From IMG/VR virus record IMGVR_UViG_3300046507_000113, positions 1 to 64,000 of that record: 64,000 bases of DNA; one strand, given 5' to 3'. The stretch is from a virus. The notes below the pieces were generated by a model, which had not been told where the DNA came from, did not search any database, and saw only the letters and a program-made list of their open reading frames with translations. The position numbers were made by a program, and so were the translations under genes. Shown here in pieces: positions 1-64,000 of this stretch; the first letter of the stretch is position 1; each line of letters opens with the position of its first letter.

Positions 1-1703
1 GACATATGAGGTGCATAAGATGCAGAGGTATTAAATACAGTATGTGGAGAGACCATTGTGGAAGTATTAGCCTCTGGTTTACTGTACTCAGAAAGGAAGC
101 CAAACGTATGTGGTCCGATAGTTTCCTTATTCTGCAAGTCTGTTCCCCACCCAGGATTTACATAATTAGCATGATAACTAGTAAAGCCGAGGTTATTTTC
201 AGGATTGGAAATGTAGTCACTGACAAGAGTATCATAAGTACTCTTATTAGCTTTGTAATTGTTAGCAGCAGTACTAGCTGCAGTGTCGTTGTTCCAAGTG
301 GAATATTGATTGGGAGCTGTAATAGCTTCTTCAATACCACCGTACTTAGGGGCTCTATTCTCCATAGTGGACATAATGCCCATAGCTTCTCTACGACCAG
401 CCTCTGTGGTTAGGTCTGTCTTACCGGGATCAATCTCACCAGCAAGTGTCATACCCATGAGTTCTTTCTGTTCGTCGGTAACATCTTTGAAACGGTTAGG
501 ATCAACAGTAAATTTCGAGGAACTAGAAGGGGTACTCATTATAGCAGAGAAAGGACTATTAGCTTCGGCCTTCTCAGGGTTCTCAGCAATCATAGTACTA
601 GTAGGTCTAGAAGAGGGCGTAGGAGGGTTCTGAACGTCATAGTATCGTTCAGGCATAACACCTGTCTGCCGTGCCTCATCGAGTGTCCCTGCCCATGCTT
701 TGCCAGTAGAAGCCCATTCTGCACCACCGGGGTACTGATTGAGATCCATAGTATCAATGTGCATAGTTTGATTGCCCATGTACTCAGGACCCATACCAAA
801 GTTAGCTCCATATCGAGCAGCCATACCTTGGGCAACATCTTGGATAGCTTGCTTGTCTTGAGGAGTATCCAAAGAAAGAGGTCTTCCTTGTGGGTCAGTA
901 ATCTTCAAGTCAGCAGCAAAACCACCGGGATGTCTATGGGCAGTTCCTACAGGTGTTGCACCTTCAGGTTCCTGACCAGATGTAACTGTGACACCGTAGC
1001 CCGGACCGAGAAGGTCTGTAACAACGTCAGCAACCTTATTACCGATACCAGAAGAAGGAACTTGAGAGCGTCCTTTACCTTCTAGGTCGTAATCTAGGGC
1101 TGCCATATTTCGTGTAGGTAGATCAGGATCATCGATATGCCTGAAACCATCAGGGGTTTTAGCTAGACCGAGACCTGCGTGAAAGTGACTATCGTCATCA
1201 TCCATTTTATTGGACTTCTGAACAGTCTTTTGTGTATCTGCACCATTAAGCATACTCCTCATCCTAGCTTCTGTAGGGGTAAGAGTAGTTTTGTTGTCAG
1301 CAGTTTGTGCTTCGAAACCTACAGGATAGCTTTTGTCTGCAATCGGCATGTTACCGATGAAACCATCTTTAGGACTCTTTAGAGCATCCTTAACAGGACT
1401 AGGGTGTTGGTCAGCAGGAAGGCCGAGCATCCTCTGTGCAGTACGAATAGCTTGGTTATTACCCATATTGATAGCGCCGTTAAGAGCCATACTAGCCATT
1501 TTAGCACCGGGAACAGGAGCTAGGCCCAAAAAGCCTAGTCCCCGAGGTTTATTGATATAACCATAGTTTTCATTTGCAGTAGGTTCTACATATTCCTGCT
1601 CGAAGTCATTGACGTCACCGCCCCTAGAGCCTGCCAGCCTTCGCAAGAGTTCGAGGAGTTGATCCTCTTGTTCAGTTCTGTCTTCTTCTCTATTAAAAGC
1701 CAT
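1..1703 (-). CDS. Virion-type cell-wall hydrolase, C-terminus outside window (M15-like and SleB-like regions)
   Basis: From an ATG at 1703 the leftward frame stays open to the window edge, so at least 567 residues exist and the C-terminus is missing. Around residues 255-317 there is an M15-type zinc peptidase pattern: His-Arg-His, then GGFAAD, then MHID. Around residues 415-470 a second segment resembles SleB/CwlJ cell-wall hydrolases, with a Glu near 423 (LAGEID), NRAPKYGG and QYSTW. Enzymes of these families cut murein. I infer a virion protein that opens the wall during DNA entry. The gene follows the portal gene and a small ORF in the leftward late operon. Both domain calls rest on motif reading only. 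Confidence 0.7.
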   Translation of the reverse strand, partial: MAFNREEDRTEQEDQLLELLRRLAGSRGGDVNDFEQEYVEPTANENYGYINKPRGLGFLGLAPVPGAKMASMALNGAINMGNNQAIRTAQRMLGLPADQHPSPVKDALKSPKDGFIGNMPIADKSYPVGFEAQTADNKTTLTPTEARMRSMLNGADTQKTVQKSNKMDDDDSHFHAGLGLAKTPDGFRHIDDPDLPTRNMAALDYDLEGKGRSQVPSSGIGNKVADVVTDLLGPGYGVTVTSGQEPEGATPVGTAHRHPGGFAADLKITDPQGRPLSLDTPQDKQAIQDVAQGMAARYGANFGMGPEYMGNQTMHIDTMDLNQYPGGAEWASTGKAWAGTLDEARQTGVMPERYYDVQNPPTPSSRPTSTMIAENPEKAEANSPFSAIMSTPSSSSKFTVDPNRFKDVTDEQKELMGMTLAGEIDPGKTDLTTEAGRREAMGIMSTMENRAPKYGGIEEAITAPNQYSTWNNDTAASTAANNYKANKSTYDTLVSDYISNPENNLGFTSYHANYVNPGWGTDLQNKETIGPHTFGFLSEYSKPEANTSTMVSPHTVFNTSASYAPHM

Positions 1704-1704
1704 A

Positions 1705-1920
1705 TCAGTCCCTCGGGTTGTTGACTTCATCTCTCAAGGTTTTAATCCTATTGAGTTCTTCGATAGCACCTCGGATAGCTTTTACATCCTCCCAAGTTGG
1801 GCAATACAAAAGTCTATCTTTTAATTCTTCAATGCGGTACTCTGCATATTTATTAAGATCATCATAGATAGTCTTAGTGTTAACTAGATGAGTGAACTTT
1901 TCTGAGTCTTTCTTCTTCAT
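1705..1920 (-). CDS. Small hypothetical protein between portal and hydrolase
   Basis: A 71-residue, highly charged and probably helical protein that begins MKKKDSEKF. Its start overlaps the end of the portal gene (ATGA-type junction) and its stop lies next to the hydrolase start, so it is translated within the late operon. I do not recognise a family. Position suggests a head-tail or virion accessory role, which is only inference. Confidence 0.7.
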   Translation of the reverse strand: MKKKDSEKFTHLVNTKTIYDDLNKYAEYRIEELKDRLLYCPTWEDVKAIRGAIEELNRIKTLRDEVNNPRD

Positions 1921-4016
1921 CCAGAGAATCCTTCTGCACCAGGTTCAGGAGCATTACCCGGACCTATGTTACCATTACCGTTGCCAGTTGGATCACTAGG
2001 GCTAGGAACACCACCTTGTGGACCCTGTGCATTTGGATCACCACCCGGAGGCTGACCAGCTAGTTCTGCCATCTGTTTCATCAGAGTAGCCTGAACTGCA
2101 GCAGCTCTAGGATCGTTAATCACCTTGTCTTCATCCAGATCGAGAGAAGCAGCATATTCACGAAGAATGTAATCCCACTTAATGAACGGAGCCATAGAAG
2201 GATTAGGTGCTGCAAACTGTGCAAGCTGGAGTAGTCGCTGAGATCTGATTTCATTCCTCATCAAGGACTCAGTACCCTTGGCAACAACCTCAAGACTACC
2301 TACGTAATCCTCAGAGAAGTTGAACTGCATGTTGAATGCAAATAGGGCCTTACCAAGAGGTGACAAAAGATAGTCATCAATGTTACGAACAACTGCCTTA
2401 ATATTCTGTGCAGCTGCACCCATAAGCATAGACATACCAGCAGCAGTACGAGAAGTACCAGAGATACCAGTCTGACCATGAGCATAGGATGGCATACCAG
2501 TTGCTTCGTCAGAAAGCTGTCTAGCCTTATCGAAAGCTAGGAGAGCATCCTGAGTATGGTTGTCGATCTTGACTGAATTGATAGCCTGACCCGGAGGACC
2601 ACCGGCACGACGGAAGATTTTACCAGGGAATAGTTCCATCGATTGACCGGGGACGAGGTAATCTTCGTTAATTTCGAGGATCACGTTCGAAGAGAGTGCA
2701 GCATTATCAACAGCTAGCCTCATAAAACCATTCATGAGCAACTGAGTGTCCAACATGTTTTCTGCAACACCTACACCAAAGAAGGAATAGGGAGAGATTT
2801 CATAAGGAACTACATGATAAGGAATTCTTGCCGGAGTAAACGGATTGTAGACCAGTCGGAGTACGTGACCACCAGAAATCCAAGCATTAATCTGGATCTG
2901 ATCATGTCCTTTGAACTCTTTGGGGACTTTAATGTTGTTTTCTTTGGCAATTTCAGCGTCCATTACACCCCAATATTCGATGACTTCCCATCGATTATCA
3001 ACCTGCATTTGGTTCTGAGTTTGCTGAATTAGAGCCGTTTCCCAATACTTTTGGGAGTAATTAGGCCCTTCAGAGATGAGTTTTTCAATGTTTTTACCCC
3101 TAAAATAGGGTCTTTTCTTCAATGCACGGAGCTGAGTCTTAGAAAGCCTATGTCGTTGCATAAACTTCTCTGCTTCAAGCATATTTCTTGCGTCACAGTC
3201 AGGATAAGCATCCCAAATAGAGACAAATTCCATTGCAGGGATCGTTTTGATCTCGGGAGAGTACTCACCAGTCTTTTCCCAATGAGGATATTCCTTATCA
3301 ATAGCGAAAGGACCCTTATAAATACCAGTTCCGAACAGAGCTAGCTCGAAAATGGTGGAATTTAGTGACTTAGAAGCTTCTGCTTCATCCAACTGATCCA
3401 AAATCTTCTTTTCCATGAGCTTAGCTGCATCATTTGCAGGCTCAAAGGTAACATCAGAAGGAAGTTGACCCGGACCGGACTGTATTTTGTCAGCAATTGG
3501 GTCCAAAAGCTTCTGCTTAGGCCCAAAGAGCTTAGCAATGTGAGGAGCCATCTGCGGATTTGACTTATTCTGTGTGCTGGACTGGATCTGAGACTGACCA
3601 GTAGGGTCAAAATGTATCTGATCTTCCATTCCAATGGGTAGATTCTGTGGTTGGATACCAATTGGGAAGCGATTACCAGCAAATAGTACGTCTGTAATCT
3701 GAGCTACAGCAGCCATAACCTTAGTTTTGGTAATTTTGATGAAGGCTTTACTCTTCTCGTTACCAGAAAACTGAGTGGTGGGGCCATAAAGACCCCTATA
3801 GTTTCTGAAACACTCAAGCCATCGCTGTTCGTCGATATATCTTTTACTTTCAGACCTATGGAAATCCGACATAATGGTTTCCACAAGACGAGAGTACTTA
3901 CGATTATCTTCAGTAGGATCATTGGCTTCAGGAATAGCTACCGCTGAGCCCGGATCAGTAGAGGTTTCTACTGTCAGATCATTGTTTAGTGGCATGTCAT
4001 CCAAAAATGAAGCCAT
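1917..4016 (-). CDS. Portal (head-tail connector) protein
   Basis: A 699-residue protein with the length and composition of podovirus portal proteins, which form the dodecameric ring through which DNA is packaged and to which the tail attaches. Supporting features are the long acidic and glutamine-rich N-terminal half, the core segment with PYSFFGVGVAENMLDTQ and the TRQLSDEATG-like helix region (here ARQLSDEATGMPSYAHG), and a disordered Pro/Gly-rich C-terminus. It follows the terminase genes in the same operon, separated from them by a large tailspike-like gene. The start is ATG at 4016 with GGAG upstream. The family assignment is strong by context and pattern, but no alignment was run. Confidence 0.85.
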   Translation of the reverse strand: MASFLDDMPLNNDLTVETSTDPGSAVAIPEANDPTEDNRKYSRLVETIMSDFHRSESKRYIDEQRWLECFRNYRGLYGPTTQFSGNEKSKAFIKITKTKVMAAVAQITDVLFAGNRFPIGIQPQNLPIGMEDQIHFDPTGQSQIQSSTQNKSNPQMAPHIAKLFGPKQKLLDPIADKIQSGPGQLPSDVTFEPANDAAKLMEKKILDQLDEAEASKSLNSTIFELALFGTGIYKGPFAIDKEYPHWEKTGEYSPEIKTIPAMEFVSIWDAYPDCDARNMLEAEKFMQRHRLSKTQLRALKKRPYFRGKNIEKLISEGPNYSQKYWETALIQQTQNQMQVDNRWEVIEYWGVMDAEIAKENNIKVPKEFKGHDQIQINAWISGGHVLRLVYNPFTPARIPYHVVPYEISPYSFFGVGVAENMLDTQLLMNGFMRLAVDNAALSSNVILEINEDYLVPGQSMELFPGKIFRRAGGPPGQAINSVKIDNHTQDALLAFDKARQLSDEATGMPSYAHGQTGISGTSRTAAGMSMLMGAAAQNIKAVVRNIDDYLLSPLGKALFAFNMQFNFSEDYVGSLEVVAKGTESLMRNEIRSQRLLQLAQFAAPNPSMAPFIKWDYILREYAASLDLDEDKVINDPRAAAVQATLMKQMAELAGQPPGGDPNAQGPQGGVPSPSDPTGNGNGNIGPGNAPEPGAEGFSG

Positions 4017-4031
4017 TGATTACTCCTTTAA

Positions 4032-7000
4032 TTACGACACTGCAAATACCGGCGACGTTGCGACAGGAAGTCCTAGTTCTGCATTGTTGTCGATAAGTTG
4101 GTTAATTACGTTAGCTCCAAGAGCAGAACCAGAACTGAAGTTAGGCTCGTAAGTTACAGACGTTCCGGCTGGTACTGGTGCTGACAAAGTTACACGCATC
4201 GTTGTGGCACTAACTTTTGATGTAGAACTAATCGTCAGATCACCGCCAGACGTAAAAGCTCTAAACCCGCCGTATTGTCCCGATGGAGTAGAAATATCAG
4301 TACCTGCGCATCCATAAGGATAACCAATCGTAAGATCGATAGTAGTGCTGCCTGATACAGCTGCCGAAACAACTTCAGGACCGCGCCAATTATCGTTGGC
4401 AATCACATCTGCACCATAAACACACCGCAATGCATTAGCCGAAGCCTTTGCGTTTTGCCAAGACAAGCGCTGGTATCCATCTTCAGGACCACCGGTCGTA
4501 TTGTCATACTGAACAAGAGAACCAAAGTGAGCGTCATATGTGACTGTATCACGGGCAAGGAAGCCAGTGTCCGGAGCGAGAAATACGTTGCGTTGCAAGG
4601 CGAGGTACGATGACTGGTATCTGCGCATGGTGTTAACACGATACACATAACCGGAACCGCCGCCATAACGAGCAAGAGGTTGGATTAGGATAGGTGCATT
4701 AGGTTGGCCTAGGTATGTCCTGATATAATCTAGATACAGATAACTTTGCTGAGCCCATTGTAACATACGGGCATCGTCCATATTCGTAGATTTGCTATCT
4801 TCTTCACCCTGAGCATGAATGAGCAGAAGTTGCTTGTATTTGATACCCTGCATAATACTATCAAAGTATGGTAGAATACCACCAGCCCATGTAGCACTAA
4901 TCGTTGCACCCGATCCCGTCCCACCCGTAACTGTAAATGGGGAAGTCGGAACAGAACTGTAACTACCGGGATTGACCAATGTCACCTGATTGATTACGCC
5001 ACCGGTAACACCGGTAACTTGCAGGGTTGTGACTGTTCCTCCACTGGTCAATGTTCCACCAACAACAGTCAGTATATCATTCAGCGTATAGCCAGTACCA
5101 CCAACGGTAACAGATGGTGTAGCAAGAGACTGTCCGATAGCCAAGGTACCGGGACCATTTGTGTCTTCATCCCACCAGTATAGAAGCCTTGGTGCATCTC
5201 CCGGCATGCCACGTTTCATCATGGCAGTTCCGCCTACTGCTGTACGACTAGCCATCCCATAAGAGATTCGGTCGGTCGTGATACCAGTGTAGGATGAGAT
5301 CTTTGGAAGCCAACGACGAGTAGCACTATCGGTACCGGCAGTGTTATCACCAGAAGAGGTTGCCAACTGGTTGTTAGCATTAGACTGTCCGACGAAGGGA
5401 ACAAAATAGCGAGGTGCGTAAGTTGTATTCGAAGTGGAGTGACGAGACTGTTGATCGATAGCTACACGTTGTGCCTCTGTATCTGACATTGGCGTGGTAG
5501 TATACTGATAGATAATTACCTCTTTGATCGCACCATTGGCTGATGCACCTTGAAGTCCTGTAGCTCCAATAACGAGACGCTGCGAATTGGCTGCAGTAAT
5601 ACCGTGTTCGCGATTGGAGAAGTGCTTACGTGTATCACCACCACCAGAGACCGTTGCACCCGATTGATTAAACCAGAGATTGGTGAAAGGGGTACCAACA
5701 GCTGGAGCAGCTTCATCCATAGAAAGCCATTCCGGACGACCATAAGCTGAGGCAGATCGACCGAGACTATCCCTTGTAGGATCGAAGGTGAATACCTGCG
5801 CATTCGTGCTGGTCGCGGCAACAGGTGTTGCTCCCATAAGGATACCGGTTGACAGTGTGCCATAACCAAGCATACAAGAATGAGCAGAAGTAGTCGGAGT
5901 TCCCGGACGGGGCGAATACTGGTTGCCATAGCCATATCGAGCAGCGACGACAAAGACAGAAAGATTAGCAGTACCACCGACATTCAGGAATGTGCTGGCC
6001 GTTGTCAGGTTAAGAGTAGCGGCAGTGTAATCGATTGACGGTACGGTGTTGTAGACATTCCCGGCATCGCCGGTGAGCGCCCATACAAAGGTAGCGCCAG
6101 AACCAGTACCACCGGTTACACCTGTAGCGTTACCGGTAGGAGACGGAGAGTGCTTATATTTGCCTGCCCTCGTAACGGTAATGCCGGTGATAGCCCCAGA
6201 AGAGACAGTAGCAACCGTGACCTGTGCCGTCAGGCCTCCGCTGTCTGCGATGATACCGCCAGTCGGGGTGAGAACATCGCCAACTGTATAGCCGGTGCCG
6301 GCAGCGGTAATGGACGGGGTGTTTACGAGCGTTGCAAAATTGCCGGGGAAGAATAGTGGTGGTCTAGACGAAGAGGTAGTGTCTCTTGTGTTGCCAGATT
6401 GATCATACCAAGTAGCCACAGTAAAGCTGATGCCGTCCCCGAAGCCTGACATTCCGGTCGTGTTCAGAGTTCCGTCGCCATTGAAGCCAATGGTTCGGAG
6501 AGTATTGGTGCTGTCTCGTACCTGAAAGCAGTTGCCAGCATATGCTGGATTGATTTTCGAGAACGCGTAAATAGCAACAGGGGCTTGAGCCGTAGACATT
6601 GGACCGAGAGCAGCAAGAGAGCCTACGGTAATTGTGAACGGAGTGTCTTTAGTCCCGAGCGTCGGATGGACTTCTCGGAGTGTAATAGAGAAGGAACCAG
6701 AACTAGAAGCGGTGAGACCGACAACTAGATTAGAGAAGGTAGCATCAGGAACAACACGACCACTGGCAGACCGGATCTCAATACGAGAACCAGATGTCTT
6801 AGCTCCAATAGCACCGATTACTGTACCAGCATCAGCCCCCTGAGTAAAACTCGAAGAAGAGAGCGTGAGAGTTTGTAGTCCAGCAGGAGGAATACTTCCA
6901 CCAAGTATAGTAGCCAAAGTGGCTGCACTAGCACCCGGAGAAATAAGATCGGAGAGACGACGGCCGGCATTGTTAGAAGTGCCTGCCAAAATCTCTGTCA

Positions 7001-7187
7001 TTGAGGTAGCAAGAGCAGTTGAACTGGCACCTGCATAAATTAGGTTAGAAAGAATTTTAGTTTCAGGTGTTTGAACACCACTAGCAGCATTTGATATAAT
7101 TGCAGAAAGTTCAGTAGAATCGGCTCCCGGAGAAACCAAATCTGCAAGGGTGTCTAGTGGCTTATTACGAGTGGTTTCTCCGGCCAT
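4032..7187 (-). CDS. Tailspike-like virion protein with carbohydrate-esterase (SASA/SGNH-type) domain
   Basis: A 1051-residue Ser/Thr/Gly-rich protein. Residues about 1-130 hold short repeats (DLVSPGA, LIYAGA, DLISPGA) typical of repeated phage structural modules. Residues about 205-270 contain YAFSKINPAYAG and ATWYDQSGN, which resemble the lectin-like module of arabinofuranosidase-type proteins. Two GTGYT-V/L-GDVL/NDIL repeats of a beta-rich type follow. Around residue 600, FVPFVGQSNANNQ and a later QGEED match the sialate O-acetylesterase (SASA) SGNH pattern. I infer a receptor-binding spike that deacetylates surface polysaccharide. It lies between the terminase and portal genes, which is an odd place for a spike. 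Confidence 0.7.
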   Translation of the reverse strand: MAGETTRNKPLDTLADLVSPGADSTELSAIISNAASGVQTPETKILSNLIYAGASSTALATSMTEILAGTSNNAGRRLSDLISPGASAATLATILGGSIPPAGLQTLTLSSSSFTQGADAGTVIGAIGAKTSGSRIEIRSASGRVVPDATFSNLVVGLTASSSGSFSITLREVHPTLGTKDTPFTITVGSLAALGPMSTAQAPVAIYAFSKINPAYAGNCFQVRDSTNTLRTIGFNGDGTLNTTGMSGFGDGISFTVATWYDQSGNTRDTTSSSRPPLFFPGNFATLVNTPSITAAGTGYTVGDVLTPTGGIIADSGGLTAQVTVATVSSGAITGITVTRAGKYKHSPSPTGNATGVTGGTGSGATFVWALTGDAGNVYNTVPSIDYTAATLNLTTASTFLNVGGTANLSVFVVAARYGYGNQYSPRPGTPTTSAHSCMLGYGTLSTGILMGATPVAATSTNAQVFTFDPTRDSLGRSASAYGRPEWLSMDEAAPAVGTPFTNLWFNQSGATVSGGGDTRKHFSNREHGITAANSQRLVIGATGLQGASANGAIKEVIIYQYTTTPMSDTEAQRVAIDQQSRHSTSNTTYAPRYFVPFVGQSNANNQLATSSGDNTAGTDSATRRWLPKISSYTGITTDRISYGMASRTAVGGTAMMKRGMPGDAPRLLYWWDEDTNGPGTLAIGQSLATPSVTVGGTGYTLNDILTVVGGTLTSGGTVTTLQVTGVTGGVINQVTLVNPGSYSSVPTSPFTVTGGTGSGATISATWAGGILPYFDSIMQGIKYKQLLLIHAQGEEDSKSTNMDDARMLQWAQQSYLYLDYIRTYLGQPNAPILIQPLARYGGGSGYVYRVNTMRRYQSSYLALQRNVFLAPDTGFLARDTVTYDAHFGSLVQYDNTTGGPEDGYQRLSWQNAKASANALRCVYGADVIANDNWRGPEVVSAAVSGSTTIDLTIGYPYGCAGTDISTPSGQYGGFRAFTSGGDLTISSTSKVSATTMRVTLSAPVPAGTSVTYEPNFSSGSALGANVINQLIDNNAELGLPVATSPVFAVS

Positions 7188-7277
7188 TTACTTCTTCTTT
7201 CCAAGTTTCTTTTTGCTAGGGATGGACTGCTTTACAGTCTTCATCTTAGCGACTGCAGTATTGCAATTCTTACTCAT
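7188..7277 (-). CDS. 29-residue lysine-rich peptide
   Basis: A short frame from ATG at 7277 to TAA at 7188 encodes a strongly basic peptide ending KKKLGKKK. Its start overlaps the stop of the upstream gene by a few bases and its stop abuts the ATG of the tailspike-like gene, so it fills an otherwise empty gap in a tightly packed operon. Function is unknown; binding to nucleic acid by charge is possible. It could also be spacer sequence that happens to be open. Confidence 0.45.
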   Translation of the reverse strand: MSKNCNTAVAKMKTVKQSIPSKKKLGKKK

Positions 7278-7551
7278 TATCTAGAGGATCCTCCATATTC
7301 ATGAACATATTCATTAGAACAAATTTAGCTCGTTCGAGGTCCCAAAGAACCTTGGCAGGATCGCCTGAACTGGAAGCGAAATACATATTCTGTCGACCAT
7401 GATAAGTACCAAGGACAACGATATCGTCAAACTCTCTGTCTTGCAGAGATGTCAGAACTTCAGAAACTTCAATAGAAGGACCGTACATAGCATCTTCGAG
7501 AAGGCTAAGATCAATATCTTCTGTACCAGGGAACTTGACGATGTTATCCAT
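7270..7551 (-). CDS. Hypothetical protein downstream of terminase
   Basis: A 93-residue acidic protein starting MDNIVKFPGTEDIDL. The middle segment (DIVVLGTYHGRQNMYFASS) looks like a beta hairpin and the C-terminal part (DLERAKFVLMNMFMNM) like an amphipathic helix. Small proteins of this style are common between phage terminase and portal genes, but I cannot assign a function. It overlaps the stop of the upstream gene by one base and is co-transcribed with the late operon. Confidence 0.75.
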   Translation of the reverse strand: MDNIVKFPGTEDIDLSLLEDAMYGPSIEVSEVLTSLQDREFDDIVVLGTYHGRQNMYFASSSGDPAKVLWDLERAKFVLMNMFMNMEDPLDNE

Positions 7552-7895
7552 TATTTTTCTTCCTTATATACGTTAGGAACTTCCTTATGCTTGAAGAAAG
7601 GTACTTCGTCGTAGTTAGCACGAGAAGTCTTATCAAGCGTATCAGTAGCAGGATCTTTTGCGACCCGACCCTGACCTGTTGCCCGAGACTTGTTAGCCTT
7701 ACCGGGATTCCTTACAATGTTAGCAACTCTATCAGCAGGGGTACCACCCTTTTGGTAGGCAATTGCTTCATCTGAAATGAGACGATCTCCTGCCATTGCT
7801 TTGTTTCTCTGCTGTTGGACAGCCTGATACTTAGCATTAGCACTCGGATCACGAATGTCTTCAATATTATCTGATTGTCTGCCTGTGCGTTTCAA
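7551..7895 (-). CDS. Hypothetical basic protein after terminase large subunit
   Basis: A 114-residue hydrophilic, Lys/Arg/Asn-rich protein with no long hydrophobic stretch, so probably soluble and partly disordered (PGKANKSRATGQGRVAKD). Its start overlaps the stop of the large terminase gene by four bases, which suggests translational coupling. I do not recognise a domain. It may be a small head or packaging accessory protein, by position only. Confidence 0.7.
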   Translation of the reverse strand: MKRTGRQSDNIEDIRDPSANAKYQAVQQQRNKAMAGDRLISDEAIAYQKGGTPADRVANIVRNPGKANKSRATGQGRVAKDPATDTLDKTSRANYDEVPFFKHKEVPNVYKEEK

Positions 7896-9853
7896 TATCC
7901 GAATACCTCGTCTGCGGGGTTGTAACGATAACTAGATTGTCTACCCCAATCCAAAGGAGATGAGGCACGAGGGCGAGACATGATCCCATAGCGAAGAGCG
8001 TCATAGCTGTGATCATTAGGGTATCTATCATCGATATCGTCTCCACCATCAGGGTCAGAAGGAATAGAAGGAAGGTCTGAAATAACTTGTCTGCAATTCT
8101 CAAAGAACTTGATACTTGGTTCCATATCTCCAAAGTTGCGTTCTTTGACCTTTAGAAGCTCATGGAGACGGTTCTTACCAGCTTCGCGACTACCGGGGCC
8201 ACGATCTGATGGACGCCACGAGCAGCCCGCTGCGATCATTTCTTCAGCTACTGTAGGACCCATGATACCTCTCTGATGCCAGACAGAAGAGTCAAGAACA
8301 CCATAAGAGATCTTCTCATTCTTCTCTAGCTCCAGAACTTTCTGGGCCATAGCAACACCAGTCATGTTCGAAGCATAAAGCTCACGATATACATAAAGTG
8401 TTTCGTATTGCGGATCGATGGCAAACCAAAGAACACAAGAAGGTGATGCATAACCATAGTCAGCTGCCCTAAAGCGTCTCCAAGAATGGGGAATCTCAAA
8501 AGGCTTAACGACATGTTGTTTGACAGAAAACTCAGGGAAGGCTGCACCTTCAACAATAGACCAGTCACCTTCAAGAAGCTTACGCCTTTGATCTTCTGGC
8601 AAAGAGAGGAGGTTCTTCTCATAGTGACCAGATTCATAGAGGTAAGGATTATCTTTCAGGAGAGCAGGAATAAACTTCCTCTTAGAGAGGGGCTTACCTG
8701 CTTTAGTAGGGTCGAATTGTTTAGTGATAGGATCTTTATAGTCATCGGGATACAAAAGAACTTCACCAGTATCAATGTCTGTAGCCCAGAACGCTTGACC
8801 TGCAGGAGCAGGATCAATGAACATCTTCTTAACCCAATGATGGCCGGGACCACCGGGGTTAGTCGTAGCTCTCATAGAGAGGTTCTTTTCCAATTCAGGA
8901 TCAGAAGAACGAAGACGGGACTTAAGATAAAGATAAGCATGAGGAGTAGGATACTGTGTAAGTTCGTCTACACCGATCCAACAAAAACTCTGTCCCTGAT
9001 AACGGAGAACGTCATCTTCTCTGTCTAGGTAAGTCATCCAGAATTTAGCTCCAGAAGGGAATACCCACATGGAGTCTTGTTCTTTCCACTTAGCACCAGG
9101 AAAAGCTTTAGGGTAGAGCTTCTGACTTTCCCACTTTAGTTCTCGAAGTTCATCGTTAGTACGACGCAACAACAAACCAACAAAGTTAGGATTATAGAAG
9201 TATCTCATAGGGTCGGCGAGCATAGCATATGACTTACCGCCTCCTGCACCACCCCCATAGAGCACTTCCTCCTCTGTCGAGGACAAGAAAGATGTCTGAG
9301 GACCGGGATTAGGTGTAAAGACCCAATTAATATCTACACCCTTTAGGACGGGCGGCTTGAGTTTTCGGTCAGGATTATTAGGGAGGTTATTGGGAGGTAA
9401 TTTAGGGACGGGCGGGCCGTCGGGGAAATCTTCAGGCTTAAGCTGGTTCTTCTTAGCTTCGACATCTTGCTGAACCTTCCGTGCCCTTTTGGCAGCGAGA
9501 GTAGCTTGTCTCTTAGCTTCTGCAATCTTACGGGCATCCTTAGTAACTGGAGCCTTATTTCTTTTTGTCAGCTTATGCTTGGTGAATGGTTTGCGGTGGG
9601 AATTGTAGAGATTGGAAACAGTCTGATGGACCATACTCCGAAGAAGCTTCTGTTGGAGCCACTCACATACCTCACGAAGAGAGGATCCAGCTTCCAAGTA
9701 ATCAAAGCCCTGTTCGATGTAAGCCACCTGATCCAAGTCAGGGATAATATGGAGGGGGTCTTCAGGATCTACCTTATAGCCTACACCAACCTTACCGTAG
9801 GGAATCTTTCTGTACCAATCCTTCCACCGTTCTAGGGGAAGTTGATTACTCAT
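7892..9853 (-). CDS. terL: Terminase large subunit (DNA-packaging ATPase and nuclease)
   Basis: A 653-residue motor protein that cuts concatemeric DNA and pumps it through the portal. The Walker A motif GGGAGGGKS is at residues 200-208 and the Walker B segment CWIGVDE at 291-297. The RNase H-like nuclease begins with the first acidic residue in AADYGYASPS near 465, followed by a conserved Asp in YGVLDSS near 520 and an HSYDALRY segment near 625. The first 180 residues are an unusual extension, with a helix-turn-helix-like segment at 50-70 and a Lys/Arg-rich linker at 90-165 that might contact the small subunit or DNA. It overlaps the small terminase gene by eight bases. Confidence 0.93.
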   Translation of the reverse strand: MSNQLPLERWKDWYRKIPYGKVGVGYKVDPEDPLHIIPDLDQVAYIEQGFDYLEAGSSLREVCEWLQQKLLRSMVHQTVSNLYNSHRKPFTKHKLTKRNKAPVTKDARKIAEAKRQATLAAKRARKVQQDVEAKKNQLKPEDFPDGPPVPKLPPNNLPNNPDRKLKPPVLKGVDINWVFTPNPGPQTSFLSSTEEEVLYGGGAGGGKSYAMLADPMRYFYNPNFVGLLLRRTNDELRELKWESQKLYPKAFPGAKWKEQDSMWVFPSGAKFWMTYLDREDDVLRYQGQSFCWIGVDELTQYPTPHAYLYLKSRLRSSDPELEKNLSMRATTNPGGPGHHWVKKMFIDPAPAGQAFWATDIDTGEVLLYPDDYKDPITKQFDPTKAGKPLSKRKFIPALLKDNPYLYESGHYEKNLLSLPEDQRRKLLEGDWSIVEGAAFPEFSVKQHVVKPFEIPHSWRRFRAADYGYASPSCVLWFAIDPQYETLYVYRELYASNMTGVAMAQKVLELEKNEKISYGVLDSSVWHQRGIMGPTVAEEMIAAGCSWRPSDRGPGSREAGKNRLHELLKVKERNFGDMEPSIKFFENCRQVISDLPSIPSDPDGGDDIDDRYPNDHSYDALRYGIMSRPRASSPLDWGRQSSYRYNPADEVFGY

Positions 9854-10271
9854 GATCGATAATCTTTATATCCTCTGGGGAATCCTTGGGGGGAAGGATA
9901 AACATGTTCCTAACTTCTGTTACCTGAACAGCTTCTTCTTTGAAGACACCAGCCCTATCAAGAATAGAGTTAGCAGCAGGGATGATATTCTTAACACCAA
10001 TAGCATTGGGATCATGCAACACAGAAACAAGAGAATGAGCTGCCTTAGCAGATGAGGCAATAAGATATTCCTTTGCCATATCCTTTATCTGCTTAGAGAA
10101 CTTCTTGATCATGACAGAAGAAGGAATGCCTTTCATACCAGACTTGTCCATAGCAGTACGGACGTCCCCACCGCACTCATCAAATAGAATGTCGAGGAAG
10201 TTCTGTTCTTGAAGGGTTAGACCATCTTCATTAACGGTATCTTGTTTAAGTAATTCTTTAAGTTCACTCAA
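9846..10271 (-). CDS. terS: Terminase small subunit
   Basis: A 141-residue helical protein directly upstream of the large subunit. The N-terminal half (LTLQEQNFLDILFDECGGDVRTAMDKSG) resembles the helix-turn-helix DNA-recognition segment of small terminases, and the segment ANSILDRAGVFKEE is typical of the family C-terminal part. It is expected to recognise the packaging site and stimulate the large subunit. The start is TTG at 10271 with AAGGAGA seven bases upstream. It is the first gene of the leftward operon, 240 bases from the promoter. Confidence 0.85.
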   Translation of the reverse strand: MSELKELLKQDTVNEDGLTLQEQNFLDILFDECGGDVRTAMDKSGMKGIPSSVMIKKFSKQIKDMAKEYLIASSAKAAHSLVSVLHDPNAIGVKNIIPAANSILDRAGVFKEEAVQVTEVRNMFILPPKDSPEDIKIIDHE

Positions 10272-10501
10272 TGGATCTCTCCTTAAATATTATTTTCTCC
10301 TAACGTACTGTCCTGTACGTTTATCTCCTTTCGAATCACTCCTGAAGAACTTTACGTAAGAACTACTGTAAGTATTCAGAGCTCATGTTCAAGCTCTTTG
10401 AATCCAAGGTTTGAATCAGTGAGGAGAAGAATTAAAAATCAAAAATTAAGAAGAACTAAGTATCGAGCTGTAGCTCAGAATTTCTTTTTCTTTCTTTACT
10501 A
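10272..10501 (-). promoter_or_regulatory. Long 5' leader of the leftward late transcript, with hairpin
   Basis: Between the promoter and the small terminase gene lie about 230 untranslated bases. Near the end of the leader, 10302-10321 forms a perfect seven-pair hairpin (AACGTAC with GTACGTT, six-base loop), followed on the minus strand by AGGAG and later AAGGAGA. Further upstream AGAGCT and AGCTCT can pair around 10378-10396. A leader this long before the first structural gene could serve timing or stability, but I see no known riboswitch. Confidence 0.45.
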
Positions 10502-10508
10502 TAGTATT

Positions 10509-10537
10509 ATTATACCATTTTTCTGAAAGTATGTCAA
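10509..10537 (-). promoter_or_regulatory. Consensus sigma70-type promoter for the leftward genes
   Basis: On the minus strand TTGACA (complement of 10532-10537) is followed after exactly 17 bases by TATAAT (complement of 10509-10514). Both hexamers match the consensus perfectly. The -10 is embedded in ATGGTATAATAATACT, almost the same context as the two rightward promoters at 36082 and 38076. This points to transcription by the host housekeeping polymerase. Confidence 0.85.
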
Positions 10538-11019
10538 GCACTTTCTGCATTATTACTGAAAATAATTACTATTTTGTGTTAAATGGAAGTATATCCGTCC
10601 ATACAGTACTTACAGAGATTGAAGAACTAGAGTATGAAATTAGTTATTGAAGAAACTATACATTGAAGGTTCTATAGGTTTAGACAAGCTAAGTTATTGA
10701 AATTATAGGGGGATTATGCATCACTAATAGTACCCACCCCAGTGGTCCTGCCCCTCCCCTCCTTCAAGTATCTCGGAATATAGAATGAGAGAGTCAAGGA
10801 AGAGATGATGCATACACCTCGGTATTACTTGAAGATATACTCTAACTAAGTATGTTTAATCTTGAAGATAGTATACTTGAAGTATTGATATATTGGTATG
10901 TTCCTGGAGGACGCCAGTTCTAATATATATCTATACTCATGAATACTGGAAGATAAATACATTCATAGTAAACAACTAGGACTGGTGAGTTAGCACACAC
11001 TAATACAACTCTTACCTGG
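10538..11019. other. AT-rich intergenic region with repeated TTGAAG hexamers
   Basis: No gene is visible here. TTGAAG occurs six times on the plus strand (10619, 10647, 10663, 10829, 10862, 10877) in AT-rich sequence, several times 17 bases before a weak -10-like hexamer. A C-rich patch lies at 10734-10763. The segment sits between divergent transcription units and is the natural place for early promoters or an origin, but I cannot identify either with certainty. Confidence 0.4.
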
Positions 11020-11054
11020 TTGACAGACACAGAAATGACACAATCTATCATAAT
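11020..11054 (+). promoter_or_regulatory. Possible promoter for the large non-coding RNA
   Basis: A perfect TTGACA occurs at 11020-11025. The downstream AT-rich stretch (CTATCATAAT, 11045-11054) holds only poor -10 hexamers at the usual 17-18 base spacing. The site lies just upstream of the hairpin-rich region and could start its transcript. Confidence 0.3.
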
Positions 11055-11055
11055 C

Positions 11056-12350
11056 TTCTTTTGTTCCTGATTCGTTCAGATGTTCATGTTTTGTTCTCCT
11101 TTTGTTCTTTTCCCTACATTTTTCTTGTCTCTATATCTTGTGTTGTTGTGAGACTTGGTGTACGCGCGCGTGCGCTATTCCTTTCTGCGACTGGCGTCAG
11201 CCAATCTAAGCGATTAGCGCCCACGTACAGGACCGTACAGCGCGTTGATCTCAAGTCGTAAGGGATTGGGGCTTTCACCGGGAGAATGGCGCTCCTGAAC
11301 GATCTGAGAGGCTTAGGGATTTATGTGCTACCTGGTTGCATCATTCGGCACAAACCTGGAGGAATATGGCTGTTTTTGTAATTATCTTTCGTGAAACCCC
11401 AAAACTATTTTCATTCATTACCCAACTTTGACTACTAATTTCGTTTAGTCGTGTTACATTGATCTCAACGAAACGGGATTGAACCGGTTCGGACTTTCGC
11501 CCTTAGCTGGCGATCTTGCTCCCTCTCTTGAGGTTTGAGCGTTATGGTCCGAATAAGTATCTTTCTCTATCGGCTATAGTTTCTTAGTCCAAAGTCCCCG
11601 TATTTACAACACGGGTATGAGTAGGCTGATACCGGAAACGTGATCATCAAGTTACCAGTAGGGTTTAGGAAAATATTCCTATCCTTATTGAGTGATAGGG
11701 GATAATTTGCTTTAAGCGGCAAAGTCCATAGTGGATAAGCTTGAAACCCTCATGGGGAGTATGGTGTAACGCTGGAAGGCTTTGAGAGTAGGAGCAACGG
11801 GCTATTCACGGCTCGACACCGGCCAAGTGCACCAACGAAAGACCGCATTAGCAGCGGGATGTGCCAAGGCGAAAGCGGCGGAAACCGTAACGTGTTTCTT
11901 GTTGTGTTAGCTGAAATGAAAGCTCTTTGATTGGCTTCAAGGGGTAAGTAATATGCAGTATGAGCATGACGACTAGGAAATACCGGAGCGGCTAACATCT
12001 TCTACGAAAAAGGTGTCGGAAAAATAAGTTGGTGAATGTCCCCTGATTGGATGAGTAGAAAATACTCATAAGACAAGCGTAACAATAACAATAGGTCTCA
12101 TCGATATTGAAAGATGAGCAAAACCTTTGACTTTTAGTCTCGTTACTAAAGCAAGGGGGCGAATTTGATTCTCTCTAGTGGGCTTTTCCTCGTTGTTTTT
12201 GAGGATGGCTAGAGAAAGAACTAAGATTTTAAGTGCATCATGACAATAGTCGTGCGGTAAACCCGAAACTTCTTGCTACAGCGATGTAGAAGAATGATAT
12301 GGTGCGAACGTGAGTTATGATGCTCTTACCGGACTAGTTCTAACATAGAA
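11056..12350 (+). ncRNA. Candidate large structured non-coding RNA
   Basis: About 1.3 kb has no convincing reading frame but an unusual density of local hairpins. Examples are GCGCTA/TAGCGC (11172-11220) enclosing TGGC/GCCA; TGTGC/GCACA near 11325; CCCGT/ACGGG near 11597; TAGGAA/TTCCTA with a four-base loop near 11670; TATCC-TTAT/ATAG-GGGATA just after it; GGCGAAAGC with a GNRA loop near 11870; ATGAGTA/TACTCAT near 12055; CTCATC/GATGAG near 12098; and TCTCTAG/CTAGAGA near 12172-12217. The size and phage setting recall ornate large RNAs such as GOLLD or ROOL, but I cannot assign the class. Ends are approximate, and the strand is inferred from the GNRA loop and neighbouring genes. Confidence 0.5.
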
Positions 12351-12363
12351 AGGGGCAATCTCT

Positions 12364-12459
12364 ATGTATGACATGATAGCATGGGCTTCCTTGATTATCA
12401 CTGTGCTGACTTCCGCATGGGTTATCATTGTGGCCGCAAGTGGATCTGATACCGAGTAG
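12364..12459 (+). CDS. 31-residue single-pass membrane peptide
   Basis: A short frame from ATG to TAG encodes a peptide whose middle (WASLIITVLTSAWVIIVAA) is one transmembrane helix. An A/G-rich sequence (AGAAAGGGG) lies about 12 bases upstream. Several similar micro-membrane proteins occur in the rightward region, which supports it being real. Its role is unknown. Confidence 0.5.
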   Translation: MYDMIAWASLIITVLTSAWVIIVAASGSDTE

Positions 12460-12569
12460 TTATTCCACTGTTACCTCTTTCTTTGTGTTAGGGGTAATAG
12501 GGCAATAACGCCCAATAGCGTAACCTCAAAACCCTTGCGTGGGCAGGGTAAATCAAAGGATAGACTATC

Positions 12570-13226
12570 ATGGCTGACAAGAAAACCAACACGTCCCCGC
12601 TTGCTGTTATCGATGGCAAGATCGCTTCTATCAAGACACGTGGCGTCCAGCTCCGCAAAGATGCACATGAATGCCTTGTTTTGATCATCGATCATTACAT
12701 CGCTCATGGTGACTTCACACGTCTGATGGACAACGGCGGCAATGACCTGATTACGGCTATCAAGTCGTCTTTGGGCAATTCGATCGCTCAAGCTGCCGTT
12801 CAGTGGGTGCACGAATTCGTTCCGTCGCTCAAGTGGAATGACACGCTGCGCAAGTTCGAGAACGTCAAGGGCGTTACCAAGGAAATCATTGACGTGGAAA
12901 ACTACGTCTTGAAGTCCAATGGCGGCCCGGATGGTGTCGACCGCAAGTTCACCGGCAACGCTCGCGATCTGCCTTTCTTCGAGTTGGAACGCCAGACGAA
13001 GGTCGCGCCGTTCGACTTCATGAAAAGCTTGCAGCAGTTCATCGCCCGTGCTGAACGTGAGCGGGACGCCGCACTCAAGGCAAATCAGCCTGTACCGGTC
13101 AACCGGGCACAGCTTGACGCCCTCAAGGGCCTTGCCGACAATATCAAGAACTACAAGGAAGAACCGGCTGCCGATGCAGATGGTGAAACCAATGTAGAGC
13201 CCATTCCGGCCGCTGTAGCAGCTTAA
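12570..13226 (+). CDS. Hypothetical 218-residue protein, GC-rich codons
   Basis: A soluble protein starting MADKKTNTSPLAVIDGKI, mostly helical, with an Ala/Pro-rich acidic tail (EEPAADADGETNVEPIPAA). I do not recognise a family. Codon use is clearly richer in G and C than in the replication genes. It has its own terminator immediately downstream (13249-13281), so it may be a highly expressed single-gene unit. An antisense frame of similar length exists but has no ribosome-binding site and looks like a codon-bias shadow. Confidence 0.8.
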   Translation: MADKKTNTSPLAVIDGKIASIKTRGVQLRKDAHECLVLIIDHYIAHGDFTRLMDNGGNDLITAIKSSLGNSIAQAAVQWVHEFVPSLKWNDTLRKFENVKGVTKEIIDVENYVLKSNGGPDGVDRKFTGNARDLPFFELERQTKVAPFDFMKSLQQFIARAERERDAALKANQPVPVNRAQLDALKGLADNIKNYKEEPAADADGETNVEPIPAAVAA

Positions 13227-13248
13227 ACACTGCACAACCATACGGTGC

Positions 13249-13281
13249 CCCTTCCAGGATTTTGTTCTTGGAAGGGTTTTT
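13249..13281 (+). terminator. Rho-independent terminator
   Basis: CCCTTCCA (13249-13256) pairs with TGGAAGGG (13269-13276), eight pairs with a 12-base loop, followed by TTTTT. It closes the unit containing the 218-residue protein. Confidence 0.85.
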
Positions 13282-13343
13282 CTCTTGTGTGTAACCTATG
13301 CGCCAAAACAGGGGCACTCGCATGAATAAACACGCAACTCTCT

Positions 13344-13382
13344 AGCGCCTATCCCGACTAGGGCTAAGAACCTAGAGGCGCT
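13344..13382. repeat. Inverted repeat AGCGCCT / AGGCGCT
   Basis: A perfect seven-base inverted repeat separated by 25 bases that themselves contain CTAGGG and CCTAG segments. It could fold as a hairpin in RNA or act as a protein-binding site. No U-tract follows, so it is not a simple terminator. Confidence 0.4.
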
Positions 13383-13438
13383 GATATAAATGGTCTTTTT
13401 GTGTAGAGATCAACGTGTAGTAGCTCAAAGAGGTTTTG

Positions 13439-13478
13439 CTGTTTGTACCTCTAACCAAAAACAAACAGGTTTTTATTT
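13439..13478 (+). terminator. Terminator-like hairpin
   Basis: CTGTTTGT (13439-13446) pairs with ACAAACAG (13461-13468), and GTTTTTATTT follows. It lies in a gene-free stretch and probably ends a short transcript that starts after 13281. Confidence 0.65.
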
Positions 13479-13521
13479 GCCCAACGATAGGAATTTATTC
13501 CTACTCCTATGGGATTATATG

Positions 13522-13594
13522 CCTACATGAATTGGCTATCCGGTAATGCGTAAAGACCCTCACGCCTTGGATATCAGATACTGGTTCATGTAGG
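13522..13594 (+). ncRNA. Small structured RNA element (73 bases)
   Basis: A perfect ten-base outer stem, CCTACATGAA (13522-13531) with TTCATGTAGG (13585-13594), encloses a second stem TATCC/GGATA and an apical stem GCGT/ACGC. The nested arrangement in a gene-free stretch suggests a discrete structured RNA. It lacks the GAGCCC and CTTGTTC signatures of the Y-RNA-like elements further right, so it is a separate type. Confidence 0.5.
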
Positions 13595-13623
13595 TTTGTA
13601 ATCTCACAAGTAGGGGCGTAGAG

Positions 13624-13725
13624 ATGAGTAATTACCTTTTGATTGAGGCAGCGGCATTCTTCGTTGTTGCAGGTGCCTTTATGGCATGGTTTCAAGGTGT
13701 AGCTAATTCGGCAAAGGACGATTGA
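13624..13725 (+). CDS. 33-residue single-pass membrane peptide
   Basis: A frame starting MSNYLLIEAAAFFVVAG encodes one hydrophobic helix followed by a short polar tail ending NSAKDD. It ends two bases before the next ATG, consistent with a small operon. No ribosome-binding site stronger than GGGG at about -12 is seen. Function is unknown. Confidence 0.5.
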   Translation: MSNYLLIEAAAFFVVAGAFMAWFQGVANSAKDD

Positions 13726-13726
13726 T

Positions 13727-13927
13727 ATGTGCCTCTCTATGGATATCATCAAGCTTTCTAAGGCAGACTTTGCCCGTGCTGCAAGCATCGTCAATTACAT
13801 GATCATGCGTCATCTCGCAACGGACCATGTTCTTGTTGAAACCGATCGGTATTCCCGACGTGAGTTAACCCGATATGGGATATCCTTTTCGTATCCCAAT
13901 CAAGACAGTAGGTGGCATTCGTGTTGA
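13727..13927 (+). CDS. Hypothetical 66-residue protein
   Basis: A small soluble protein starting MCLSMDIIKLSKADFARAA; the second Met four codons in is an alternative start. It is predicted helical in the first half with a basic Arg/Tyr-rich second half. I do not recognise it. It sits between two tiny membrane-type frames and overlaps the following GTG-start frame. Confidence 0.55.
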   Translation: MCLSMDIIKLSKADFARAASIVNYMIMRHLATDHVLVETDRYSRRELTRYGISFSYPNQDSRWHSC

Positions 13928-14076
13928 CGATACAAATCACCATAGATGCTCGTACAATCGTTTCTTGTGCTAAGCGGTTGTATGGTAGCGGATACGAGCT
14001 AACGCGCTTCCAGTGGCTTGTGCGTGGCTTTACGCCTATGTTCATCCTTGTAGTAGCAGGGAAGTTGCTAGGTTAA
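13921..14076 (+). CDS. Hypothetical 51-residue protein with hydrophobic C-terminus
   Basis: A frame beginning with GTG (or TTG three bases later) overlaps the preceding stop and runs to TAA. The C-terminal segment FTPMFILVVAGKLLG could be a short membrane anchor. The overlap suggests translational coupling, but the start is non-ATG and the call is tentative. Confidence 0.4.
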   Translation: MLTIQITIDARTIVSCAKRLYGSGYELTRFQWLVRGFTPMFILVVAGKLLG

Positions 14077-14096
14077 TAGATACGCCTCTATGCGTT

Positions 14097-14125
14097 CCAA
14101 GTCATCCCCACAGATGACAACCTTG
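14097..14125 (+). other. Nested RNA hairpin
   Basis: CCAAG plus GTCATC pair with GATGAC and, after a short bulge, CTTGG, around a six-base loop CCCACA. It is part of a 245-base gene-free stretch that also holds the cloverleaf-like element and a CCCCT/AGGGG stem near 14150-14176. No U-tract follows. Confidence 0.4.
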
Positions 14126-14205
14126 GGTAATTAGGGTTGGTTCTTCCGCCCCTTTGAGCCGCCCGTCGCATAGGGGTTTATGTGTTAACCTATTGGTACA
14201 TACGG

Positions 14206-14283
14206 CAATAGATGCTTCATGATGCTAGCGCTAGCGTGGTCAAGCTCTGCCATTAGGCACCCGGTTCAACTCCGGCTCTATTG
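14206..14283 (+). ncRNA. Cloverleaf-like, tRNA-sized RNA without canonical tRNA bases
   Basis: A 78-base segment opens and closes with a perfect seven-pair acceptor-like stem CAATAGA/TCTATTG. A hairpin GCTA-GCGC-TAGC sits where a D-arm would be, GTGGT/GCCAT with an eight-base loop replaces the anticodon arm, and CCGG-TTCAACT-CCGG matches a T-arm. There is no GG in a D-loop, no seven-base anticodon loop with U33 and no encoded CCA, so I would not call it a functional tRNA. It may be a tRNA mimic or a decayed tRNA. Confidence 0.4.
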
Positions 14284-14321
14284 CTTTGTGTGTCAATAAC
14301 CAAGTGACAAGGGGCTTTGTC

Positions 14322-14465
14322 ATGTCTTACTATGAAGAAGGATTCGAAGCATTCCAATCTGGTTTAGATAAATGTCCTTATCGGCCTAACACTGCCGGAT
14401 GGATATGGTGGAATATCGGATGGCGTGCTGCCAATGCATTCCTTGTTGAATGCGTCGCGGTATAA
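14322..14465 (+). CDS. Ribosome modulation factor-like small protein
   Basis: A 47-residue protein starting MSYYEEGFEAFQSGLDKC. The pattern EGFEAFQSG, CPY, then W(x)nGWRAA is that of ribosome modulation factor, a short basic protein that dimerises 70S ribosomes in stationary phase; RMF-like genes occur in several phages. GGGGC lies about ten bases upstream. If real, it might slow host translation or guard ribosomes during infection. The call rests on a short motif and overall length. Confidence 0.5.
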   Translation: MSYYEEGFEAFQSGLDKCPYRPNTAGWIWWNIGWRAANAFLVECVAV

Positions 14466-14479
14466 TAGGGGGCTTTACA

Positions 14480-14644
14480 ATGTTCACAGCAATGATGGTT
14501 TGGATTGCAATCTCTTGCGGTTTTTTCGCGGGGGCATTCTTCACTGGTGGATTAAGGGATGCAGCACAACAGCCTGCACCTATTCGTCGTACAGATGAGT
14601 ATATGACGATTACGCTTTCGCCTAATGAGTATGTGAGGTTGTGA
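14480..14644 (+). CDS. Small membrane protein
   Basis: A 54-residue protein from ATG 14480, with TAGGGGG just upstream. Residues 1-25 form a hydrophobic helix (MMVWIAISCGFFAGAFF), followed by a polar tail. Its stop overlaps the next start by four bases, so translation is coupled. Topology would place the tail in the cytoplasm or periplasm; function is unknown. Confidence 0.6.
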   Translation: MFTAMMVWIAISCGFFAGAFFTGGLRDAAQQPAPIRRTDEYMTITLSPNEYVRL

Positions 14645-14850
14645 TGAAATCGCAGCACTACGATAACGGTCGTCTCTATGACACCGAAATCTTTTTGTTG
14701 TATCATGTTCGGCATGGGGTTAAAGAGTTTTCTTGCCCTAGCCGTTCCTTTGAAACCCTTCGTCCGTTGTGTAAATACTTCAATAGAGGTTTCAAGATAA
14801 CTACCGTTGGACGGGTTAGCCCGTTCTTCATGAACGTCAAACTCATATAA
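14644..14850 (+). CDS. Hypothetical 68-residue protein
   Basis: A basic, aromatic-rich protein starting MKSQHYDNGRLYDTEIF. The pattern of alternating strands suggests a small beta-rich fold. The start overlaps the preceding stop (ATGA). It is not recognised. The same operon continues into two further small genes and ends at the terminator at 15341. Confidence 0.6.
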   Translation: MKSQHYDNGRLYDTEIFLLYHVRHGVKEFSCPSRSFETLRPLCKYFNRGFKITTVGRVSPFFMNVKLI

Positions 14851-14861
14851 GGGGTAATAAA

Positions 14862-15131
14862 ATGCAGATGAAGCTTGTAGAACTCGCAGTCGTAATTCCT
14901 GGCCGTGTGGGTACTGGTCATCCAGGAAGGCAGGTTGCAACCGTATCTGAACGTGTACCGGAAGACTGGTCCGTTCCTCAGACTATCAGCCATGTTCGCA
15001 AGGAATGGGGTGACGACGCCGAAGGTGTCCTTTTCCTCAAGCCTGAATCCTTTCAGGAGTCCGTCGAAGAATGGCTCATCAAGAAGGCTGAAAAGGCCGA
15101 TGCTACCATCACAAGCGTAGCGGCTGAATGA
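14862..15131 (+). CDS. Hypothetical 89-residue protein
   Basis: Starts MQMKLVELAVVIPGRVG, with AAGGGG seven bases upstream. It has an N-terminal beta segment and a C-terminal acidic helix (ESVEEWLIKKAEKAD). I do not recognise a family. It overlaps the next gene by four bases, so both are probably made together. Confidence 0.65.
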   Translation: MQMKLVELAVVIPGRVGTGHPGRQVATVSERVPEDWSVPQTISHVRKEWGDDAEGVLFLKPESFQESVEEWLIKKAEKADATITSVAAE

Positions 15132-15322
15132 TGGAAAAGTGGAAATATGATAGGTGCGACGATGGCACTTGGATGGTTTGCACTGACGGCGATGTGATCC
15201 TTACTATTGACAAGCATCAGGACGATGCAACTGCCAGTATGATTTGTGAGTGGATCGTGGAACATCACAATATCCAAGTCAAAGTTTGTGAGAGATTCCA
15301 AGAGTTGGGGTTTCTCAAGTAA
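15128..15322 (+). CDS. Hypothetical 64-residue protein
   Basis: A small acidic protein starting MMEKWKYDRCDDGTWMV, with a beta-hairpin-like N-terminus and a helical C-terminus; it contains three Cys but no CxxC pair. It overlaps the upstream gene by four bases and is followed 18 bases later by a terminator. No function can be assigned. Confidence 0.65.
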   Translation: MMEKWKYDRCDDGTWMVCTDGDVILTIDKHQDDATASMICEWIVEHHNIQVKVCERFQELGFLK

Positions 15323-15340
15323 TACCGTAGTTCCTCCCCG

Positions 15341-15384
15341 AAGGGCTCTCTAGTTGTCTTAGGACTTCTAGGGGGCCTTTTTTG
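15341..15384 (+). terminator. Rho-independent terminator upstream of the Ro60 locus
   Basis: AAGGGCTCTCTAG pairs with CTAGGGGGCCTT (12 pairs including G-T pairs, one bulged G), followed by a run of T. It ends the small-gene operon, so the Ro60 and RNA block that follows probably has its own promoter or depends on read-through. Confidence 0.8.
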
Positions 15385-15460
15385 TGTCTAAGTGCAAGCA
15401 TACCGAAAGCATTCTGGTATGGAGGAAAGCCGTCATGAATTAAGTTAGATCCGGAATTCA

Positions 15461-15532
15461 GGGTGTGAGCCCCTTAGTCGTCCGTTATCTTTGGGTGATA
15501 AAAATGGATGACAAACTCTCTTGTTCACACCT
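15461..15532 (+). ncRNA. Y-RNA-like stem-loop 1 (no tRNA-like module)
   Basis: The outer stem GGTGTGA/TCACACC is followed inside by GCCCC on the 5' side and CTCTTGT on the 3' side. A second stem GTCGTCC/GGATGAC then encloses a loop starting GTTATC. Five more copies with the same architecture but different stem bases flank the Ro60 gene. Compensating changes in both stems show that structure is conserved. Ro60 proteins bind Y RNAs through such helices, so I infer a Y RNA lacking the tRNA-like part. Confidence 0.7.
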
Positions 15533-15548
15533 CCCTTTAACGTAATAA

Positions 15549-15613
15549 CACTTGAGCCCCTGCCATTGGGTTATCGGCTAAAATATATCCCATAGCACAA
15601 CCTTGTTCAAGTG
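15549..15613 (+). ncRNA. Y-RNA-like stem-loop 2 (no tRNA-like module)
   Basis: The outer stem CACTTGA/TCAAGTG holds the conserved GAGCCCC and CCTTGTTC segments. The inner stem TGCCATTGGG with CCCATAGCA has one mismatch and one bulge, and the loop begins TTATC. It begins 17 bases after copy 1 and ends 26 bases before the Ro60 start codon. It could also affect translation of that gene, since it lies in its leader. Confidence 0.7.
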
Positions 15614-15639
15614 ACCTAATCTCACAGAAGGAAATGGAA

Positions 15640-17196
15640 ATGAGCCGCAATAATTATGCTTCACTTGCTCGTGCCACACAGACGGACAAGGCTAAGGAAA
15701 ATCAAGTCAAGAACAATGCAGGGGGCTATGTCTTCAAGCTCACCCCCATGAAACAGCTTGAGCGTTTCCTTATTCTTGGTTCTGATAGTAACACCTATTA
15801 TCAGACTGCCCGTAAGCTCACCCGTGAGAATGCCCAAGTGGTCATTGCATGTTGGGCAGAGCATCCACAAGAGACGCTTGATCTTATTGTTGAGATCTCT
15901 GACAAGGGCCGTGCCCCTAAGAACGATCCTGCTATCTTTGCGATGGCATTGGGTACGATGGCAGAAGACGTCAAGACAAGACAGTTGGTATATGCCAATC
16001 TCTATAGGGTGTGCCGTACCTCTACTCATTTGTTTATGTTTGTTGATAACTGCATGAGCTTGGATAAGGGGTTTGGGCGGGGCCTCAAGAGGACCATTGC
16101 CAAGTTCTATGAGGAGAAGGACCTGAATGCTCTTGCTTTGCAGCTTGTCAAGTACAGGCAGCGCGAGGGATTCACCCATAATCGTCTCATTGATCTTTCT
16201 CACCCTAAGATGCGTGCTAACAGTAAGCACAACCTCATCCGTTGGGTTATCGGCAAGGACTTCGATCCTGATGGCCTTCCTGAATTGGTTGATGGATTTA
16301 TCAAGATCCAAGAGACACCTACTCTCAAGGTTCTCAAGGGTTATCCCATGCTACCTTGGGAAGCTTTGCCTACTGAGATGCTGAATGATCCCAATGTGTG
16401 GAAGCATCTTCTGCCCAATATGGGTATCACTGCCTTACTACGAAACCTGGGGAAGATGTCTGCCCTTGGTATCCTCAAGCCTCTCAGTGAATGGGAGGAG
16501 TTTGTTGTCCAGAAGTTCAAGGACAAAGCAGTAATAAGGCAGTCCCGACTGCATCCATTCAATATCATGGTGGCTATGAAGACCTATTCTGCAGGTCATG
16601 GCTTCCGTGGTTCCAATACATGGCCGGTGAACAATCGGATTGTGAGTGCACTTGAGTATGCCTTCTATGCTGCATTCGATAACGTGGAACCCTCTGGTAA
16701 GCGTACACTCATTGGCCTTGATGTTTCTGGTTCTATGTCTTCAAAGATCTTGAACACGAATGTCTCATGCCGTGAGGCTGCCGGTGCGATGGCTATGGTC
16801 ACATTCCAGAAGGAAGAACGGGCCTATTGTCATGGCTTCACGAACGTTTTCGTTGACCTTGGTATTACTCCCCGTGATACTCTTGAAGAGGTTCAGAGGA
16901 AGATTTACAGAAGCAACTTCAGTAGCACCAATTGTTCGCTACCAATGGACTATGCAATGAGAGAGGGGCTGAATGTTGATCAGTTCGTTGTCTACACTGA
17001 CAATGAGACGTATGCTGGTCGTACTCACCCCTTCCAAGCATTGAAGGATTACAGAAAGAAATCTGGCATTGATGCCAAGTTGGTTGTGGTCGGCATGACT
17101 TCCACCGGCTTCTCAATTGCTGATCCTTCTGATCCAGGTATGCTTGATGTGGTTGGCTTTGACACGGCAGCACCTGCCCTAATCTCCAACTTCTAA
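15640..17196 (+). CDS. rsr: Ro60/TROVE-domain RNA-binding protein
   Basis: A 518-residue ring-shaped RNA-binding protein of the Ro60 (Rsr) family. Residues about 10-340 are the helical HEAT-like TROVE repeats (GGYVFKLTPMKQLERFLILG, then ENAQVVIACWAEHP). The C-terminal von Willebrand A domain carries the metal-site motif LDVSGSMS at about 360-366. Bacterial Ro60 proteins bind Y RNAs and, with polynucleotide phosphorylase, act in RNA quality control and rRNA maturation. Six Y-RNA-like elements flank this gene, fitting that role. ATG 15640 is chosen because AAGGA lies seven bases upstream; ATG 15634 is the alternative. In a phage it may redirect host RNA decay or protect phage RNA. Confidence 0.92.
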   Translation: MSRNNYASLARATQTDKAKENQVKNNAGGYVFKLTPMKQLERFLILGSDSNTYYQTARKLTRENAQVVIACWAEHPQETLDLIVEISDKGRAPKNDPAIFAMALGTMAEDVKTRQLVYANLYRVCRTSTHLFMFVDNCMSLDKGFGRGLKRTIAKFYEEKDLNALALQLVKYRQREGFTHNRLIDLSHPKMRANSKHNLIRWVIGKDFDPDGLPELVDGFIKIQETPTLKVLKGYPMLPWEALPTEMLNDPNVWKHLLPNMGITALLRNLGKMSALGILKPLSEWEEFVVQKFKDKAVIRQSRLHPFNIMVAMKTYSAGHGFRGSNTWPVNNRIVSALEYAFYAAFDNVEPSGKRTLIGLDVSGSMSSKILNTNVSCREAAGAMAMVTFQKEERAYCHGFTNVFVDLGITPRDTLEEVQRKIYRSNFSSTNCSLPMDYAMREGLNVDQFVVYTDNETYAGRTHPFQALKDYRKKSGIDAKLVVVGMTSTGFSIADPSDPGMLDVVGFDTAAPALISNF

Positions 17197-17202
17197 TATA
17201 GT

Positions 17203-17268
17203 GGATGAGCCCAAGGTTTTAGGTTATCACTTTTAATGATCCTCCCTATTACCGTCCCTTGTTCATCC
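17203..17268 (+). ncRNA. Y-RNA-like stem-loop 3 (no tRNA-like module)
   Basis: Begins six bases after the Ro60 stop. The outer stem GGATGA/TCATCC and conserved GAGCCCAA and CCCTTGTTC enclose an inner stem GGTTTTAGG/CCTATTACC (seven pairs, two mismatches) and a loop starting TTATC. It has the same architecture as its five neighbours. Confidence 0.7.
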
Positions 17269-17278
17269 TCCTGAAATA

Positions 17279-17353
17279 CGAAGTGAGCCCAATATAACCG
17301 GTTATCTTTCCTGAAAATAGAGCAAACCCGGTTGTAACTCCTTGTTCACTTCG
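17279..17353 (+). ncRNA. Y-RNA-like stem-loop 4 (no tRNA-like module)
   Basis: The outer stem CGAAGTGA/TCACTTCG is a perfect eight pairs. The inner stem TATAACCGG/CCGGTTGTA has nine pairs including one G-T. The conserved GAGCCCAA, GGTTATC and CTCCTTGTTC segments are all present. It is the cleanest copy of the set for folding. Confidence 0.75.
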
Positions 17354-17361
17354 CAGCATTG

Positions 17362-17500
17362 GGTACGAGCCCAATGAAATTCGGTTATCTTTTTGGGAAA
17401 GCGTAATCTAGGTTCGAATCCTAGTCCCCCGCCCATTTATGTGGGGGATCGTCTAATGGTAGGACACGAAAACGTCGAGTTTCAAATCCTTGTTCGTACT
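17362..17500 (+). ncRNA. Y RNA with tRNA-like module (YrlA-type), copy 5
   Basis: The outer stem GTACGA/TCGTAC, inner stem GAAATTCG/CGAGTTTC and the conserved GAGCCCAA, GGTTATC and CCTTGTTC segments match the smaller copies. The apical part is replaced by a permuted tRNA-like module. A T-arm (CTAGG-TTCGAAT-CCTAG, 17408-17424) comes first. An acceptor-like stem TCCCCCG/TGGGGGA closed by a loop containing CCCA follows. A D-arm (GTCT-AATGGTA-GGAC, 17451-17465) comes last. The 3' tRNA half thus precedes the 5' half, as in bacterial YrlA RNAs, whose module mimics tRNA. No anticodon arm is evident, so this is not a conventional tRNA gene. Confidence 0.75.
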
Positions 17501-17510
17501 ACTGTAATTA

Positions 17511-17643
17511 CTGATGAGCCCATGCTTATCGTTTATCCCCAGCGTGTTATAGGTTCGAGTCCTATCAAGCCAACATAGCGGTCTTGTAGCTCAATTGGTA
17601 GAGCATCCGGCAAAAACAACGATTAGCGATCCTAGTTCATCAG
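17511..17643 (+). ncRNA. Y RNA with tRNA-like module (YrlA-type), copy 6
   Basis: The outer stem CTGATGA/TCATCAG and inner stem GCTTATCG/CGATTAGC (one mismatch) carry GAGCCC and, slightly changed, TTTATC and CCTAGTTC. The apical module holds a T-arm (ATAGG-TTCGAGT-CCTAT, 17549-17565). An acceptor-like stem CAAGCC/GGTCTTG with one bulged T follows, and then a D-arm (GCTC-AATTGGTA-GAGC, 17589-17604). The T-loop TTCGA and D-loop GG needed for tRNA-like elbow contacts are kept. It ends 35 bases before the lipoprotein gene. Confidence 0.72.
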
Positions 17644-17678
17644 ACCTATCATCCATCACAACCTCAAAGGGGTATGAA

Positions 17679-18068
17679 ATGAAGAAGGCATTCCTTTCTC
17701 TCGCGCTTGTGTCTGTTGCTGTACTTGCAGCATGTACTGATGCTGATATCGCCTCAAGCAATCTGTCCCAAGCGGCAGATAACTTTCAGGTCAATCGTCG
17801 TATCGTTGCCATCAACGGTATCACTGACAACTACCTCCTTGAGGTTGAGGGTCTTTGCTCTCTCGGCAATCAGGACAAGGCACGAGAGGTGTCTATCACC
17901 TGCAAGACTGGTCCGGGTCTATTCAAGAAGTTCTTTGTCGGACTGTCTGACAATGTGACCTATGTGGTTGAACAACTCGAACCCATGCCGGTGAACACCT
18001 ATCGCTATAAGGTGACATTCAAACCGTCTGTCATCATTCCTGATGTTGATGTGAAGCTGGGGTTCTGA
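17679..18068 (+). CDS. Phage beta-sandwich lipoprotein
   Basis: A 129-residue lipoprotein with a typical signal (MKKAFLSLALVSVAVLAAC) and lipobox LAAC, so Cys19 should be acylated and the protein anchored in a membrane facing the periplasm. The body (SNLSQAADNFQVNRRIVAINGITDNYL, GLSDNVTYVVEQL, VTFKPSVIIPDVD) matches, from memory, a beta-sandwich lipoprotein found in many unrelated phages whose role is unknown; superinfection exclusion has been suggested for lipoproteins of this kind. AAAGGGG lies about nine bases before the ATG. It is the first gene after the Y-RNA array. Confidence 0.75.
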   Translation: MKKAFLSLALVSVAVLAACTDADIASSNLSQAADNFQVNRRIVAINGITDNYLLEVEGLCSLGNQDKAREVSITCKTGPGLFKKFFVGLSDNVTYVVEQLEPMPVNTYRYKVTFKPSVIIPDVDVKLGF

Positions 18069-18071
18069 TCC

Positions 18072-18392
18072 ATGAAGACCTACATTGAAATTGCTTTGGG
18101 TGTGATCCTCACAACAATTGTGACAGCACTGCTGGTACTCGTGACTGTGGTTCCTCTGCTCATATGGCAGGGTATCGTCTTCTTCATTATGTGGGGATGG
18201 TTCATTGTTCCCTTGGGACTTCCTGTCCTCACAGCAGGCCAATGCGTCGGCGTCTTGTTGTGCAAGGCTGTGGTGTTCCTGAACCAAGGATCAAACGAAG
18301 ATATCGGCATATGGAGGAGGATTGTAAAAGGTCTTATATCTCCTCTTATCATCCTTTCTGTTGCTGCTATCTTCCACTTCTTCATCATCTGA
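18072..18392 (+). CDS. Integral membrane protein
   Basis: A 106-residue protein with about three hydrophobic segments: residues 5-30 (ALGVILTTIVTALLVLVTVVP), 33-62 and 88-105 (SPLIILSVAAIFHFFII). A short polar linker with WRRIV lies before the last helix. It starts three bases after the lipoprotein stop, so the two are co-translated and may work together at the envelope. No family is recognised. Confidence 0.7.
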   Translation: MKTYIEIALGVILTTIVTALLVLVTVVPLLIWQGIVFFIMWGWFIVPLGLPVLTAGQCVGVLLCKAVVFLNQGSNEDIGIWRRIVKGLISPLIILSVAAIFHFFII

Positions 18393-18399
18393 GGGTGAC

Positions 18400-19083
18400 A
18401 TGAAACAAACAGCGACCATATATGGAAAGCCCCCAAAGGATCTTGGTTTTGTAGACTTGTCTCCCAAAGAGATGATGTTCTGGCTGTATCTGCCCGTCAA
18501 GATCCCCAATAGTAGCAAGTTGTCGGTTCCACCGAACTTGTTGCAGTTCCATCCGATCATATCGTTGTCGTGCATTAATGCTGTACGTAACTACGGTCAT
18601 GACTACTTGGATGACAAGTATGTGTATATCTCCGCAAAGGTGATGCACATCTCTCCAGGTAATCCGGGTAATCGTCCGGGCTGGCATTCGGATGGCTTCT
18701 TGTCCGAAGATCTGAATTACATATGGGCTGATTGTAGTCCTACGTACTTCTGGGAACCGAGACACGCTATCTGCCTTCCGGAGGATCATATCGAGTCCAT
18801 CAAGGTCATGGAGGATGTTTGCGAAAGCACTCCTGAATTCATCAAGACCTATCCGGATAAGCACCTGCTTAGGTTGGACCAAACAGTCCTTCATAGGGTA
18901 GGTGATGTCAGGAAACCGATGGTTCGTTCCTTCGTCAAGATTTCCATTTCGAAAGATAAGTATGATCTGGTGGGTAACTCCATCAATCATGATCTCAATC
19001 TGAATTGGAAATACTACGAGCGCTCCCAGATCAGAAATCATCCGCATAAAGCTGGCGGTGATACCTCTGGCATGATGCAATAA
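18400..19083 (+). CDS. Possible Fe(II)/2-oxoglutarate-dependent dioxygenase-like protein
   Basis: A 227-residue soluble protein; ATG 18400 is preferred because GAGGGTG lies just upstream and the previous gene ends at 18392. It contains WHSDGF, an HxD pair as in the metal-binding site of 2-oxoglutarate dioxygenases. A later QTVLHRVGDVRKPMVRSF holds a His and an Arg at about the spacing expected for the third metal ligand and the 2-oxoglutarate-binding Arg. If so, it may hydroxylate a protein, nucleotide or small molecule. This is a motif-level guess. Confidence 0.45.
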   Translation: MKQTATIYGKPPKDLGFVDLSPKEMMFWLYLPVKIPNSSKLSVPPNLLQFHPIISLSCINAVRNYGHDYLDDKYVYISAKVMHISPGNPGNRPGWHSDGFLSEDLNYIWADCSPTYFWEPRHAICLPEDHIESIKVMEDVCESTPEFIKTYPDKHLLRLDQTVLHRVGDVRKPMVRSFVKISISKDKYDLVGNSINHDLNLNWKYYERSQIRNHPHKAGGDTSGMMQ

Positions 19084-19112
19084 CAGCTTTACAACATAAG
19101 GGTTGATGCGGA

Positions 19113-19331
19113 ATGACAAAATACACAAACGAACAGGGTTTCTTTGTCCGTAAGGGTGAACAGATTGGTGGTGGTTTCTTCGTGTTCCGTCGTGGCACGA
19201 TGGCCAATCGTATCAAACCCTCTGAGCGTCCCTTCGAGCATCCGAGTATGGAGAGCGCTATCGCTGAACGGGATCGTCTCAATGAGGCTAATCCCCATCT
19301 GAAATATGCAGTCTTTGCCGAGGTAAAGTAA
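19113..19331 (+). CDS. Hypothetical 72-residue protein
   Basis: Starts MTKYTNEQGFFVRKGEQ, with GATGCGGA upstream. It has an N-terminal beta pattern (GFFVFRRG) and a C-terminal helix with AIAERDRLNEANP, resembling small phage proteins that carry a RdRLN-type helix, though I cannot name a family. Confidence 0.65.
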   Translation: MTKYTNEQGFFVRKGEQIGGGFFVFRRGTMANRIKPSERPFEHPSMESAIAERDRLNEANPHLKYAVFAEVK

Positions 19332-19350
19332 CAAGCGAACGGAGGAGAGT

Positions 19351-19485
19351 ATGCCAAAGTGTCCATTTGATATTGCACTGATCATTGTAGTCTTTATAGG
19401 CGCGGTATTGGTTGCAAAGCAGTGCGGTAGGGCTGAGTTGGTGTACTCTCTTCCACCTGAACAAACACAAGGGGTGGTGAAATGA
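19351..19485 (+). CDS. 44-residue membrane peptide
   Basis: Starts MPKCPFDIALIIVVFIG, with a strong ribosome-binding site (GGAGGAG) six bases upstream. It has one transmembrane helix then a polar tail. It overlaps the next ATG by four bases, typical of coupled phage genes. Confidence 0.65.
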   Translation: MPKCPFDIALIIVVFIGAVLVAKQCGRAELVYSLPPEQTQGVVK

Positions 19486-19688
19486 ATTGGATGCTTATTG
19501 TAATGCTTTATTATGGCAGTCAATCGAATACTATTCAGGTTGGTCCATACGCCAATAGCGCTGACTGCGAGAAGGCAGCTACTTTCTTCAATGAGAGGGT
19601 TGTGCTTCATGAATGTATCCCCATGCCTTACAATAGAGTATATAACGGATTTGATAGCACGAAGAAACTCCCAGAGGAATTTGACTAA
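19482..19688 (+). CDS. Hypothetical 68-residue protein, possibly exported
   Basis: Starts MNWMLIVMLYYGSQSNT. The short hydrophobic N-terminus is borderline for a signal. It contains two Cys (residues about 28 and 44) that could pair outside the cytoplasm. It begins inside the previous stop and its own last base is the first base of the next ATG. No family is recognised. Confidence 0.6.
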   Translation: MNWMLIVMLYYGSQSNTIQVGPYANSADCEKAATFFNERVVLHECIPMPYNRVYNGFDSTKKLPEEFD

Positions 19689-20038
19689 TGATTAATAAAG
19701 GCAAACCAGAATGCCTGCCAGGTATGACTGTGATCTGTATCAAGCGAGAGGGTATTAAGAATTACACTGGCTTCAAGGCCATATCCTATCGTGAGACCTT
19801 GACAGTCCGTTCTGTCTTTTGGGGCGCTATCAATGGTACTCCTATGAAGTGTTTGAGGTTTGAGGGTATTGATTGTCCAGCAGGACCGAATGGTTTTGAA
19901 TTGGGATACAATATGGCTCACTTTATTCCTTATGTGGATAAACCATTGCCTACCTCAATCACGAGACTACTTAATCGTTATGCTCCGATCCTTCCAATGG
20001 GTGGACACCTAGATGTCAAAGCCTCGAAGAGTGCATGA
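19688..20038 (+). CDS. Hypothetical 116-residue protein
   Basis: Starts MINKGKPECLPGMTVIC. Beta-rich, with several Cys and a proline-containing C-terminal segment (YVDKPLPTSITRLLNRY). Its first residues (PGMTVICIKREG) resemble the small barrel-like openings of other proteins in this region, but it lacks the acidic C-terminal tag. Function is unknown. Confidence 0.65.
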   Translation: MINKGKPECLPGMTVICIKREGIKNYTGFKAISYRETLTVRSVFWGAINGTPMKCLRFEGIDCPAGPNGFELGYNMAHFIPYVDKPLPTSITRLLNRYAPILPMGGHLDVKASKSA

Positions 20039-20132
20039 AATATTCAGGAAGACTATTCGTAACCCGAAACCTTCACCTCGATCCGAGCAGGATCGTACAC
20101 AATGGGAATTGAAGAATGCTTTTCGTCTGTAA
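20013..20132 (+). CDS. 39-residue basic peptide
   Basis: A frame starting MSKPRRVHEIFRKTIRN overlaps the end of the upstream gene and runs to TAA. It is rich in Arg, Lys and Pro and soluble. It fills what would otherwise be a 117-base gap. No clear ribosome-binding site is seen, so the call is tentative. Confidence 0.4.
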   Translation: MSKPRRVHEIFRKTIRNPKPSPRSEQDRTQWELKNAFRL

Positions 20133-20155
20133 GATGAATAATGGAGGGAACCGAC

Positions 20156-20524
20156 ATGCGTTTAGGCTCTAAGTATAAAACTTCTCAAGGTAGAATTTTC
20201 GAATGCGTGTTTAGGTCTCCTGAAGATGTGAATACCAAGGTAGCTATCTTGCGCTGGACGGATACATACGGAAAGGTCTATGACCACTGTGCCTATCAGA
20301 TGGAATGGAAGTATTTCGAAGAGTATGTAGAACCCCGTCGTGAGTTCTTCAATGCGTACAAATTCGACAAGGGAGAAACCTACTACAACGGACCCTTCAT
20401 GGATAGGCACCAAGCTGATATTGACGATCGGAGCCATCAAGGTGTCCGATATGGTATCCTTGAGTTAATTCACCACTCGGATACCAAGGTCGAGAGCATT
20501 TTCCACTTGACAAAGAAAGAATGA
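20156..20524 (+). CDS. Hypothetical 122-residue protein
   Basis: Starts MRLGSKYKTSQGRIFEC at ATG 20156, with GGAGGG seven bases upstream; an ATG 15 bases earlier is less well placed. Aromatic-rich and mixed in charge, it has an N-terminal beta pattern and ends SIFHLTKKE. It is not recognised. Confidence 0.65.
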   Translation: MRLGSKYKTSQGRIFECVFRSPEDVNTKVAILRWTDTYGKVYDHCAYQMEWKYFEEYVEPRREFFNAYKFDKGETYYNGPFMDRHQADIDDRSHQGVRYGILELIHHSDTKVESIFHLTKKE

Positions 20525-20526
20525 CT

Positions 20527-20697
20527 ATGGATTACGTCGTTACATATCTCTTTGTAGGGTTTTTTGTTGCCTTGATTGGCTCTACTGTGCTTTTCATTCA
20601 GGGAAAAGATACTTCTTTGTCAGGATTTCTTCTTGACATTCTTCTTTGGCCTGTAGTCATCGGCTATTGGTGCTATTATGGGTGGCAGGATGATTGA
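20527..20697 (+). CDS. Small two-helix membrane protein
   Basis: A 56-residue protein starting MDYVVTYLFVGFFVALIG, with a second hydrophobic segment LLDILLWPVVIGYW near the end. It begins three bases after the previous gene. Function is unknown. Confidence 0.6.
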   Translation: MDYVVTYLFVGFFVALIGSTVLFIQGKDTSLSGFLLDILLWPVVIGYWCYYGWQDD

Positions 20698-20758
20698 GAA
20701 ACTAATCTTGATCAGTGCCCTTGGTTTTCTAGGTTGGTATATTCTTTTTTGGAGTTAA
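20690..20758 (+). CDS. 22-residue hydrophobic peptide
   Basis: A tiny frame overlapping the previous stop encodes a single short membrane helix (LILISALGFLGWYILFW). Overlap and composition match other micro-membrane genes nearby, but so short a frame could be chance. Confidence 0.35.
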   Translation: MIEKLILISALGFLGWYILFWS

Positions 20759-20765
20759 TAAGATA

Positions 20766-21167
20766 ATGTTTGTCGCAGTTTATGGTACGCTTAAGCAGGG
20801 TTATGGTAACAATCGTCTCCTTGCTAATTCTACATTCGTTGGTGAGGGTACAGTAAGGGGCTATAAGCTCTATCATGCTGGTTTCCCTGTCGCTTGTCCC
20901 GATGAGAATAGCACTATCTCTGTTGAACTGTGGGATATCGGTGACAGTAAGTCTACCTTGCAGTCTCTTGACTGGCTCGAAGGGTACGATGCAAACGAAA
21001 AAGACCCCGATCATAACAATATGTACAACCGCACTCCTGTCAAGGTGTTTACTGACAGTGGAAGTGTAGAAGCAAATATGTATGTCGGGGCCTCTGGATT
21101 TTGGAAAGATTTCGTCGGTATGAAGGAGTGTTCCATTGTACACGGAAGCTATAAATGGTCTAGGTGA
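20766..21167 (+). CDS. Gamma-glutamylcyclotransferase-like protein
   Basis: A 133-residue protein of the GGCT/AIG2 fold. The substrate-loop signature VYGTLKQGYGN is at residues 5-15, and the expected catalytic Glu lies in LDWLEGYD at about residue 71. Family members remove gamma-glutamyl groups from peptides or amines as 5-oxoproline. In this genome it is the first of two such proteins, and amidoligases that could make gamma-glutamyl bonds lie 7-12 kb downstream. The following gene, which carries the acidic C-terminal tag, starts inside its 3' end. I infer an editing or release step in the ligase system. Confidence 0.8.
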   Translation: MFVAVYGTLKQGYGNNRLLANSTFVGEGTVRGYKLYHAGFPVACPDENSTISVELWDIGDSKSTLQSLDWLEGYDANEKDPDHNNMYNRTPVKVFTDSGSVEANMYVGASGFWKDFVGMKECSIVHGSYKWSR

Positions 21168-21420
21168 TGTTAAGGTAGGGGATACTATCTTTGTTCAAGA
21201 CAGAGTTGACCCCCTAAAGATAAAGAGTTGGCAGTATCGGTATCTAGTTACTGAGGTAACCCCTAGTGGTATCGGTGTCTTATATAACTCCCTAGACGAT
21301 CCCATTACAGCAGCTGGAACTATCGACAAAACAACCTTTGCTGTCCTACGTTGGGGTAGGGTAGTCGATGAACGTCCATATGATCCCTCACAGGAGCCTG
21401 ATGCAGATGACGATGTTTAA
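21136..21420 (+). CDS. Tagged small protein A (GDxV-type, C-terminal acidic tag)
   Basis: A 94-residue protein that starts with TTG at 21136, with AAGGAG seven bases upstream; no ATG is available. Near the N-terminus VKVGDTIFVQD matches the GDxV motif shared with five other small proteins here and suggests a small SH3- or KOW-like barrel. The last 15 residues are RPYDPSQEPDADDDV, the recurring C-terminal tag. It overlaps the cyclotransferase-like gene upstream and the next gene downstream. I infer that the tag is recognised or modified by the nearby amidoligases. Confidence 0.75.
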   Translation: MYTEAINGLGDVKVGDTIFVQDRVDPLKIKSWQYRYLVTEVTPSGIGVLYNSLDDPITAAGTIDKTTFAVLRWGRVVDERPYDPSQEPDADDDV

Positions 21421-21607
21421 CAGAAAATTATATCTGAAAAGCATAGAAGCTACCAATAATGCAGATGCTGTAGCTCAGAGTTCCATTGAGGGTCGTGCTC
21501 ATCAGTGGAATAACTATCGTAGACTTATCCGTAATGGATACAGGAGTATTCATAGAGAGGTTATGGAAACTAAGTACAACCCGTTGAAGGATGGAAAGAA
21601 TGAATAA
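21401..21607 (+). CDS. Hypothetical 68-residue basic protein
   Basis: The frame overlaps the tag-coding end of the previous gene; ATG codons at 21401, 21407 and 21413 are all possible starts, and AGGAG at 21392-21396 favours the first. The protein (from MFNRKLYLKSIEATN) is helical and basic. No family is recognised. The ribosome-binding site lies within the codons for the upstream tag. Confidence 0.55.
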   Translation: MQMTMFNRKLYLKSIEATNNADAVAQSSIEGRAHQWNNYRRLIRNGYRSIHREVMETKYNPLKDGKNE

Positions 21608-21956
21608 CCTATCTCTTATGCTTTACTTCGCAGATGTCGCAGAGAAGATTGCCAGTGCATTTACTTTGATGACGTTGATATTCTTGTTTGCATCAATTGT
21701 GGGAACTATTATAGTCGTATCCACAAGAATAGAGTACTACGGAAAGCCCGCTCCAATGTGGATGGTTATTGTTCCGATTTTATTCCTATTCCTCTCCACA
21801 CCCGGAGCGGTCCTCATTCCCTCTAAGAATACGATCTATTTGATCGCAGGATCGGAGATTGGTGAACAGGTGGTGAAGTCTCCCGAGGCACAGCAGATGT
21901 TCTCGGACATTCGGGAAGTCATCCAGCAGCAAATCAAAGAACTCAAGAAGGAATGA
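21600..21956 (+). CDS. Membrane protein with cytoplasmic helical tail
   Basis: A 118-residue protein starting MNNLSLMLYFADVAEKI. Two hydrophobic helices (LMTLIFLFASIVGTIIVV and MWMVIVPILFLFLS) are followed by an amphipathic, charged helix ending IQQQIKELKKE. It overlaps the previous stop by eight bases. It resembles small phage membrane proteins of unknown function. Confidence 0.65.
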   Translation: MNNLSLMLYFADVAEKIASAFTLMTLIFLFASIVGTIIVVSTRIEYYGKPAPMWMVIVPILFLFLSTPGAVLIPSKNTIYLIAGSEIGEQVVKSPEAQQMFSDIREVIQQQIKELKKE

Positions 21957-21961
21957 TCGGT

Positions 21962-22117
21962 ATGGTTAAATACCGTATTCGTCCCTATTGGGGTATGTAC
22001 GACTACAAGTTGGAACGAAAGTGTTTGTTCTTCTGGCGTACAGTCGGTAAGAGCGATTGCTACTATGAACTCAAAGACCGTGTAGAAACCGTTGGTGGTT
22101 TCTTGGTGGAGGAATAA
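21962..22117 (+). CDS. KYRI-family small protein 1
   Basis: A 51-residue protein starting MVKYRIRPYWGMYDY. It shares its opening (xKYRI) and the arrangement of aromatic and basic residues with the next two genes, so the three look like tandem paralogues. Function is unknown. Confidence 0.6.
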   Translation: MVKYRIRPYWGMYDYKLERKCLFFWRTVGKSDCYYELKDRVETVGGFLVEE

Positions 22118-22119
22118 CG

Positions 22120-22398
22120 ATGGATAAGTACCGTATTGTACCCCATAAGATGGGACGCTGGGAAGTTCAGAAAGAATACAAGAGGTATGAAGGCCGATGG
22201 ATGAGGTACGGTTTTCTGTATCTCAAGAAAAGATGGGTCGAGGATACTGAACCTTCTTACATTGGCTGGTCCACCATGTATGTAAATGATACTTGGGCTG
22301 TCTTTGACACCAAGAACGAAGCCTATGAGTGTATCAACAAGCTGAGGAGAGATGTGGCTCATATGGAGACACCTCCAGAGGAGTATCCCCGTGGGTAA
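22120..22398 (+). CDS. KYRI-family small protein 2
   Basis: A 92-residue protein starting MDKYRIVPHKMGRWEVQ, very rich in Tyr, Trp, Lys and Arg. The N-terminal part (KYRIVPHKMGRWEVQKEY) matches the adjacent paralogues. It overlaps the third copy by eight bases. The aromatic and basic composition suggests nucleic-acid or peptide binding, but that is a guess. Confidence 0.65.
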   Translation: MDKYRIVPHKMGRWEVQKEYKRYEGRWMRYGFLYLKKRWVEDTEPSYIGWSTMYVNDTWAVFDTKNEAYECINKLRRDVAHMETPPEEYPRG

Positions 22399-22669
22399 GT
22401 ATCGTATTGTTACTACTTTCAGAAGGTCTCTTCATGGATCTCGTACTCAGTTCTATCTCTACTATATTGTAGAGTTCAAGAAGTCTTGGTTCTCCGGGTG
22501 GACGGTTCTGAATACTACGATGGCATCTGATGGCTTCGAGTCCTCCAAGAAGTTCATTGAGGAACACAAGAAGCTCAACCAACGTACCGTCGTCTACGAG
22601 GACCCTCAACCGAAAACAGTCCTCTCGAATGATGACTTATTGTACGGATCACAGAGGGAACAACGATGA
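22391..22669 (+). CDS. KYRI-family small protein 3
   Basis: A 92-residue protein; the GTG at 22391 is chosen because AGAGGAG lies eight bases upstream and it restores the GKYRIV opening of its two upstream paralogues. The C-terminal half contains a Lys-rich helix (SSKKFIEEHKKLNQ). Three tandem divergent copies suggest repeated duplication. It is not recognised. Confidence 0.6.
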   Translation: MGKYRIVTTFRRSLHGSRTQFYLYYIVEFKKSWFSGWTVLNTTMASDGFESSKKFIEEHKKLNQRTVVYEDPQPKTVLSNDDLLYGSQREQR

Positions 22670-22875
22670 TCTTAATTGCGTGGTTGTTAATCGGGTACTT
22701 CTCCGGGCTTTTCCTCTTGGCCTTGTATCTCTATGACACAGGAAATAGGGCAGAGCTAGGTGAGGTAATCATTGGCTGTTCTTTTGGTGCTCTAGGTGGA
22801 CCTGTTACACTGGTATTTGCTGTTGTAATAGTCCTTCCACAAGTCATCGTGAGAAACTGGAACAGGAAATTATAA
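22666..22875 (+). CDS. Small two-helix membrane protein
   Basis: A 69-residue protein starting MILIAWLLIGYFSGLFL. A second helix (GPVTLVFAVVIVLPQVIV) ends in the basic tail RNWNRKL, giving a hairpin topology with the loop outside the cytoplasm. Its start and stop overlap both neighbours. Function is unknown. Confidence 0.65.
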   Translation: MILIAWLLIGYFSGLFLLALYLYDTGNRAELGEVIIGCSFGALGGPVTLVFAVVIVLPQVIVRNWNRKL

Positions 22876-23111
22876 TGGGACAGTTCGAAAAGAAAATCTT
22901 CACCAATCTCTATTGGAACACAAACAAGAAAGACTTGGTGATCATTGGTCAATATGGGACTGAGGCAAGGGCTATAGAGAAGATTAAGGATCCTGTCGCA
23001 GAGCCTACATTCATCTATCAGGACACCATTGGGGCCACCGTACTCTTTGAATACAACAAAGAGATTGTGACAACACAGAAAAAGGAAGAGGAAAATGTTC
23101 CGGAAAGTTAA
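22875..23111 (+). CDS. Hypothetical 78-residue soluble protein
   Basis: Starts MGQFEKKIFTNLYWNTN. It has a beta-like first half and a Lys/Glu-rich C-terminal tail (TTQKKEEENVPES). It overlaps the previous stop by one base and the next gene by 17 bases. No family is recognised. Confidence 0.6.
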   Translation: MGQFEKKIFTNLYWNTNKKDLVIIGQYGTEARAIEKIKDPVAEPTFIYQDTIGATVLFEYNKEIVTTQKKEEENVPES

Positions 23112-23385
23112 AGACTTCTTTACAGATTGCTTCAATAGTGTCAGTCCACAAGATGTACAACTCGGTGTAGTAGTTTGTATTCTAGGAGCTATGTTACTCT
23201 TCGCAGTGTTCCTATTGGGCGGTATCATCTATCAGAGCCCCATGGTGGCACTAGCTATCTTTGGTATAGTGCTTGCTGTCGTCGTCTTCGTGGCTTTGGT
23301 GTGGTTCTTTATGGGACTATACGTCAAGCTGACCCGTCCTCCTGTACAGCATTACGAAGATGTTTGGAACCTTCCTCCGGATTAA
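23095..23385 (+). CDS. Two-helix membrane protein, last gene of the small-protein block
   Basis: A 96-residue protein starting MFRKVKDFFTDCFN. Two long helices follow (LGVVVCILGAMLLFAVFLLG and VALAIFGIVLAVVVFVALVW), then a proline-containing cytoplasmic tail. GAGGAAA lies upstream. A hairpin at 23422-23475 follows, so it closes this transcription unit. Confidence 0.65.
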   Translation: MFRKVKDFFTDCFNSVSPQDVQLGVVVCILGAMLLFAVFLLGGIIYQSPMVALAIFGIVLAVVVFVALVWFFMGLYVKLTRPPVQHYEDVWNLPPD

Positions 23386-23421
23386 TTTATTGATCTACTG
23401 GACTGACCTTTCGAATACCTT

Positions 23422-23475
23422 AAGGACTTCTCTAATGGTTTCTCTATTGGGAAGTCCTTTAAAAGGTTTTATTTT
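23422..23475 (+). terminator. Terminator-like hairpin at end of the small-protein block
   Basis: AAGGACTTC (23422-23430) pairs perfectly with GAAGTCCTT (23451-23459), followed by TTAAAAGGTTTTATTTT. The nine-pair stem has a 20-base loop. The tail is AT-rich rather than a pure T run, so termination strength is uncertain. Confidence 0.6.
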
Positions 23476-23535
23476 AACTTCTTATTACTTAACTTCTGAA
23501 CTTAGTATCTAATTGAGTTTCGATGTATGAGTTTA

Positions 23536-23564
23536 ATTATATCATATATTTTTCCATTTGTAAA
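23536..23564 (-). promoter_or_regulatory. Minus-strand sigma70-type promoter facing against the gene direction
   Basis: On the minus strand TTTACA (complement of 23559-23564) lies 17 bases before a perfect TATAAT (complement of 23536-23541). Transcription would run leftward into the membrane-protein gene and the hairpin at 23422, antisense to the block. A CCCCTAGGGG palindrome lies just upstream at 23564-23573. The AT-rich context means chance occurrence cannot be excluded. Confidence 0.45.
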
Positions 23565-23622
23565 CCCCTAGGGGGTATTTTTCTTTGTCACATCTCAAGA
23601 TGGAAGTTCGAAAGGAGGGATC

Positions 23623-23931
23623 ATGACAGAAAGAACACTAGAAATTATTAAATCTTGGGAAGATGTTCTACCGGGAGACCTTCTTATTTGGTCTGATAGT
23701 GATCTTGTGGTGGAATTCTCCAGTGTCGCTCAATACGGTTTCAGCGGTACAGTTCGAGGTGCTAATGACCTTGACTATGAAGACGGTATGAATAGTGATA
23801 CTTGGACCATGGAGACTTATAATCCTAATAAGCTGTACGATACCAATCTTGGATGGCGTAAGATCGTTACTGGTCCTCCTGAACGTCCATATGATCCAAG
23901 CCAGGAACCTGACGATGAGGATGATGTATGA
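23623..23931 (+). CDS. Tagged small protein B (GDxL-type, C-terminal acidic tag)
   Basis: A 102-residue protein starting MTERTLEIIKSWEDV, with AAAGGAGG six bases upstream. Near residue 18 LPGDLLIW matches the GDxV-type motif of the family, and the end is RPYDPSQEPDDEDDV. It is the first gene after the 23.4-23.6 kb intergenic gap and overlaps the tagged acetyltransferase gene by four bases. Confidence 0.78.
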   Translation: MTERTLEIIKSWEDVLPGDLLIWSDSDLVVEFSSVAQYGFSGTVRGANDLDYEDGMNSDTWTMETYNPNKLYDTNLGWRKIVTGPPERPYDPSQEPDDEDDV

Positions 23932-24317
23932 ATACCGAATATAGTATTCGTAGTGTAACTGTGACTCTCTTTAACCATGAGCATGGTTCTTGTGTAGGAA
24001 CTCATCTCCCAGGTACTGGTGAGGTAGTCCACTTGGCCAACTCCTATATCACTCATCAACAAAGAGGTAAGGGATTGGGGTCTCAGTACCATCAGGAACG
24101 TCTCAACCATTTGATCGATGACGAGAAGGTGACACTTGTTACTTGTATCATCCGAATGGATAACGAGCCACAGGTGAAGATCCTCAAGAAAAATGGATGG
24201 AAGTTCCTCCATGAATTCAACAGTATGTACAATGAACCTCTTTGTCTCTGTGTTAGAGATGTGAGGGTAGTGGAGTACGATCCTAACCAACAGCCTGATG
24301 GGGATGAAGACGTATGA
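23928..24317 (+). CDS. GNAT-family acetyltransferase with C-terminal acidic tag (tagged protein C)
   Basis: A 129-residue protein. HQQRGKGLGSQYHQE at about residues 44-58 is the acetyl-CoA-binding motif A of GNAT enzymes, and the segment VKILKKNGWKFLHEF fits motif B. The enzyme should transfer an acyl group to an amine, but the substrate is unknown. The last 14 residues, EYDPNQQPDGDEDV, are a variant of the tag found on six proteins with a different fold, showing that the tag is portable. Start and stop overlap both neighbours by four bases. Confidence 0.78.
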   Translation: MNTEYSIRSVTVTLFNHEHGSCVGTHLPGTGEVVHLANSYITHQQRGKGLGSQYHQERLNHLIDDEKVTLVTCIIRMDNEPQVKILKKNGWKFLHEFNSMYNEPLCLCVRDVRVVEYDPNQQPDGDEDV

Positions 24318-24541
24318 AAGTCTGGGTGCTTGAAGAAGTTAACGAAGGCTACTGGACTAATTACAAGATCTTCCGAGAAGATCATCCCCCATCATCACTG
24401 CGTATCATGGAAGTGATCCAACAATGGGGTTATTCTCTAAAATATGCTGGTGGAGTGGCCGATCACCTAGAACAACAAAATAAGTGGGATGATACATTTG
24501 AGGGTGTTCATATCTCACTTAAGTTGGTGGAGATAGAATGA
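24314..24541 (+). CDS. Hypothetical 75-residue protein
   Basis: Starts MKVWVLEEVNEGYWTNY. It has an N-terminal strand pattern and later helical segments (RIMEVIQQWGYSLKYAG). It lacks the tag. It overlaps the tagged acetyltransferase by four bases and the next gene by four bases. Function is unknown. Confidence 0.65.
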   Translation: MKVWVLEEVNEGYWTNYKIFREDHPPSSLRIMEVIQQWGYSLKYAGGVADHLEQQNKWDDTFEGVHISLKLVEIE

Positions 24542-24684
24542 GCATCCATTATTATGACTATGTGGACCCTGATAGGGTATTGCAGAACACAGCAGAGTTT
24601 CTTGCCAGACCTCCACAAAAGAGATCGTTGAAAGTTACCTCCAACAATGGGGGTTTTCCATTTAAAGTAGTAAGAGAGAAATAA
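24538..24684 (+). CDS. Hypothetical 48-residue protein
   Basis: Starts MSIHYYDYVDPDRVLQN and ends KVVREK. It is soluble and basic toward the C-terminus. The four-base overlap with the upstream gene supports translation. No family is recognised. Confidence 0.5.
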   Translation: MSIHYYDYVDPDRVLQNTAEFLARPPQKRSLKVTSNNGGFPFKVVREK

Positions 24685-24685
24685 T

Positions 24686-25411
24686 ATGTCAGTTATTACT
24701 GCCAATGTCGTGCCCACTACCTGTACTGCTGTCCTCCTTACTGGATGGGCCGAGGTTGAATTTGAGTTTGGTAAGGGTACAGGAAATAACCGTAAGACTA
24801 ACGTCAAGAAGGAACTCAAGTTCGTCAAGGATCTCATCGAAGGTAGTTTCTATCGGTCTCACAAGATGATCCATGCCTTCATTACCAATGAGGAGATCGA
24901 GAACTATCGCACTGATAAGCTTCTCACTAAGCTTGGTTTCGAGTTGGTCTTCGAGGGTCCTTGGACAGGTAAAACCTTCCCACAAGGTAATGCATCTGAC
25001 AGGCTCTACTCTAATAGGGATGAACAGAGGCACGAAGAGACAGGTAGCCTCTTCCTTTGGGCATGTACCCCTGAGAAGTATCAGGAATCTCTTGAAAACT
25101 TCAAGAAGGAACTCGAAGCAGAACTTCTTCAGATTGATCCTCCCAAGAAACCTGATCCTGCTCGTCTCGCCATGCCTGAGTTGAAGAAGACCGGACTCAT
25201 TAAGAGCGGCATCATTGCAGAGAATTCCTATGTTGACAACGGTATCCATGCCGTCCTGAAGGTTACTCCTGAAGTAGCCTACCGACATATTAAACTCACG
25301 TATGGTATTGATATCAAGAAGTGGAAGAATTACGGAGATGGTTGGACTAAGATTACTATCAGACAGCTCAAAGAAGCCCACACTGCTTGGAAAGAAGAAC
25401 CGGTCGTATGA
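24686..25411 (+). CDS. Hypothetical 241-residue protein in the amidoligase operon
   Basis: Starts MSVITANVVPTTCTAVL, with AGAGAGAAA upstream. It has a beta-rich N-terminal third, a charged helical middle (CTPEKYQESLENFKKELEAELL) and a C-terminal mixed region. No catalytic motif is apparent. It precedes the 300-residue protein and the class I amidotransferase-like gene, so it may belong to the same pathway. Confidence 0.7.
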   Translation: MSVITANVVPTTCTAVLLTGWAEVEFEFGKGTGNNRKTNVKKELKFVKDLIEGSFYRSHKMIHAFITNEEIENYRTDKLLTKLGFELVFEGPWTGKTFPQGNASDRLYSNRDEQRHEETGSLFLWACTPEKYQESLENFKKELEAELLQIDPPKKPDPARLAMPELKKTGLIKSGIIAENSYVDNGIHAVLKVTPEVAYRHIKLTYGIDIKKWKNYGDGWTKITIRQLKEAHTAWKEEPVV

Positions 25412-26249
25412 GGTTGTACCTCTAACTCTAAATGATCCTCAACAGAAGTGGCTCTTCCCCAGGAATGTGACTGGTAGGTTCTGCTATAAGGATAATGGTA
25501 GATGGAATAATTGGGAGTCCTCTACTTGCCATTCTCCGGTCCGTCAGCTGCTTTCTGGTCTGACTGGCTTGGTGAGTACCCTGTGCAAGGTAAACCCTCT
25601 CACAAACAAATGGTGGGACTTTCTGGCCATATCTAATCCGGTATATAGGGAACTCTTTGAAGTGCCCGGTTGGAAGGTGATGGCTGATGCTTCTGGTCAG
25701 TATCATATGTTCTCCATGCCAGCAGAAGTGTTCAAGCTTCCTGTCCCTAGGATGCTGCTCTATGCCTTCTTGATTGATAGTAGAGTACCATTTGATCCTG
25801 CTGGTGGTGGTACTGAGAGGGTTAAGACTTGGGATCTTCTTGTTAGTCTTGGTGTTGAACCAACCCTTGCCCACCTGATGTCAGTACACTTCAATGTCAT
25901 GGAAGATAAACTCTACTTGACAGGTATGCAGTGGAACGGTGCCCATCAGGTCCTCAATGACAATTGGCATTACGGTACGATGCGGACTGATTTCTCCATG
26001 TATCTTCGAGGTGAGTACCGGACTGATGGGGAACCTGACGAGAAACTTCTAACTTCTCAGCTTTGGTTCTCTAAGAGTGGTAAATCCGATAAACACGTTA
26101 TACTTGGAAGTAATGATCTTAAGGACCTCACCAAAGAGAAGTCTGTGGGATCGTGGTCAAAAAGTTACTACATAGATCTTGACAGTGTCCCGGAGGTTGT
26201 TGAGATCTACAAGAAGAGAATTGAAGAAAGAAGGAAGTTTATACAATGA
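25338..26249 (+). CDS. Hypothetical protein of about 300 residues, start uncertain
   Basis: The frame overlaps the end of the previous gene. ATG 25338 is the nearest in-frame canonical start but has only a weak ribosome-binding site, and no ATG, GTG or TTG occurs closer to the end of the upstream gene. A rarer start near 25400 is therefore possible, given other odd starts in this genome. The body is rich in Trp and Tyr (WWDFLAISNPVYRELFEVPGW, then NDNWHYGTMRTDF). It overlaps the amidotransferase-like gene by four bases. I do not recognise it. Confidence 0.6.
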   Translation: MVGLRLLSDSSKKPTLLGKKNRSYEVVPLTLNDPQQKWLFPRNVTGRFCYKDNGRWNNWESSTCHSPVRQLLSGLTGLVSTLCKVNPLTNKWWDFLAISNPVYRELFEVPGWKVMADASGQYHMFSMPAEVFKLPVPRMLLYAFLIDSRVPFDPAGGGTERVKTWDLLVSLGVEPTLAHLMSVHFNVMEDKLYLTGMQWNGAHQVLNDNWHYGTMRTDFSMYLRGEYRTDGEPDEKLLTSQLWFSKSGKSDKHVILGSNDLKDLTKEKSVGSWSKSYYIDLDSVPEVVEIYKKRIEERRKFIQ

Positions 26250-26872
26250 CTAAAGGGTCGGTCTACATTGTAGGCAGTGATTTGAGTGTCAGTAATATGT
26301 TTCTGAATGAGGGCTTTAAGGTTACTAGCCTGATCGGGACAGCAGATGTTGTTTGCTTCTTGGGTGGTTTCGATATCAACCCTGAGCTTTACAACCAAGA
26401 GCTAGGCCCCAAGATGAGGTGGACTAGTGTTAGTCTGAGTGATGACACTCGTGATCTTGGATCATACAGGAAGCTACGTAACGACCAGCTTAAGGTTGGT
26501 ATTTGCCGTGGTGGTCAGTTCCTGAATGTCATGAGTGGTGGCAGTATGTATCAGCATGTCAATGGTCATACTAATCAACACAAGATTTATGATACCCTAA
26601 TCAATCCTGGAGAAGAGGTTGTCGTTACTTCCTCTCATCATCAACAGATGATACCAGGTGCTGGAGCCGAGGTCCTCGGTTATTCAGAGGGTATTTCAGA
26701 TGAGTTCTGGGGAGATAAAGGTAAAGTAGTTCCCCCGAAGTTTGAGTCCGAAGTTCTGTTCTATGACAGTACCAAGTCTCTTTGTTTTCAACCGCATCCT
26801 GAATGGAATCTTCGAGGTACTCACGATTCTTGTTCTGGGTATTTCTTCGACATCATTGATCTAATCCGCTGA
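26246..26872 (+). CDS. Class I glutamine amidotransferase / gamma-glutamyl hydrolase-like protein
   Basis: A 208-residue protein with the triad of class I amidotransferases and peptidase C26. The nucleophile Cys is in GICRGGQFLNV at about residues 88-98, and His-x-Glu is in FQPHPEWN near 182-189. Family members hydrolyse glutamine or gamma-glutamyl bonds. Beside amidoligases it could supply ammonia, or reverse gamma-glutamyl linkages as PuuD-like hydrolases do. It overlaps the preceding gene by four bases. Confidence 0.82.
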   Translation: MTKGSVYIVGSDLSVSNMFLNEGFKVTSLIGTADVVCFLGGFDINPELYNQELGPKMRWTSVSLSDDTRDLGSYRKLRNDQLKVGICRGGQFLNVMSGGSMYQHVNGHTNQHKIYDTLINPGEEVVVTSSHHQQMIPGAGAEVLGYSEGISDEFWGDKGKVVPPKFESEVLFYDSTKSLCFQPHPEWNLRGTHDSCSGYFFDIIDLIR

Positions 26873-26881
26873 GGCACTAAA

Positions 26882-27880
26882 ATGGATCACAAGAATATCG
26901 CAATTGCAATGGCATCTTCCCTCCAAGCCCGTTCCTATGTTCTGGTTATGGAACACGACCAGAAATATGATGGTGGTTATGGGGGGACAAAGGGTGTCTA
27001 TAACAACAATCCGGATATCTCCTTCCATCCCCGTGAACGTCAGCCCTGTTGGGGTGAACTCCGGAAGTATGAGAAGACTGCCAAGGGTGAATGCACTCAG
27101 CCCTCGAACTCAAAGCCGGGTGACCTCTGGCATCCGTTCCCTGCAGGTAAGCCCATTGCTTTTGCAGTCGATCTAACAACCTTCCGTGGTAACGTATGGG
27201 ACGAGAATACTGATGCCATTATGAAGTTCCTTCTGGATGAAACCCGATCTCCTTTCCGTAGAGGTTTGAGACAGGTATCGTTCATCAAGAATTCAGCAGG
27301 TCGTATCTGTGGCTTCTACATGAATAATCTGGCTATTGATGCCACTGTTCTTGTGTTCATGCTCCGTCAGGTGGCAAGTCTTTTGGCTAACGCAAAGTAC
27401 TTCGTTGAGTATGTCAATGCTGGTCTTGAAGAGGGATACGCTCTGGCCCTCATATTTGCCAACCGTTACCTGCCCTTTCGTACCCACGGTATTTATGGCA
27501 CCACTCATTTCCCACCTTCTATCTCCCGTCTTATCAAGGGTAATCCCCGAGATCTTACCGGCGGTACGATGGATAACAGAGTGGACTACAACCGAACCCT
27601 GATCGATGAACTCTGGAAGTCGAACACCCCTGTTTCTATCTACGACAATGCTCTAAAGATGGGGCTTCCTAGCAGCATGAAGACAGGTCAGACCGGTGAT
27701 TATGAGATCAAGGGTTATGTACCTCTCATCAAGGAACTACTTGATCTCATGATGAAGCTGGAAGGTCCACAGGAAAACGAGAAGTACATCTGGAAGACCA
27801 CCAGTGGCAACACCAATGCTCCGGAAGTCAAGATCAATGATCTCGGTGAAGTCATTTCAACAGGAAAGAAAGTAGCATGA
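26882..27880 (+). CDS. Hypothetical 332-residue protein in the amidoligase operon
   Basis: Starts MDHKNIAIAMASSLQAR. Rich in Gly, Pro and aromatic residues, with a helical centre (IDATVLVFMLRQVASLLANAK) that is too polar overall to be a clear membrane segment. It lies between the class I amidotransferase-like gene and a type-2 amidoligase and overlaps the next gene by four bases, so it is probably a pathway component. No motif lets me assign a reaction. Confidence 0.7.
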   Translation: MDHKNIAIAMASSLQARSYVLVMEHDQKYDGGYGGTKGVYNNNPDISFHPRERQPCWGELRKYEKTAKGECTQPSNSKPGDLWHPFPAGKPIAFAVDLTTFRGNVWDENTDAIMKFLLDETRSPFRRGLRQVSFIKNSAGRICGFYMNNLAIDATVLVFMLRQVASLLANAKYFVEYVNAGLEEGYALALIFANRYLPFRTHGIYGTTHFPPSISRLIKGNPRDLTGGTMDNRVDYNRTLIDELWKSNTPVSIYDNALKMGLPSSMKTGQTGDYEIKGYVPLIKELLDLMMKLEGPQENEKYIWKTTSGNTNAPEVKINDLGEVISTGKKVA

Positions 27881-28110
27881 AAGTCAAAGTGTGGACTCTT
27901 ATTGTAGACAATGGTGACGGATCTTCTTCTGCACATCAGTTCAAGAATGCACAAGAGATCAAGGATCATCTGGAAGAAGATGCTGATGAAGATTTCAGTG
28001 TCGGTCTGGAAGAAATCACTGATGGGGCTACTATCTTCGATCAGTACGACTATCCTTGTGAAGTTTCGGTAGGTATCTTTGATACTGATGGTTATGAGGT
28101 AGTTGAATAA
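27877..28110 (+). CDS. Small acidic protein preceding amidoligase
   Basis: A 77-residue, very acidic protein starting MKVKVWTLIVDNGDGSS with the segment HLEEDADEDFSVGLEE. It ends EVVE rather than with the common tag. It overlaps both neighbours, so it is co-translated with the amidoligase. An acidic carrier or substrate is conceivable but unproven. Confidence 0.65.
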   Translation: MKVKVWTLIVDNGDGSSSAHQFKNAQEIKDHLEEDADEDFSVGLEEITDGATIFDQYDYPCEVSVGIFDTDGYEVVE

Positions 28111-28949
28111 TGCCTGAGATCCTAATTGGAACTGATCCGGAATTGTTTGTCACTGATGAGCATGACCGGTTTATCTCTGCACATGACCTGATCCCAGGTT
28201 CGAAAGAGTTTCCCCATCCAGTACCTCGTGGTGCTATTCAGGTGGATGGGGTAGCAGCAGAATTCAATATCGATCCTGTCTCGAAGGTGGACCAGTTCAC
28301 CAAGAACATTCGAAGTGTCATGAACTCTATGGAAGAGTATATCAAGGAGAAACATCCTTCGTATAACCTTCATATCGCACCCACTGCCCACTTCGAAAGG
28401 GCATACTTTGATCTCCTTCCAGAAGAGACAAAGAAACTTGGTTGCACTCCTGACTTCGATTGCTATACAGGCGAAGAGAACATGCCTCCGGAGACCACTG
28501 AGAGCTTCCGGACAGGTGCGGGCCATATCCATATCGGATGGACCAGAGATGCGTCCCTTGGCGACGAGAAGCACTTTAAGAACTGCTGTGATCTGGTGAA
28601 GGAACTGGATGCTACTCTGTTCCCTGCTTCTTTGTTATGGGACAATGATAACAAGCGTCGTGAACTGTATGGCAAGATGGGTTCTTTTCGTCCCAAGCCG
28701 TATGGTCTGGAGTATCGCCCCCTCTCTAATGCATATCTCAAAGAGAAGTCAACTCAAGAGTTCGTCTTCAATACAAGTATGTATGTAGCTCAGTTGTTCT
28801 TTGGTACTGGTACTCGTGTCAAGAATGACAAGCTCGCCCAGAGGTTCGTGGAGGATACACTCCTTGATCGTGAAATGGGACAGCTCGGGATCAACAAATA
28901 TCTTGGATACATGGGAGAAAAGTATGGCATCCCAATTCTCCATAGGTGA
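28110..28949 (+). CDS. COOH-NH2 ligase type 2 (glutamine synthetase-fold amidoligase), copy 1
   Basis: A 279-residue enzyme of the phiEco32-like amidoligase-type-2 family. Motifs in order are GTDPELFV (residues 6-13, metal-binding Glu), QVDGVAAEFN (44-53), GAGHIHIGW (about 133-141) and FRPKPYGLEYRP (about 191-202). These match the glutamine synthetase-like metal and ATP site. The family is predicted to join a carboxylate to an amine using ATP. It is immediately followed, with overlap, by a tagged small protein, and a second copy lies 1.4 kb downstream. Confidence 0.88.
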   Translation: MPEILIGTDPELFVTDEHDRFISAHDLIPGSKEFPHPVPRGAIQVDGVAAEFNIDPVSKVDQFTKNIRSVMNSMEEYIKEKHPSYNLHIAPTAHFERAYFDLLPEETKKLGCTPDFDCYTGEENMPPETTESFRTGAGHIHIGWTRDASLGDEKHFKNCCDLVKELDATLFPASLLWDNDNKRRELYGKMGSFRPKPYGLEYRPLSNAYLKEKSTQEFVFNTSMYVAQLFFGTGTRVKNDKLAQRFVEDTLLDREMGQLGINKYLGYMGEKYGIPILHR

Positions 28950-29202
28950 TCTTGTTGACTTAAAGGACGACTCAGAGATCACAATTAGTTATGGCAGTAA
29001 TAGTGCTGTTAGAAGGACATATGAGAAGTGTGGTCTACTCCCTCCGTATAGAATCACAAGAATTGAACCATCTAACACTATACCCGGTGTGATGGTAATC
29101 TTCATAGAGGGTTGTGATAATGGTCGGCATGACTTAAGATTTAAGTTTGCAGAGAGATATTACGATCCTTCACAAGAACCTGATGACGTGGATGACGTTT
29201 AA
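28924..29202 (+). CDS. Tagged small protein D (GDxV-type, C-terminal acidic tag)
   Basis: A 92-residue protein; ATG 28924, inside the end of the amidoligase gene, is chosen because it gives an N-terminus (FSIGDLVDL) aligned with the other family members. The C-terminus is RYYDPSQEPDDVDDV. The overlap with the ligase gene means the two are translationally coupled, the clearest physical link between tag and ligase. Confidence 0.72.
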   Translation: MASQFSIGDLVDLKDDSEITISYGSNSAVRRTYEKCGLLPPYRITRIEPSNTIPGVMVIFIEGCDNGRHDLRFKFAERYYDPSQEPDDVDDV

Positions 29203-29217
29203 CAAAAGGAAATAGCC

Positions 29218-30309
29218 ATGTGTGGCTTGTATGGAATAATGGGTCCGGGAATTACTCTCAAGGACTTGAAACTCTTCCGCGACCTAGGACTTACTTCCCA
29301 ACTTCGTGGTACTGATGGTGCTGGTGTATATCAGATCAGGTCATCAACTTCTGGGAAGAAGAACTTCTGGAATCTCGAACAACTCTATCGCAATCAGTAT
29401 GGGTTCACCTCCCTACACAACATGATTGACGACAACAAGAACCATAAAGACTATCGAGAGCTTCTGCAGAACCAGTCCGTAGACTTGATCATCGGTCACA
29501 ATCGTGCAGCTACCATTGGTGACGTACGACAGTCGAATTGCCATCCGTTTGTCAAGGACAATATCGTCGGTGCTCACAATGGTACACTGTATGAAAAGCA
29601 GTACTACCATATCACAAAGACAGACAGTGAACTGATGTTCGAGGATATCGACAAGAATGGTCTTGTTGAAGTTCTTCGTGACTTCCGTGATCCTAAGTCT
29701 GCTTATGCAATCACGATGTATGATCGTAATGATCGTCACATGTACTTTGTTCGCAATGATCTTCGTACACTGGCATTTGCGTTCAATGAAGATCGTGGTG
29801 TAATGTATTGGGCTTCCGAGTTGGGTATGCTCAAGTATATCGTTGGTGAACGTGGTGGTGAGAAGATCAAGACTTTCTCCTTGAAGCCGGGTCTAGTGGT
29901 TCGTCTGTCTCCTAGCGACATTACCCTGAATAACATCAGGAATAACGCTGACAAGATCATCACTGTTCATGAATGGATCGCTCCGCCCAAAGAGACTATC
30001 GTGGTCAAGGTCCCTCCCGAAGAGGATAAGACACTTGCTCTTCCTGCTCCGGTTAAGACTGAGAAGGTCGATAACTTTGATGTAGCGGGGTCTGCGAAGG
30101 GTAACGTAGTTCCATTTCCCAAAACGCCTGCTCTTCGGGCTTTTCATGCTAAGTGTGCTTGCGGGAAGAAAGACTTGAACCTTCTGACTATCAGCTATGC
30201 TCGCCGCAAGAAGACAACTGATATCCGATATAATGAGCATTTGGATTGCTATTATTGTGCAGAGTGCGATCCATTGCTTCTGGAATCCAAAGATGAGGTA
30301 AGACAGTAA
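29218..30309 (+). CDS. Class II glutamine amidotransferase (Ntn) with C-terminal zinc ribbon
   Basis: A 363-residue protein starting MCGLYGIMG, so Cys2 becomes the N-terminal nucleophile after Met removal. LRGTDGAGVYQ, GHNRAATIGD and AHNGTLYE are the usual glutaminase-domain segments (residues 1-230). The last 70 residues hold CAC...CYYC-type cysteine pairs that probably bind zinc. The enzyme should release ammonia from glutamine for an amide-forming partner. It sits between two type-2 amidoligases and overlaps the second by one base. Confidence 0.88.
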   Translation: MCGLYGIMGPGITLKDLKLFRDLGLTSQLRGTDGAGVYQIRSSTSGKKNFWNLEQLYRNQYGFTSLHNMIDDNKNHKDYRELLQNQSVDLIIGHNRAATIGDVRQSNCHPFVKDNIVGAHNGTLYEKQYYHITKTDSELMFEDIDKNGLVEVLRDFRDPKSAYAITMYDRNDRHMYFVRNDLRTLAFAFNEDRGVMYWASELGMLKYIVGERGGEKIKTFSLKPGLVVRLSPSDITLNNIRNNADKIITVHEWIAPPKETIVVKVPPEEDKTLALPAPVKTEKVDNFDVAGSAKGNVVPFPKTPALRAFHAKCACGKKDLNLLTISYARRKKTTDIRYNEHLDCYYCAECDPLLLESKDEVRQ

Positions 30310-31025
30310 TGATTACGGTGAAGATTGGTTGTGATCCGGAAGGTTTCCTCTTCGATAAAAAGAAGGGAGCTTTCGTTTCCGCCCATGATGTTCTTCCGGG
30401 AACAAAGCATAAGCCCTTCAAATTGGAGAGGGGTGCAGTACAGGTTGATGGTGTTGCAGTGGAATTCAATATTGATCCTGCTGTGACAGAAGAAGAATTT
30501 GACAATAACATCTCTGTTGTTCTCCAGCAGATTGATGAGATGGTCTTTGCTGCAAACAAGGACTTGGAAGTTCGATGGGAACCGGTTGCCACATTCTCGG
30601 AAGAGGTCTGGAAGCTTGTCCCTGAACAGAGCAAAGTCCTCGGTTGCGATCCTGACTATAATGTCAAGGGTGAAGTGAACATCAATCCGACAGAGAAACT
30701 GGAAGCAGCAAGTATTCGTACGGCTGCAGGTCATATTCATATTGGGTTTGTTGATAAGCCCAAGGATAACATCTCTCATGATCATTTCCAAGATTGTCTT
30801 TACATTGCAAAGGGATTCTTTGAGAGCAGTTTGCCATCGTTCGTACCAAGGACGAAAGCAGAAGAAGAGAGAATGAACTATTATGGCCATAACGGATCTT
30901 TTAGACCGAAGCCGTATGGGGTGGAGCTACGTGCACCATCGAATTGGTATGTACCGTCTTCGCAGAATCGCAGGACGATATATACAGAAACTCGGAATAA
31001 ATTTAGAGAACTCACAGGACTTTAA
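30309..31025 (+). CDS. COOH-NH2 ligase type 2, copy 2
   Basis: A 238-residue paralogue of the ligase at 28110. GCDPEGFLF, QVDGVAVEFN, AAGHIHIGF and FRPKPYGVELRAP fall in the same order and spacing. In the first motif Glu-Gly replaces Glu-Leu but the Glu is kept. It is shorter than copy 1 at the C-terminus. Having two copies suggests two different substrates or a heteromeric enzyme. Confidence 0.86.
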   Translation: MITVKIGCDPEGFLFDKKKGAFVSAHDVLPGTKHKPFKLERGAVQVDGVAVEFNIDPAVTEEEFDNNISVVLQQIDEMVFAANKDLEVRWEPVATFSEEVWKLVPEQSKVLGCDPDYNVKGEVNINPTEKLEAASIRTAAGHIHIGFVDKPKDNISHDHFQDCLYIAKGFFESSLPSFVPRTKAEEERMNYYGHNGSFRPKPYGVELRAPSNWYVPSSQNRRTIYTETRNKFRELTGL

Positions 31026-31029
31026 AGGT

Positions 31030-31656
31030 ATGAGAAATAAGTATCATGGTGATGATCTACAGGCTCGTCTGGGTGGTACGATCATTCGACATAAGGGTCA
31101 TCCCTACATTGCACAAGTCAATAGCGGTTCCGTTATCGATTTGATGGATATCGTTACAGGACAACTAATTTGCCGTGTGGACCACGATGATAGAGACCTC
31201 GACATTAGCTCACTTACTCTTGGTTATGTCAACGTTGAGGATCCTGGGCACAAGCTGGCTGTATACCTCAAGAGAGAAGCTCTCCGTCAGTTCCGACAGG
31301 GTGTTGACATTGGTCGGCTCACTCAGTTTGTTCTTCGACCGGGTGTCCCACAGGTAACTCCGAAGGTCCTGTATTGTCAGGGTTTCGTTGATTGTGTCAC
31401 AGGGAAGTATCCCACAGTATCTGAAGCGCTCTCTAAGATTATTAACAAGAGCTTCTTCTCTGTTGCTGTATCTCGTAATGTGGCACTCAAGAAGGATGGT
31501 GACCTAATCAAGGTCTTCGTCAAGGATGATGAGGTAGGCTATATGCAGCCCAATATGCTGAAGATTGTAAAGGTCCCCAAGACCGATACTTCTCGGTATG
31601 CCATGTTCTTCCTGAACGAGGTCGAAGGTTGGAAGGTTGTTGAAGGTATCAAGTAA
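31030..31656 (+). CDS. Hypothetical 208-residue protein between amidoligases
   Basis: Start chosen at ATG 31030 (MRNKYHGDDLQARLGG), with TAAAGG upstream; a longer in-frame version would overlap the previous ligase by 143 bases and is unlikely. It is beta-rich with several VxVxxxG turns and could form repeated small barrels. It is co-translated with the next amidoligase (one-base overlap). Function is unknown. Confidence 0.68.
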   Translation: MRNKYHGDDLQARLGGTIIRHKGHPYIAQVNSGSVIDLMDIVTGQLICRVDHDDRDLDISSLTLGYVNVEDPGHKLAVYLKREALRQFRQGVDIGRLTQFVLRPGVPQVTPKVLYCQGFVDCVTGKYPTVSEALSKIINKSFFSVAVSRNVALKKDGDLIKVFVKDDEVGYMQPNMLKIVKVPKTDTSRYAMFFLNEVEGWKVVEGIK

Positions 31657-32690
31657 TGACAAGTCAGAATGTTACAAAGATTTTTGATATTCAAAAGAAT
31701 GTAGGACGTACTCCTTATAAGACACGTCACTCAGGTCGTTTTGGTATCGAGATTGAGACTGAGACGGACAACAAGTACAAGTATCCAGTGTTGAAGTTCT
31801 GGGAACCAAAAGAAGATCGGAGCCTTCGTGGCTTTGGTGTGGAGTATGTTCTCAAGGCACCATTGGATAGTGTTGACCTGACTGAACCTCTCAAAGAGTT
31901 CAAGTATGTGGATGAACAATATAAGTTCAAGCGGGGTTCGGTCTCCACTAGTGTTCACGTCCACATGAACATGCAAAACGAAACCTACAAGACCGTTGCC
32001 AATATCATGACGGTATGGGCACTGATCGAACCGATCCTTGTTCGTTACTCCGGTCCTGATCGTATGTCCAATCTGTTTTGTTTTGGTCTGATGGACGTTG
32101 AGGGTCTGCTTGATAAGTGGATTGGCGTCTTGAACATGATCAATCGGAATACCTTTGGTAAGGTAGCGGTCAGTCAGGATCAGGTTAAGTATTCGGCTCT
32201 GAATATTGCTACACTAAGTAGCTTGGGTACGCTTGAAGCACGTACTTTCAGAGGTGAGCTTGATACCAATGTCATCCAGAAGTGGGTTGATATTCTCGGG
32301 AAGATTGTTTCCTTCTCTAGTGATCCTGACATGGATCCTTCTCTGATCATGAAGATGTACGATGAACAGGGGATTAATATCCTTGACATTATCTTCGGTG
32401 AACTTGCAGAAGAATTGAAGATCAAGGATTACAAGAAGCTCATTAGTTTCGATGAGATCTTCCATGCATCCAAGATTGCTTGTGTCTCTAAGGATTGGTC
32501 ACGTTTCGGTATCCTTAAAGTCAAGCCGATCTATAAGGAAATGATCAGACCTCAGTTGGAAGAACTCGCTCAGGTTCTGTTCAAGTCTCCTTATGATCAA
32601 CTGAAGTATGAGGAGCGTAATATTGTTATCGAGCGCTACCACCAGATTAACGTGAACATGAAGGTGGTGGATGCAACTGGAGATATTTAA
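31656..32690 (+). CDS. Amidoligase (glutamine synthetase-like fold, second subfamily)
   Basis: A 344-residue protein with the sequence order of the amidoligase family: RFGIEIETE (residues 28-36), VSTSVHVHMNM (about 97-107) and LGTLEARTFRGELD (about 189-202). The Glu-x-Glu and His-x-His elements would form the metal-ATP site. It belongs to a different branch from the two type-2 enzymes. It is flanked directly by a tagged protein gene (one-base overlap) and then the ATP-grasp gene. Confidence 0.85.
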   Translation: MTSQNVTKIFDIQKNVGRTPYKTRHSGRFGIEIETETDNKYKYPVLKFWEPKEDRSLRGFGVEYVLKAPLDSVDLTEPLKEFKYVDEQYKFKRGSVSTSVHVHMNMQNETYKTVANIMTVWALIEPILVRYSGPDRMSNLFCFGLMDVEGLLDKWIGVLNMINRNTFGKVAVSQDQVKYSALNIATLSSLGTLEARTFRGELDTNVIQKWVDILGKIVSFSSDPDMDPSLIMKMYDEQGINILDIIFGELAEELKIKDYKKLISFDEIFHASKIACVSKDWSRFGILKVKPIYKEMIRPQLEELAQVLFKSPYDQLKYEERNIVIERYHQINVNMKVVDATGDI

Positions 32691-32974
32691 TGGATATTGG
32701 AGACGAAGTAGAATACCATAGAGAAGCACCACCCGGTGTCCTCAACCCGGCAATCTATACTAACTTTAATGGCTCATCAGGTATCATTAAGGACATGACA
32801 AGGGTCATGGCTACAGTATTTTTTAATAATGGTACTCTGAAAGATCACCATTACCGTGAGGCACAACTGACTGGTGGAAGTCTTATTACAGTCAAGAGAG
32901 AAAATCTAAGGCTCCTCTGGAAAGAACGGCCTTATAATCCTGAACAAGAACCAGATGATGAAGACGATGTATAA
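32690..32974 (+). CDS. Tagged small protein E (GDxV-type, C-terminal acidic tag)
   Basis: A 94-residue protein starting MDIGDEVEYHREAPPG, with the GDxV motif at residues 4-7 and a following GIIKD turn, consistent with a small beta barrel. It ends RPYNPEQEPDDEDDV. It begins on the last base of the amidoligase gene and is followed by the ATP-grasp gene, so it is encoded between two ligases. Confidence 0.78.
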   Translation: MDIGDEVEYHREAPPGVLNPAIYTNFNGSSGIIKDMTRVMATVFFNNGTLKDHHYREAQLTGGSLITVKRENLRLLWKERPYNPEQEPDDEDDV

Positions 32975-32989
32975 TCGTAGGAGATTGAA

Positions 32990-33769
32990 ATGATTAATGC
33001 GCTTTTCTCGTACAGCCAGCATTCGGATGGTGCTAAGGGCCTTAAGAATGCTCTTGGTGTTCCGAAGATCAAACACACAGGTAGTACTTTCGTTCCCGCC
33101 GCACACAAAAAACTGATCAATTGGGGTGCAACCCCTGATCGATTCCCTCAGAAACTACTTACATGTCAGGTTATCAACCATCCGGACAAGGTTGCTCTTG
33201 CCGTTGACAAGATGACTACCTTCAAGATCTTCCGTGATAACGGTGTTTCTTGCCCTGAGTTCACAACAGAACGAGCTACAGCAGTACAGTGGCTTGAACA
33301 GGGTCATGATGTCTTTGCTCGTACTCAGCTCCGTGCATCTAGTGGTCGTGGTATCGTTATCATGGATCATGAGCATCCGGATACTTGGGAAGTTGGTGCA
33401 CCACTCTATGTGAAGTATGTCAAGAAGCAGGACGAATATCGTATCCATGTGGTACGTGGTCAGGTAATTGACGTACAGCGTAAGGGTCTTCGTGCTGAAT
33501 TCCAGAATGATCCGAATGTCAACTGGAAGATCCGTAACCTTGCCAATGGTTTCGTGTTCTCTCGTGACTTGAATACGAACCGTCCGGTTCCACAGATCGT
33601 TAAGGACGTTGGTATTGCAGCAGTACAGGCTCTTGGGCTTGACTTTGGTGCAGCAGACGTAATCTACCAGCGTCAGAGTAACCGTGCTTATGCTCTGGAA
33701 GTAAACACCGCCCCAGGTCTGGAAGGTCAGACTGTAACATCTTACGCCACAGCTCTCAGCGCCCTCTAA
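32990..33769 (+). CDS. ATP-grasp ligase (RimK-like)
   Basis: A 259-residue protein with the ATP-grasp layout. DKMTTFKIFRDNGVSCP lies at the start of the nucleotide-binding part, then ARTQLRASSGRGIVI (glycine-rich loop), PLYVKYVKKQDEYRIHVV, and near the end GAADVIYQ and YALEVNTAPGLEG with the metal-binding Glu and Asn. ATP-grasp enzymes of the RimK type add amino acids to carboxyl groups of peptides through an acyl phosphate. Together with the acidic tag this is the strongest candidate for an enzyme that extends or caps the tag. Confidence 0.85.
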   Translation: MINALFSYSQHSDGAKGLKNALGVPKIKHTGSTFVPAAHKKLINWGATPDRFPQKLLTCQVINHPDKVALAVDKMTTFKIFRDNGVSCPEFTTERATAVQWLEQGHDVFARTQLRASSGRGIVIMDHEHPDTWEVGAPLYVKYVKKQDEYRIHVVRGQVIDVQRKGLRAEFQNDPNVNWKIRNLANGFVFSRDLNTNRPVPQIVKDVGIAAVQALGLDFGAADVIYQRQSNRAYALEVNTAPGLEGQTVTSYATALSAL

Positions 33770-33787
33770 TATTACGAAAGATATACT

Positions 33788-34906
33788 ATGTGTGTGATCA
33801 TGGTACTGCCGCCCAAGGCAATGATTAACAAAAGTCATTTCTACAATGCTTGTTATAATAACTGGCATGGGTATGGCATCATTATCAAGAAGCCGAAGAA
33901 GTTTGAAGTGGTAAAACAGTTCAAGGCAGAAGGCAACGACCCCGATGAGATTTGGGATATTGTCAATGACAACAAGGATCATGAACGTATTGTTCACGTC
34001 CGTTATTCGACAAGAGGGGCAACTGACGAGACGAACACTCAGCCCTTTGAAGTGTTCAACAATGGAACTCGTCGTGTGATGTTCATGCACAACGGAACTC
34101 TCAACGGATTTGGTGAATGGAACCAGTCCGTCTCTGGGGGTAAGAGTGACACCAATGCTTTCTGTGAGACAGTTCTGAGTAAGTCTCTCCGTAAGTGGTC
34201 GTCAGATGAGAATGGTCTCGGTGATTATACCGATCCGGACTTCATCAAGCTCGTTGTTGACAAGCAGTGGACGATGAACTCTCGTGGTATCTTTGTATCC
34301 AATGACCTTCCGAATATGATGATCGGTAACAGGGGATACACAGGTTGGCAGCTCTACAAACATCCTGATGCCTCTACTCATGGTGAGATCTGGGTATCGA
34401 ATGACGAGTACTTCGATAAGCTGACACGAGGCCCAAAGTTCGACGAACAGGAAAAGATCAAGAAGGCAGCAGAGGAGGCTCGTCGTCAGGCGGAGAGGGA
34501 CAATGCCCCTTTTCAGGGGGGATCGTCAAGAACCTCTTCAGAAACTTCCTCCGAGATCGCGGGGATTACGATCTTCAAGAAGGAGACAGCTACGAACGAA
34601 GCAGTTCTCACAGCTATCAACGATATCATTGATACGTGGGATCTTAATGACCCGAAGGACGTCTCCAAACTCCGATTCATTGCCTACGAAGAATGGGTAG
34701 GTTTCTTGGAAGAACAGAAGAACAACAGTGATTTCGTGAGTGCTGCCATTATTCAACAGTTCGCAGACCATATCTGCAAGCTCACGATGAAGGTACGTTC
34801 TCTGGAACTCCGTCATAATAAGGCTTCACAGCGGGTTGAAGAACTCCGTAAGCAGCTTGATGCAATTGAAGGTGATAAGAATGGCAGTGCAGCTGAAGCA
34901 GCGTAA
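33788..34906 (+). CDS. Second class II glutamine amidotransferase
   Basis: A 372-residue protein starting MCVIMVLP, again with Cys2. HVRYSTRGATD and FMHNGTLNGFG correspond to the glutaminase-domain motifs. The C-terminal 150 residues are helical and charged, with RRQAERDNAP and a long coiled segment ending VEELRKQLDAIEG. This gives a second ammonia-producing subunit different from the one at 29218. It overlaps the next gene by 26 bases. Confidence 0.82.
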   Translation: MCVIMVLPPKAMINKSHFYNACYNNWHGYGIIIKKPKKFEVVKQFKAEGNDPDEIWDIVNDNKDHERIVHVRYSTRGATDETNTQPFEVFNNGTRRVMFMHNGTLNGFGEWNQSVSGGKSDTNAFCETVLSKSLRKWSSDENGLGDYTDPDFIKLVVDKQWTMNSRGIFVSNDLPNMMIGNRGYTGWQLYKHPDASTHGEIWVSNDEYFDKLTRGPKFDEQEKIKKAAEEARRQAERDNAPFQGGSSRTSSETSSEIAGITIFKKETATNEAVLTAINDIIDTWDLNDPKDVSKLRFIAYEEWVGFLEEQKNNSDFVSAAIIQQFADHICKLTMKVRSLELRHNKASQRVEELRKQLDAIEGDKNGSAAEAA

Positions 34907-35489
34907 GAACCTCTCGTATGATCCTTGGATGGTCCTTGAAAGGGCCTCCAAGAGTACACCAGACTGGTCAGCACTGAATGCCAAACGACAGGAGCATTTT
35001 GTTCTTGTCACTGGTACTGCTAGGGCTCGTCGTCAGAGGAATGATATTCTTTCTGGTTGTAGGAACTACGGACTGGCCAATACGACTAGTGATGTTTTCA
35101 TCATGAAGCGAGGTCCTTTCCAGTATGAAACCAATCAAGCACCAGAACCAATGGTGTTCGAGTTTCCTGCCACACAGAAGCAGAGGCTCTTGAAGTTTCC
35201 AGAGGATTTCCCTGCGAAGGATCTAGGAAAGGTACAGGGAGAGATGTGGGGTGTACCCCTTCGTGTCCTCGCTGAACTGGATGCATTTATGGGTAATGGA
35301 GAAGGAGTAATCCGAGAGAAGAGGTATATTAGTCTCGTCAATTCAGAACATGAAATCAGAAATCATCTAGCATGGATGTATCTCGTAAACTTCGATCATT
35401 TTGAAGAATACACATGCATGTATCAATTGTATAATACGAATAGAACAATTCCGAATACGGGTTCTATGATTTATTTTTATTCTGGCTAA
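34881..35489 (+). CDS. Second gamma-glutamylcyclotransferase-like protein
   Basis: A 202-residue protein from ATG 34881, with GAAGGTGA upstream and overlap with the amidotransferase. The segment QGEMWGVPLRVLAELDAF, then REKRYISLV, fits the core of the cyclotransferase fold (GElyxvP, LD, R-beta strand). The catalytic Glu would be the one in GNGEGV, shifted from the usual place, and the YGTL loop is not clear. It could therefore be an inactive or divergent member, and the call is moderate. Confidence 0.5.
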   Translation: MAVQLKQRKNLSYDPWMVLERASKSTPDWSALNAKRQEHFVLVTGTARARRQRNDILSGCRNYGLANTTSDVFIMKRGPFQYETNQAPEPMVFEFPATQKQRLLKFPEDFPAKDLGKVQGEMWGVPLRVLAELDAFMGNGEGVIREKRYISLVNSEHEIRNHLAWMYLVNFDHFEEYTCMYQLYNTNRTIPNTGSMIYFYSG

Positions 35490-35501
35490 GGATTGTCAAT
35501 T

Positions 35502-35828
35502 ATGGCAAATATGGCAAAAATGAAATTTCAACTAGGGGATTATGTAAGGTACACCAACAAGAGAGAAAAACTAGATTTTGTTGGTACGATTGTTTCTGCT
35601 GATCCGAACTATGGTGAATATCTCATTCTACCGGAAGATCATCTCAAAGGTGCAATGAAGATGTACAGATCATCTAGTGAGGAAGGTACTTGGCTCAAAA
35701 ATCACTTTTCACATGCTGGACGGTCTCTAGAACCTGTGGTTTGGGCATCTTCGAAATCTCGTAGCATGAGGTATGCTGAATTAATGTACGATCCTACTCA
35801 GGAGCCTGATGATGAAGACGACATTTAA
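35502..35828 (+). CDS. Tagged small protein F (GDxV-type, C-terminal acidic tag)
   Basis: A 108-residue protein; ATG 35502 has AAGGA eight bases upstream. FQLGDYVRYTN near the N-terminus and FVGTIVSAD give a KOW/SH3-like opening. It ends MYDPTQEPDDEDDI, the only copy with a terminal Ile. The next tagged gene begins inside the codons for this tag. Confidence 0.77.
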   Translation: MANMAKMKFQLGDYVRYTNKREKLDFVGTIVSADPNYGEYLILPEDHLKGAMKMYRSSSEEGTWLKNHFSHAGRSLEPVVWASSKSRSMRYAELMYDPTQEPDDEDDI

Positions 35829-36078
35829 TGAAGGTGATAGAGTTATCCTGACCCGTGACAGCACCAATGGTCCCACAGGAGAGTATGGTCGTAAGGGTGA
35901 CACTGGTACTGTCGTCCAAAATCTGTACGGTACTTCTAATGTACAAGTAAGAGTTCGCTTTGACAAGATGTTTCATGGTGCCCACGAGTGGTATGCCTAT
36001 GTCAAAGAACTCGAACATGAATATATAGAGAGACCTTATGACCCTAGTCAAGAACCAGACGATGAGGACGACGTGTAA
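35809..36078 (+). CDS. Tagged small protein G (GDxV-type, C-terminal acidic tag)
   Basis: An 89-residue protein starting MMKTTFNEGDRVILTRD. GDTGTVVQN follows the GDxV motif as in KOW or SH3-like barrels. The end is RPYDPSQEPDDEDDV, identical to that of protein B 12 kb away although the codons differ. It is the last gene before the promoter at 36082 and so closes the ligase block. Confidence 0.78.
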   Translation: MMKTTFNEGDRVILTRDSTNGPTGEYGRKGDTGTVVQNLYGTSNVQVRVRFDKMFHGAHEWYAYVKELEHEYIERPYDPSQEPDDEDDV

Positions 36079-36081
36079 GGG

Positions 36082-36110
36082 TTGACACTCCCTACTTAAA
36101 GTGGTATAAT
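36082..36110 (+). promoter_or_regulatory. Perfect sigma70-type promoter for the replication genes
   Basis: TTGACA (36082-36087) and TATAAT (36105-36110) are separated by 17 bases. The -10 context AAGTGGTATAATAATACTCTT recurs exactly at 38092-38112. It starts four bases after the last tagged gene and drives the zinc-protein and primase-helicase genes. Confidence 0.9.
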
Positions 36111-36136
36111 AATACTCTTCAATAAAGAAAGCTTCA

Positions 36137-36391
36137 ATGGTAGACGAACTACAGAAACTACAAAACCTAATTCGTTCTGTGAATAGAGGGGGATATTTTA
36201 GGTGTTCCATTTGCAATTGTGTTTCGAATGAACGTATCGAGACAAACATAGGCGACTACAAGCCTAACATGCCATTTGCTCATGATCCCAAAGACAGTTT
36301 ACATTTTATCTGTATTGATTGTGAAGAAGCAATTCAAGAACTAAGAGATGATTATGAGTATGAAGATGATGAAGACATGAAAGGAGATTAA
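36137..36391 (+). CDS. Small zinc-binding protein with acidic tail
   Basis: An 84-residue protein with two CxxC pairs (FRCSICNC at about 22-27 and FICIDCEE at about 59-66) that probably bind one zinc ion. The C-terminus is acidic (DDYEYEDDEDMKGD) but unlike the common tag. It is the first gene after the promoter and ends two bases before the inferred ATA start of the primase-helicase; that gene's ribosome-binding site lies in its last codons. Confidence 0.72.
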   Translation: MVDELQKLQNLIRSVNRGGYFRCSICNCVSNERIETNIGDYKPNMPFAHDPKDSLHFICIDCEEAIQELRDDYEYEDDEDMKGD

Positions 36392-36393
36392 GC

Positions 36394-37953
36394 ATAGGTA
36401 ACTGGGTTCAGACAGGACAACCGTGTCCTTGCGGGTCCTCTTCAGATGCTTACTGCCTTGACTCAAATGGGAATGGATTTTGTTTCTCAGGTAAGTGTGG
36501 TGGTAAGTTCTTTAGAAATGACAAGGAAGAAGAAGTAGATAGTAGTCAATACACGATGGATTATTATGAGCATCGTGGAATTAGTGCTCGAATTTTCGAG
36601 AAGTTTGGAGTTCAGACTAAGTTTTATGAAGGGACTCCAATTGAAACTGCGTTCTTCTATCCCAATGGTTCTATCCAAGTACGTAACTTGGCAGAGAAGA
36701 GATTTCGAACTGTAGGTGATTACAAGAATGCACACTGTTTTGGGACCAACGTTTTTGATAAGGGTTCCAAGAAGGTCATTACAATTACAGAGGGTGCATA
36801 TGATGCACTATCCGTAGCTCAAATAGTAGGAGACATGACAGCAGCGATCGCTGTTAGGAGTGCTTCTTCTGCTAAATCAGACGTGCTTGCAGATTGGGAA
36901 TATATTAATTCCTTTGACAAGATTATCATCAATTTTGATAATGATGAACCTGGGCAAGAAGCCGCCCGCAAGATCGCCCCCTTGTTTGATTTTAAGAAGG
37001 TCTACAATCTTTGCCTTGAGAAGGGTAAGGATGCGAATGAATATGCTCAGAAAGAGCTAAATAAGGCGTACTACGAGGCTTGGGCTGGTTGTAAGAGGTA
37101 CACACCAGATAACCTCCTATCGACTATGGCTGAGTTCCGTAAGGCGCTTAAAGAACAGAAATCCGAGAAGATTGTGAACTATCCGTTCACAGCCCTACAA
37201 GAGAAGCTTTTCGGTATCCATGAAGGTGAAGTTGTTCTTGTCAAGGGCCTAGAGGGTCTTGGTAAGACAGAGTTCCTTCGTGCTGTTGAAAACATGGTTC
37301 TTCATGAGACGAAGCATAATGTTGGCATTATCCATTTGGAGGAATCCAATGGTGAAACTCTTAGAGGTATGGCAGGATATTATACTGCTACTCCTGTGCA
37401 GAGTCCAGAGATGCCAGCATCAGACGAAGAAGTTCTAGAGATCCTAGAGCAAATCCTGGGTAAAGACGAAGATAGATTTGTTTTGTATTCTGCATTTGAT
37501 GTGGAAGATGAGGACAAGTTCATCGATAACATTCGATTTATGGTTACAGCAAATAACTGTAAGATCGTTACCTTCGACCACATCTCGTGGTTGGCAACAG
37601 GAACACAGGACAGTAAGGAAGACTCCGAACGAATGAAGCTAGACCGTATCTCTCAGAGGCTTAAGATGCTTGCTGAGGAGCTTCGGTTTGGTCTGGTGAT
37701 GGTATCTCACGTTAATGACCTTGGTCAAACCAGAGGTTCCAGATATATTTCGAAGGCTGCCAATACTGTTATTAATCTCAACCGTAACAAGACAACCGAG
37801 GACGAAGCAGAAAGAGTTAAGCTCTACATGACAGTAGAGAAGGCTCGTCTAGTCGGTGCCAAAGAGGGACCAGCAGGTTATGCTGTTTATAATACAGAAC
37901 TCCTGATGCTAGAAGACCCTCTAACCCGAGGACTTCAATATGAGATTGGGTGA
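36394..37953 (+). CDS. Primase-helicase (T7 gp4-like), inferred ATA start
   Basis: The open frame begins after a stop at 36370 and contains no ATG, GTG, TTG or CTG until ATG 36556. The intervening codons encode a primase zinc ribbon (CPCGSSSDAYC, then GFCFSGKCGGKFF). The only reasonable start is ATA 36394, placed seven bases after AAGGAG. The full product is about 519 residues. After the ribbon come TOPRIM elements (TEGAYDALSV; NFDNDEPGQEA) and a RecA-like helicase with Walker A GLEGLGKT near residue 285. ATG 36556 could yield a shorter form without the ribbon, as T7 gp4B lacks it. It synthesises primers and unwinds DNA at the fork. Confidence 0.88.
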   Translation: MGNWVQTGQPCPCGSSSDAYCLDSNGNGFCFSGKCGGKFFRNDKEEEVDSSQYTMDYYEHRGISARIFEKFGVQTKFYEGTPIETAFFYPNGSIQVRNLAEKRFRTVGDYKNAHCFGTNVFDKGSKKVITITEGAYDALSVAQIVGDMTAAIAVRSASSAKSDVLADWEYINSFDKIIINFDNDEPGQEAARKIAPLFDFKKVYNLCLEKGKDANEYAQKELNKAYYEAWAGCKRYTPDNLLSTMAEFRKALKEQKSEKIVNYPFTALQEKLFGIHEGEVVLVKGLEGLGKTEFLRAVENMVLHETKHNVGIIHLEESNGETLRGMAGYYTATPVQSPEMPASDEEVLEILEQILGKDEDRFVLYSAFDVEDEDKFIDNIRFMVTANNCKIVTFDHISWLATGTQDSKEDSERMKLDRISQRLKMLAEELRFGLVMVSHVNDLGQTRGSRYISKAANTVINLNRNKTTEDEAERVKLYMTVEKARLVGAKEGPAGYAVYNTELLMLEDPLTRGLQYEIG

Positions 37954-38092
37954 TAAAATCATTATAATTGTTGGTGCAATTGTTATTCTCCTTCTCTTGA
38001 TGGGTTGTTCCACTCTGACAGAAAATCAGAAACAGTGGAATGATCCAAATCTAGAAAAAAGATTGGCACTCGCAATTGACAACCAAGGATAG
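37940..38092 (+). CDS. Small lipoprotein
   Basis: A 50-residue protein with an N-terminal hydrophobic helix (KIIIIVGAIVILLLLMGC) ending in a lipobox LMGC, so Cys24 should be acylated. The remaining 26 residues are polar. It overlaps the end of the primase-helicase gene. Its 3' end contains the next promoter. Function is unknown. Confidence 0.6.
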   Translation: MRLGDKIIIIVGAIVILLLLMGCSTLTENQKQWNDPNLEKRLALAIDNQG

Positions 38093-38104
38093 AAGTGGTA
38101 TAAT
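38076..38104 (+). promoter_or_regulatory. Perfect sigma70-type promoter, second copy
   Basis: TTGACA (38076-38081), 17 bases, TATAAT (38099-38104). From position 38092 the sequence repeats the promoter at 36082. The ATG of the next gene begins ten bases after the -10, so the transcript should be leaderless or nearly so. Confidence 0.9.
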
Positions 38105-38113
38105 AATACTCTT

Positions 38114-38245
38114 ATGAAACAAAAACCAATTAAAAGAACTAAAGTCTTTCACCCAAATGACTACCCTGTTCCCAAGAAATGGGATAATGCTTTTGAAGGT
38201 ATCATTACCATTTACACTTCCGGACAAATCATTAAAGTACTTTAA
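38114..38245 (+). CDS. 43-residue basic protein, probably leaderless
   Basis: Starts MKQKPIKRTKVFHPNDY. The start codon lies about where transcription from the promoter at 38076 should begin, and no ribosome-binding site precedes it. It may be translated from a leaderless message. Its stop overlaps the ribosome-binding site of the AAA+ gene. Confidence 0.6.
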   Translation: MKQKPIKRTKVFHPNDYPVPKKWDNAFEGIITIYTSGQIIKVL

Positions 38246-38259
38246 GAAGGAATAAGACA

Positions 38260-39369
38260 ATTACCTTTTATCTGAAAAGCGGTAATATTTTTGAAATTAC
38301 ACATGAAGACAATATTGACATTCGTAAGGAACTTCCCGTTGGGACCTACACTGTCAAGATCTCAATGAAGGGTCTGTATCTCGAACAGGTTCCTAACATC
38401 GAAGTAGATCATAAGATCTATGGTGGTGCACTCAGGCGAGCTGACCGTATTATCAATACCTTCAAGGATCGTACAGTATCTACTGGTGTGGTTCTTCAGG
38501 GTGAGAAGGGCTCGGGTAAGACACTTCTTGCTCGTATCCTCTCGGAACAACTCCGTCAGCAGGGTGTCTCTACTATCCTTGTCAATACTGCATTTGCAGG
38601 AGAAGCCTTCAATACCTTCATCAATCAGATCGATCAGCCAACCATGCTGTTCTTTGATGAGTTCGAGAAGGTCTATGACATGGACAAACAGAACCAGTTG
38701 CTCACACTCCTTGATGGTACTCATCGAAGCAAGAAGCTTTTTGTTATTGCCTTGAATGATTTCTATCGTGTGAATGACTTCATGAAGAATCGTCCGGGTC
38801 GTTTCTTCTACAGCTTCAAGTACGAAGGTCTGGAAGAAGATGAGATCAGGGGTTATTGCGAAGACAATCTGAACAACAAGTCTCGTATCGATAGTATCGT
38901 TACATTCTCTGGTACGTTCAGCAAGTTTTCCTTTGACATCCTAAAGGCAATCGTTGAGGAAATGAACCGATATGATGAGCCTATCTCTGAGGTAGTGAAG
39001 TACCTGAATGCACGTCCTAACGAACAGGTCATGCAGCTTGAAATTCAGGAAATTCAGAGTAAGGAAATGAAGGAAGGTCTGACTTTCGATAAGAAGCAGC
39101 TCGGTCCATTCAACCCGTTCGCCCATAACTTCACTGTCTTTGTTGATGGTGCTGTTGGTGGTGGAATTACTAATGGTAAGAAGGCACTGATTGCAAAGTC
39201 TATTGATGATGACGATGAAGATGACTACTTGATGTTCGACTTCAAGCCTTCTGATCTGCAGAAGCTCCTGAACGGTAAGTTCGTATTTAGTAATGAAAGG
39301 GCTACAGTGATCCTTGCAAAGCCAGAACCGAAGCCTAGCCAGCTGGAGTTCTTCTATAATCAGCTTTAA
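38260..39369 (+). CDS. AAA+ ATPase, probably starting at ATT
   Basis: A P-loop ATPase of about 369 residues. Coding potential extends 35 codons upstream of the first ATG (38365), with strand-forming sequence TITFYLKSGNIFEITHEDN. The best-placed start is ATT 38260, about nine bases after AGAAGG; CTG 38272 is the alternative. Walker A is GEKGSGKT and Walker B MLFFDEFEKVYD. NPFAHNFTVFVD and an acidic loop DDDDEDDY follow in the C-terminal part. It may act as a helicase loader or remodelling factor at the fork, given its place just before DNA polymerase. The exact substrate is unknown. Confidence 0.8.
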   Translation: MTFYLKSGNIFEITHEDNIDIRKELPVGTYTVKISMKGLYLEQVPNIEVDHKIYGGALRRADRIINTFKDRTVSTGVVLQGEKGSGKTLLARILSEQLRQQGVSTILVNTAFAGEAFNTFINQIDQPTMLFFDEFEKVYDMDKQNQLLTLLDGTHRSKKLFVIALNDFYRVNDFMKNRPGRFFYSFKYEGLEEDEIRGYCEDNLNNKSRIDSIVTFSGTFSKFSFDILKAIVEEMNRYDEPISEVVKYLNARPNEQVMQLEIQEIQSKEMKEGLTFDKKQLGPFNPFAHNFTVFVDGAVGGGITNGKKALIAKSIDDDDEDDYLMFDFKPSDLQKLLNGKFVFSNERATVILAKPEPKPSQLEFFYNQL

Positions 39370-41225
39370 TGGCTAATATTTGGGTTATCGACGCTGAAGG
39401 CGATGGCCTAACTCCTACCAAACTGTATTGCTTGGCTGCATGTAATCCGCAGTCAAAGAAAGTATTTGTCACTTCTGAATACGACAAGATGAGAAAGCTT
39501 CTCACTGAGGCTGATGTTCTTATCTGTCACAATCTTATCCGATTTGACGTTCCTGCGTATGAACGACTCTTGGGGATCAAGATCAAATGTAAGCTAGTCG
39601 ATACACTGGCACTCTCTTGGTATCTCTACCCTAACCGTATTAAACACGGTCTAGAATCACATGGGGAAGATCTAGGTATCAAGAAGCCAGAGATCAACGA
39701 CTGGTTTGGATTAAGTCAAGAGGAATACGAACACAGATGCTCTGAGGACGTGAAAATTAATCGCGATCTTTGGAACAATATGTATCGATACCTTCTTGAC
39801 ATTTATGGAAGTGATAAAGAGATCTGGAGGCTACTCGAATATCTCCAGTTCAAAATGCATTGTTCTGCACTACAGGAAAAGTCAAGATGGAAACTTGATG
39901 TTCCTTATGTAGAGAAAGCTCTGAATGAGTTTCTTGTTATCCAAGAAGAGAAAAAGACGGAACTAGCTAAGGCTATGCCTATGGTTCCTGATGTTCAAAT
40001 CAAGGAAAGACCCAAGAAGTTCATTAACAAAGATGGTACGTACTCTAAGTTGGGTATGCAATGGATATCTTTGCTAACAGAGAAAGGATTACCCCTCAAT
40101 TACGAGGGTACAGTTGAGGTTGTCAAGGGATATGAGCCAGGTAATCCGAGTTCAAATGAACAAAAGAAAGCTTGGCTCTATTCTCTCGGATGGGAACCAC
40201 AGACCTTCAAGGAAACTAAGAATAAAGTTACCGGAGAAGAGAAGAGTGTCCCTCAGATCAACCTTGAACATGGTAAGGGTATTTGCCCATCAGTAAAGAA
40301 ACTATATGCTTTAGAACCTAAATTAGAACTATTGGAAGGGCTGTCTGTCCTTGAACATCGGATTAGTATCCTTAAAGGATTTCTCAATTCACAACAAGAT
40401 GGATGGATTAAAGCCCAAATTAATGGCTTAACGAATACTCTCAGATTTAAACACAAGACAATTGTCAACCTTCCAAAAGTTGATAAGTTATATGCTGCAC
40501 CTGTTCGTGGCGGACTCATCTGTCCTGATGGATATGAGTTGTGTGGTTCGGATATGTCTTCTCTTGAAGATCGTATCAAACAGCACTTCATCTATCCTTT
40601 TGACCCTGAGTACGTAAAGGAAATGACAACGGATGGTTATGATCCCCATCTATCTCTTGCTTTGTTGGCAGGGGAAGTCACACAGGAACAGGTAGATGCG
40701 TATATCGCTGAGACTGACAAAGGCATTAAGCCTATCAGAGACATCTTTAAAAACGGTAACTACTCTTGTCAGTACGGTGCAGGCGTTAAGAAGCTTGCCA
40801 AAACAGCAGGTATATCCATTGAGAAAGCGAGAATGGTGTGGGAGACATATTGGAAAAAGAATTGGGCAATTAAGAAAGTTGCGTCACTCCAAAAGTTTAA
40901 GACGATTGGGGATCAGATGTGGCTTTTTAACCCTATTTCCAAACTCTGGTATTCACTCCGATTTGAGAAAGATATTTTCAGTACGCTAGTCCAAGGGACA
41001 GCTTCGTATGTTTTCGACCTTTGGTTGGGATACATTCTAGAAGAAAGAGAGCAACTCACAGGACAATTCCATGATGAATGGATCATTCTTGTAAGGGAAG
41101 GACATAGAGATGATTGTGACAAGTTAATTCGTAGAGCAATCGATAGAACTAATGAAGAACTGAAACTTAACCGAGAACTAGATATCTCTATCCAATATGG
41201 TAAGAGGTATAGTGAGATTCACTAA
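39369..41225 (+). CDS. DNA polymerase, family A with 3'-5' exonuclease
   Basis: A 618-residue replicative polymerase. The exonuclease motifs are DAEGDGL (8-14), CHNLIRFDVPAYE (about 55-67) and HRCSEDVKINRDLW. Polymerase motif A is CGSDMSSLEDR with Asp395, motif B is the RDIFKNGNYSCQYGAG region, and motif C is FHDEWII with Asp569. It is shorter than T7 gp5 (about 704 residues). It starts on the last base of the AAA+ gene and ends on the first base of the nucleotidyltransferase-like gene. Confidence 0.93.
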   Translation: MANIWVIDAEGDGLTPTKLYCLAACNPQSKKVFVTSEYDKMRKLLTEADVLICHNLIRFDVPAYERLLGIKIKCKLVDTLALSWYLYPNRIKHGLESHGEDLGIKKPEINDWFGLSQEEYEHRCSEDVKINRDLWNNMYRYLLDIYGSDKEIWRLLEYLQFKMHCSALQEKSRWKLDVPYVEKALNEFLVIQEEKKTELAKAMPMVPDVQIKERPKKFINKDGTYSKLGMQWISLLTEKGLPLNYEGTVEVVKGYEPGNPSSNEQKKAWLYSLGWEPQTFKETKNKVTGEEKSVPQINLEHGKGICPSVKKLYALEPKLELLEGLSVLEHRISILKGFLNSQQDGWIKAQINGLTNTLRFKHKTIVNLPKVDKLYAAPVRGGLICPDGYELCGSDMSSLEDRIKQHFIYPFDPEYVKEMTTDGYDPHLSLALLAGEVTQEQVDAYIAETDKGIKPIRDIFKNGNYSCQYGAGVKKLAKTAGISIEKARMVWETYWKKNWAIKKVASLQKFKTIGDQMWLFNPISKLWYSLRFEKDIFSTLVQGTASYVFDLWLGYILEEREQLTGQFHDEWIILVREGHRDDCDKLIRRAIDRTNEELKLNRELDISIQYGKRYSEIH

Positions 41226-42004
41226 TGGACGTAATTGTAAAAGGTGTGCTGTCCTTTATTCAGCAAGAAAAGAAAAACTCAGTTCTAGCAGGAGGTGCTG
41301 CTAGGGATGCGATCTTTAAGGTAGAGCCCAAGGATTATGATATCTTTGTCCCTACTCAGGATCGTAAAGATGTAAGTAAGATTATGAATGCTCTTGTAGA
41401 CGAGTTTGGTCTAAGCCATCTCAGAAACAAGACAAAGGAATATGGTAAGACCACGGTCTCAACTAATCTGAAGAATGTAAATGAGTTTGAGATCGAGGGT
41501 AGGAAGTTTGATATCATCTTTGTTGATGAGCAGGATGATGAAGAGTTCGCTAACAATGTAGTCAAGACCTTCGATTACGGTATCAACATGGTCTATGACG
41601 ATGGTAACTACCTGAATGACTCGAACTACTTATTCACAGAGGATAGAGCCTATGGGAGTATGACACTCCATAACCTCAAGTCCATGAGCCATCTTCCTCA
41701 GATGATCGATAAGTTCACAAGACTTAATAGTAAGTTCGGTGGTGGGTTCATCTTTAAGAGTACTTGTTTGTCTCTGAAGAATGATCTTCCAAAGGAACTT
41801 CCTAAGAAGAAGTCTTGGGCAACTACTGGTTATACCGTGGAACTTGTAAATGAACCAGGTTTCCTCGCTCCCCCTCCAATTCCTGTTCCTTGGCCTGATA
41901 TTCAAGAAGCACCTCAAGCAGCACCTATACCAAACGAGGTTAATCTTGCAGGACAGTTTAATCAGGCTGTTGGAGCAGCACCAAATTTTAACGACAACTT
42001 CTAA
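41225..42004 (+). CDS. Pol-beta-superfamily nucleotidyltransferase-like protein
   Basis: A 259-residue protein with GGAARDAIFKVEPKDYDIFV (residues 23-42), the GG, RD and DxD arrangement of tRNA nucleotidyltransferase and poly(A) polymerase cores, and a third acidic strand FDIIFVDEQDDEE. The C-terminal 60 residues are Pro/Ala-rich. It may add nucleotides to RNA ends or act on small substrates. Given the tRNA-like RNAs in this genome, a link is possible but unproven. It is directly coupled to the polymerase gene. Confidence 0.75.
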   Translation: MDVIVKGVLSFIQQEKKNSVLAGGAARDAIFKVEPKDYDIFVPTQDRKDVSKIMNALVDEFGLSHLRNKTKEYGKTTVSTNLKNVNEFEIEGRKFDIIFVDEQDDEEFANNVVKTFDYGINMVYDDGNYLNDSNYLFTEDRAYGSMTLHNLKSMSHLPQMIDKFTRLNSKFGGGFIFKSTCLSLKNDLPKELPKKKSWATTGYTVELVNEPGFLAPPPIPVPWPDIQEAPQAAPIPNEVNLAGQFNQAVGAAPNFNDNF

Positions 42005-42035
42005 AAATATTTACTAACGTAAAAGGAGAAGTACA

Positions 42036-42686
42036 ATAACTCAATATCTCACAATTAAGGGTAAAGTAAAGTGGGCTCAGGTTTACGAGCCTGATGAATA
42101 TGCAGGGGCAAAGAACTGGAAGATTACCTTCTACTTCGATGATGAAGATGAATACCAGAAGTACAAGAAGGCAAATCTTTCTCTGGAAGTAAAGCAGGAT
42201 GAAGATGGTCGTTTCGTAACGTTCCGTCGTCCCACACAGAAAGTCATCAAGGATGATCTGGTAGTATTCTCTCCCCCGGAGATTACTGGTGCTGTGAACG
42301 TCCTGTATGTCAACAAGGAAGGCGAACGTGTTCGTCAGTACACCAAGGGCGATAAGGTCAAGGTGTATCGTGTTGATGCAGAAGGTAATGAGATCAAGGA
42401 TCCTGTCCTGATTGGTAATGGCTCTACGGTCCTCGCTAACTTCTCGTACTACCAGACAGGTAAGGGTGCAGGTCATCGTCTTGAGAATATCAAGGTACTC
42501 GATCTTGTAGCCTTCCAAGAAGGTACTGGTGGTGGTGCTACCATCGTAGTTCCTAAGATTACCGAAGATGAAGAAGAAGCACCAAAGAGTGAAAAGAAGG
42601 GAAACGGTGAGGGTAAGCGCACTAAGAGTGGTCAGCATACTGTCTCCGGTGTACACGAAGATCTCGATGACAAAATCCCGTGGTAA
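42036..42686 (+). CDS. ssb: Single-stranded DNA-binding protein (gp2.5-like), inferred ATA start
   Basis: A protein of about 216 residues. The frame has no ATG, GTG or TTG for the first 86 codons, yet those codons encode conserved-looking OB-fold sequence (YLTIKGKVKWAQVYEPDEYAG, then KNWKITFYFDDEDEY). AAAAGGAG at 42021-42028 lies seven bases before ATA 42036, the only fitting start. The acidic C-terminus DLDDKIPW, with a terminal aromatic residue, resembles the protein-interaction tail of SSB proteins. It coats single strands and recruits polymerase and exonuclease. Confidence 0.85.
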   Translation: MTQYLTIKGKVKWAQVYEPDEYAGAKNWKITFYFDDEDEYQKYKKANLSLEVKQDEDGRFVTFRRPTQKVIKDDLVVFSPPEITGAVNVLYVNKEGERVRQYTKGDKVKVYRVDAEGNEIKDPVLIGNGSTVLANFSYYQTGKGAGHRLENIKVLDLVAFQEGTGGGATIVVPKITEDEEEAPKSEKKGNGEGKRTKSGQHTVSGVHEDLDDKIPW

Positions 42687-42918
42687 GTTAATAGGAGAAG
42701 TATTAGCTGTGATTGCAAGTGATGACTATTCCGAATACTTCATTGAGTATGACAATGAAAACAACACTGTGTATATCTCTGGTCTAGATCCGGATGATTT
42801 CTGGATTGAGGTTGCTATTGAAACAGATGTTGCTGAACCCGAGAGTTATGCTTGGGGAGTGTACGACACACTAAAACGTCACGGTATCTTTTCAACTGTT
42901 GATCAGGTCCGTATTTGA
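42667..42918 (+). CDS. Hypothetical 83-residue acidic protein
   Basis: Starts MTKSRGKLIGEVLAVIA at an ATG inside the end of the SSB gene; GTG 42709, preceded by AGGAG, is an alternative giving a 69-residue form. It is rich in Asp, Glu and Tyr, with a beta pattern (VYISGLDPDDFWIEVAI). It overlaps the exonuclease start by four bases. It is not recognised. Confidence 0.6.
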   Translation: MTKSRGKLIGEVLAVIASDDYSEYFIEYDNENNTVYISGLDPDDFWIEVAIETDVAEPESYAWGVYDTLKRHGIFSTVDQVRI

Positions 42919-43682
42919 GTAGAACGCTTCTCCTCGACGGAGATGTTATCATGTATCAGATGGCATCGTTTCATGAGGAGGCGCTGGAAGTGGAACCTGG
43001 CTATTGGACTTGGCACTGTGACATTAATAAAGTCATGGACGGGATCGATAGTCAGATCCTCTACTTCTGTGATACACTAGAAGCTGACAAGTTTATTCTT
43101 TGTTTGTCAGATACAAGTAATTTTAGAAAAAGTATTTTAGAAAGTTATAAAGGAAACAGGTCAAATCTTAAACGACCTGTAGTTCTAAAACCCACTAGAG
43201 AATGGCTAATTTCAGAACGCCATGCCAGAGTCCTCCCCGGACTTGAAGGTGATGATCTAATGGGTATCCTCTCCACTGAAGAGCATGAAGGTGAAAGAGT
43301 AATCGTATCCATCGATAAGGATATGAAAACCATTCCGGGTCTATTCTATCAGAACGAAGACAAAGGAATGATCTCAATCACAGAACAAGAAGCTGACTAC
43401 TGGCATCTCTACCAGACCCTCATAGGTGATACTATCGATGGGTACAAGGGTTGTCCGGGAGTTGGTGATGTAGGAGCAAGAGCTATCCTTGATAAAGATC
43501 CCACATGGGAAGCAGTTGTCAAGGCTTACGCTAAGAAGGGACTTGATGAAGAGTACGCTCTAACTCAAGCGCGTTGCGCTCGTATCCTAAGAGCATCAGA
43601 CTTCAATAAAGGAACAGGAGAACCTATCCTGTGGACCCCCACAAAGGAGGTAGATAATAAAAAAGAAGAAGCAAGTCTATAA
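42915..43682 (+). CDS. 5'-3' exonuclease (T7 gp6-like, FEN/PIN fold)
   Basis: A 255-residue protein starting with TTG. LLDGDVIMYQMA opens the metal-binding fold; SNFRKSILESYKGNR, GLEGDDLMGIL and VIVSIDKDMKTIPG supply further acidic residues. GDTIDGYKGCPGVGDVGARAIL is the helix-3-turn-helix DNA-binding element. Such enzymes remove RNA primers and resect ends during recombination and host DNA breakdown. Its 3' end overlaps the start of endonuclease I. Confidence 0.9.
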   Translation: MSRTLLLDGDVIMYQMASFHEEALEVEPGYWTWHCDINKVMDGIDSQILYFCDTLEADKFILCLSDTSNFRKSILESYKGNRSNLKRPVVLKPTREWLISERHARVLPGLEGDDLMGILSTEEHEGERVIVSIDKDMKTIPGLFYQNEDKGMISITEQEADYWHLYQTLIGDTIDGYKGCPGVGDVGARAILDKDPTWEAVVKAYAKKGLDEEYALTQARCARILRASDFNKGTGEPILWTPTKEVDNKKEEASL

Positions 43683-44094
43683 GTATGGTAAAAGGGTCTT
43701 CAAGAACCCTGCAGAATATGAATGTTTTAAACATATTGAAAGTATAATTCCAAATACATTAAGAGTTGAATACGAAACAGAAACACTCCCCTATATCACT
43801 GAACATACTTATCGTCCAGACTTTCCTGTAAAATACAAGAAGGCCGATGGTACTCAGTGCTACATTGAGTATAAAGGTAACGGTAGAGCATTTGATAATG
43901 CAGTCAGACAGAAAATGATTGCAGTAAAGAAGCAATATCCAGAGCATAAGTTCTATATCGTATTCCATACAGACGGTAAGATCGGACCCAAACGAAAAGA
44001 TGGATCATTCCTCAAGCAGTCTGATTGGGCTGTCAAGAATGGATTTACCTTTTGTATTGGTAAAGATAATATTCCAAAGGAGTGGTTCGAATGA
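43657..44094 (+). CDS. Endonuclease I (Holliday-junction resolvase, T7 gp3-like), inferred ATA start
   Basis: A protein of about 145 residues. The frame opens after a TAG at 43651 and has no ATG, GTG or TTG until beyond residue 80. AAAGGAGGT at 43643-43651 precedes two ATA codons (43654, 43657), and the second has the better spacing. Catalytic residues of the family are visible: Glu in EYECFKHIES, Asp in HTYRPDF, and Glu-x-Lys in YIEYKGNG. The C-terminal NIPKEWFE matches the family ending. It cuts branched DNA before packaging. Confidence 0.85.
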   Translation: MKKKKQVYKYGKRVFKNPAEYECFKHIESIIPNTLRVEYETETLPYITEHTYRPDFPVKYKKADGTQCYIEYKGNGRAFDNAVRQKMIAVKKQYPEHKFYIVFHTDGKIGPKRKDGSFLKQSDWAVKNGFTFCIGKDNIPKEWFE

Positions 44095-44306
44095 CACTAA
44101 GTGAATTTAAGTATTGGTTGGAAGGTTTCTCCGATAATATCAAGGAAGCTCCTACACCAGAACAGTGGGAAAAGATCAAGCAGAAACTGGAACAGGTAAA
44201 AACTTATGTTCCTTTGAATCTGCCTGCATCCCCACCCCTATATCCCGACCCTTTTAGGAAATATTGGGGTCCTTATAATGTAGGGACTAGTCGAACGAAT
44301 GGGTAA
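44091..44306 (+). CDS. Hypothetical 71-residue protein
   Basis: Starts MTLSEFKYWLEGFSDN, overlapping endonuclease I by four bases, with AAAGGAG seven bases upstream. An N-terminal helical half (PTPEQWEKIKQKLEQVK) is followed by a Pro-rich, probably unstructured tail. A T7-like accessory role is possible, but no family is recognised. Confidence 0.65.
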   Translation: MTLSEFKYWLEGFSDNIKEAPTPEQWEKIKQKLEQVKTYVPLNLPASPPLYPDPFRKYWGPYNVGTSRTNG

Positions 44307-45063
44307 GAAATACATTATCATTCCTGATCCCCACGCACATGCAGACCACAACAATGATAGAGCAGATTGGCTGGCCCAACTGATTATTGATGAGAAACCT
44401 GATGTTGTTGTTAATCTAGGGGATCAGTACGATATGCCATCTCTTTCATCCTATGACAAGGGTAAGAGGGATTTCCAAGGTAAGAGTTACAAGAAAGACA
44501 TTGATGCTGGCAGAGAGTTCTCAGAGAGACTTTGGGAACCTGTAAAGGCACGGAAGAAGAAGATGCCCCATACGATTGTCCTTGAAGGTAATCATGAGCA
44601 TCGTATTGAACGAGGACTTGACCTTTCTCCTGAACTCTCAGGAACAATTGGTTTCAAGGACTATGGATTTGAAGACTACTATGATGAGATCATTAGGTAT
44701 GAAGGTGGAACACCGGGAGTTATTGAATTAGATGGTATCCTTTTTGCCCACTATTTTATTACTGGTGTTAGCGGCCGTCCTATTAGCGGTGAGCGTCCTG
44801 CTCACATGCTTATCGATAAAACCGGAACTTCATGCATTGCGGGACATCTTCACACTTTGGATTATGCAACTCGCACTAATGTTGCTGGTGTTACTCGTTC
44901 TGGTCTTATTGCGGGATGCTTCCACGACTATATCCCAGATTGGGCTGGACATATTGGCAATCTTTGGAGGCCGGGTGTAGCAATCCTAAATGACGTAGAG
45001 AATGGTAACTATGACCTTGAGTGGGTCAGTATTAAGAGACTGAAAGAAGCATACGGAAGTTGA
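44299..45063 (+). CDS. Calcineurin-like metallophosphoesterase
   Basis: A 254-residue enzyme with the metal-site motifs in order: IPDPHAHAD (residues 8-16), NLGDQYD (about 39-45), LEGNHEHRIERG (about 96-107) and AGHLHTL (about 184-190). The substrate is unknown; family members split phosphate esters of nucleotides, nucleic acids or proteins. It is embedded between endonuclease I and the nucleotide-metabolism genes, which fits a nucleic-acid role. Confidence 0.85.
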   Translation: MGKKYIIIPDPHAHADHNNDRADWLAQLIIDEKPDVVVNLGDQYDMPSLSSYDKGKRDFQGKSYKKDIDAGREFSERLWEPVKARKKKMPHTIVLEGNHEHRIERGLDLSPELSGTIGFKDYGFEDYYDEIIRYEGGTPGVIELDGILFAHYFITGVSGRPISGERPAHMLIDKTGTSCIAGHLHTLDYATRTNVAGVTRSGLIAGCFHDYIPDWAGHIGNLWRPGVAILNDVENGNYDLEWVSIKRLKEAYGS

Positions 45064-45065
45064 TT

Positions 45066-45248
45066 ATGTCTGATAATGAGACCAAATATAAGCACTCATA
45101 CAAAAGAAACATTGCAGCAAAGCATCTAAGAGATCAAGGAGAACTCAAGGGTGCTTTCTCATTAAAGATTATTGATGGTCGCAAAGAAGAATATAAACGT
45201 AAAAGAATGAGGATTAATGAAATCGCCGATGAACAAGAAGAGTATTGA
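45066..45248 (+). CDS. Hypothetical 60-residue basic protein
   Basis: Starts MSDNETKYKHSYKRNIA. It is strongly charged, with a Lys/Arg-rich second half (RKEEYKRKRMRINEIADE), and probably helical. Binding to nucleic acid by charge is plausible. It overlaps the next gene by about 20 bases. Confidence 0.55.
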   Translation: MSDNETKYKHSYKRNIAAKHLRDQGELKGAFSLKIIDGRKEEYKRKRMRINEIADEQEEY

Positions 45249-45399
45249 AGATTATATCGGCCTCGAACTGACGGAGAAGTCTTTCGAAGATGTTCTAGAA
45301 ATTTATGATTTGAGCCCATTCGAAGTGTTCTGGCTTTTGTACCAGAATGGTTTGATTGACGACGAAATTTTGGAAGTTCAGTTTGATGCATACAATTAA
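45229..45399 (+). CDS. Hypothetical 56-residue acidic protein
   Basis: Starts MNKKSIEDYIGLELTEK; an ATG 12 bases earlier is possible. The pattern LEIYDLSPFEVFWLLYQNGLID resembles a small helical protein-binding module. It overlaps both neighbours. No family is assigned. Confidence 0.6.
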   Translation: MNKKSIEDYIGLELTEKSFEDVLEIYDLSPFEVFWLLYQNGLIDDEILEVQFDAYN

Positions 45400-45577
45400 A
45401 GATGAGTTTACAGTTAATTTTCCCATAGATATATTTACTGAATGGGTTAAACAACGGGCTGTAAATGCAGATATTATTTCAGATCATGTCGAGGTAAAGA
45501 TCAGTGATGTCTCTTTTGATACAAGAGAAGGTGCTGTTATCGTTATCGGAGACTTTACAAGAAGGATGGATAGTTAA
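45386..45577 (+). CDS. Hypothetical 63-residue protein
   Basis: Starts MHTIKDEFTVNFPIDIF at ATG 45386 within the end of the previous gene. It is a mixed alpha/beta pattern, soluble and acidic. Its stop shares a base with the next ATG. It is not recognised. Confidence 0.6.
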   Translation: MHTIKDEFTVNFPIDIFTEWVKQRAVNADIISDHVEVKISDVSFDTREGAVIVIGDFTRRMDS

Positions 45578-45966
45578 TGAATAAACTAATTGTTGGTACG
45601 CTAGCAGCAATCGCTATTATTGTTGGTCTAGGCTTTTGGAATAGCTCTTATGCTCAGGGTGCAAATTGCGTAACTCCGAGTATGGTAGAAACGAATCTCC
45701 CTAACAAGGAATTCAAGAAGTACACTACCCCTGATGAGATCACTGCTATTCGAGCCTACATTATCCAGATCCTTGAAGCAGATCTGGGTACTAAGGTTAA
45801 CGATACCGATATCGCAGCATTCAATTCTGCAGAGCTTTTCTTGTCTCCGGACGAATCTGCAGCAATGCTTGTAGCATATCAGGATGGTTGTATGGTAGCA
45901 CGTCAGCAGCTTGGTGGAGATCAGTTCCATAAGATCAGGGACTTTATTATTGGAGTAAGCAACTAA
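45577..45966 (+). CDS. Secreted periplasmic protein
   Basis: A 129-residue protein with a signal peptide (MNKLIVGTLAAIAIIVGLGF) and a probable cleavage site after SYA. The mature part has two Cys, in GANCVTP and QDGCMVA, which could form a disulphide in the periplasm. I do not recognise the fold. A role at the envelope, for example against superinfection, is only a guess. Confidence 0.65.
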   Translation: MNKLIVGTLAAIAIIVGLGFWNSSYAQGANCVTPSMVETNLPNKEFKKYTTPDEITAIRAYIIQILEADLGTKVNDTDIAAFNSAELFLSPDESAAMLVAYQDGCMVARQQLGGDQFHKIRDFIIGVSN

Positions 45967-46064
45967 TGGAATATTGGTATAAATTTCGAGCCCTAGTATC
46001 AGCTAATCCTGATCTAGTAGGTGTTGCAATCATTGTTCTCTTGATTGTGAGTATCCTTAAGTAA
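45966..46064 (+). CDS. 32-residue membrane peptide
   Basis: Starts MEYWYKFRALVSANPDL and ends in a single hydrophobic helix (VGVAIIVLLIVSILK). Its first and last bases overlap the neighbouring stop and start, so it is translated in series with them. Function is unknown. Confidence 0.6.
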   Translation: MEYWYKFRALVSANPDLVGVAIIVLLIVSILK

Positions 46065-46741
46065 TGGAAGTAACACTCATCGATAAGATGGGAACTGATG
46101 CCCTCGTAGTTAACGCTGCGAGGGTTTCTTTTTCTAAAGAGGCAGCGAATTACACAGAGGAACAGAATGCTAAGCTTATTTCTTATCTCTCTAGGCATGG
46201 CCATTTTACTCCTTTCACCCACCCCGTCATCTGTATCAGAGAGAAAGTACCGATTTTTGTGGCTCGCCAACGTTTTAAGCATACCGTTGGTTTTACTTAT
46301 AATGAAGTTTCTCGGCGTTATGTAGATGATAAGCCAGAATTCTTTGTACCTGACGTATGGCGCTCTCGTCCCGATGGAAGTATGAAGCAAGGAAGTGGTG
46401 ATAAGAACTTAAACAATGCTTTCCTATTGTTTGAGCCTGTAGAATTTAAGGCATACAACATGGAAGAGGGATATCTTTACTTCACCAGAATTGCAGAACA
46501 TGTCTATGACTCGATGATCAAAGCAGGAGTAGCCCCTGAGCAAGCACGTATGGTTCTTCCTCAAAGTATGTATACTGAGTATTATGTTACTGGCTCTCTC
46601 GCTGCGTGGGCTAGGGCATATAAACTTCGGATAGACCCTCATGCACAGAAAGAAATTCAAGACGTAGCTGTAGAGTGGGATAAGATTATTCGTCCCTTAT
46701 TTCCTGTATCATGGAGTGCATTAGTTGATGATAAGGTTTGA
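46064..46741 (+). CDS. thyX: Flavin-dependent thymidylate synthase
   Basis: A 225-residue enzyme that makes dTMP from dUMP using FAD and folate. The signature is RQRFKHTVGFTYNEVSRRY at about residues 68-86, the RQxFKH...NEVSRRY form rather than the classic RHRxxS form. HFTPFTHP near 48-55 and DPHAQKEIQ near the end also fit. Its presence beside ribonucleotide reductase and MazG shows that the phage remodels deoxynucleotide pools. Confidence 0.9.
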   Translation: MEVTLIDKMGTDALVVNAARVSFSKEAANYTEEQNAKLISYLSRHGHFTPFTHPVICIREKVPIFVARQRFKHTVGFTYNEVSRRYVDDKPEFFVPDVWRSRPDGSMKQGSGDKNLNNAFLLFEPVEFKAYNMEEGYLYFTRIAEHVYDSMIKAGVAPEQARMVLPQSMYTEYYVTGSLAAWARAYKLRIDPHAQKEIQDVAVEWDKIIRPLFPVSWSALVDDKV

Positions 46742-47009
46742 TAAAGAAGAGATTGTAGATCTTGAGGGTAACACTCAGATCAGACTGGCAGTAGGTGCAG
46801 GTAATCATGTATCTATGATCCAAATGACTGTACCTGTGGGTGAGGAAGTGGATGATGTTATCAATAAAGAACGTATGGGAATGATCCTATATCAATTGGC
46901 CAATCACCTAACTGATGACTCTTTTCAGAAATCTCTAGACAGTGGACATGAAGTTATTATGAAACTTCTGGAAGAGAACAACGAATTGAAAGACGCACTA
47001 AAGCTATAA
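46725..47009 (+). CDS. Hypothetical 94-residue protein
   Basis: Starts MMIRFDKEEIVDLEGNT within the end of thyX. It has a beta-rich first half and a C-terminal leucine-rich helix (KSLDSGHEVIMKLLEENNEL) that could mediate dimerisation. It ends on the base before the glutaredoxin leader. Function is unknown. Confidence 0.6.
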   Translation: MMIRFDKEEIVDLEGNTQIRLAVGAGNHVSMIQMTVPVGEEVDDVINKERMGMILYQLANHLTDDSFQKSLDSGHEVIMKLLEENNELKDALKL

Positions 47010-47023
47010 TGGAAGGAAATTAT

Positions 47024-47311
47024 ATGGTAAAGACTTGGTACACGATGTTTTCAACTAGTGCATTCCCTTGTCCTTATTGTCTGAAGGCAAAGCAGCTCCT
47101 CGACGTGTATGGAGTTGATTACATTATTAAGGATATTCATATTGATCCCGGAGCACGAGAAGAGTTTCTGGCAGCAGGTCATACAAAAGTTCCTCAAATC
47201 TATCGCGAAGAGGTATTGATCGGTGGATACGACAAAACAGAAGAACACTTCCGTCTCTCCACGGCAGGTGCCCAACACGAAAAGCTCATTGAACGGATCA
47301 CAAAGTTTTAA
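47024..47311 (+). CDS. Glutaredoxin
   Basis: A 95-residue thioredoxin-fold protein starting MVKTWYTMFSTSAFPCP at ATG 47024; a start 15 bases earlier is possible. The active site is CPYC at about residues 16-19, with cis-Pro in HTKVPQIY and GGYD near the glutathione site. It likely supplies electrons to the phage ribonucleotide reductase. Confidence 0.88.
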   Translation: MVKTWYTMFSTSAFPCPYCLKAKQLLDVYGVDYIIKDIHIDPGAREEFLAAGHTKVPQIYREEVLIGGYDKTEEHFRLSTAGAQHEKLIERITKF

Positions 47312-47313
47312 AG

Positions 47314-47454
47314 ATGCAATTAACTCCTTGGTATCTAAGAATTCTGGGGTTCAAAAAGTATAGACGGTGGGAAGTCGTACCAGTATTTATCATATACGAT
47401 TGCAGTAAATGGGTTTATTATTCAGAGAAAGATAGAAAGAAATATGGGATTTAA
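47314..47454 (+). CDS. 46-residue basic aromatic protein
   Basis: Starts MQLTPWYLRILGFKKYR. It is very rich in Tyr, Trp, Lys and Arg. The MazG-like gene starts inside its last codons. No family is recognised; its composition recalls the KYRI-type small proteins at 22 kb. Confidence 0.5.
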   Translation: MQLTPWYLRILGFKKYRRWEVVPVFIIYDCSKWVYYSEKDRKKYGI

Positions 47455-47719
47455 GAAGTATCAAGAATTTGTAGAGACGTGCCCTTTGTTCGATGACTTT
47501 GCTCTCGGACTAGCAGGAGAAGTAGGTGAAGTACTGGAACATATCAAGAAGGACCGTAGGGAGGGTGAACGTCATCAGCCTATGGACAAAGAAGCTCTGA
47601 CTAAGGAGCTAGGTGATGTTCTTTGGTATCTCACCAAGGTAGCCAATACCTATGAGATTTCTTTGAAGGATATCGCACAGGGTAATATCGATAAACTAAC
47701 GAAGAGGCATAATCTGTGA
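47444..47719 (+). CDS. MazG-like nucleotide pyrophosphohydrolase
   Basis: A 91-residue, all-helical protein with LAGEVGEVLEHIKKD (residues about 25-39) and LTKELGDVLWYL (about 53-64), the paired acidic motifs that bind magnesium in MazG-type enzymes. They split NTPs or dNTPs to the monophosphate and can lower ppGpp-type alarms or remove unwanted nucleotides. It overlaps both neighbours. Confidence 0.85.
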   Translation: MGFKKYQEFVETCPLFDDFALGLAGEVGEVLEHIKKDRREGERHQPMDKEALTKELGDVLWYLTKVANTYEISLKDIAQGNIDKLTKRHNL

Positions 47720-47895
47720 GTATTACACGACTATTTATTGAAAAGGAGATCGACTTAATCGATCAGAAGATTAACAAGGCTAACAATGAGATCCGGGAGG
47801 CACAGTCGTTCATCAATGAACAGAATAAGCTCCTACAGGCTCTTGAAGAGCGTAAGACTGCATTCCAATCCGATCTGGGTAAGCTTGCAGAATGA
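47716..47895 (+). CDS. 59-residue coiled-coil protein
   Basis: Starts with GTG overlapping the MazG stop. The product is a continuous amphipathic helix (DLIDQKINKANNEIREAQ, then NEQNKLLQALEERK), likely a short coiled coil. Function is unknown. Confidence 0.55.
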   Translation: MSITRLFIEKEIDLIDQKINKANNEIREAQSFINEQNKLLQALEERKTAFQSDLGKLAE

Positions 47896-48038
47896 CTGAT
47901 CCTACTGACAAGATCGAAAAGATACTAGAGGATCTAAGGAAGTATGGAGACGACATTCACCTCGACTTCTATGATTTTGATAATGACGATGACATTTCCC
48001 CAACAGACGACGAGGTAGATATTGACGACACAGAGTAA
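47892..48038 (+). CDS. 48-residue acidic protein
   Basis: Starts MTDPTDKIEKILEDLRK and ends in a strongly acidic stretch (DNDDDISPTDDEVDIDDTE). It overlaps the reductase start. The acidic tail differs in sequence from the common tag. It may be a DNA-mimic-like or simply a small regulatory protein. Confidence 0.5.
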   Translation: MTDPTDKIEKILEDLRKYGDDIHLDFYDFDNDDDISPTDDEVDIDDTE

Positions 48039-49959
48039 TCCATTCAACACGTACTACAGTGAATTCATTTATAAGAGCCGCTATGCTAGGTGGCTAGAAG
48101 AAGAAAAACGAAGGGAGAATTGGGATGAGACGGTCAGACGTTATCTTGATTTTACTCGTAGTAATCTTAAATCTTCTCATGACTATGTTCTTAGTGATGA
48201 GCTATATAAGCGTCTATACGATGCTATATACAATCTAAAAGTAGTTCCCTCTATGAGGGCAATGATGACAGCAGGTAAGGCTCTAGAACGAGATAATACT
48301 GCTGGTTATAATTGTGCATACCTTCCTGTTGATGATCCTAAGTCCTTCGATGAAGCTATGTATATTCTTCTTTGTGGCACAGGAGTAGGTTTCAGTGTCG
48401 AACGTCAATACGTTTCAAAGCTTCCAGAAGTACCAGACAAGCTCTTTGACTCAAATACAACAATCGTTGTCCATGATAGCAAAGAAGGTTGGGCGAAATC
48501 CCTCCGCCAGCTTATTGCGCTTCTCTATTCTGGCGAAATACCAAAATGGGACACATCGAAAGTTAGACCTGCCGGGAGCCGTCTTAGGACTTTCGGGGGT
48601 AGGGCAAGTGGTCCAGGACCTCTCGAAGACCTCTTCCGGTTCGTCATTGCAAAGTTTAGAGGTGCAGTTGGAAGACGTCTTAATTCACTCGAATGCCATG
48701 ATATTCTCTGCAAGATTGGAGAAGTCGTCGTGGTTGGTGGAGTACGCCGATCGGCTATGATCTCTCTCAGTAATCTCTCTGATGACCGTATGCGTAATGC
48801 TAAGTCAGGAGATTGGTGGAATACAGAACCACAGAGGGCTTTGTCTAACAATTCTGTGTCATATACCGAGAAGCCAGATGTTGGCGCATTCATGAAAGAA
48901 TGGCTCTCCCTGTATGACAGTAAGTCAGGTGAAAGAGGTATCTTTAATCGTGCAGCAGCAATCAAACAAGTTAAATCAATTGGTCGAAGAGATCCAAACT
49001 TTGACTTCGGAACCAATCCTTGTAGTGAAATCATCCTACGACCCTATCAATTCTGTAACCTATCAGAAGTTGTCGTTAGATCGAATGACTCAATTGAGTC
49101 ATTGCTTGAAAAGGTTGAAATCGCAGCTATCCTCGGGACGTTCCAAAGCACCCTAACTAACTTTCCTTATCTCCGTAAGATCTGGAAGAAGAACACAGAA
49201 GAGGAAAGACTCCTTGGTGTCTCTCTCACAGGTATCATGGATAATTCTTTGACGAATGGTTCTGGATATCTTGGTAATCTTAAGGAACTTCTTGAAACTC
49301 TAAAGGAACGAACCATTGCTGTTAATTCTGCTTTGGCCAACGATATTGGTATTAATCCTAGCACCTCCATTACTTGTGTTAAACCTTCCGGCACGGTGTC
49401 TCAGTTGGTTGATAGCGCTTCTGGTATCCATGCCCGTCATTCAAGCTATTATATTCGTTCTGTACGTGGGGATAACAAGGACCCACTGACACAGTTCCTC
49501 AAGGACTCAGGTATCCCTAATGAACCTGATGTAATGAAGCCAGATGCAACTACTGTATTCTACTTCCCGATGAAGGCTCCAGTAGGTGCTGTTACTCGTA
49601 ATGACATGACAGCTATCGAACAGCTTGAACTCTGGAAGATGTATCAGTTGTATTGGTGTGAACATAAGCCTTCTGTAACTGTAACTGTAAGAGAGAATGA
49701 ATGGCCAGCAGTTGGAGCTTGGGTGTACGATAATTTTGACCTTATTTCTGGTGTTAGCTTTCTGCCTCACTCCGATCATACTTACCGACAAGCTCCGTAC
49801 GATGAGTGTGACGAAAAGAAATATCAGGAATTTGTAGATAAGATGCCTAAGAGTATTAATTGGACTGACCTTGCATTCTATGAATTTGAAGATACTACGA
49901 CAGGACTTCAGACCCTTGCATGTTCAGCCGATGGTTGTGAAGTGGTTGACATTGGATGA
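48022..49959 (+). CDS. Ribonucleotide reductase, class II (adenosylcobalamin-dependent) type
   Basis: A 645-residue enzyme that reduces ribonucleotides to deoxyribonucleotides. NPCSEIIL holds the thiyl-radical Cys and is preceded by the reductase barrel elements (GYNCAYLPV, GTGVGFSVERQYV). TCVKPSGTVSQL is a phosphate-binding loop, and the C-terminus TLACSADGCEV carries the redox Cys pair used by class II monomeric enzymes. No small radical subunit is encoded nearby, which fits class II. The start is TTG 48022 with GAGG upstream. It is supported by the glutaredoxin gene. Confidence 0.9.
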   Translation: MTTQSNPFNTYYSEFIYKSRYARWLEEEKRRENWDETVRRYLDFTRSNLKSSHDYVLSDELYKRLYDAIYNLKVVPSMRAMMTAGKALERDNTAGYNCAYLPVDDPKSFDEAMYILLCGTGVGFSVERQYVSKLPEVPDKLFDSNTTIVVHDSKEGWAKSLRQLIALLYSGEIPKWDTSKVRPAGSRLRTFGGRASGPGPLEDLFRFVIAKFRGAVGRRLNSLECHDILCKIGEVVVVGGVRRSAMISLSNLSDDRMRNAKSGDWWNTEPQRALSNNSVSYTEKPDVGAFMKEWLSLYDSKSGERGIFNRAAAIKQVKSIGRRDPNFDFGTNPCSEIILRPYQFCNLSEVVVRSNDSIESLLEKVEIAAILGTFQSTLTNFPYLRKIWKKNTEEERLLGVSLTGIMDNSLTNGSGYLGNLKELLETLKERTIAVNSALANDIGINPSTSITCVKPSGTVSQLVDSASGIHARHSSYYIRSVRGDNKDPLTQFLKDSGIPNEPDVMKPDATTVFYFPMKAPVGAVTRNDMTAIEQLELWKMYQLYWCEHKPSVTVTVRENEWPAVGAWVYDNFDLISGVSFLPHSDHTYRQAPYDECDEKKYQEFVDKMPKSINWTDLAFYEFEDTTTGLQTLACSADGCEVVDIG

Positions 49960-50543
49960 GAGTTCTTGTCGCTTGTGAAATGAGCGGCAGGGTTAGAGAT
50001 GCATTCATCAAAAGGGGTCATGAGGCTATGTCTTGTGACCTCCTCGATACTCTAGTACCTGGACCTCATTATAAAGGAAATATCCTAGATATCCTTGGTG
50101 ATGGATGGGATTTAATGATTGCTCACCCACCTTGTACTGACATTGCTATTTCAGGATCAAGATACTTTAAGGAGAAGATTGCAGATGGCAGGCAACAAGC
50201 AGCACTCGACTTTGTACAGGCACTCATGGACGCTTCAATCGAACGTATTTGCATCGAGAACCCTGTGTCAGTTATATCAACACACATTAGGAAGCCGGAT
50301 CAAATCATACAACCGTATGAATTCGGGCATAACGCCTCTAAGAGAACTTGTCTATGGCTCAAGGGACTCCCTCTCCTCAAAGGAACAGAATACGTAGAAC
50401 CTAGAATCGTTGATGGTAAGAAGAGGTGGGATAACCAGACGGACTCTGGACAGAACAGACTTGGACCATCAGAAGATAGAGCAACAATAAGAAGTTTGAC
50501 TTACGAAGGAATAGCAGAAGCTATGGCACAACAATGGGGTTAA
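49956..50543 (+). CDS. Cytosine-C5 DNA methyltransferase-like protein
   Basis: A 195-residue protein. VLVACEMSGRVRDAF opens a SAM-binding-like strand-loop, AHPPCTDIAISGSRYF carries the Pro-Cys catalytic loop expected of C5 methyltransferases, and CIENPVSVIS matches the ENV-like motif. It is much shorter than bacterial Dcm enzymes and lacks a visible target-recognition domain, so it may act with a partner or modify free nucleotides. It overlaps the reductase gene by four bases. Confidence 0.65.
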   Translation: MRVLVACEMSGRVRDAFIKRGHEAMSCDLLDTLVPGPHYKGNILDILGDGWDLMIAHPPCTDIAISGSRYFKEKIADGRQQAALDFVQALMDASIERICIENPVSVISTHIRKPDQIIQPYEFGHNASKRTCLWLKGLPLLKGTEYVEPRIVDGKKRWDNQTDSGQNRLGPSEDRATIRSLTYEGIAEAMAQQWG

Positions 50544-50692
50544 ATAAGTGCAAGTGTGGTGGAGAAGCTAAGTACAAAGAGGGTTATATGTTAGATCAGT
50601 ATATCTGTTCTAGATGTAGCTATAAGACACAAACTTATTTTGATGGTGAACCTTACGCGAAAGCAGAATGGAATAAAAGAAATGGAAAGTGA
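50534..50692 (+). CDS. Zinc-ribbon protein (Lar-like)
   Basis: A 52-residue protein starting MGLNKCKCGGEAKYKEG, with a second pair CSRC. The pattern CxCGG...CxxC...W followed by a basic tail (AEWNKRNGK) is that of small Lar-type restriction-alleviation proteins common in phages. It overlaps the methyltransferase-like gene, which fits a joint anti-restriction role. The name is inferred from a short motif. Confidence 0.6.
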   Translation: MGLNKCKCGGEAKYKEGYMLDQYICSRCSYKTQTYFDGEPYAKAEWNKRNGK

Positions 50693-50909
50693 AAATCTAC
50701 AGGTGCGTATCGCCTATATGGGATCGTTCCTTGGACTAGATGAAGCAGAACAGTTCCGTCAGGAATTCCTTGATGGCTTCGAGAAAGATATTAGTGAAGG
50801 TCTTCTGATCCTGATTGAAGATACTATTACAAAGATTAATGCACATCATGTAGTTCGTATTCTTGCAGAGAATGCACAATTGGAGTTTGAATTTGACGAA
50901 GGTAATTAA
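50682..50909 (+). CDS. Hypothetical 75-residue acidic protein
   Basis: Starts MESENLQVRIAYMGSFL at ATG 50682 within the end of the zinc-ribbon gene. It is acidic and helical (AEQFRQEFLDGFEKDIS). The TTG start of the next gene lies inside its last codons. It is not recognised. Confidence 0.6.
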   Translation: MESENLQVRIAYMGSFLGLDEAEQFRQEFLDGFEKDISEGLLILIEDTITKINAHHVVRILAENAQLEFEFDEGN

Positions 50910-51315
50910 TCCAAAAGATGCAGTCGGATCTAAGAAAGTCCCTTTCTCCACCGTACCAATGGGGGTTGTTGGCGAGATTGGGTTGGCAATGCATGAGGGC
51001 GCTCGTAAGTATGGTCGACATAATTACAGAACTGTTCCTGTTAATGCTTCTGTGTACTTTGATGCAGCACTACGACACCTTACTGACTGGTGGGAGGGAA
51101 CTGACCTCGATCCCGATAGTGGCCTGTCTCATATTACAAAGGCTCTCGCTACACTGGCAGTTCTTAGAGATGCCGAGATGAACGGTCTAGTGAATGATGA
51201 TCGTCCTCCTAAGCTTCCAGAAGGTTGGCAACAGGAACTCAATCGTTTGAATGCTATCGTCGTAGAGAAGTATCCTACCGTAGCTCATACTCACACGGAA
51301 AAGGACCATAAATGA
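50893..51315 (+). CDS. Predicted dATP/dGTP diphosphohydrolase family protein
   Basis: A 140-residue helical protein; TTG 50893 gives MTKVINPKDAVGSKKVP, the usual opening of this family. GARKYGRHNYR and YFDAALRHLTDWWEG followed by DPDSGLSHI are the characteristic segments. From memory, such phage proteins are described as dATP/dGTP diphosphohydrolases. It would adjust purine deoxynucleotide pools together with MazG and the HAD protein. Confidence 0.75.
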   Translation: MTKVINPKDAVGSKKVPFSTVPMGVVGEIGLAMHEGARKYGRHNYRTVPVNASVYFDAALRHLTDWWEGTDLDPDSGLSHITKALATLAVLRDAEMNGLVNDDRPPKLPEGWQQELNRLNAIVVEKYPTVAHTHTEKDHK

Positions 51316-51698
51316 TTATTGCACTGGATTATGATGAAACCTATACGGCAGATAAAGATCTCTGGGATGAATTCATCTCTCAGAGTGTCCATCGTGGACA
51401 TGAAGTAGTTCTTGCTACATATCGTCATCCCGTTCATGATTACAATACTGATTTTGATCATCTCAAGAATATGGCCATTAAATGTTATTTCACTGATGGC
51501 AAAGCTAAAAAGCAATTTCTTGAAGATCTTGGTGTGACAGTAAATGTTTGGATCGATGATCGTCCCAAGACTGTGTACGAGGATAGTGCATGGGGTGTGG
51601 ATTCTCCTGAACTACACGCATGGAGAAAAGACAACGAATTGACGGCAAAGGGAGAACCCCGAGTTCATCTGGATGCTATAGTAAATCGAATACCTTAA
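51312..51698 (+). CDS. HAD-like phosphatase
   Basis: A 128-residue protein starting MIIALDYDETYTADKDL. DYDET is HAD motif I, LATYR fits motif II, the Lys in TDGKAKKQF motif III and VWIDDRPKT motif IV. It may hydrolyse nucleoside monophosphates or repair products. It is the last rightward gene, four bases before the bidirectional terminator. Confidence 0.82.
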   Translation: MIIALDYDETYTADKDLWDEFISQSVHRGHEVVLATYRHPVHDYNTDFDHLKNMAIKCYFTDGKAKKQFLEDLGVTVNVWIDDRPKTVYEDSAWGVDSPELHAWRKDNELTAKGEPRVHLDAIVNRIP

Positions 51699-51702
51699 AC
51701 GC

Positions 51703-51752
51703 AAAAAGCCCCGCAGGGATTTCCATTAGGATTTCCTTACGGGGCTTTTTTT
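51703..51752. terminator. Bidirectional terminator between convergent gene blocks
   Basis: AAAAAGCCCCG (51703-51713) pairs with CGGGGCTTTTT (51740-51750), an 11-pair stem with A-run on one side and T-run on the other, so it works on both strands. It separates the rightward metabolism genes from the leftward structural genes; the leftward stop codon lies at its edge. Confidence 0.95.
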
Positions 51753-54700
51753 TATTTGATTATTCCTTTAGCGGCATCTATTGCATCACCGAGTAACCTT
51801 TGAGTTTCTACAGCTGCAGGTCCGATACCTCTGTCAGGATTTGATGTATACGAACGAATCGTACCACGACGTACGCTCTTATTGATGAACTTCCTGAAGT
51901 CTTTCTCAAGCTCCGAGTCAGCAATCTGATTGATCTTCTTGGAGAGAAAATCTACATCTTCAAGAGAGTTCGACATGAAGTCAGCTCTACGTTCCTTAAC
52001 CTGATCGAGCATCTGGATAGAGGCAGGGGTTGTGAACCTCTTAACCTTAGTCGCAGTAGGATTAAGCTGACCCAAGAAGAAAGTAACAATAGTCTGTGCT
52101 GCCTGAGAAGGATCTTGTCCTCTCGGTAGTGCACCAAGAAGTTCCTTCTGATCAGTCATAGGAGTTTTCTTAGAAACCCTATCATACATATCAGCGACCT
52201 TATCGAGTGCAGTAACTACTTCCGGCTTGTCTCTAAAGACTTCCTTCATAGTCAGGTATTCATTACCACTATCGTTGTCGAAGGTCTTACTGATATTTCT
52301 CTCATTAGCTCTATAGGCGAACCTCTGATCCGGTGGGATCATATCCATCTTAGAACCAGACTTGATCTTTTCTTGGAGATAACGGATATAAGAGCCTTGA
52401 GCAGCATCCCTAATGACATCTCCACCAGGAGTATTAGCTGCTTCATCCAATAGCTGTTTAACGTTGGTAACAGAGTTCTTGCCTCGGAAGAGGGTATCAA
52501 GAGTTCTACCTACGTCACCACCCTCTACAGGGACTAGACCGTTAGTAGACTTCGACACGAACTTAGAGAGAATACTATCCTCTGCTTTCGCCTTGAGTTC
52601 ATCAGCCTGTTCTTTAATCTGATCATAGATCACTTGCTTGTCTTTTGTAGTATTTTCAAGGGTCTGGATCTTAAGTTCCATTTTCCTGAACTCACCAACC
52701 AGAGGACTATTCATACCTTCAAGGTTTTCAATAGCTCCACGGAGATCCGTACGGAGGGTGTTGATGTTCTGTTTGCCACCTCTAGCAAGACTATCAGCTA
52801 GATTGTTGATTGCCTTACTTGTGAAGAACTCATGTAGTTCAGGACGAATATCTTGACCACCGGCAGAAACAGCACCTTCAAGAGCCTTACGATAGGTTTC
52901 CTTTTCAGCAGTATTCAAGTTATTATTTACATACTGAGAGATACCAACATTGAAGTCTTCCTTTCCACGAGGGATAGGTAGGTTCTCCGTCTTGACAGCT
53001 AGCTCGCCCTTATCAGCGATATTCCTAAGAGGGGCATTCTTCTGTCCATGCCAAGCATTTTGGAGAGCAATATACTTACCCTTAGCATCTTCAACCATAC
53101 TCTTGATACCTCCATCACCATTCTGAGCGATGAAGTCAAGCTGTTCGTTATTGATGTTATCTCTGAGTTTATAGAGTGTCTGTAGTCGTCCAGTAGGATC
53201 ATTACCTGCAAGAGAAGAGATCTGTTCGTTGATCTGAGTTCTGATCTTATTGTAGATGTTATTGACAGAAGGATCTTGTTCGATACTATCTGCCATCTTC
53301 TTCAAGAAAGGATCAGTGATATCATAAGAAGGGGCACTAGGACCCTGTTCAACACCAGAAAGAGGCTTACCAGAATCTGCCCTCATTTGAGTAGAAGGAC
53401 TGTCTTTGATTACCTGCAAGAAAGAATTAGGATCACCTTCACTCTGAATGTTACCGATAGCCTTATAAGCTTCATCAGTTTCATTCCTCATCTTCTTTAA
53501 GGCCTCATAAGCCTTGGGAGCAATCTTATTCTCGACAATTTCCTGTTGCTTCTTAGTAGAACCAAGCTCATTGTTTGCACCAGCCAAGAACTTCTGGAAG
53601 TCTACATCATCAGTCATAGCATTGTCCTGAGCTGCTTTCGCCGCATCAAGTTCTCCCTTAACCTGCCCTACAGCAATGTCAGGAAGAGTTCTATCTTCGA
53701 TGTTCTGTGTACCACCAATCTTAGCAGCTTCTTCATGTGCAGCGGCTAGACCACCGGGATGAACTCCCTCAGCAGCATCACCCAGAATCGCCTGTATATC
53801 GCCAACAGCGAGCGAGGCAGTTTCATCGGCACCCATACTAGTCCGGAGCTTCATAAGCTTACCAGAGGCTTCCTGTGCCTGTGCCTTGACCCATTTCTCA
53901 TATGATCCGGGATCTTCTGCATTCATCATATTTTTACGAGAGATGTAAGCAGCATTAAAGTAGTCTTCTGCGAGTTCAGAGAAAGAGCTAGCAGTATCCA
54001 GTTTGACCTTACCACTGGCAGACATAAGCTGAAGGTTCTTAACACCATTCCTCTTAACTGCATCAGCAAGAAGTCTCATCTTGTGAAGGGCTTCTTCAGG
54101 GGCACTCTTAGTCAGGTTAGGATCGAGCCAACCCATCAGGGAAATACCAGCCTGTTTGTCAGTCATATTGAGACGAGACATATCGAAACCGAAAGGCTTC
54201 ATGTATCGTGCACCACCAACAGCAGGTTCAATGACCTTGCTCATAGCAGTCTTACCGATTGCACCAAAAGTAGCAAGGGTAGTAGAGATAGCAGGGGAGT
54301 CCAAAAGAAAGGACATATCCCTAGCCCTGTCTTCAGAAAGTCCGAAAGTCTTCTGGAGATACTGAGGAGGAACAACCATACCCTCAGAGTTATCTGGAGC
54401 AACAATAGCTTCACCAGTACCTACAGCAGCAACCTTCCCTACAGTCTTTGCAAGCTGAGGGACCTTAATGCCAAGCCCGGCACCAGTAATAACTGAACGA
54501 GCCGTATAATCAGCAGACTCTTTAGCTAGTCGAGAGTCATTAGTTGCCTTAAGAGTGGCAGCATAGCTTTCCCGGATAGCAGTCTTAGCCTCCGGAGAGA
54601 TCTTGGCAAACAAACGACCAGCCAATCCAGCAGAACCAGAAATAGCCTTTTCCATACCAGCATTACCGATAGCAAAGGTAGCAATATCAGTAGCCAGTTT

Positions 54701-55486
54701 TTCACCAGTATGATCAGCAACAGTATCAGGAAGATACTTACCGAACTCACCTTCTTTGCTAAGCTTACCTTCGGAGACAAAATCTCCTACACCACCAGCA
54801 ACGTTCTCAAGAACCTGATAGGCCATTCTCTCAAGAGTATTAGCATCCGGCGGATCTACGATATACCTGTTAGAGATGTATGGGTCTTGTCCATTACCCG
54901 GAGCATAATCTGGGTTATTCTCTTTGTGTTCTTGTACCCGAATAGGGATACCGAACAGAGAACTATCTTCCCCCGTCATATAATACTTGGTCCAACGATC
55001 AAGGTCACGCTCGTCCTTTAGCTTCTTAAGATCTTCAGGCATAGCCCCAAGACCACCGATACCATTGTCACCGAGCATTATCCCCTTGAAACTACCTTCG
55101 TAATCCCTTAGAGCCTTGTACTTATCGGAATTATCTACATCACCATAGATCTGAGACTGGCTCTGAAGGGGACTATCTTCAGGCATCGCAACACCCTCAT
55201 AGTCTCCCCTCTCGCGAGCAGCATTCATTTCGTCCTGTTCAGCTTGTACTTGTTCAGGATTAGTAGCTGTATTAGTGTAATTGATCTTCTGTTTAACAGG
55301 GTTAGTGTTGTCAGGAAGAGGATTATCCAACCACGGAGTATCCATGTTAGGAGTAGGAGCAGTAACAGTGGTAGGAGCTGGCTGAGCAGAACTATCTTCT
55401 ACAATCGGGGCAGCTTCCCACCAATTATCACTAGTGGGATTTTCATCATCTTTTACAATAGGAGCATTATCCCACCAATTAGCCAT
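51752..55486 (-). CDS. Large internal virion protein
   Basis: A 1244-residue, mostly helical protein, the last gene of the leftward late unit. The N-terminus has two copies of a Trp motif, NWWDNAPIVKDDE and NWWEAAPIVEDS. A middle region (residues about 255-420) has Gly/Ala-rich helices (GAGLGIKVPQLAKTVGKVAAVGTGE) that could insert in membrane. The C-terminal half is long coiled coil. Size, position next to other virion genes and composition suggest a protein ejected with DNA, as T7 gp15/gp16, but no lytic domain is obvious. Confidence 0.65.
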   Translation of the reverse strand: MANWWDNAPIVKDDENPTSDNWWEAAPIVEDSSAQPAPTTVTAPTPNMDTPWLDNPLPDNTNPVKQKINYTNTATNPEQVQAEQDEMNAARERGDYEGVAMPEDSPLQSQSQIYGDVDNSDKYKALRDYEGSFKGIMLGDNGIGGLGAMPEDLKKLKDERDLDRWTKYYMTGEDSSLFGIPIRVQEHKENNPDYAPGNGQDPYISNRYIVDPPDANTLERMAYQVLENVAGGVGDFVSEGKLSKEGEFGKYLPDTVADHTGEKLATDIATFAIGNAGMEKAISGSAGLAGRLFAKISPEAKTAIRESYAATLKATNDSRLAKESADYTARSVITGAGLGIKVPQLAKTVGKVAAVGTGEAIVAPDNSEGMVVPPQYLQKTFGLSEDRARDMSFLLDSPAISTTLATFGAIGKTAMSKVIEPAVGGARYMKPFGFDMSRLNMTDKQAGISLMGWLDPNLTKSAPEEALHKMRLLADAVKRNGVKNLQLMSASGKVKLDTASSFSELAEDYFNAAYISRKNMMNAEDPGSYEKWVKAQAQEASGKLMKLRTSMGADETASLAVGDIQAILGDAAEGVHPGGLAAAHEEAAKIGGTQNIEDRTLPDIAVGQVKGELDAAKAAQDNAMTDDVDFQKFLAGANNELGSTKKQQEIVENKIAPKAYEALKKMRNETDEAYKAIGNIQSEGDPNSFLQVIKDSPSTQMRADSGKPLSGVEQGPSAPSYDITDPFLKKMADSIEQDPSVNNIYNKIRTQINEQISSLAGNDPTGRLQTLYKLRDNINNEQLDFIAQNGDGGIKSMVEDAKGKYIALQNAWHGQKNAPLRNIADKGELAVKTENLPIPRGKEDFNVGISQYVNNNLNTAEKETYRKALEGAVSAGGQDIRPELHEFFTSKAINNLADSLARGGKQNINTLRTDLRGAIENLEGMNSPLVGEFRKMELKIQTLENTTKDKQVIYDQIKEQADELKAKAEDSILSKFVSKSTNGLVPVEGGDVGRTLDTLFRGKNSVTNVKQLLDEAANTPGGDVIRDAAQGSYIRYLQEKIKSGSKMDMIPPDQRFAYRANERNISKTFDNDSGNEYLTMKEVFRDKPEVVTALDKVADMYDRVSKKTPMTDQKELLGALPRGQDPSQAAQTIVTFFLGQLNPTATKVKRFTTPASIQMLDQVKERRADFMSNSLEDVDFLSKKINQIADSELEKDFRKFINKSVRRGTIRSYTSNPDRGIGPAAVETQRLLGDAIDAAKGIIK

Positions 55487-57246
55487 TAAGGTTTCCTTCT
55501 CTTATTACCATTAGGATCAATGAAGATCGCACCGGACGGGAGTTTATCAAATTCTTCTTTCGACTTTACAGCGATTGGAGCTTGATCAGTCTGGGGCGGA
55601 GGAGTATTACCTGTAATCTTAGTAAGTTCCTGACCCTTCTGGAAGTCGTTGTTGATGTTATTGAGATACTGCTTAAGGAGTGCTTTCCGTTCAGGAGGCA
55701 TACCAGGAAGCTGATCGATCTGATCACCGATACGAGTAGGACGGAGACCAGTCTTAACACCAGTGAGTTTCTCAAAGTTGATAACTGCAGGGTTCTGTTC
55801 AAGCTGACGCTGACCGCTAGCAAGTTTAAGGAATGCACCTTGCATCTGTTGATTAAGGGTAGGAATGATAATATCAGCATCTACAGACTTACCAATGATT
55901 TGCATAGCATTATCAATGTCATTCTTAGAGACCTTACCGTCAGTAGCATTAGCCTGAGCGATAGCATAAGCAGTACTCATCTGCAGAGAACGATACTTAG
56001 CAGCATTGAGAGCCTTCTGTTGGTTGGCAGCGCCCATAAAGCCACTGTCTACGAACTTCTTAGCTTCTTCACCATATGCAGCCATATCCTTCTCAATGGA
56101 GTCTAGCTTACCGGACTGAACATCAGCATTGATCTTAGTTTCCAAGTTGGCAAGAACTTCGAAAGCAGAACGAGCTTCACCCTGAAGGTTTTGTGCGACA
56201 CCAGCAAGATTAGATGCAGTGGTGGCAGCAGTTCTATCGTGACCAAGGATTTCAACCATCTTCTGAGAACTATCGAGGGCAGAGATGAAGTTGGTGGATG
56301 CACCATTCCAATCACCAGACTGCTTGCCATAGTCATCATTAAGCTTGTTGAACCTCTGAACATCTTCAGGTTCCATACGCCTTACAGGACCAGAAACAAG
56401 CTGAGGTTCATTACCAGAGATGTTGTAGATACCGTCTGCACGACGTTCACCAGTAAACTGAGATCCAATAGAACCATCAGAATTAAGCGAGAAGTATGTA
56501 GAAGCATCCTTACCATTGGCATGAGCCTGATCGAGGGCTGTTTCAGACCTTACACGCTGCTGGATCTTGACTTCTTCTTGTGCTTCACGGATAGCCTTCG
56601 GGTCCTTAGACTCCTGAGCAATACGCAGCTTGTTGAGAGAATCTGCATAGTCACCAATCTTGTAAGTATCTTTTGGCTTATACGTGTACAGAGAATTTGC
56701 ATCATCTGCAGTTGTAGAGAACTGATCTTCATCAGCCGGTCCAGAACGCAACGTAGGATCGATACTATCAATCTTATCGTTTACACTCTTCATCATACCC
56801 TGATACTGAACCTTTGCACCCTTAGCAAGAAGATTATCGCCTTCCTTTGGAGCCATAGGATTAACATCAGTGTCATACTGTACATTAGTAACAGCATTGG
56901 GCATCTTAATGGTACGAGTGGGTTCCTTGTAATTCGGGTTCTTCTGATAATCACCACTTACAACACGCTTCTGCAGTGTTTCGTAGTCTACACCATTAGA
57001 GAGTTCCTTATAGAAGATGCTTGCAGAATTAGGATCACCCATCTGTCCAGCAAGATCCTGTGCTTTCTTAGCAGCTTCAGTTTCCTTAGCCTTCTTAGCA
57101 TCTCGCTTAGTCTTCTGTTCCATAAGATTATCCATCTTATACTTGAAGATCAAGTTCTCCTGATCCGCCTTTTGTTCTTCGGTACGTGCACGAGCAGCAT
57201 TAAAAGCTGAGGCAAATCCACTTAGAAATGTTTGAGCTTCTGCCAT
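55486..57246 (-). CDS. Internal virion or structural protein, 586 residues
   Basis: Starts MAEAQTFLSGFASAFNA. Helical and Ala/Gln/Lys-rich, with a long charged coiled coil near residues 25-65 (EEQKADQENLIFKYKMDNLM) and repeated helical segments later. It overlaps the next gene by one base. I infer an internal core protein from its neighbours; nothing in the sequence gives a specific activity. Confidence 0.6.
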   Translation of the reverse strand: MAEAQTFLSGFASAFNAARARTEEQKADQENLIFKYKMDNLMEQKTKRDAKKAKETEAAKKAQDLAGQMGDPNSASIFYKELSNGVDYETLQKRVVSGDYQKNPNYKEPTRTIKMPNAVTNVQYDTDVNPMAPKEGDNLLAKGAKVQYQGMMKSVNDKIDSIDPTLRSGPADEDQFSTTADDANSLYTYKPKDTYKIGDYADSLNKLRIAQESKDPKAIREAQEEVKIQQRVRSETALDQAHANGKDASTYFSLNSDGSIGSQFTGERRADGIYNISGNEPQLVSGPVRRMEPEDVQRFNKLNDDYGKQSGDWNGASTNFISALDSSQKMVEILGHDRTAATTASNLAGVAQNLQGEARSAFEVLANLETKINADVQSGKLDSIEKDMAAYGEEAKKFVDSGFMGAANQQKALNAAKYRSLQMSTAYAIAQANATDGKVSKNDIDNAMQIIGKSVDADIIIPTLNQQMQGAFLKLASGQRQLEQNPAVINFEKLTGVKTGLRPTRIGDQIDQLPGMPPERKALLKQYLNNINNDFQKGQELTKITGNTPPPQTDQAPIAVKSKEEFDKLPSGAIFIDPNGNKRRKP

Positions 57247-57800
57247 TACTTAGCACCTTCTTCTTGTTTGGGAGCCTCTTTGGTAGGAGTCTGAGTCATA
57301 GCCATAAAGCCCTGCTGTTGCAGATCACCTTCAGGGGCAGCTGTCTGTTGTTCTGCTTCAGTCTTGATATCCGGAAGTTCTTCATCCAGAAGCTTCATCG
57401 TCTTAGGCAACTTCATTTCATTATCATGCTTGAAGAATGTACCCGTTTCAAACTCCTCATCGTCATCAGTGATACCAAGTTCATACTTAACATCAAAACC
57501 AATGCACATAAGTTCGATCATTCGGGTGACAGGACCAGCAAGAAGAAGACTGAAGTCAGGAGTCCATTTACCTTCACCTACACCAGAGATGAGGACAAAA
57601 GAAGCAATCTGATAGAGCGGAGTACCCATTTCAGCCATAGTCAAAAGACCATTAGCTACCTTAAATTGAGTGATCCTACCAGAGAGGTAGTCAAGAGCTT
57701 CATCGATATCCGAATATTCCGGAGGCTGATGCCAAGGATAGTTCTTAGTATCTGAGGTGAAGTTCTCACCAGGAATTGGTCCACTATTAACCGGCATCAT
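57246..57800 (-). CDS. Structural-block hypothetical protein, 184 residues
   Basis: Starts MMPVNSGPIPGENFTSD; a second Met one codon later is possible. A hydrophobic middle (GPVTRMIELMCIGF) is followed by a Gln/Pro-rich C-terminus. It overlaps the following and preceding genes, so it belongs to the late operon. Function is unknown. Confidence 0.65.
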   Translation of the reverse strand: MMPVNSGPIPGENFTSDTKNYPWHQPPEYSDIDEALDYLSGRITQFKVANGLLTMAEMGTPLYQIASFVLISGVGEGKWTPDFSLLLAGPVTRMIELMCIGFDVKYELGITDDDEEFETGTFFKHDNEMKLPKTMKLLDEELPDIKTEAEQQTAAPEGDLQQQGFMAMTQTPTKEAPKQEEGAK

Positions 57801-58008
57801 CTTCTCCTTGAGCAGCTTCTTCTAGAGCTTTACGTTCTTTGCTTTTCTGAACCTTAGCTTTCGATTTACGGAGATCTTTCTCATAACCATCGAAGAAATC
57901 CTTGTTGTGACGTACCTTCTTACCGGTAGTCTTTTCATATTCTGTGGCAAATCCAGCTTGAGTGTAGAATGCTAGAACTGCTTTCTTGATTGCATCATCC
58001 AAATCCAT
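57787..58008 (-). CDS. Hypothetical 73-residue basic protein
   Basis: Starts MDLDDAIKKAVLAFYTQ. It is helical and Lys-rich in the second half (YEKDLRKSKAKVQKSKERK). It overlaps the next gene by 14 bases. Its charge suggests DNA or capsid contact, but this is inference. Confidence 0.6.
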   Translation of the reverse strand: MDLDDAIKKAVLAFYTQAGFATEYEKTTGKKVRHNKDFFDGYEKDLRKSKAKVQKSKERKALEEAAQGEDDAG

Positions 58009-58017
58009 GTGTCACCC

Positions 58018-59520
58018 TTAACTGAATAAACCTGTAGCCATTTTATCGAAAGTACTAGAACCCAAGAAACCACCAGCAATACTACCTAGGGCAGCTGCAT
58101 TAGCACCCTTACGAGCTTGTTTAGATTGCATCGTAGCTAGAGCCAACTGAGCAGCACGATCCTTAGCACCTTCAGAAGATTTGAAGGCATAGTCAAGAAG
58201 TGCATCAGAACGATCCCAAAGCTGATTAAGCTGATTAACAGAGATATCTAACATATTCTTTACGTCTGTAGTGGCTGCTTCATACTTCTGTTGGTCGTCC
58301 TGAAGCTGTACCTGTTGCCTCCAATTAGCATTGGCTATAGCAATATTGTACTGCTGGTCAGAATAGAACTTCTGTCTGGAGTCTTCCATAGTAGCATTGA
58401 ATTTATCAGCATCCTGTGTCTGAGATGCATTGAACTGTGAAATCTGGGTATTCAAGGAGTCATAGAACTGATCAGTCTGGTTCTTACTAGTAGCATTAAA
58501 CTGAGCTGCAACATTCTTAGAGTTGGCGTCAGCAAGGATACTCTGAATACGAGACTGATTGTTGATTACAGCAGCCTGTTGTTCATTATCTAGGTTCTTC
58601 ATATCCATAGCAAGAAATGCCTGAGAGTTCTGAACCGCTGCAGTCATTCGGTTGTCCAAGTTCATTTCTTCGAACTTAGCAAGAACGTTAGCTGCATTGA
58701 TAGTAGACTGTTGTTTGTTATCGAGGTTCTTAATTGTTAGTGTCTGGAAGAACTGTGCATCCTGCTGAGCAATCGGAAGAGAAGCTTCAAGCAGAGCCTG
58801 AGACATTGCAGCCGTAGCAGCAGTACCAGTCATACCAGAGAAAGCAGCGATCTTAGAGACATTACGAGCAGTAGAAGCAGCCCAAGAAGGAATCTTTGGT
58901 TCACCAGTCGTAGGGTCTACAAACTGATCCTGAAGAATCGCGAGCTGACCCTGCAGAGTTGCCTTACTATCTACGTAGTTACCTTCACCAAGCTGTTGAG
59001 CGAGAAGTTTACCAGAGCTAGTAGAAGTATCGATAATGTTAGAAAGGTTCTGTTGTGCAGACTGTTGAAGGGCCTGCCCTAGCTGATTAGTAGTACCATC
59101 TTTGTTAGTACCAGTAGCAATACCAGTCGTATCAGCCTGTGGTACATCTTTAATCTGAGCATTGTCAGAAACTGTACCCTGCGCACCATTCATTGTGTTA
59201 TTCTTGACGGCATCTTCAGTAGTTGCGGCGTCATAGGTATTAGCAGCTTTGGGATCTACATTGTTAACCTTCGAGGGGTCTACAGTAGGAGTATCACCAA
59301 GCTGAAGATTAGGATTGTTAGGATCTACCTGAGCAGCCTGCCCTGTTTGTTTAGGATCATCTAGACGAGCCGATACAGACGTACCATTCTGTGCATTAAC
59401 GATAGTACCAGGGTTAGTAGCAATATCTTTAGCATACGATTCTAGATCTTCACCATTAGGGAGACCACGAACAGATCTCTGAGCATTTAGATAAGTGTCT
59501 GAAGTAAGGTCTTCTGCCAT
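58018..59520 (-). CDS. Helical virion protein with Asn/Gln-rich repeats
   Basis: A 500-residue protein starting MAEDLTSDTYLNAQRSV. Residues about 30-160 are Asn/Asp/Gln-rich and disordered. Residues 240-400 contain repeated helical units with the pattern NLDNxQQ (LTIKNLDNKQQ, MKNLDNEQQ). The last 40 residues are Gly/Ala-rich (AALGSIAGGFLGSS), a pattern seen in membrane-inserting ejection proteins. I infer an internal core or ejection protein. Confidence 0.6.
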   Translation of the reverse strand: MAEDLTSDTYLNAQRSVRGLPNGEDLESYAKDIATNPGTIVNAQNGTSVSARLDDPKQTGQAAQVDPNNPNLQLGDTPTVDPSKVNNVDPKAANTYDAATTEDAVKNNTMNGAQGTVSDNAQIKDVPQADTTGIATGTNKDGTTNQLGQALQQSAQQNLSNIIDTSTSSGKLLAQQLGEGNYVDSKATLQGQLAILQDQFVDPTTGEPKIPSWAASTARNVSKIAAFSGMTGTAATAAMSQALLEASLPIAQQDAQFFQTLTIKNLDNKQQSTINAANVLAKFEEMNLDNRMTAAVQNSQAFLAMDMKNLDNEQQAAVINNQSRIQSILADANSKNVAAQFNATSKNQTDQFYDSLNTQISQFNASQTQDADKFNATMEDSRQKFYSDQQYNIAIANANWRQQVQLQDDQQKYEAATTDVKNMLDISVNQLNQLWDRSDALLDYAFKSSEGAKDRAAQLALATMQSKQARKGANAAALGSIAGGFLGSSTFDKMATGLFS

Positions 59521-59795
59521 TATTTCACCCCGTCAAGCTTGTTACGAGCATTTTGTTTATTACCACATTCGAGCAAATTCTTACGATCCTCTCCCCAATA
59601 TTGTTCTGTTTCTTTCTGATTAAGCTCTCTCTCGGGGAGGAGTACAGGAAGTGGACAGGGTTCTTTAATCTTGGAGTCTATTGTCTTTTTTGGAGCATCA
59701 GCAGTAACGACTATCTTACCGAAACTTGTTGAGCCGCATGACGCTAGACTTACTGACAGCAGGACGCTGAGCATTAGGGTCTTTATTAGCTTCAC
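59520..59795 (-). CDS. Outer-membrane spanin lipoprotein (Rz1-like)
   Basis: A 91-residue lipoprotein with signal MKLIKTLMLSVLLSVSLASC and lipobox LASC. The mature part is Pro-containing and charged. Its first 80 bases overlap the inner spanin gene in another frame, the classic Rz/Rz1 arrangement. Outer and inner spanins fuse the membranes in the last step of lysis of Gram-negative hosts. Confidence 0.75.
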   Translation of the reverse strand: MKLIKTLMLSVLLSVSLASCGSTSFGKIVVTADAPKKTIDSKIKEPCPLPVLLPERELNQKETEQYWGEDRKNLLECGNKQNARNKLDGVK

Positions 59796-60063
59796 TCTCG
59801 TTCTCCTTTTGTATCGCTATTAGTCGATTATTCTCTGACTTGATGTTGTTTACTATCTTGTCTTGTGCCTCTACAAATCTATCGTGTTCAGCTTTTTGTT
59901 TTTCAAGAAGTGCGGCACTAGCTGTATTAACATCAGAGATGATCTTCTCGTATTTCAAAGTTGTAACAGTAACACCATAGTCATAGACTTTATAACCAGC
60001 AAAACTGAGTACCCCAAGTATGGCAAGAACACCAAGAATATAGGGTAGATATTTTATCCACAT
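59716..60063 (-). CDS. Inner-membrane spanin (Rz-like)
   Basis: A 115-residue protein with one N-terminal transmembrane helix (YLPYILGVLAILGVLSFAGY) and a periplasmic coiled coil (EKIISDVNTASAALLEKQKAEHD). This is the i-spanin layout. It lies between the holin-like gene and the Rz1-like gene, and its end contains the start of the latter. Confidence 0.75.
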   Translation of the reverse strand: MWIKYLPYILGVLAILGVLSFAGYKVYDYGVTVTTLKYEKIISDVNTASAALLEKQKAEHDRFVEAQDKIVNNIKSENNRLIAIQKENESEANKDPNAQRPAVSKSSVMRLNKFR

Positions 60064-60342
60064 TTACTTATCCTCTTCCGGTTCAGGCATAGCTGGTCCA
60101 TTATATGTACTGGCATCCAAACTATCGTTTTTAACATTGACAGTAGACATCATTTCTTTCAGGTCTTTATGACCGATATTCATATAGTAACCGCAAACAC
60201 CAAGCAGAAAGGCGAATGCGGGGGCAGCAACATATGCTGATTCGTGTTCCTTAATTGAATAGAGAATGGCACACCAAGACAGAATAGAATTGATAGATAC
60301 CATCCATTTGGAAAATCTTCTACTACTCTTCTCCGTAGCCAT
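60064..60342 (-). CDS. Holin-like membrane protein
   Basis: A 92-residue protein from ATG 60342, chosen because longer frames would run deep into the endolysin gene. Two hydrophobic helices (MVSINSILSWCAILYSI and AAPAFAFLLGVCGYYM) and a charged C-terminus fit a holin or antiholin. Position after the endolysin gene and before the spanins supports a lysis role. It overlaps the endolysin gene by 20 bases. Confidence 0.65.
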   Translation of the reverse strand: MATEKSSRRFSKWMVSINSILSWCAILYSIKEHESAYVAAPAFAFLLGVCGYYMNIGHKDLKEMMSTVNVKNDSLDASTYNGPAMPEPEEDK

Positions 60343-60826
60343 TTTTCTTAAGGTCCGCGTCATATTGTTCTGCATATCCTGCGATCTTCGCAGCGGCATC
60401 CATACCGTTGATAATCCTCCTAGCATTGAGGAAGTCAGACTTACCCAAGGTGCAATAGTCTGAGAGTTTCTTACCAGTAAACCAACCTTCGACCATCCCA
60501 AGGACTGCGATCTTTGCAGCAACTGTGGGGTCCATCGCAAGGTCTTTGTTATTAATGAGGTCAACTCCCAACTCCTGACTTGCTTTCTTGTAGTTTGCTT
60601 CCCAAGTCAGCTGAACGAAACCTCGGCCATACCAAGGATAATATCTGAGGTTTTTCTTCCTCCACGCTTCTGCATTCTTGATCCAATAACCTTCAGCTAC
60701 TGGTTTCATTGTGTGTGCAGTTTCGTGATAGGCTGTAGCGAGAAGATAAGCCAACTGATTTCTCAGAAGGCCCTTCGCTTCACCAGCTTTGATCAATTCT
60801 TGAGTATAACCGAGGTTTAGATCCAT
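60323..60826 (-). CDS. Endolysin (GH19-like, lysozyme superfamily)
   Basis: A 167-residue enzyme without signal peptide. AYHETAHTMKPVAEGYW at about 31-47 carries the expected catalytic Glu, and YYPWYGRGFVQLTWEANYKK at about 62-81 is the substrate-binding segment of glycoside hydrolase 19 type endolysins. It cuts the glycan strands of murein at the end of infection and needs the holin for release. Confidence 0.85.
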   Translation of the reverse strand: MDLNLGYTQELIKAGEAKGLLRNQLAYLLATAYHETAHTMKPVAEGYWIKNAEAWRKKNLRYYPWYGRGFVQLTWEANYKKASQELGVDLINNKDLAMDPTVAAKIAVLGMVEGWFTGKKLSDYCTLGKSDFLNARRIINGMDAAAKIAGYAEQYDADLKKNGYGEE

Positions 60827-60835
60827 TGTTTTTCC

Positions 60836-61837
60836 TTAAGGTGAAATACGGGCTTGACTTAGATAGGCTAGTGCCCAATTCAAGTGGCCACGATCAGTTG
60901 GATGAACTCCATCAGAAGAGAAATCTCTTGCTGGATCAATAAATGTGGTTAAGTCTACAAACGCTACTGGAAATCCTCTTGATCTCCATTCGTTGCAAAC
61001 CTGTTCGATAATAAGATTACAAGCTTGAGCATCAGTCCAAGTACCAATAGAACCAAAAGCAGTCCAATCAGCGATATTTGGGACAGAACCCAAGAAGACA
61101 GGACCAGTGAATATAGGACACTGAATGCCATCTACTACGCAAGCTTTACCGGCGGGAATACCAGTTACCGGAGGTTTTAATTTAATTGTATGAAGACCGG
61201 CACCTAACCCATCAATTACAGTAGCAACTGCCTGAGTACCTGCACCGGGACGAGCCTTACCAGACCAAGTGGTAGAACCCCATGCTACTCCATCAACCTC
61301 TATATCCAAATCCAACCAACTCGTGGACTCAGTAGCAAATCCGTGGACTACTACGACAGGACCAGAGAACTGAAAAGTAACAGACGCAGAGGGATCTGTG
61401 GTGTACAGGGGGTCATTTGAAAAGAAGCAGGATCGTCCACCATAACTTGTACCGAGATGTGACCATACACCAGTTCTTACAACAGCCGGAGCAGGCCATG
61501 CGGCTCCACGAAAGTATCCACTAAACAAAGAAGACACTATCGAATCATAAGCAATTTTTACACTAGGAAGAGCAGCAGCTCCAGCCTGTCTGATATCATT
61601 CAGAGGACCATCTGCAACTGCTATCTTAGTTCTACCACCATATGGTGCAAAAGCATTTACTTGAGCAGCCATACTAGGAAGGCCAGTTCCACTAATTGCT
61701 CTATTTTCTACTGAGCCACCTAGGTACTGAGTAAACCGATTGACCCAATAATTTGGAACATTTAGAGAGTTCTGTCCAAGGGTGATACTCATACCGAAGG
61801 CTTGAGTTCCTTGGTTCATTAGTACTGTAACTGACAT
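60836..61837 (-). CDS. SGNH-hydrolase-like protein downstream of tail fibre
   Basis: A 333-residue protein. The C-terminal segment SSDGVHPTDRGHL is the Asp-x-x-His block V of SGNH/GDSL esterases, and PLNDI near residue 78 fits the Asn block. The N-terminal nucleophile block is not a clear GDS (it reads GMSITLGQNS), so activity is uncertain. A beta-sandwich-like insert fills residues 130-230. It probably helps the adjacent fibre modify surface polysaccharide. Confidence 0.68.
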   Translation of the reverse strand: MSVTVLMNQGTQAFGMSITLGQNSLNVPNYWVNRFTQYLGGSVENRAISGTGLPSMAAQVNAFAPYGGRTKIAVADGPLNDIRQAGAAALPSVKIAYDSIVSSLFSGYFRGAAWPAPAVVRTGVWSHLGTSYGGRSCFFSNDPLYTTDPSASVTFQFSGPVVVVHGFATESTSWLDLDIEVDGVAWGSTTWSGKARPGAGTQAVATVIDGLGAGLHTIKLKPPVTGIPAGKACVVDGIQCPIFTGPVFLGSVPNIADWTAFGSIGTWTDAQACNLIIEQVCNEWRSRGFPVAFVDLTTFIDPARDFSSDGVHPTDRGHLNWALAYLSQARISP

Positions 61838-61846
61838 ATGTTTTCC

Positions 61847-63376
61847 TTAGAATTTAATGCAATACAAAAGAGCAACGTTTCGAGGACGCGTTTCAGTACC
61901 ACCACTAGAGGCAGTTGTGAATGTATGCGTATGTGCACCAGCACTGGATGTGACATCATCGGGAGAGAAGCCACCTGCGGCACTATTGATAACGGCAACA
62001 CTACCACCTGTACCAGACGAACCTTTAATACCATGTACGTGTGCACCAGCGGATGCAGTAGTACCAGTATGCGTATGTGCAAGATAGTCAGCCGCCTGTG
62101 CAGTACCGAGAACACGACCAGTATCTACGCCTCTACCATTATCGAGACCGCGTACGAATTCAGCACGAAGGTCAGGTAGGGTAAATGTCGTAGAGCCATC
62201 ACCTGTGTTAGGTGAACCCATCGCTGCCCATAGGGCTGAGTAAGTCGTTCTGGAAACATTCGTACCGTCAGCAGCTAGCCAACCAGTTGGAGCAGTTGCT
62301 CGATAGAATGGCATGACAGCAGCAGGAGGAATTGCCTGATCTACATAGGCCGTAGTAGCAACACTAGTAGAGTTATTACCGGGGCTTTGGGTCGTTGCTG
62401 TGATGGTTGTACTAGAGATAGAACCACCAGTGATAGTTACACTGTTCGAATTCTGAGTTGCTATAGTACCAAGACCAAGAGTGGTCCTCTGTGCTGTAGC
62501 GTCTGCATCGTCAACAAGTGCACGACCTGCTGTTGTGAAAGTAGCAAGTGCGGCAGTACCGGAACCAGTAAAATACGGAAGTCTATCAGCAGCAGATACT
62601 AGTCCCGCAATAGCAGAGAGTTCAGCATCCTGAGCTTGTACATCTGTACCAATTACCAACCCGAGGGTAGCTCTCTGAGCAGCAGCATCGGCATCATCCA
62701 CAAGGGCTCGTCCAGCAGCAGTAAAGGTAGCCAATGAAGCCGTACCAGACCCTGTGAAGTAAGGAACCCTATCAGCTGCTGACACAAGACCTGCTAGTGC
62801 CTGAAGTTCAGCATCCTGAGCTTGTACATCTGTACCAATGACAAGACCAAGAGTGGTTCTGGCAGTTGCAGCGTTTGTATCATCAAGGAGTGTCCTCATG
62901 TAGGAAGTCAAAGGAGTCACTGCATAAGTATCTGGTGATGTCGTATAAATCATCCTGTCGCCAGCAGTAGTCAGTCCAGAAATAGATTGTAGAGCTGCAT
63001 CATACAACTGATATCTCTGCCAAATAGCAGCAGTAGGTGTAGAATCCACACAGAGATAAATAATATCTCCTGTCACATCTACCCAAATAGATCCTTCTAC
63101 ATAACCATCATTGGCATCATCAGTCGCGGTAGGAGCAGTCGTGGCATTTATTTTATTGATACCACCAGAACCACCATTGACTACTTGAAGAACACCAACG
63201 ACAGAATTACTCAGATTAATCTTAGGACCTTCACCAACCGTACCATCATGGGTATGACCAGTAGATCCATCGAATGCATTTTGAAGCTGATTGAATTCAG
63301 CATTCAGGGGAGAGGCTTCGACAACTTCTCCTGTTTGAATTTCGGCAGCAGATTGCCTAGTATAACCAGCACCCAT
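61847..63376 (-). CDS. Tail fibre with collar domain
   Basis: A 509-residue protein. Residues about 165-300 hold two near-perfect repeats of about 65 residues (each with VIGTDVQAQDAEL, then PYFTGSGTA and GRALVDDADA). The C-terminal 150 residues are a phage tail-collar domain: AVMPFYRATAPTGWLAADG, TTFTLPDLRAEFVRG, then His-rich turns HTHTG and HVHGI, ending LLYCIKF. It binds the host surface. It lies upstream of the SGNH protein in the operon. Confidence 0.88.
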   Translation of the reverse strand: MGAGYTRQSAAEIQTGEVVEASPLNAEFNQLQNAFDGSTGHTHDGTVGEGPKINLSNSVVGVLQVVNGGSGGINKINATTAPTATDDANDGYVEGSIWVDVTGDIIYLCVDSTPTAAIWQRYQLYDAALQSISGLTTAGDRMIYTTSPDTYAVTPLTSYMRTLLDDTNAATARTTLGLVIGTDVQAQDAELQALAGLVSAADRVPYFTGSGTASLATFTAAGRALVDDADAAAQRATLGLVIGTDVQAQDAELSAIAGLVSAADRLPYFTGSGTAALATFTTAGRALVDDADATAQRTTLGLGTIATQNSNSVTITGGSISSTTITATTQSPGNNSTSVATTAYVDQAIPPAAVMPFYRATAPTGWLAADGTNVSRTTYSALWAAMGSPNTGDGSTTFTLPDLRAEFVRGLDNGRGVDTGRVLGTAQAADYLAHTHTGTTASAGAHVHGIKGSSGTGGSVAVINSAAGGFSPDDVTSSAGAHTHTFTTASSGGTETRPRNVALLYCIKF

Positions 63377-64000
63377 TATTTTCTTCCTTCAATGTGGAAC
63401 TCGAATAGAGTACCTTGAATTGTATAACTTGGATTAGTATCCACACTTGAATATTTGATCTGTACGGAGAAACCTGATCCTTCTACATTAGAGATAAGAA
63501 CAGGGGTTTTACCACCAGAATAAACTGCAGTACCGTAAACCGCAGTACCATATAAAGAGGAACCAGCAGCGACGTCACTTTCAATAGCGTAAGTGTCAGG
63601 ATTGAGTTTAATAGGATCTTCCCAATCGTAGACCAATCGAGCGTTGATGGCCATGAAACCTTCAGGGCGTACAAACAAACGAATCTTTTTCATCGTCTTT
63701 CGTACACCAGCGTCACCAAAATCGAGAAATGGTGTAGAATAGATAGACTCGATAGGGTTCCCATTAAAATCATTACCTACTTCTTGTCTGAATACGTTAC
63801 CATCATAGTCACCGTGGATAATATACTCTGTAGCACCAATATACTTAGATGCAGCACAAGAGGCATTGAAACCTTTCAAACGTCCCCATTCCCATACGAT
63901 TGAACCATCTGGATAGTCTCTAAGGCAGCCTACAACACCAAAAGTATCGATTGCAGTTTTGTCCGGGGATGAGAAGAAGAAACGAGCTTGTGATTTTGAC
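63376..64000 (-). CDS. Structural protein, N-terminus outside window
   Basis: The frame is open at the right edge and ends at 63376, giving 207 residues of the C-terminal part. A TTG at 63879 is not the start, because the upstream codons continue the coding pattern (SQARFFFSSPDKTAIDTFG and RDYPDGSIVWEWGR). Beta-rich, with YGTAVYGTAVYSGG near the end. By position before the tail fibre it may be a tail-tube or head-closure protein, but I cannot name the family. Confidence 0.65.
   Translation of the reverse strand, partial: SKSQARFFFSSPDKTAIDTFGVVGCLRDYPDGSIVWEWGRLKGFNASCAASKYIGATEYIIHGDYDGNVFRQEVGNDFNGNPIESIYSTPFLDFGDAGVRKTMKKIRLFVRPEGFMAINARLVYDWEDPIKLNPDTYAIESDVAAGSSLYGTAVYGTAVYSGGKTPVLISNVEGSGFSVQIKYSSVDTNPSYTIQGTLFEFHIEGRK

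Follow-up and report, generated by a model that had tools for sequence, protein, structure and literature searches.

A phage-specific C-terminal peptide on many small proteins of rhizobial phages as a candidate docking motif for a common partner

Why would a phage end seven of its small proteins in nearly the same acidic peptide, and encode them in and beside a block of amidoligase genes? The question is raised by the window, a stretch of 64,000 nucleotides from the IMG/VR virus record IMGVR_UViG_3300046507_000113, in which an earlier note placed such a peptide at the exact C-termini of seven predicted proteins. The coordinates are right for all seven tags, and each is followed immediately by a stop codon. 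The genes are all on the plus strand: A (21136 to 21420; 94 aa from a TTG at 21136, with the true start possibly further in; tag codons 21373 to 21417, RPYDPSQEPDADDDV), B (23623 to 23931; 102 aa; tag codons 23884 to 23928, RPYDPSQEPDDEDDV), C (23928 to 24317; 129 aa; tag codons 24273 to 24314, EYDPNQQPDGDEDV), and D (28912 to 29202; 96 aa from 28912; tag codons 29155 to 29199, RYYDPSQEPDDVDDV). Further along lie E (32690 to 32974; 94 aa; tag codons 32927 to 32971, RPYNPEQEPDDEDDV), F (35493 to 35828; about 106 to 111 aa; tag codons 35781 to 35825, LMYDPTQEPDDEDDI), and G (35809 to 36078; 89 aa; tag codons 36031 to 36075, RPYDPSQEPDDEDDV, as in B). Pairwise comparison of all ORF ends across the 69-kb genome returned exactly these seven tags, and the same comparison shifted 12, 20, or 28 residues upstream of the ORF ends gave zero matches in the window genome. 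Across the related phages, internal control positions also gave none, save for one residual shift, 12 residues upstream, in three phages. Chance or low complexity as the origin of the tag is ruled out by these internal-position controls. Among 2.9 million viral contigs, a 39-nt degenerate pattern of the tag matched 2 other contigs, and a relaxed DNA pattern matched 34 stretches, nearly all on contigs with several tagged small proteins.

The closest cultured relatives, judged by DNA polymerase and terminase, are the Rhizobium phages RHph_N3_19, N3_13, and I3_11 and the Sinorhizobium phage phiM6, each with the same island of amidoligase-type genes and many tagged small proteins. All sequenced relatives (the three RHph phages, phiM6, and seven metagenomic phages) carry the tag on some 10 to 19 small, mostly SH3-like proteins; by a generic scan, the counts per phage are 7 for the window, 12 for G002, 12 to 19 for the long metagenomic phages, 15 to 17 for the RHph phages, and 13 for phiM6. 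The spelling of the tag differs from phage to phage, in what may be called dialects: RPYDPSQEPDDEDDV in the window versus KYDPNQTGDTEDDI or EYKYDQSGDTEDDI in the RHph phages, with PYSPDQNGDTDDDI in G367 and DYKVDQEPLEDEETL in phiM6. When orthologues were defined from the domains only, with the tag excluded, the tag was nearer to those of paralogues in its own phage than to that of the orthologue in 66 of 70 pairs, and the tag alone assigned a protein to the correct phage in 76% of cases (12% with shuffled labels). For example, the orthologues of protein C in G002 and G368 are tagged as well, each in the dialect of its own phage, and the orthologue of protein B (G366 15806) likewise has a different dialect; protein F has orthologues in nine other tagged phages and is absent from phiM6. 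No loss of the tag was seen among the orthologues compared. With one dialect per phage, a single trans-acting partner probably reads all the tags, and a shared partner that differs between phages is the simplest reading of the dialects.

The tag is maintained as a peptide. Codon variation between the copies in the window, claimed in the earlier note, is evident (Ser as TCA, AGC, or AGT; Val as GTT, GTA, or GTG), and so is selection at the peptide level: pN is 0.14 and pS 0.86 in the window tags, where random synonymous choice predicts a pS of 0.81 ± 0.05, and pN reaches 0.68 in the 13 codons directly upstream. Phage by phage, tag pN is 0.07 to 0.22 versus 0.6 to 0.7 in the adjoining 13 upstream codons, and tag pS is about that of random codon choice. 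Recent copying of tag DNA is unlikely because the synonymous sites are saturated. The peptide could nonetheless be a side effect of DNA signals for the next gene, whose ribosome-binding site and start codon would overlap the tag, an explanation that bears also on three further island phages with tags of their own, namely, Salinivibrio phage CW02 (9 proteins ending in LLEENV), Klebsiella phage Asterion (13 ORFs ending in LENK), and Klyazma (10 ORFs ending in LENK). About two thirds of the rhizobial tags overlap a downstream start, as F overlaps the start of G; the ending ...GATGACGACATTTAA carries a start codon in another frame; the Gly and Gln codons of the tag are biased to Shine-Dalgarno-like forms; and LENK and LLEENV are mostly written TTG GAG AAT AAA TGA or similar. 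However, conservation is equal in the 37 tags without an overlapping downstream start and the 81 with one, the Asp and Tyr codons of the tags follow genome usage, and where no start overlaps, Klebsiella and Salinivibrio proteins still retain their peptide, spelled with TTA GAG, TTA GAA, or CTC GAA. Tags D, E, and G of the window belong to the group without an overlap: the next gene starts 15 nt past the stop codon of D, with its own ribosome-binding site, and 15 nt past that of E, and promoter-like sequence without a gene lies 3' of the tag of G. A buried ribosome-binding site is rejected for the rhizobial tags, given the equal conservation of the 37 nonoverlapping ones, and as a general explanation it is very improbable. 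A stronger signal of the ribosome-binding type is retained in LENK and LLEENV where genes overlap.

The proteins behind the tag do not all belong to one fold. A structural model of protein G, the only tagged protein modelled, is a five-strand SH3-like barrel followed by a flexible tail, the tag being of low confidence and devoid of secondary structure; the barrel aligns with SH3, KOW, PsaE, and Hpy99I at VIA-align Z scores of 8 to 9.6, with a Foldseek E of about 5e-3 and a Pfam match to SH3_12 (4.7e-5) that is below the gathering score. A tag-free profile of the G domain had matches at E < 0.01 in 54 of 120 tagged rhizobial proteins, and its reach extended to several tagged proteins of phiM6, CW02, and Asterion. 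The GDxV-type opening that the earlier note saw in six of the proteins (all but C) was found again, whereas its description of C as a GNAT acetyltransferase can be kept only in the weaker form of GNAT-like, the best Pfam E value being about 1e-3 (Acetyltransf_3, 9.8e-4) and the scores falling below the gathering cut-offs (20.3 bits for Acetyltransf_3, cut-off 25.4; 18.3 bits for Acetyltransf_1, cut-off 20.7). By these predicted structures and profile matches, the tag is common to unrelated folds, SH3-like and GNAT-like.

At a probability of roughly 60%, the explanation that best accommodates these observations is that the tag is a short linear C-terminal docking motif that would bring many small phage proteins to one partner. 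A phage-specific peptide of 13 residues would be displayed at the C-terminus of many small, mostly SH3-like early proteins; one trans-acting partner would bind, and perhaps then modify, all of them; and the dialects would reflect co-evolution with this single receptor. The quite different tags of the Salinivibrio and Klebsiella phages (LLEENV, LENK) speak against a docking motif with a common partner.

A lead to the partner comes from cellular genomes. A search of 84,980 species of bacteria and archaea with the relaxed pattern gave 19 stretches. The C-terminus of histidyl-tRNA synthetase (HisRS) accounts for six of them, all from Rhizobium or relatives, and a small ORF of a Rhizobium prophage for one; the rest are apparently chance matches. 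The HisRS tails end in YDPxQxGDTDDDV or nearly so, the identity of the enzyme is firm in the three examined, each matching TIGR00442 at 3e-110 or better, and the pattern is single-copy in each of the seven genomes (six with HisRS, one with the prophage). Most Rhizobium HisRS end about 16 residues earlier, and some tails are degraded, one through a frameshift. Where it is retained, the tail is under purifying selection and, by these substitution estimates, more tightly constrained than the adjoining stretch of the enzyme (pN 0.09 and pS 0.43 versus 0.21 and 0.45). It is followed, in the species inspected, by an intergenic repeat with no overlapping gene, which again argues against an origin in ribosome-binding sites. 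An approximate HisRS tree, in which many nodes are weak, has the tail in its two deepest lineages and otherwise scattered; because the two deepest lineages keep it, an old tail with many losses is favored and fits the tree, with the weak nodes leaving room for repeated gain.

The tag also turns up outside the phage clade. A 45-kb rhizobial prophage unrelated to the window phage (G001) has a 59-aa ORF, reaching the contig edge, that ends in RRYDPTQEPDDEDDV, near the dialect of the window, and a Rhizobium prophage protein (L035) ends in YDPTQAGDTEDDV, near the HisRS form; there is one tagged protein in each. That dialects are common to unrelated elements is the main reason for leaning toward a host-encoded partner, and the candidate receptor to which we give the most weight, at somewhat less than even odds, is a host factor that binds, or formerly bound, the HisRS tail, which the phages would mimic. 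A bolder form of this idea, which we regard as speculative and doubtful, is that dozens of variable SH3-like proteins mimic the HisRS tail to seize one host factor, with the dialects tracking that factor in an arms race; the repeated shedding of the HisRS tail by hosts is what this mimicry reading would expect. Since most Rhizobium HisRS are without the tail, these data do not require a host receptor keyed to HisRS. It is also possible that HisRS captured the tag from a phage, although the approximate tree leans otherwise.

The other candidate partner is encoded by the phage itself. The genes in and around the island in the window, all on the plus strand, encode a gamma-glutamyl cyclotransferase (GGACT; 20766 to 21167; Pfam PF06094, 3.8e-19), a conserved protein (24686 to 25411), a class I glutamine amidotransferase or peptidase C26-like protein (26246 to 26872; PF07722, 2.6e-11), COOH-NH2 ligase 1 (28110 to 28949; PF14395, 3.8e-8), class II glutamine amidotransferase 1 (29218 to 30309; PF13522, 5.7e-12), COOH-NH2 ligase 2 (30309 to 31025; phrog_3815, 6.5e-55), Amidoligase_2 (31656 to 32690; PF12224, 2.5e-7; phrog_7469, 2e-42), a RimK-like ATP-grasp ligase (32990 to 33769; phrog_2599, 1.1e-74; weak partial matches to NCBIfam RimK/MptN), class II glutamine amidotransferase 2 (33788 to 34906; PF13230, 3.9e-7), and a second GGACT-like protein (34914 to 35489). 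For the conserved protein at 24686, Foldseek and VIA-align gave only a weak GNAT-like match of the predicted structure, confined to the N-terminal part (about residues 1 to 145). A neighborhood search with COOH-NH2 ligase 1 returned zero loci.

With such enzymes alongside, the tag might be a substrate signal, the RimK-like ligase and the amidoligases attaching amino acids or amines to the acidic tails. Amidoligase_2 was found in every tagged phage for which 32 kb or more was available, 12 in number; these phages form one clade and are therefore not independent cases. Many tagged genes are interspersed with the island. The island phages CW02, Asterion, and Klyazma carry C-terminal tags of their own, some on recognizable members of the SH3-like family. 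Three genes are specific to tagged rhizobial phages among those compared: that for the conserved protein at 24686 (10 of 10 tagged rhizobial phages compared, 0 of 9 other island phages tested), and those for amidotransferase 2 and the second GGACT-like protein. The distance between dialects correlates with the distances between Amidoligase_2, COOH-NH2 ligase, and ATP-grasp sequences (rho of 0.53 to 0.65, phiM6 being left out), unlike that of the DNA polymerase (0.10). However, dialect distance goes just as well with that of the primase-helicase adjacent to the island (0.68, again without phiM6), and linkage may therefore account for the pattern, at least in part.

Other results set the tag apart from the island. 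By the same scan, 13 other island phages (six scanned over the island region only) have no shared tag, and the SH3-like family was not recognizable in them either, save for one weak match in RIO-1. Since the untagged island phages also lack recognizable SH3-like relatives, the presence of the tag, as far as profile matches reveal, follows that of the small SH3-like proteins more closely than that of the island. Conversely, searches with PF12224 detected no Amidoligase_2 in the Rhizobium genomes with tagged HisRS, in prophage G001, or in the Rhizobium genome of L035, which contradicts the notion of a tag always accompanied by the island. The placement of the tags in or beside the amidoligase block by the earlier note is correct for all seven in the window, and in relatives some tags lie 8 to 13 kb away (at 49 kb in G002 and at 6.4 to 10.8 kb in the RHph phages). 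The recognition half of the note's proposal is upheld by peptide-level selection, different folds, and dialects; the amidoligase-substrate half is only partly supported. We regard the substrate reading as possible and rather unlikely. Under the docking reading, the less likely of the two candidate receptors is an enzyme from the amidoligase and RimK-like island that the phage itself encodes.

The remaining weight is split among packaging, turnover, and other roles. A packaging signal would load early proteins into the virion, acting from the C-terminus as the capsid targeting sequence of T4 does from the N-terminus; the internal proteins of T4 are likewise variable with one terminal signal in common, and dialects would then follow the head proteins of each phage. 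However, the tagged genes lie in the early and replication segment, distant from the structural genes, and tags on HisRS and prophage proteins do not fit, which makes packaging quite improbable. Control of turnover, with the tag either acting as a degron or shielding the protein from degradation, accords with the C-terminal location and with the low-confidence, unstructured tail of the model. It is nevertheless improbable: an essential HisRS that keeps the tail under purifying selection in several species is hard to reconcile with a strong degron read by the host, and acidic tails are not known as typical ClpXP or Lon signals.

If the docking reading is right, a single peptide groups a whole set of otherwise uncharacterized early phage proteins as clients of the same partner, so that a common function becomes testable, and the match to an essential host enzyme offers a concrete lead to that partner. 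Two cultured phages, RHph_N3_19 of Rhizobium phaseoli and phiM6 of Sinorhizobium meliloti, with 13 to 17 tagged proteins each, allow such tests now. The tagged proteins may also include natural substrates of amidoligase islands, for which, as far as we know, no targets are established. Literature searches with the terms tried found nothing on the tag or on mimicry of the HisRS tail; to our knowledge, there is no earlier description of a phage-specific C-terminal tag common to several proteins, and we know of no described precedent for a takeover system based on tail mimicry.

Several known systems resemble parts of this arrangement. Phage amidoligase islands were reportedly predicted in 2009 by Iyer, Aravind and colleagues, whose paper is cited in PMC6256558, with a general prediction of peptide modification. 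As in their islands, Amidoligase_2, COOH-NH2 ligase, ATP-grasp, class I and II amidotransferase, and GGACT genes are clustered together in the window; the general prediction is here joined by a phage-specific C-terminal tag, which most of the island phages tested are without. RimK and ribosomal protein S6 offer a likeness in the RimK-like ATP-grasp ligase of the island and in the acidic C-termini, of the kind that RimK extends, but RimK has a single known substrate protein, whereas the tag occurs on up to 19 proteins, also where no Amidoligase_2 was found. Pup and the ubiquitin-like tags share the carboxylate chemistry and the logic of ATP-dependent ligation; the comparison drawn with Pup is nonetheless a poor one, since these are separate, conjugated tag proteins and the tails here are encoded within each full protein. 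The T4 capsid targeting sequence is likewise a short terminal signal common to the variable small proteins of one phage, but that signal sits at the N-terminus and is removed through cleavage by the prohead protease, whereas the tag is C-terminal, belongs to genes of the early region, and is found on a host enzyme as well. Finally, the C-terminal tip of SSB (DDDIPF) is, like the tag, an acidic, disordered peptide that recruits partners; SSB is one host protein with many partners and a terminal Pro-Phe that the tag lacks, whereas here many proteins would perhaps be gathered by one partner.

The protein encoded at 24686-25411 was found in all 10 of the tagged rhizobial phages compared, that is, those in which small proteins close in the acidic C-terminal peptide, and was absent from every other phage tested that carries the amidoligase gene cluster. 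Approximately the first 145 residues of its predicted structure adopt a weakly GNAT-like fold. This protein is a candidate tag-handling factor.

Three other phages with the amidoligase cluster carry different C-terminal peptides on their small proteins, namely, LLEENV in the Salinivibrio phage CW02 and LENK in the Klebsiella phage Asterion and in Klyazma. If the following gene overlaps, these peptides are written in codons that double as a ribosome-binding site; where there is no overlap, the codons differ and the peptide is kept.

Between the terminase side of the window and the early genes lies a long stretch (10300-15500) in which neither strand has more than a few convincing ORFs. At 17526-17628, a weak match to the Rfam YrlA family, a Y-RNA-like tRNA mimic, was detected (34.6 bits; E = 8.8e-6), falling under the gathering score of 69. 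Here, the D-arm-like half follows the tRNA T-arm-like half, and a second, tandem copy of this pattern, similarly arranged, is located around 17411-17480. ARAGORN called no tRNAs in the window.

A peptide nearly identical to the acidic tag of the rhizobial phages ends the histidyl-tRNA synthetase (HisRS) of some Rhizobium. At one Rhizobium hisS locus (L083), a frameshift has removed this tail, so that the protein now ends in VPYDPAPSR, followed by the stop codon; the DNA encoding the tail is still recognizable downstream. At loci where the tail is full or slightly degraded (L078 to L082 and L084), hisS is directly followed on its 3' side by the repeat CCCCTTCTCCCCTCGGGGAGAAGGTGGCCCGAAGGG, in place of which the hisS genes of untailed relatives have a different downstream sequence. 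The repeat resembles a RIME element.
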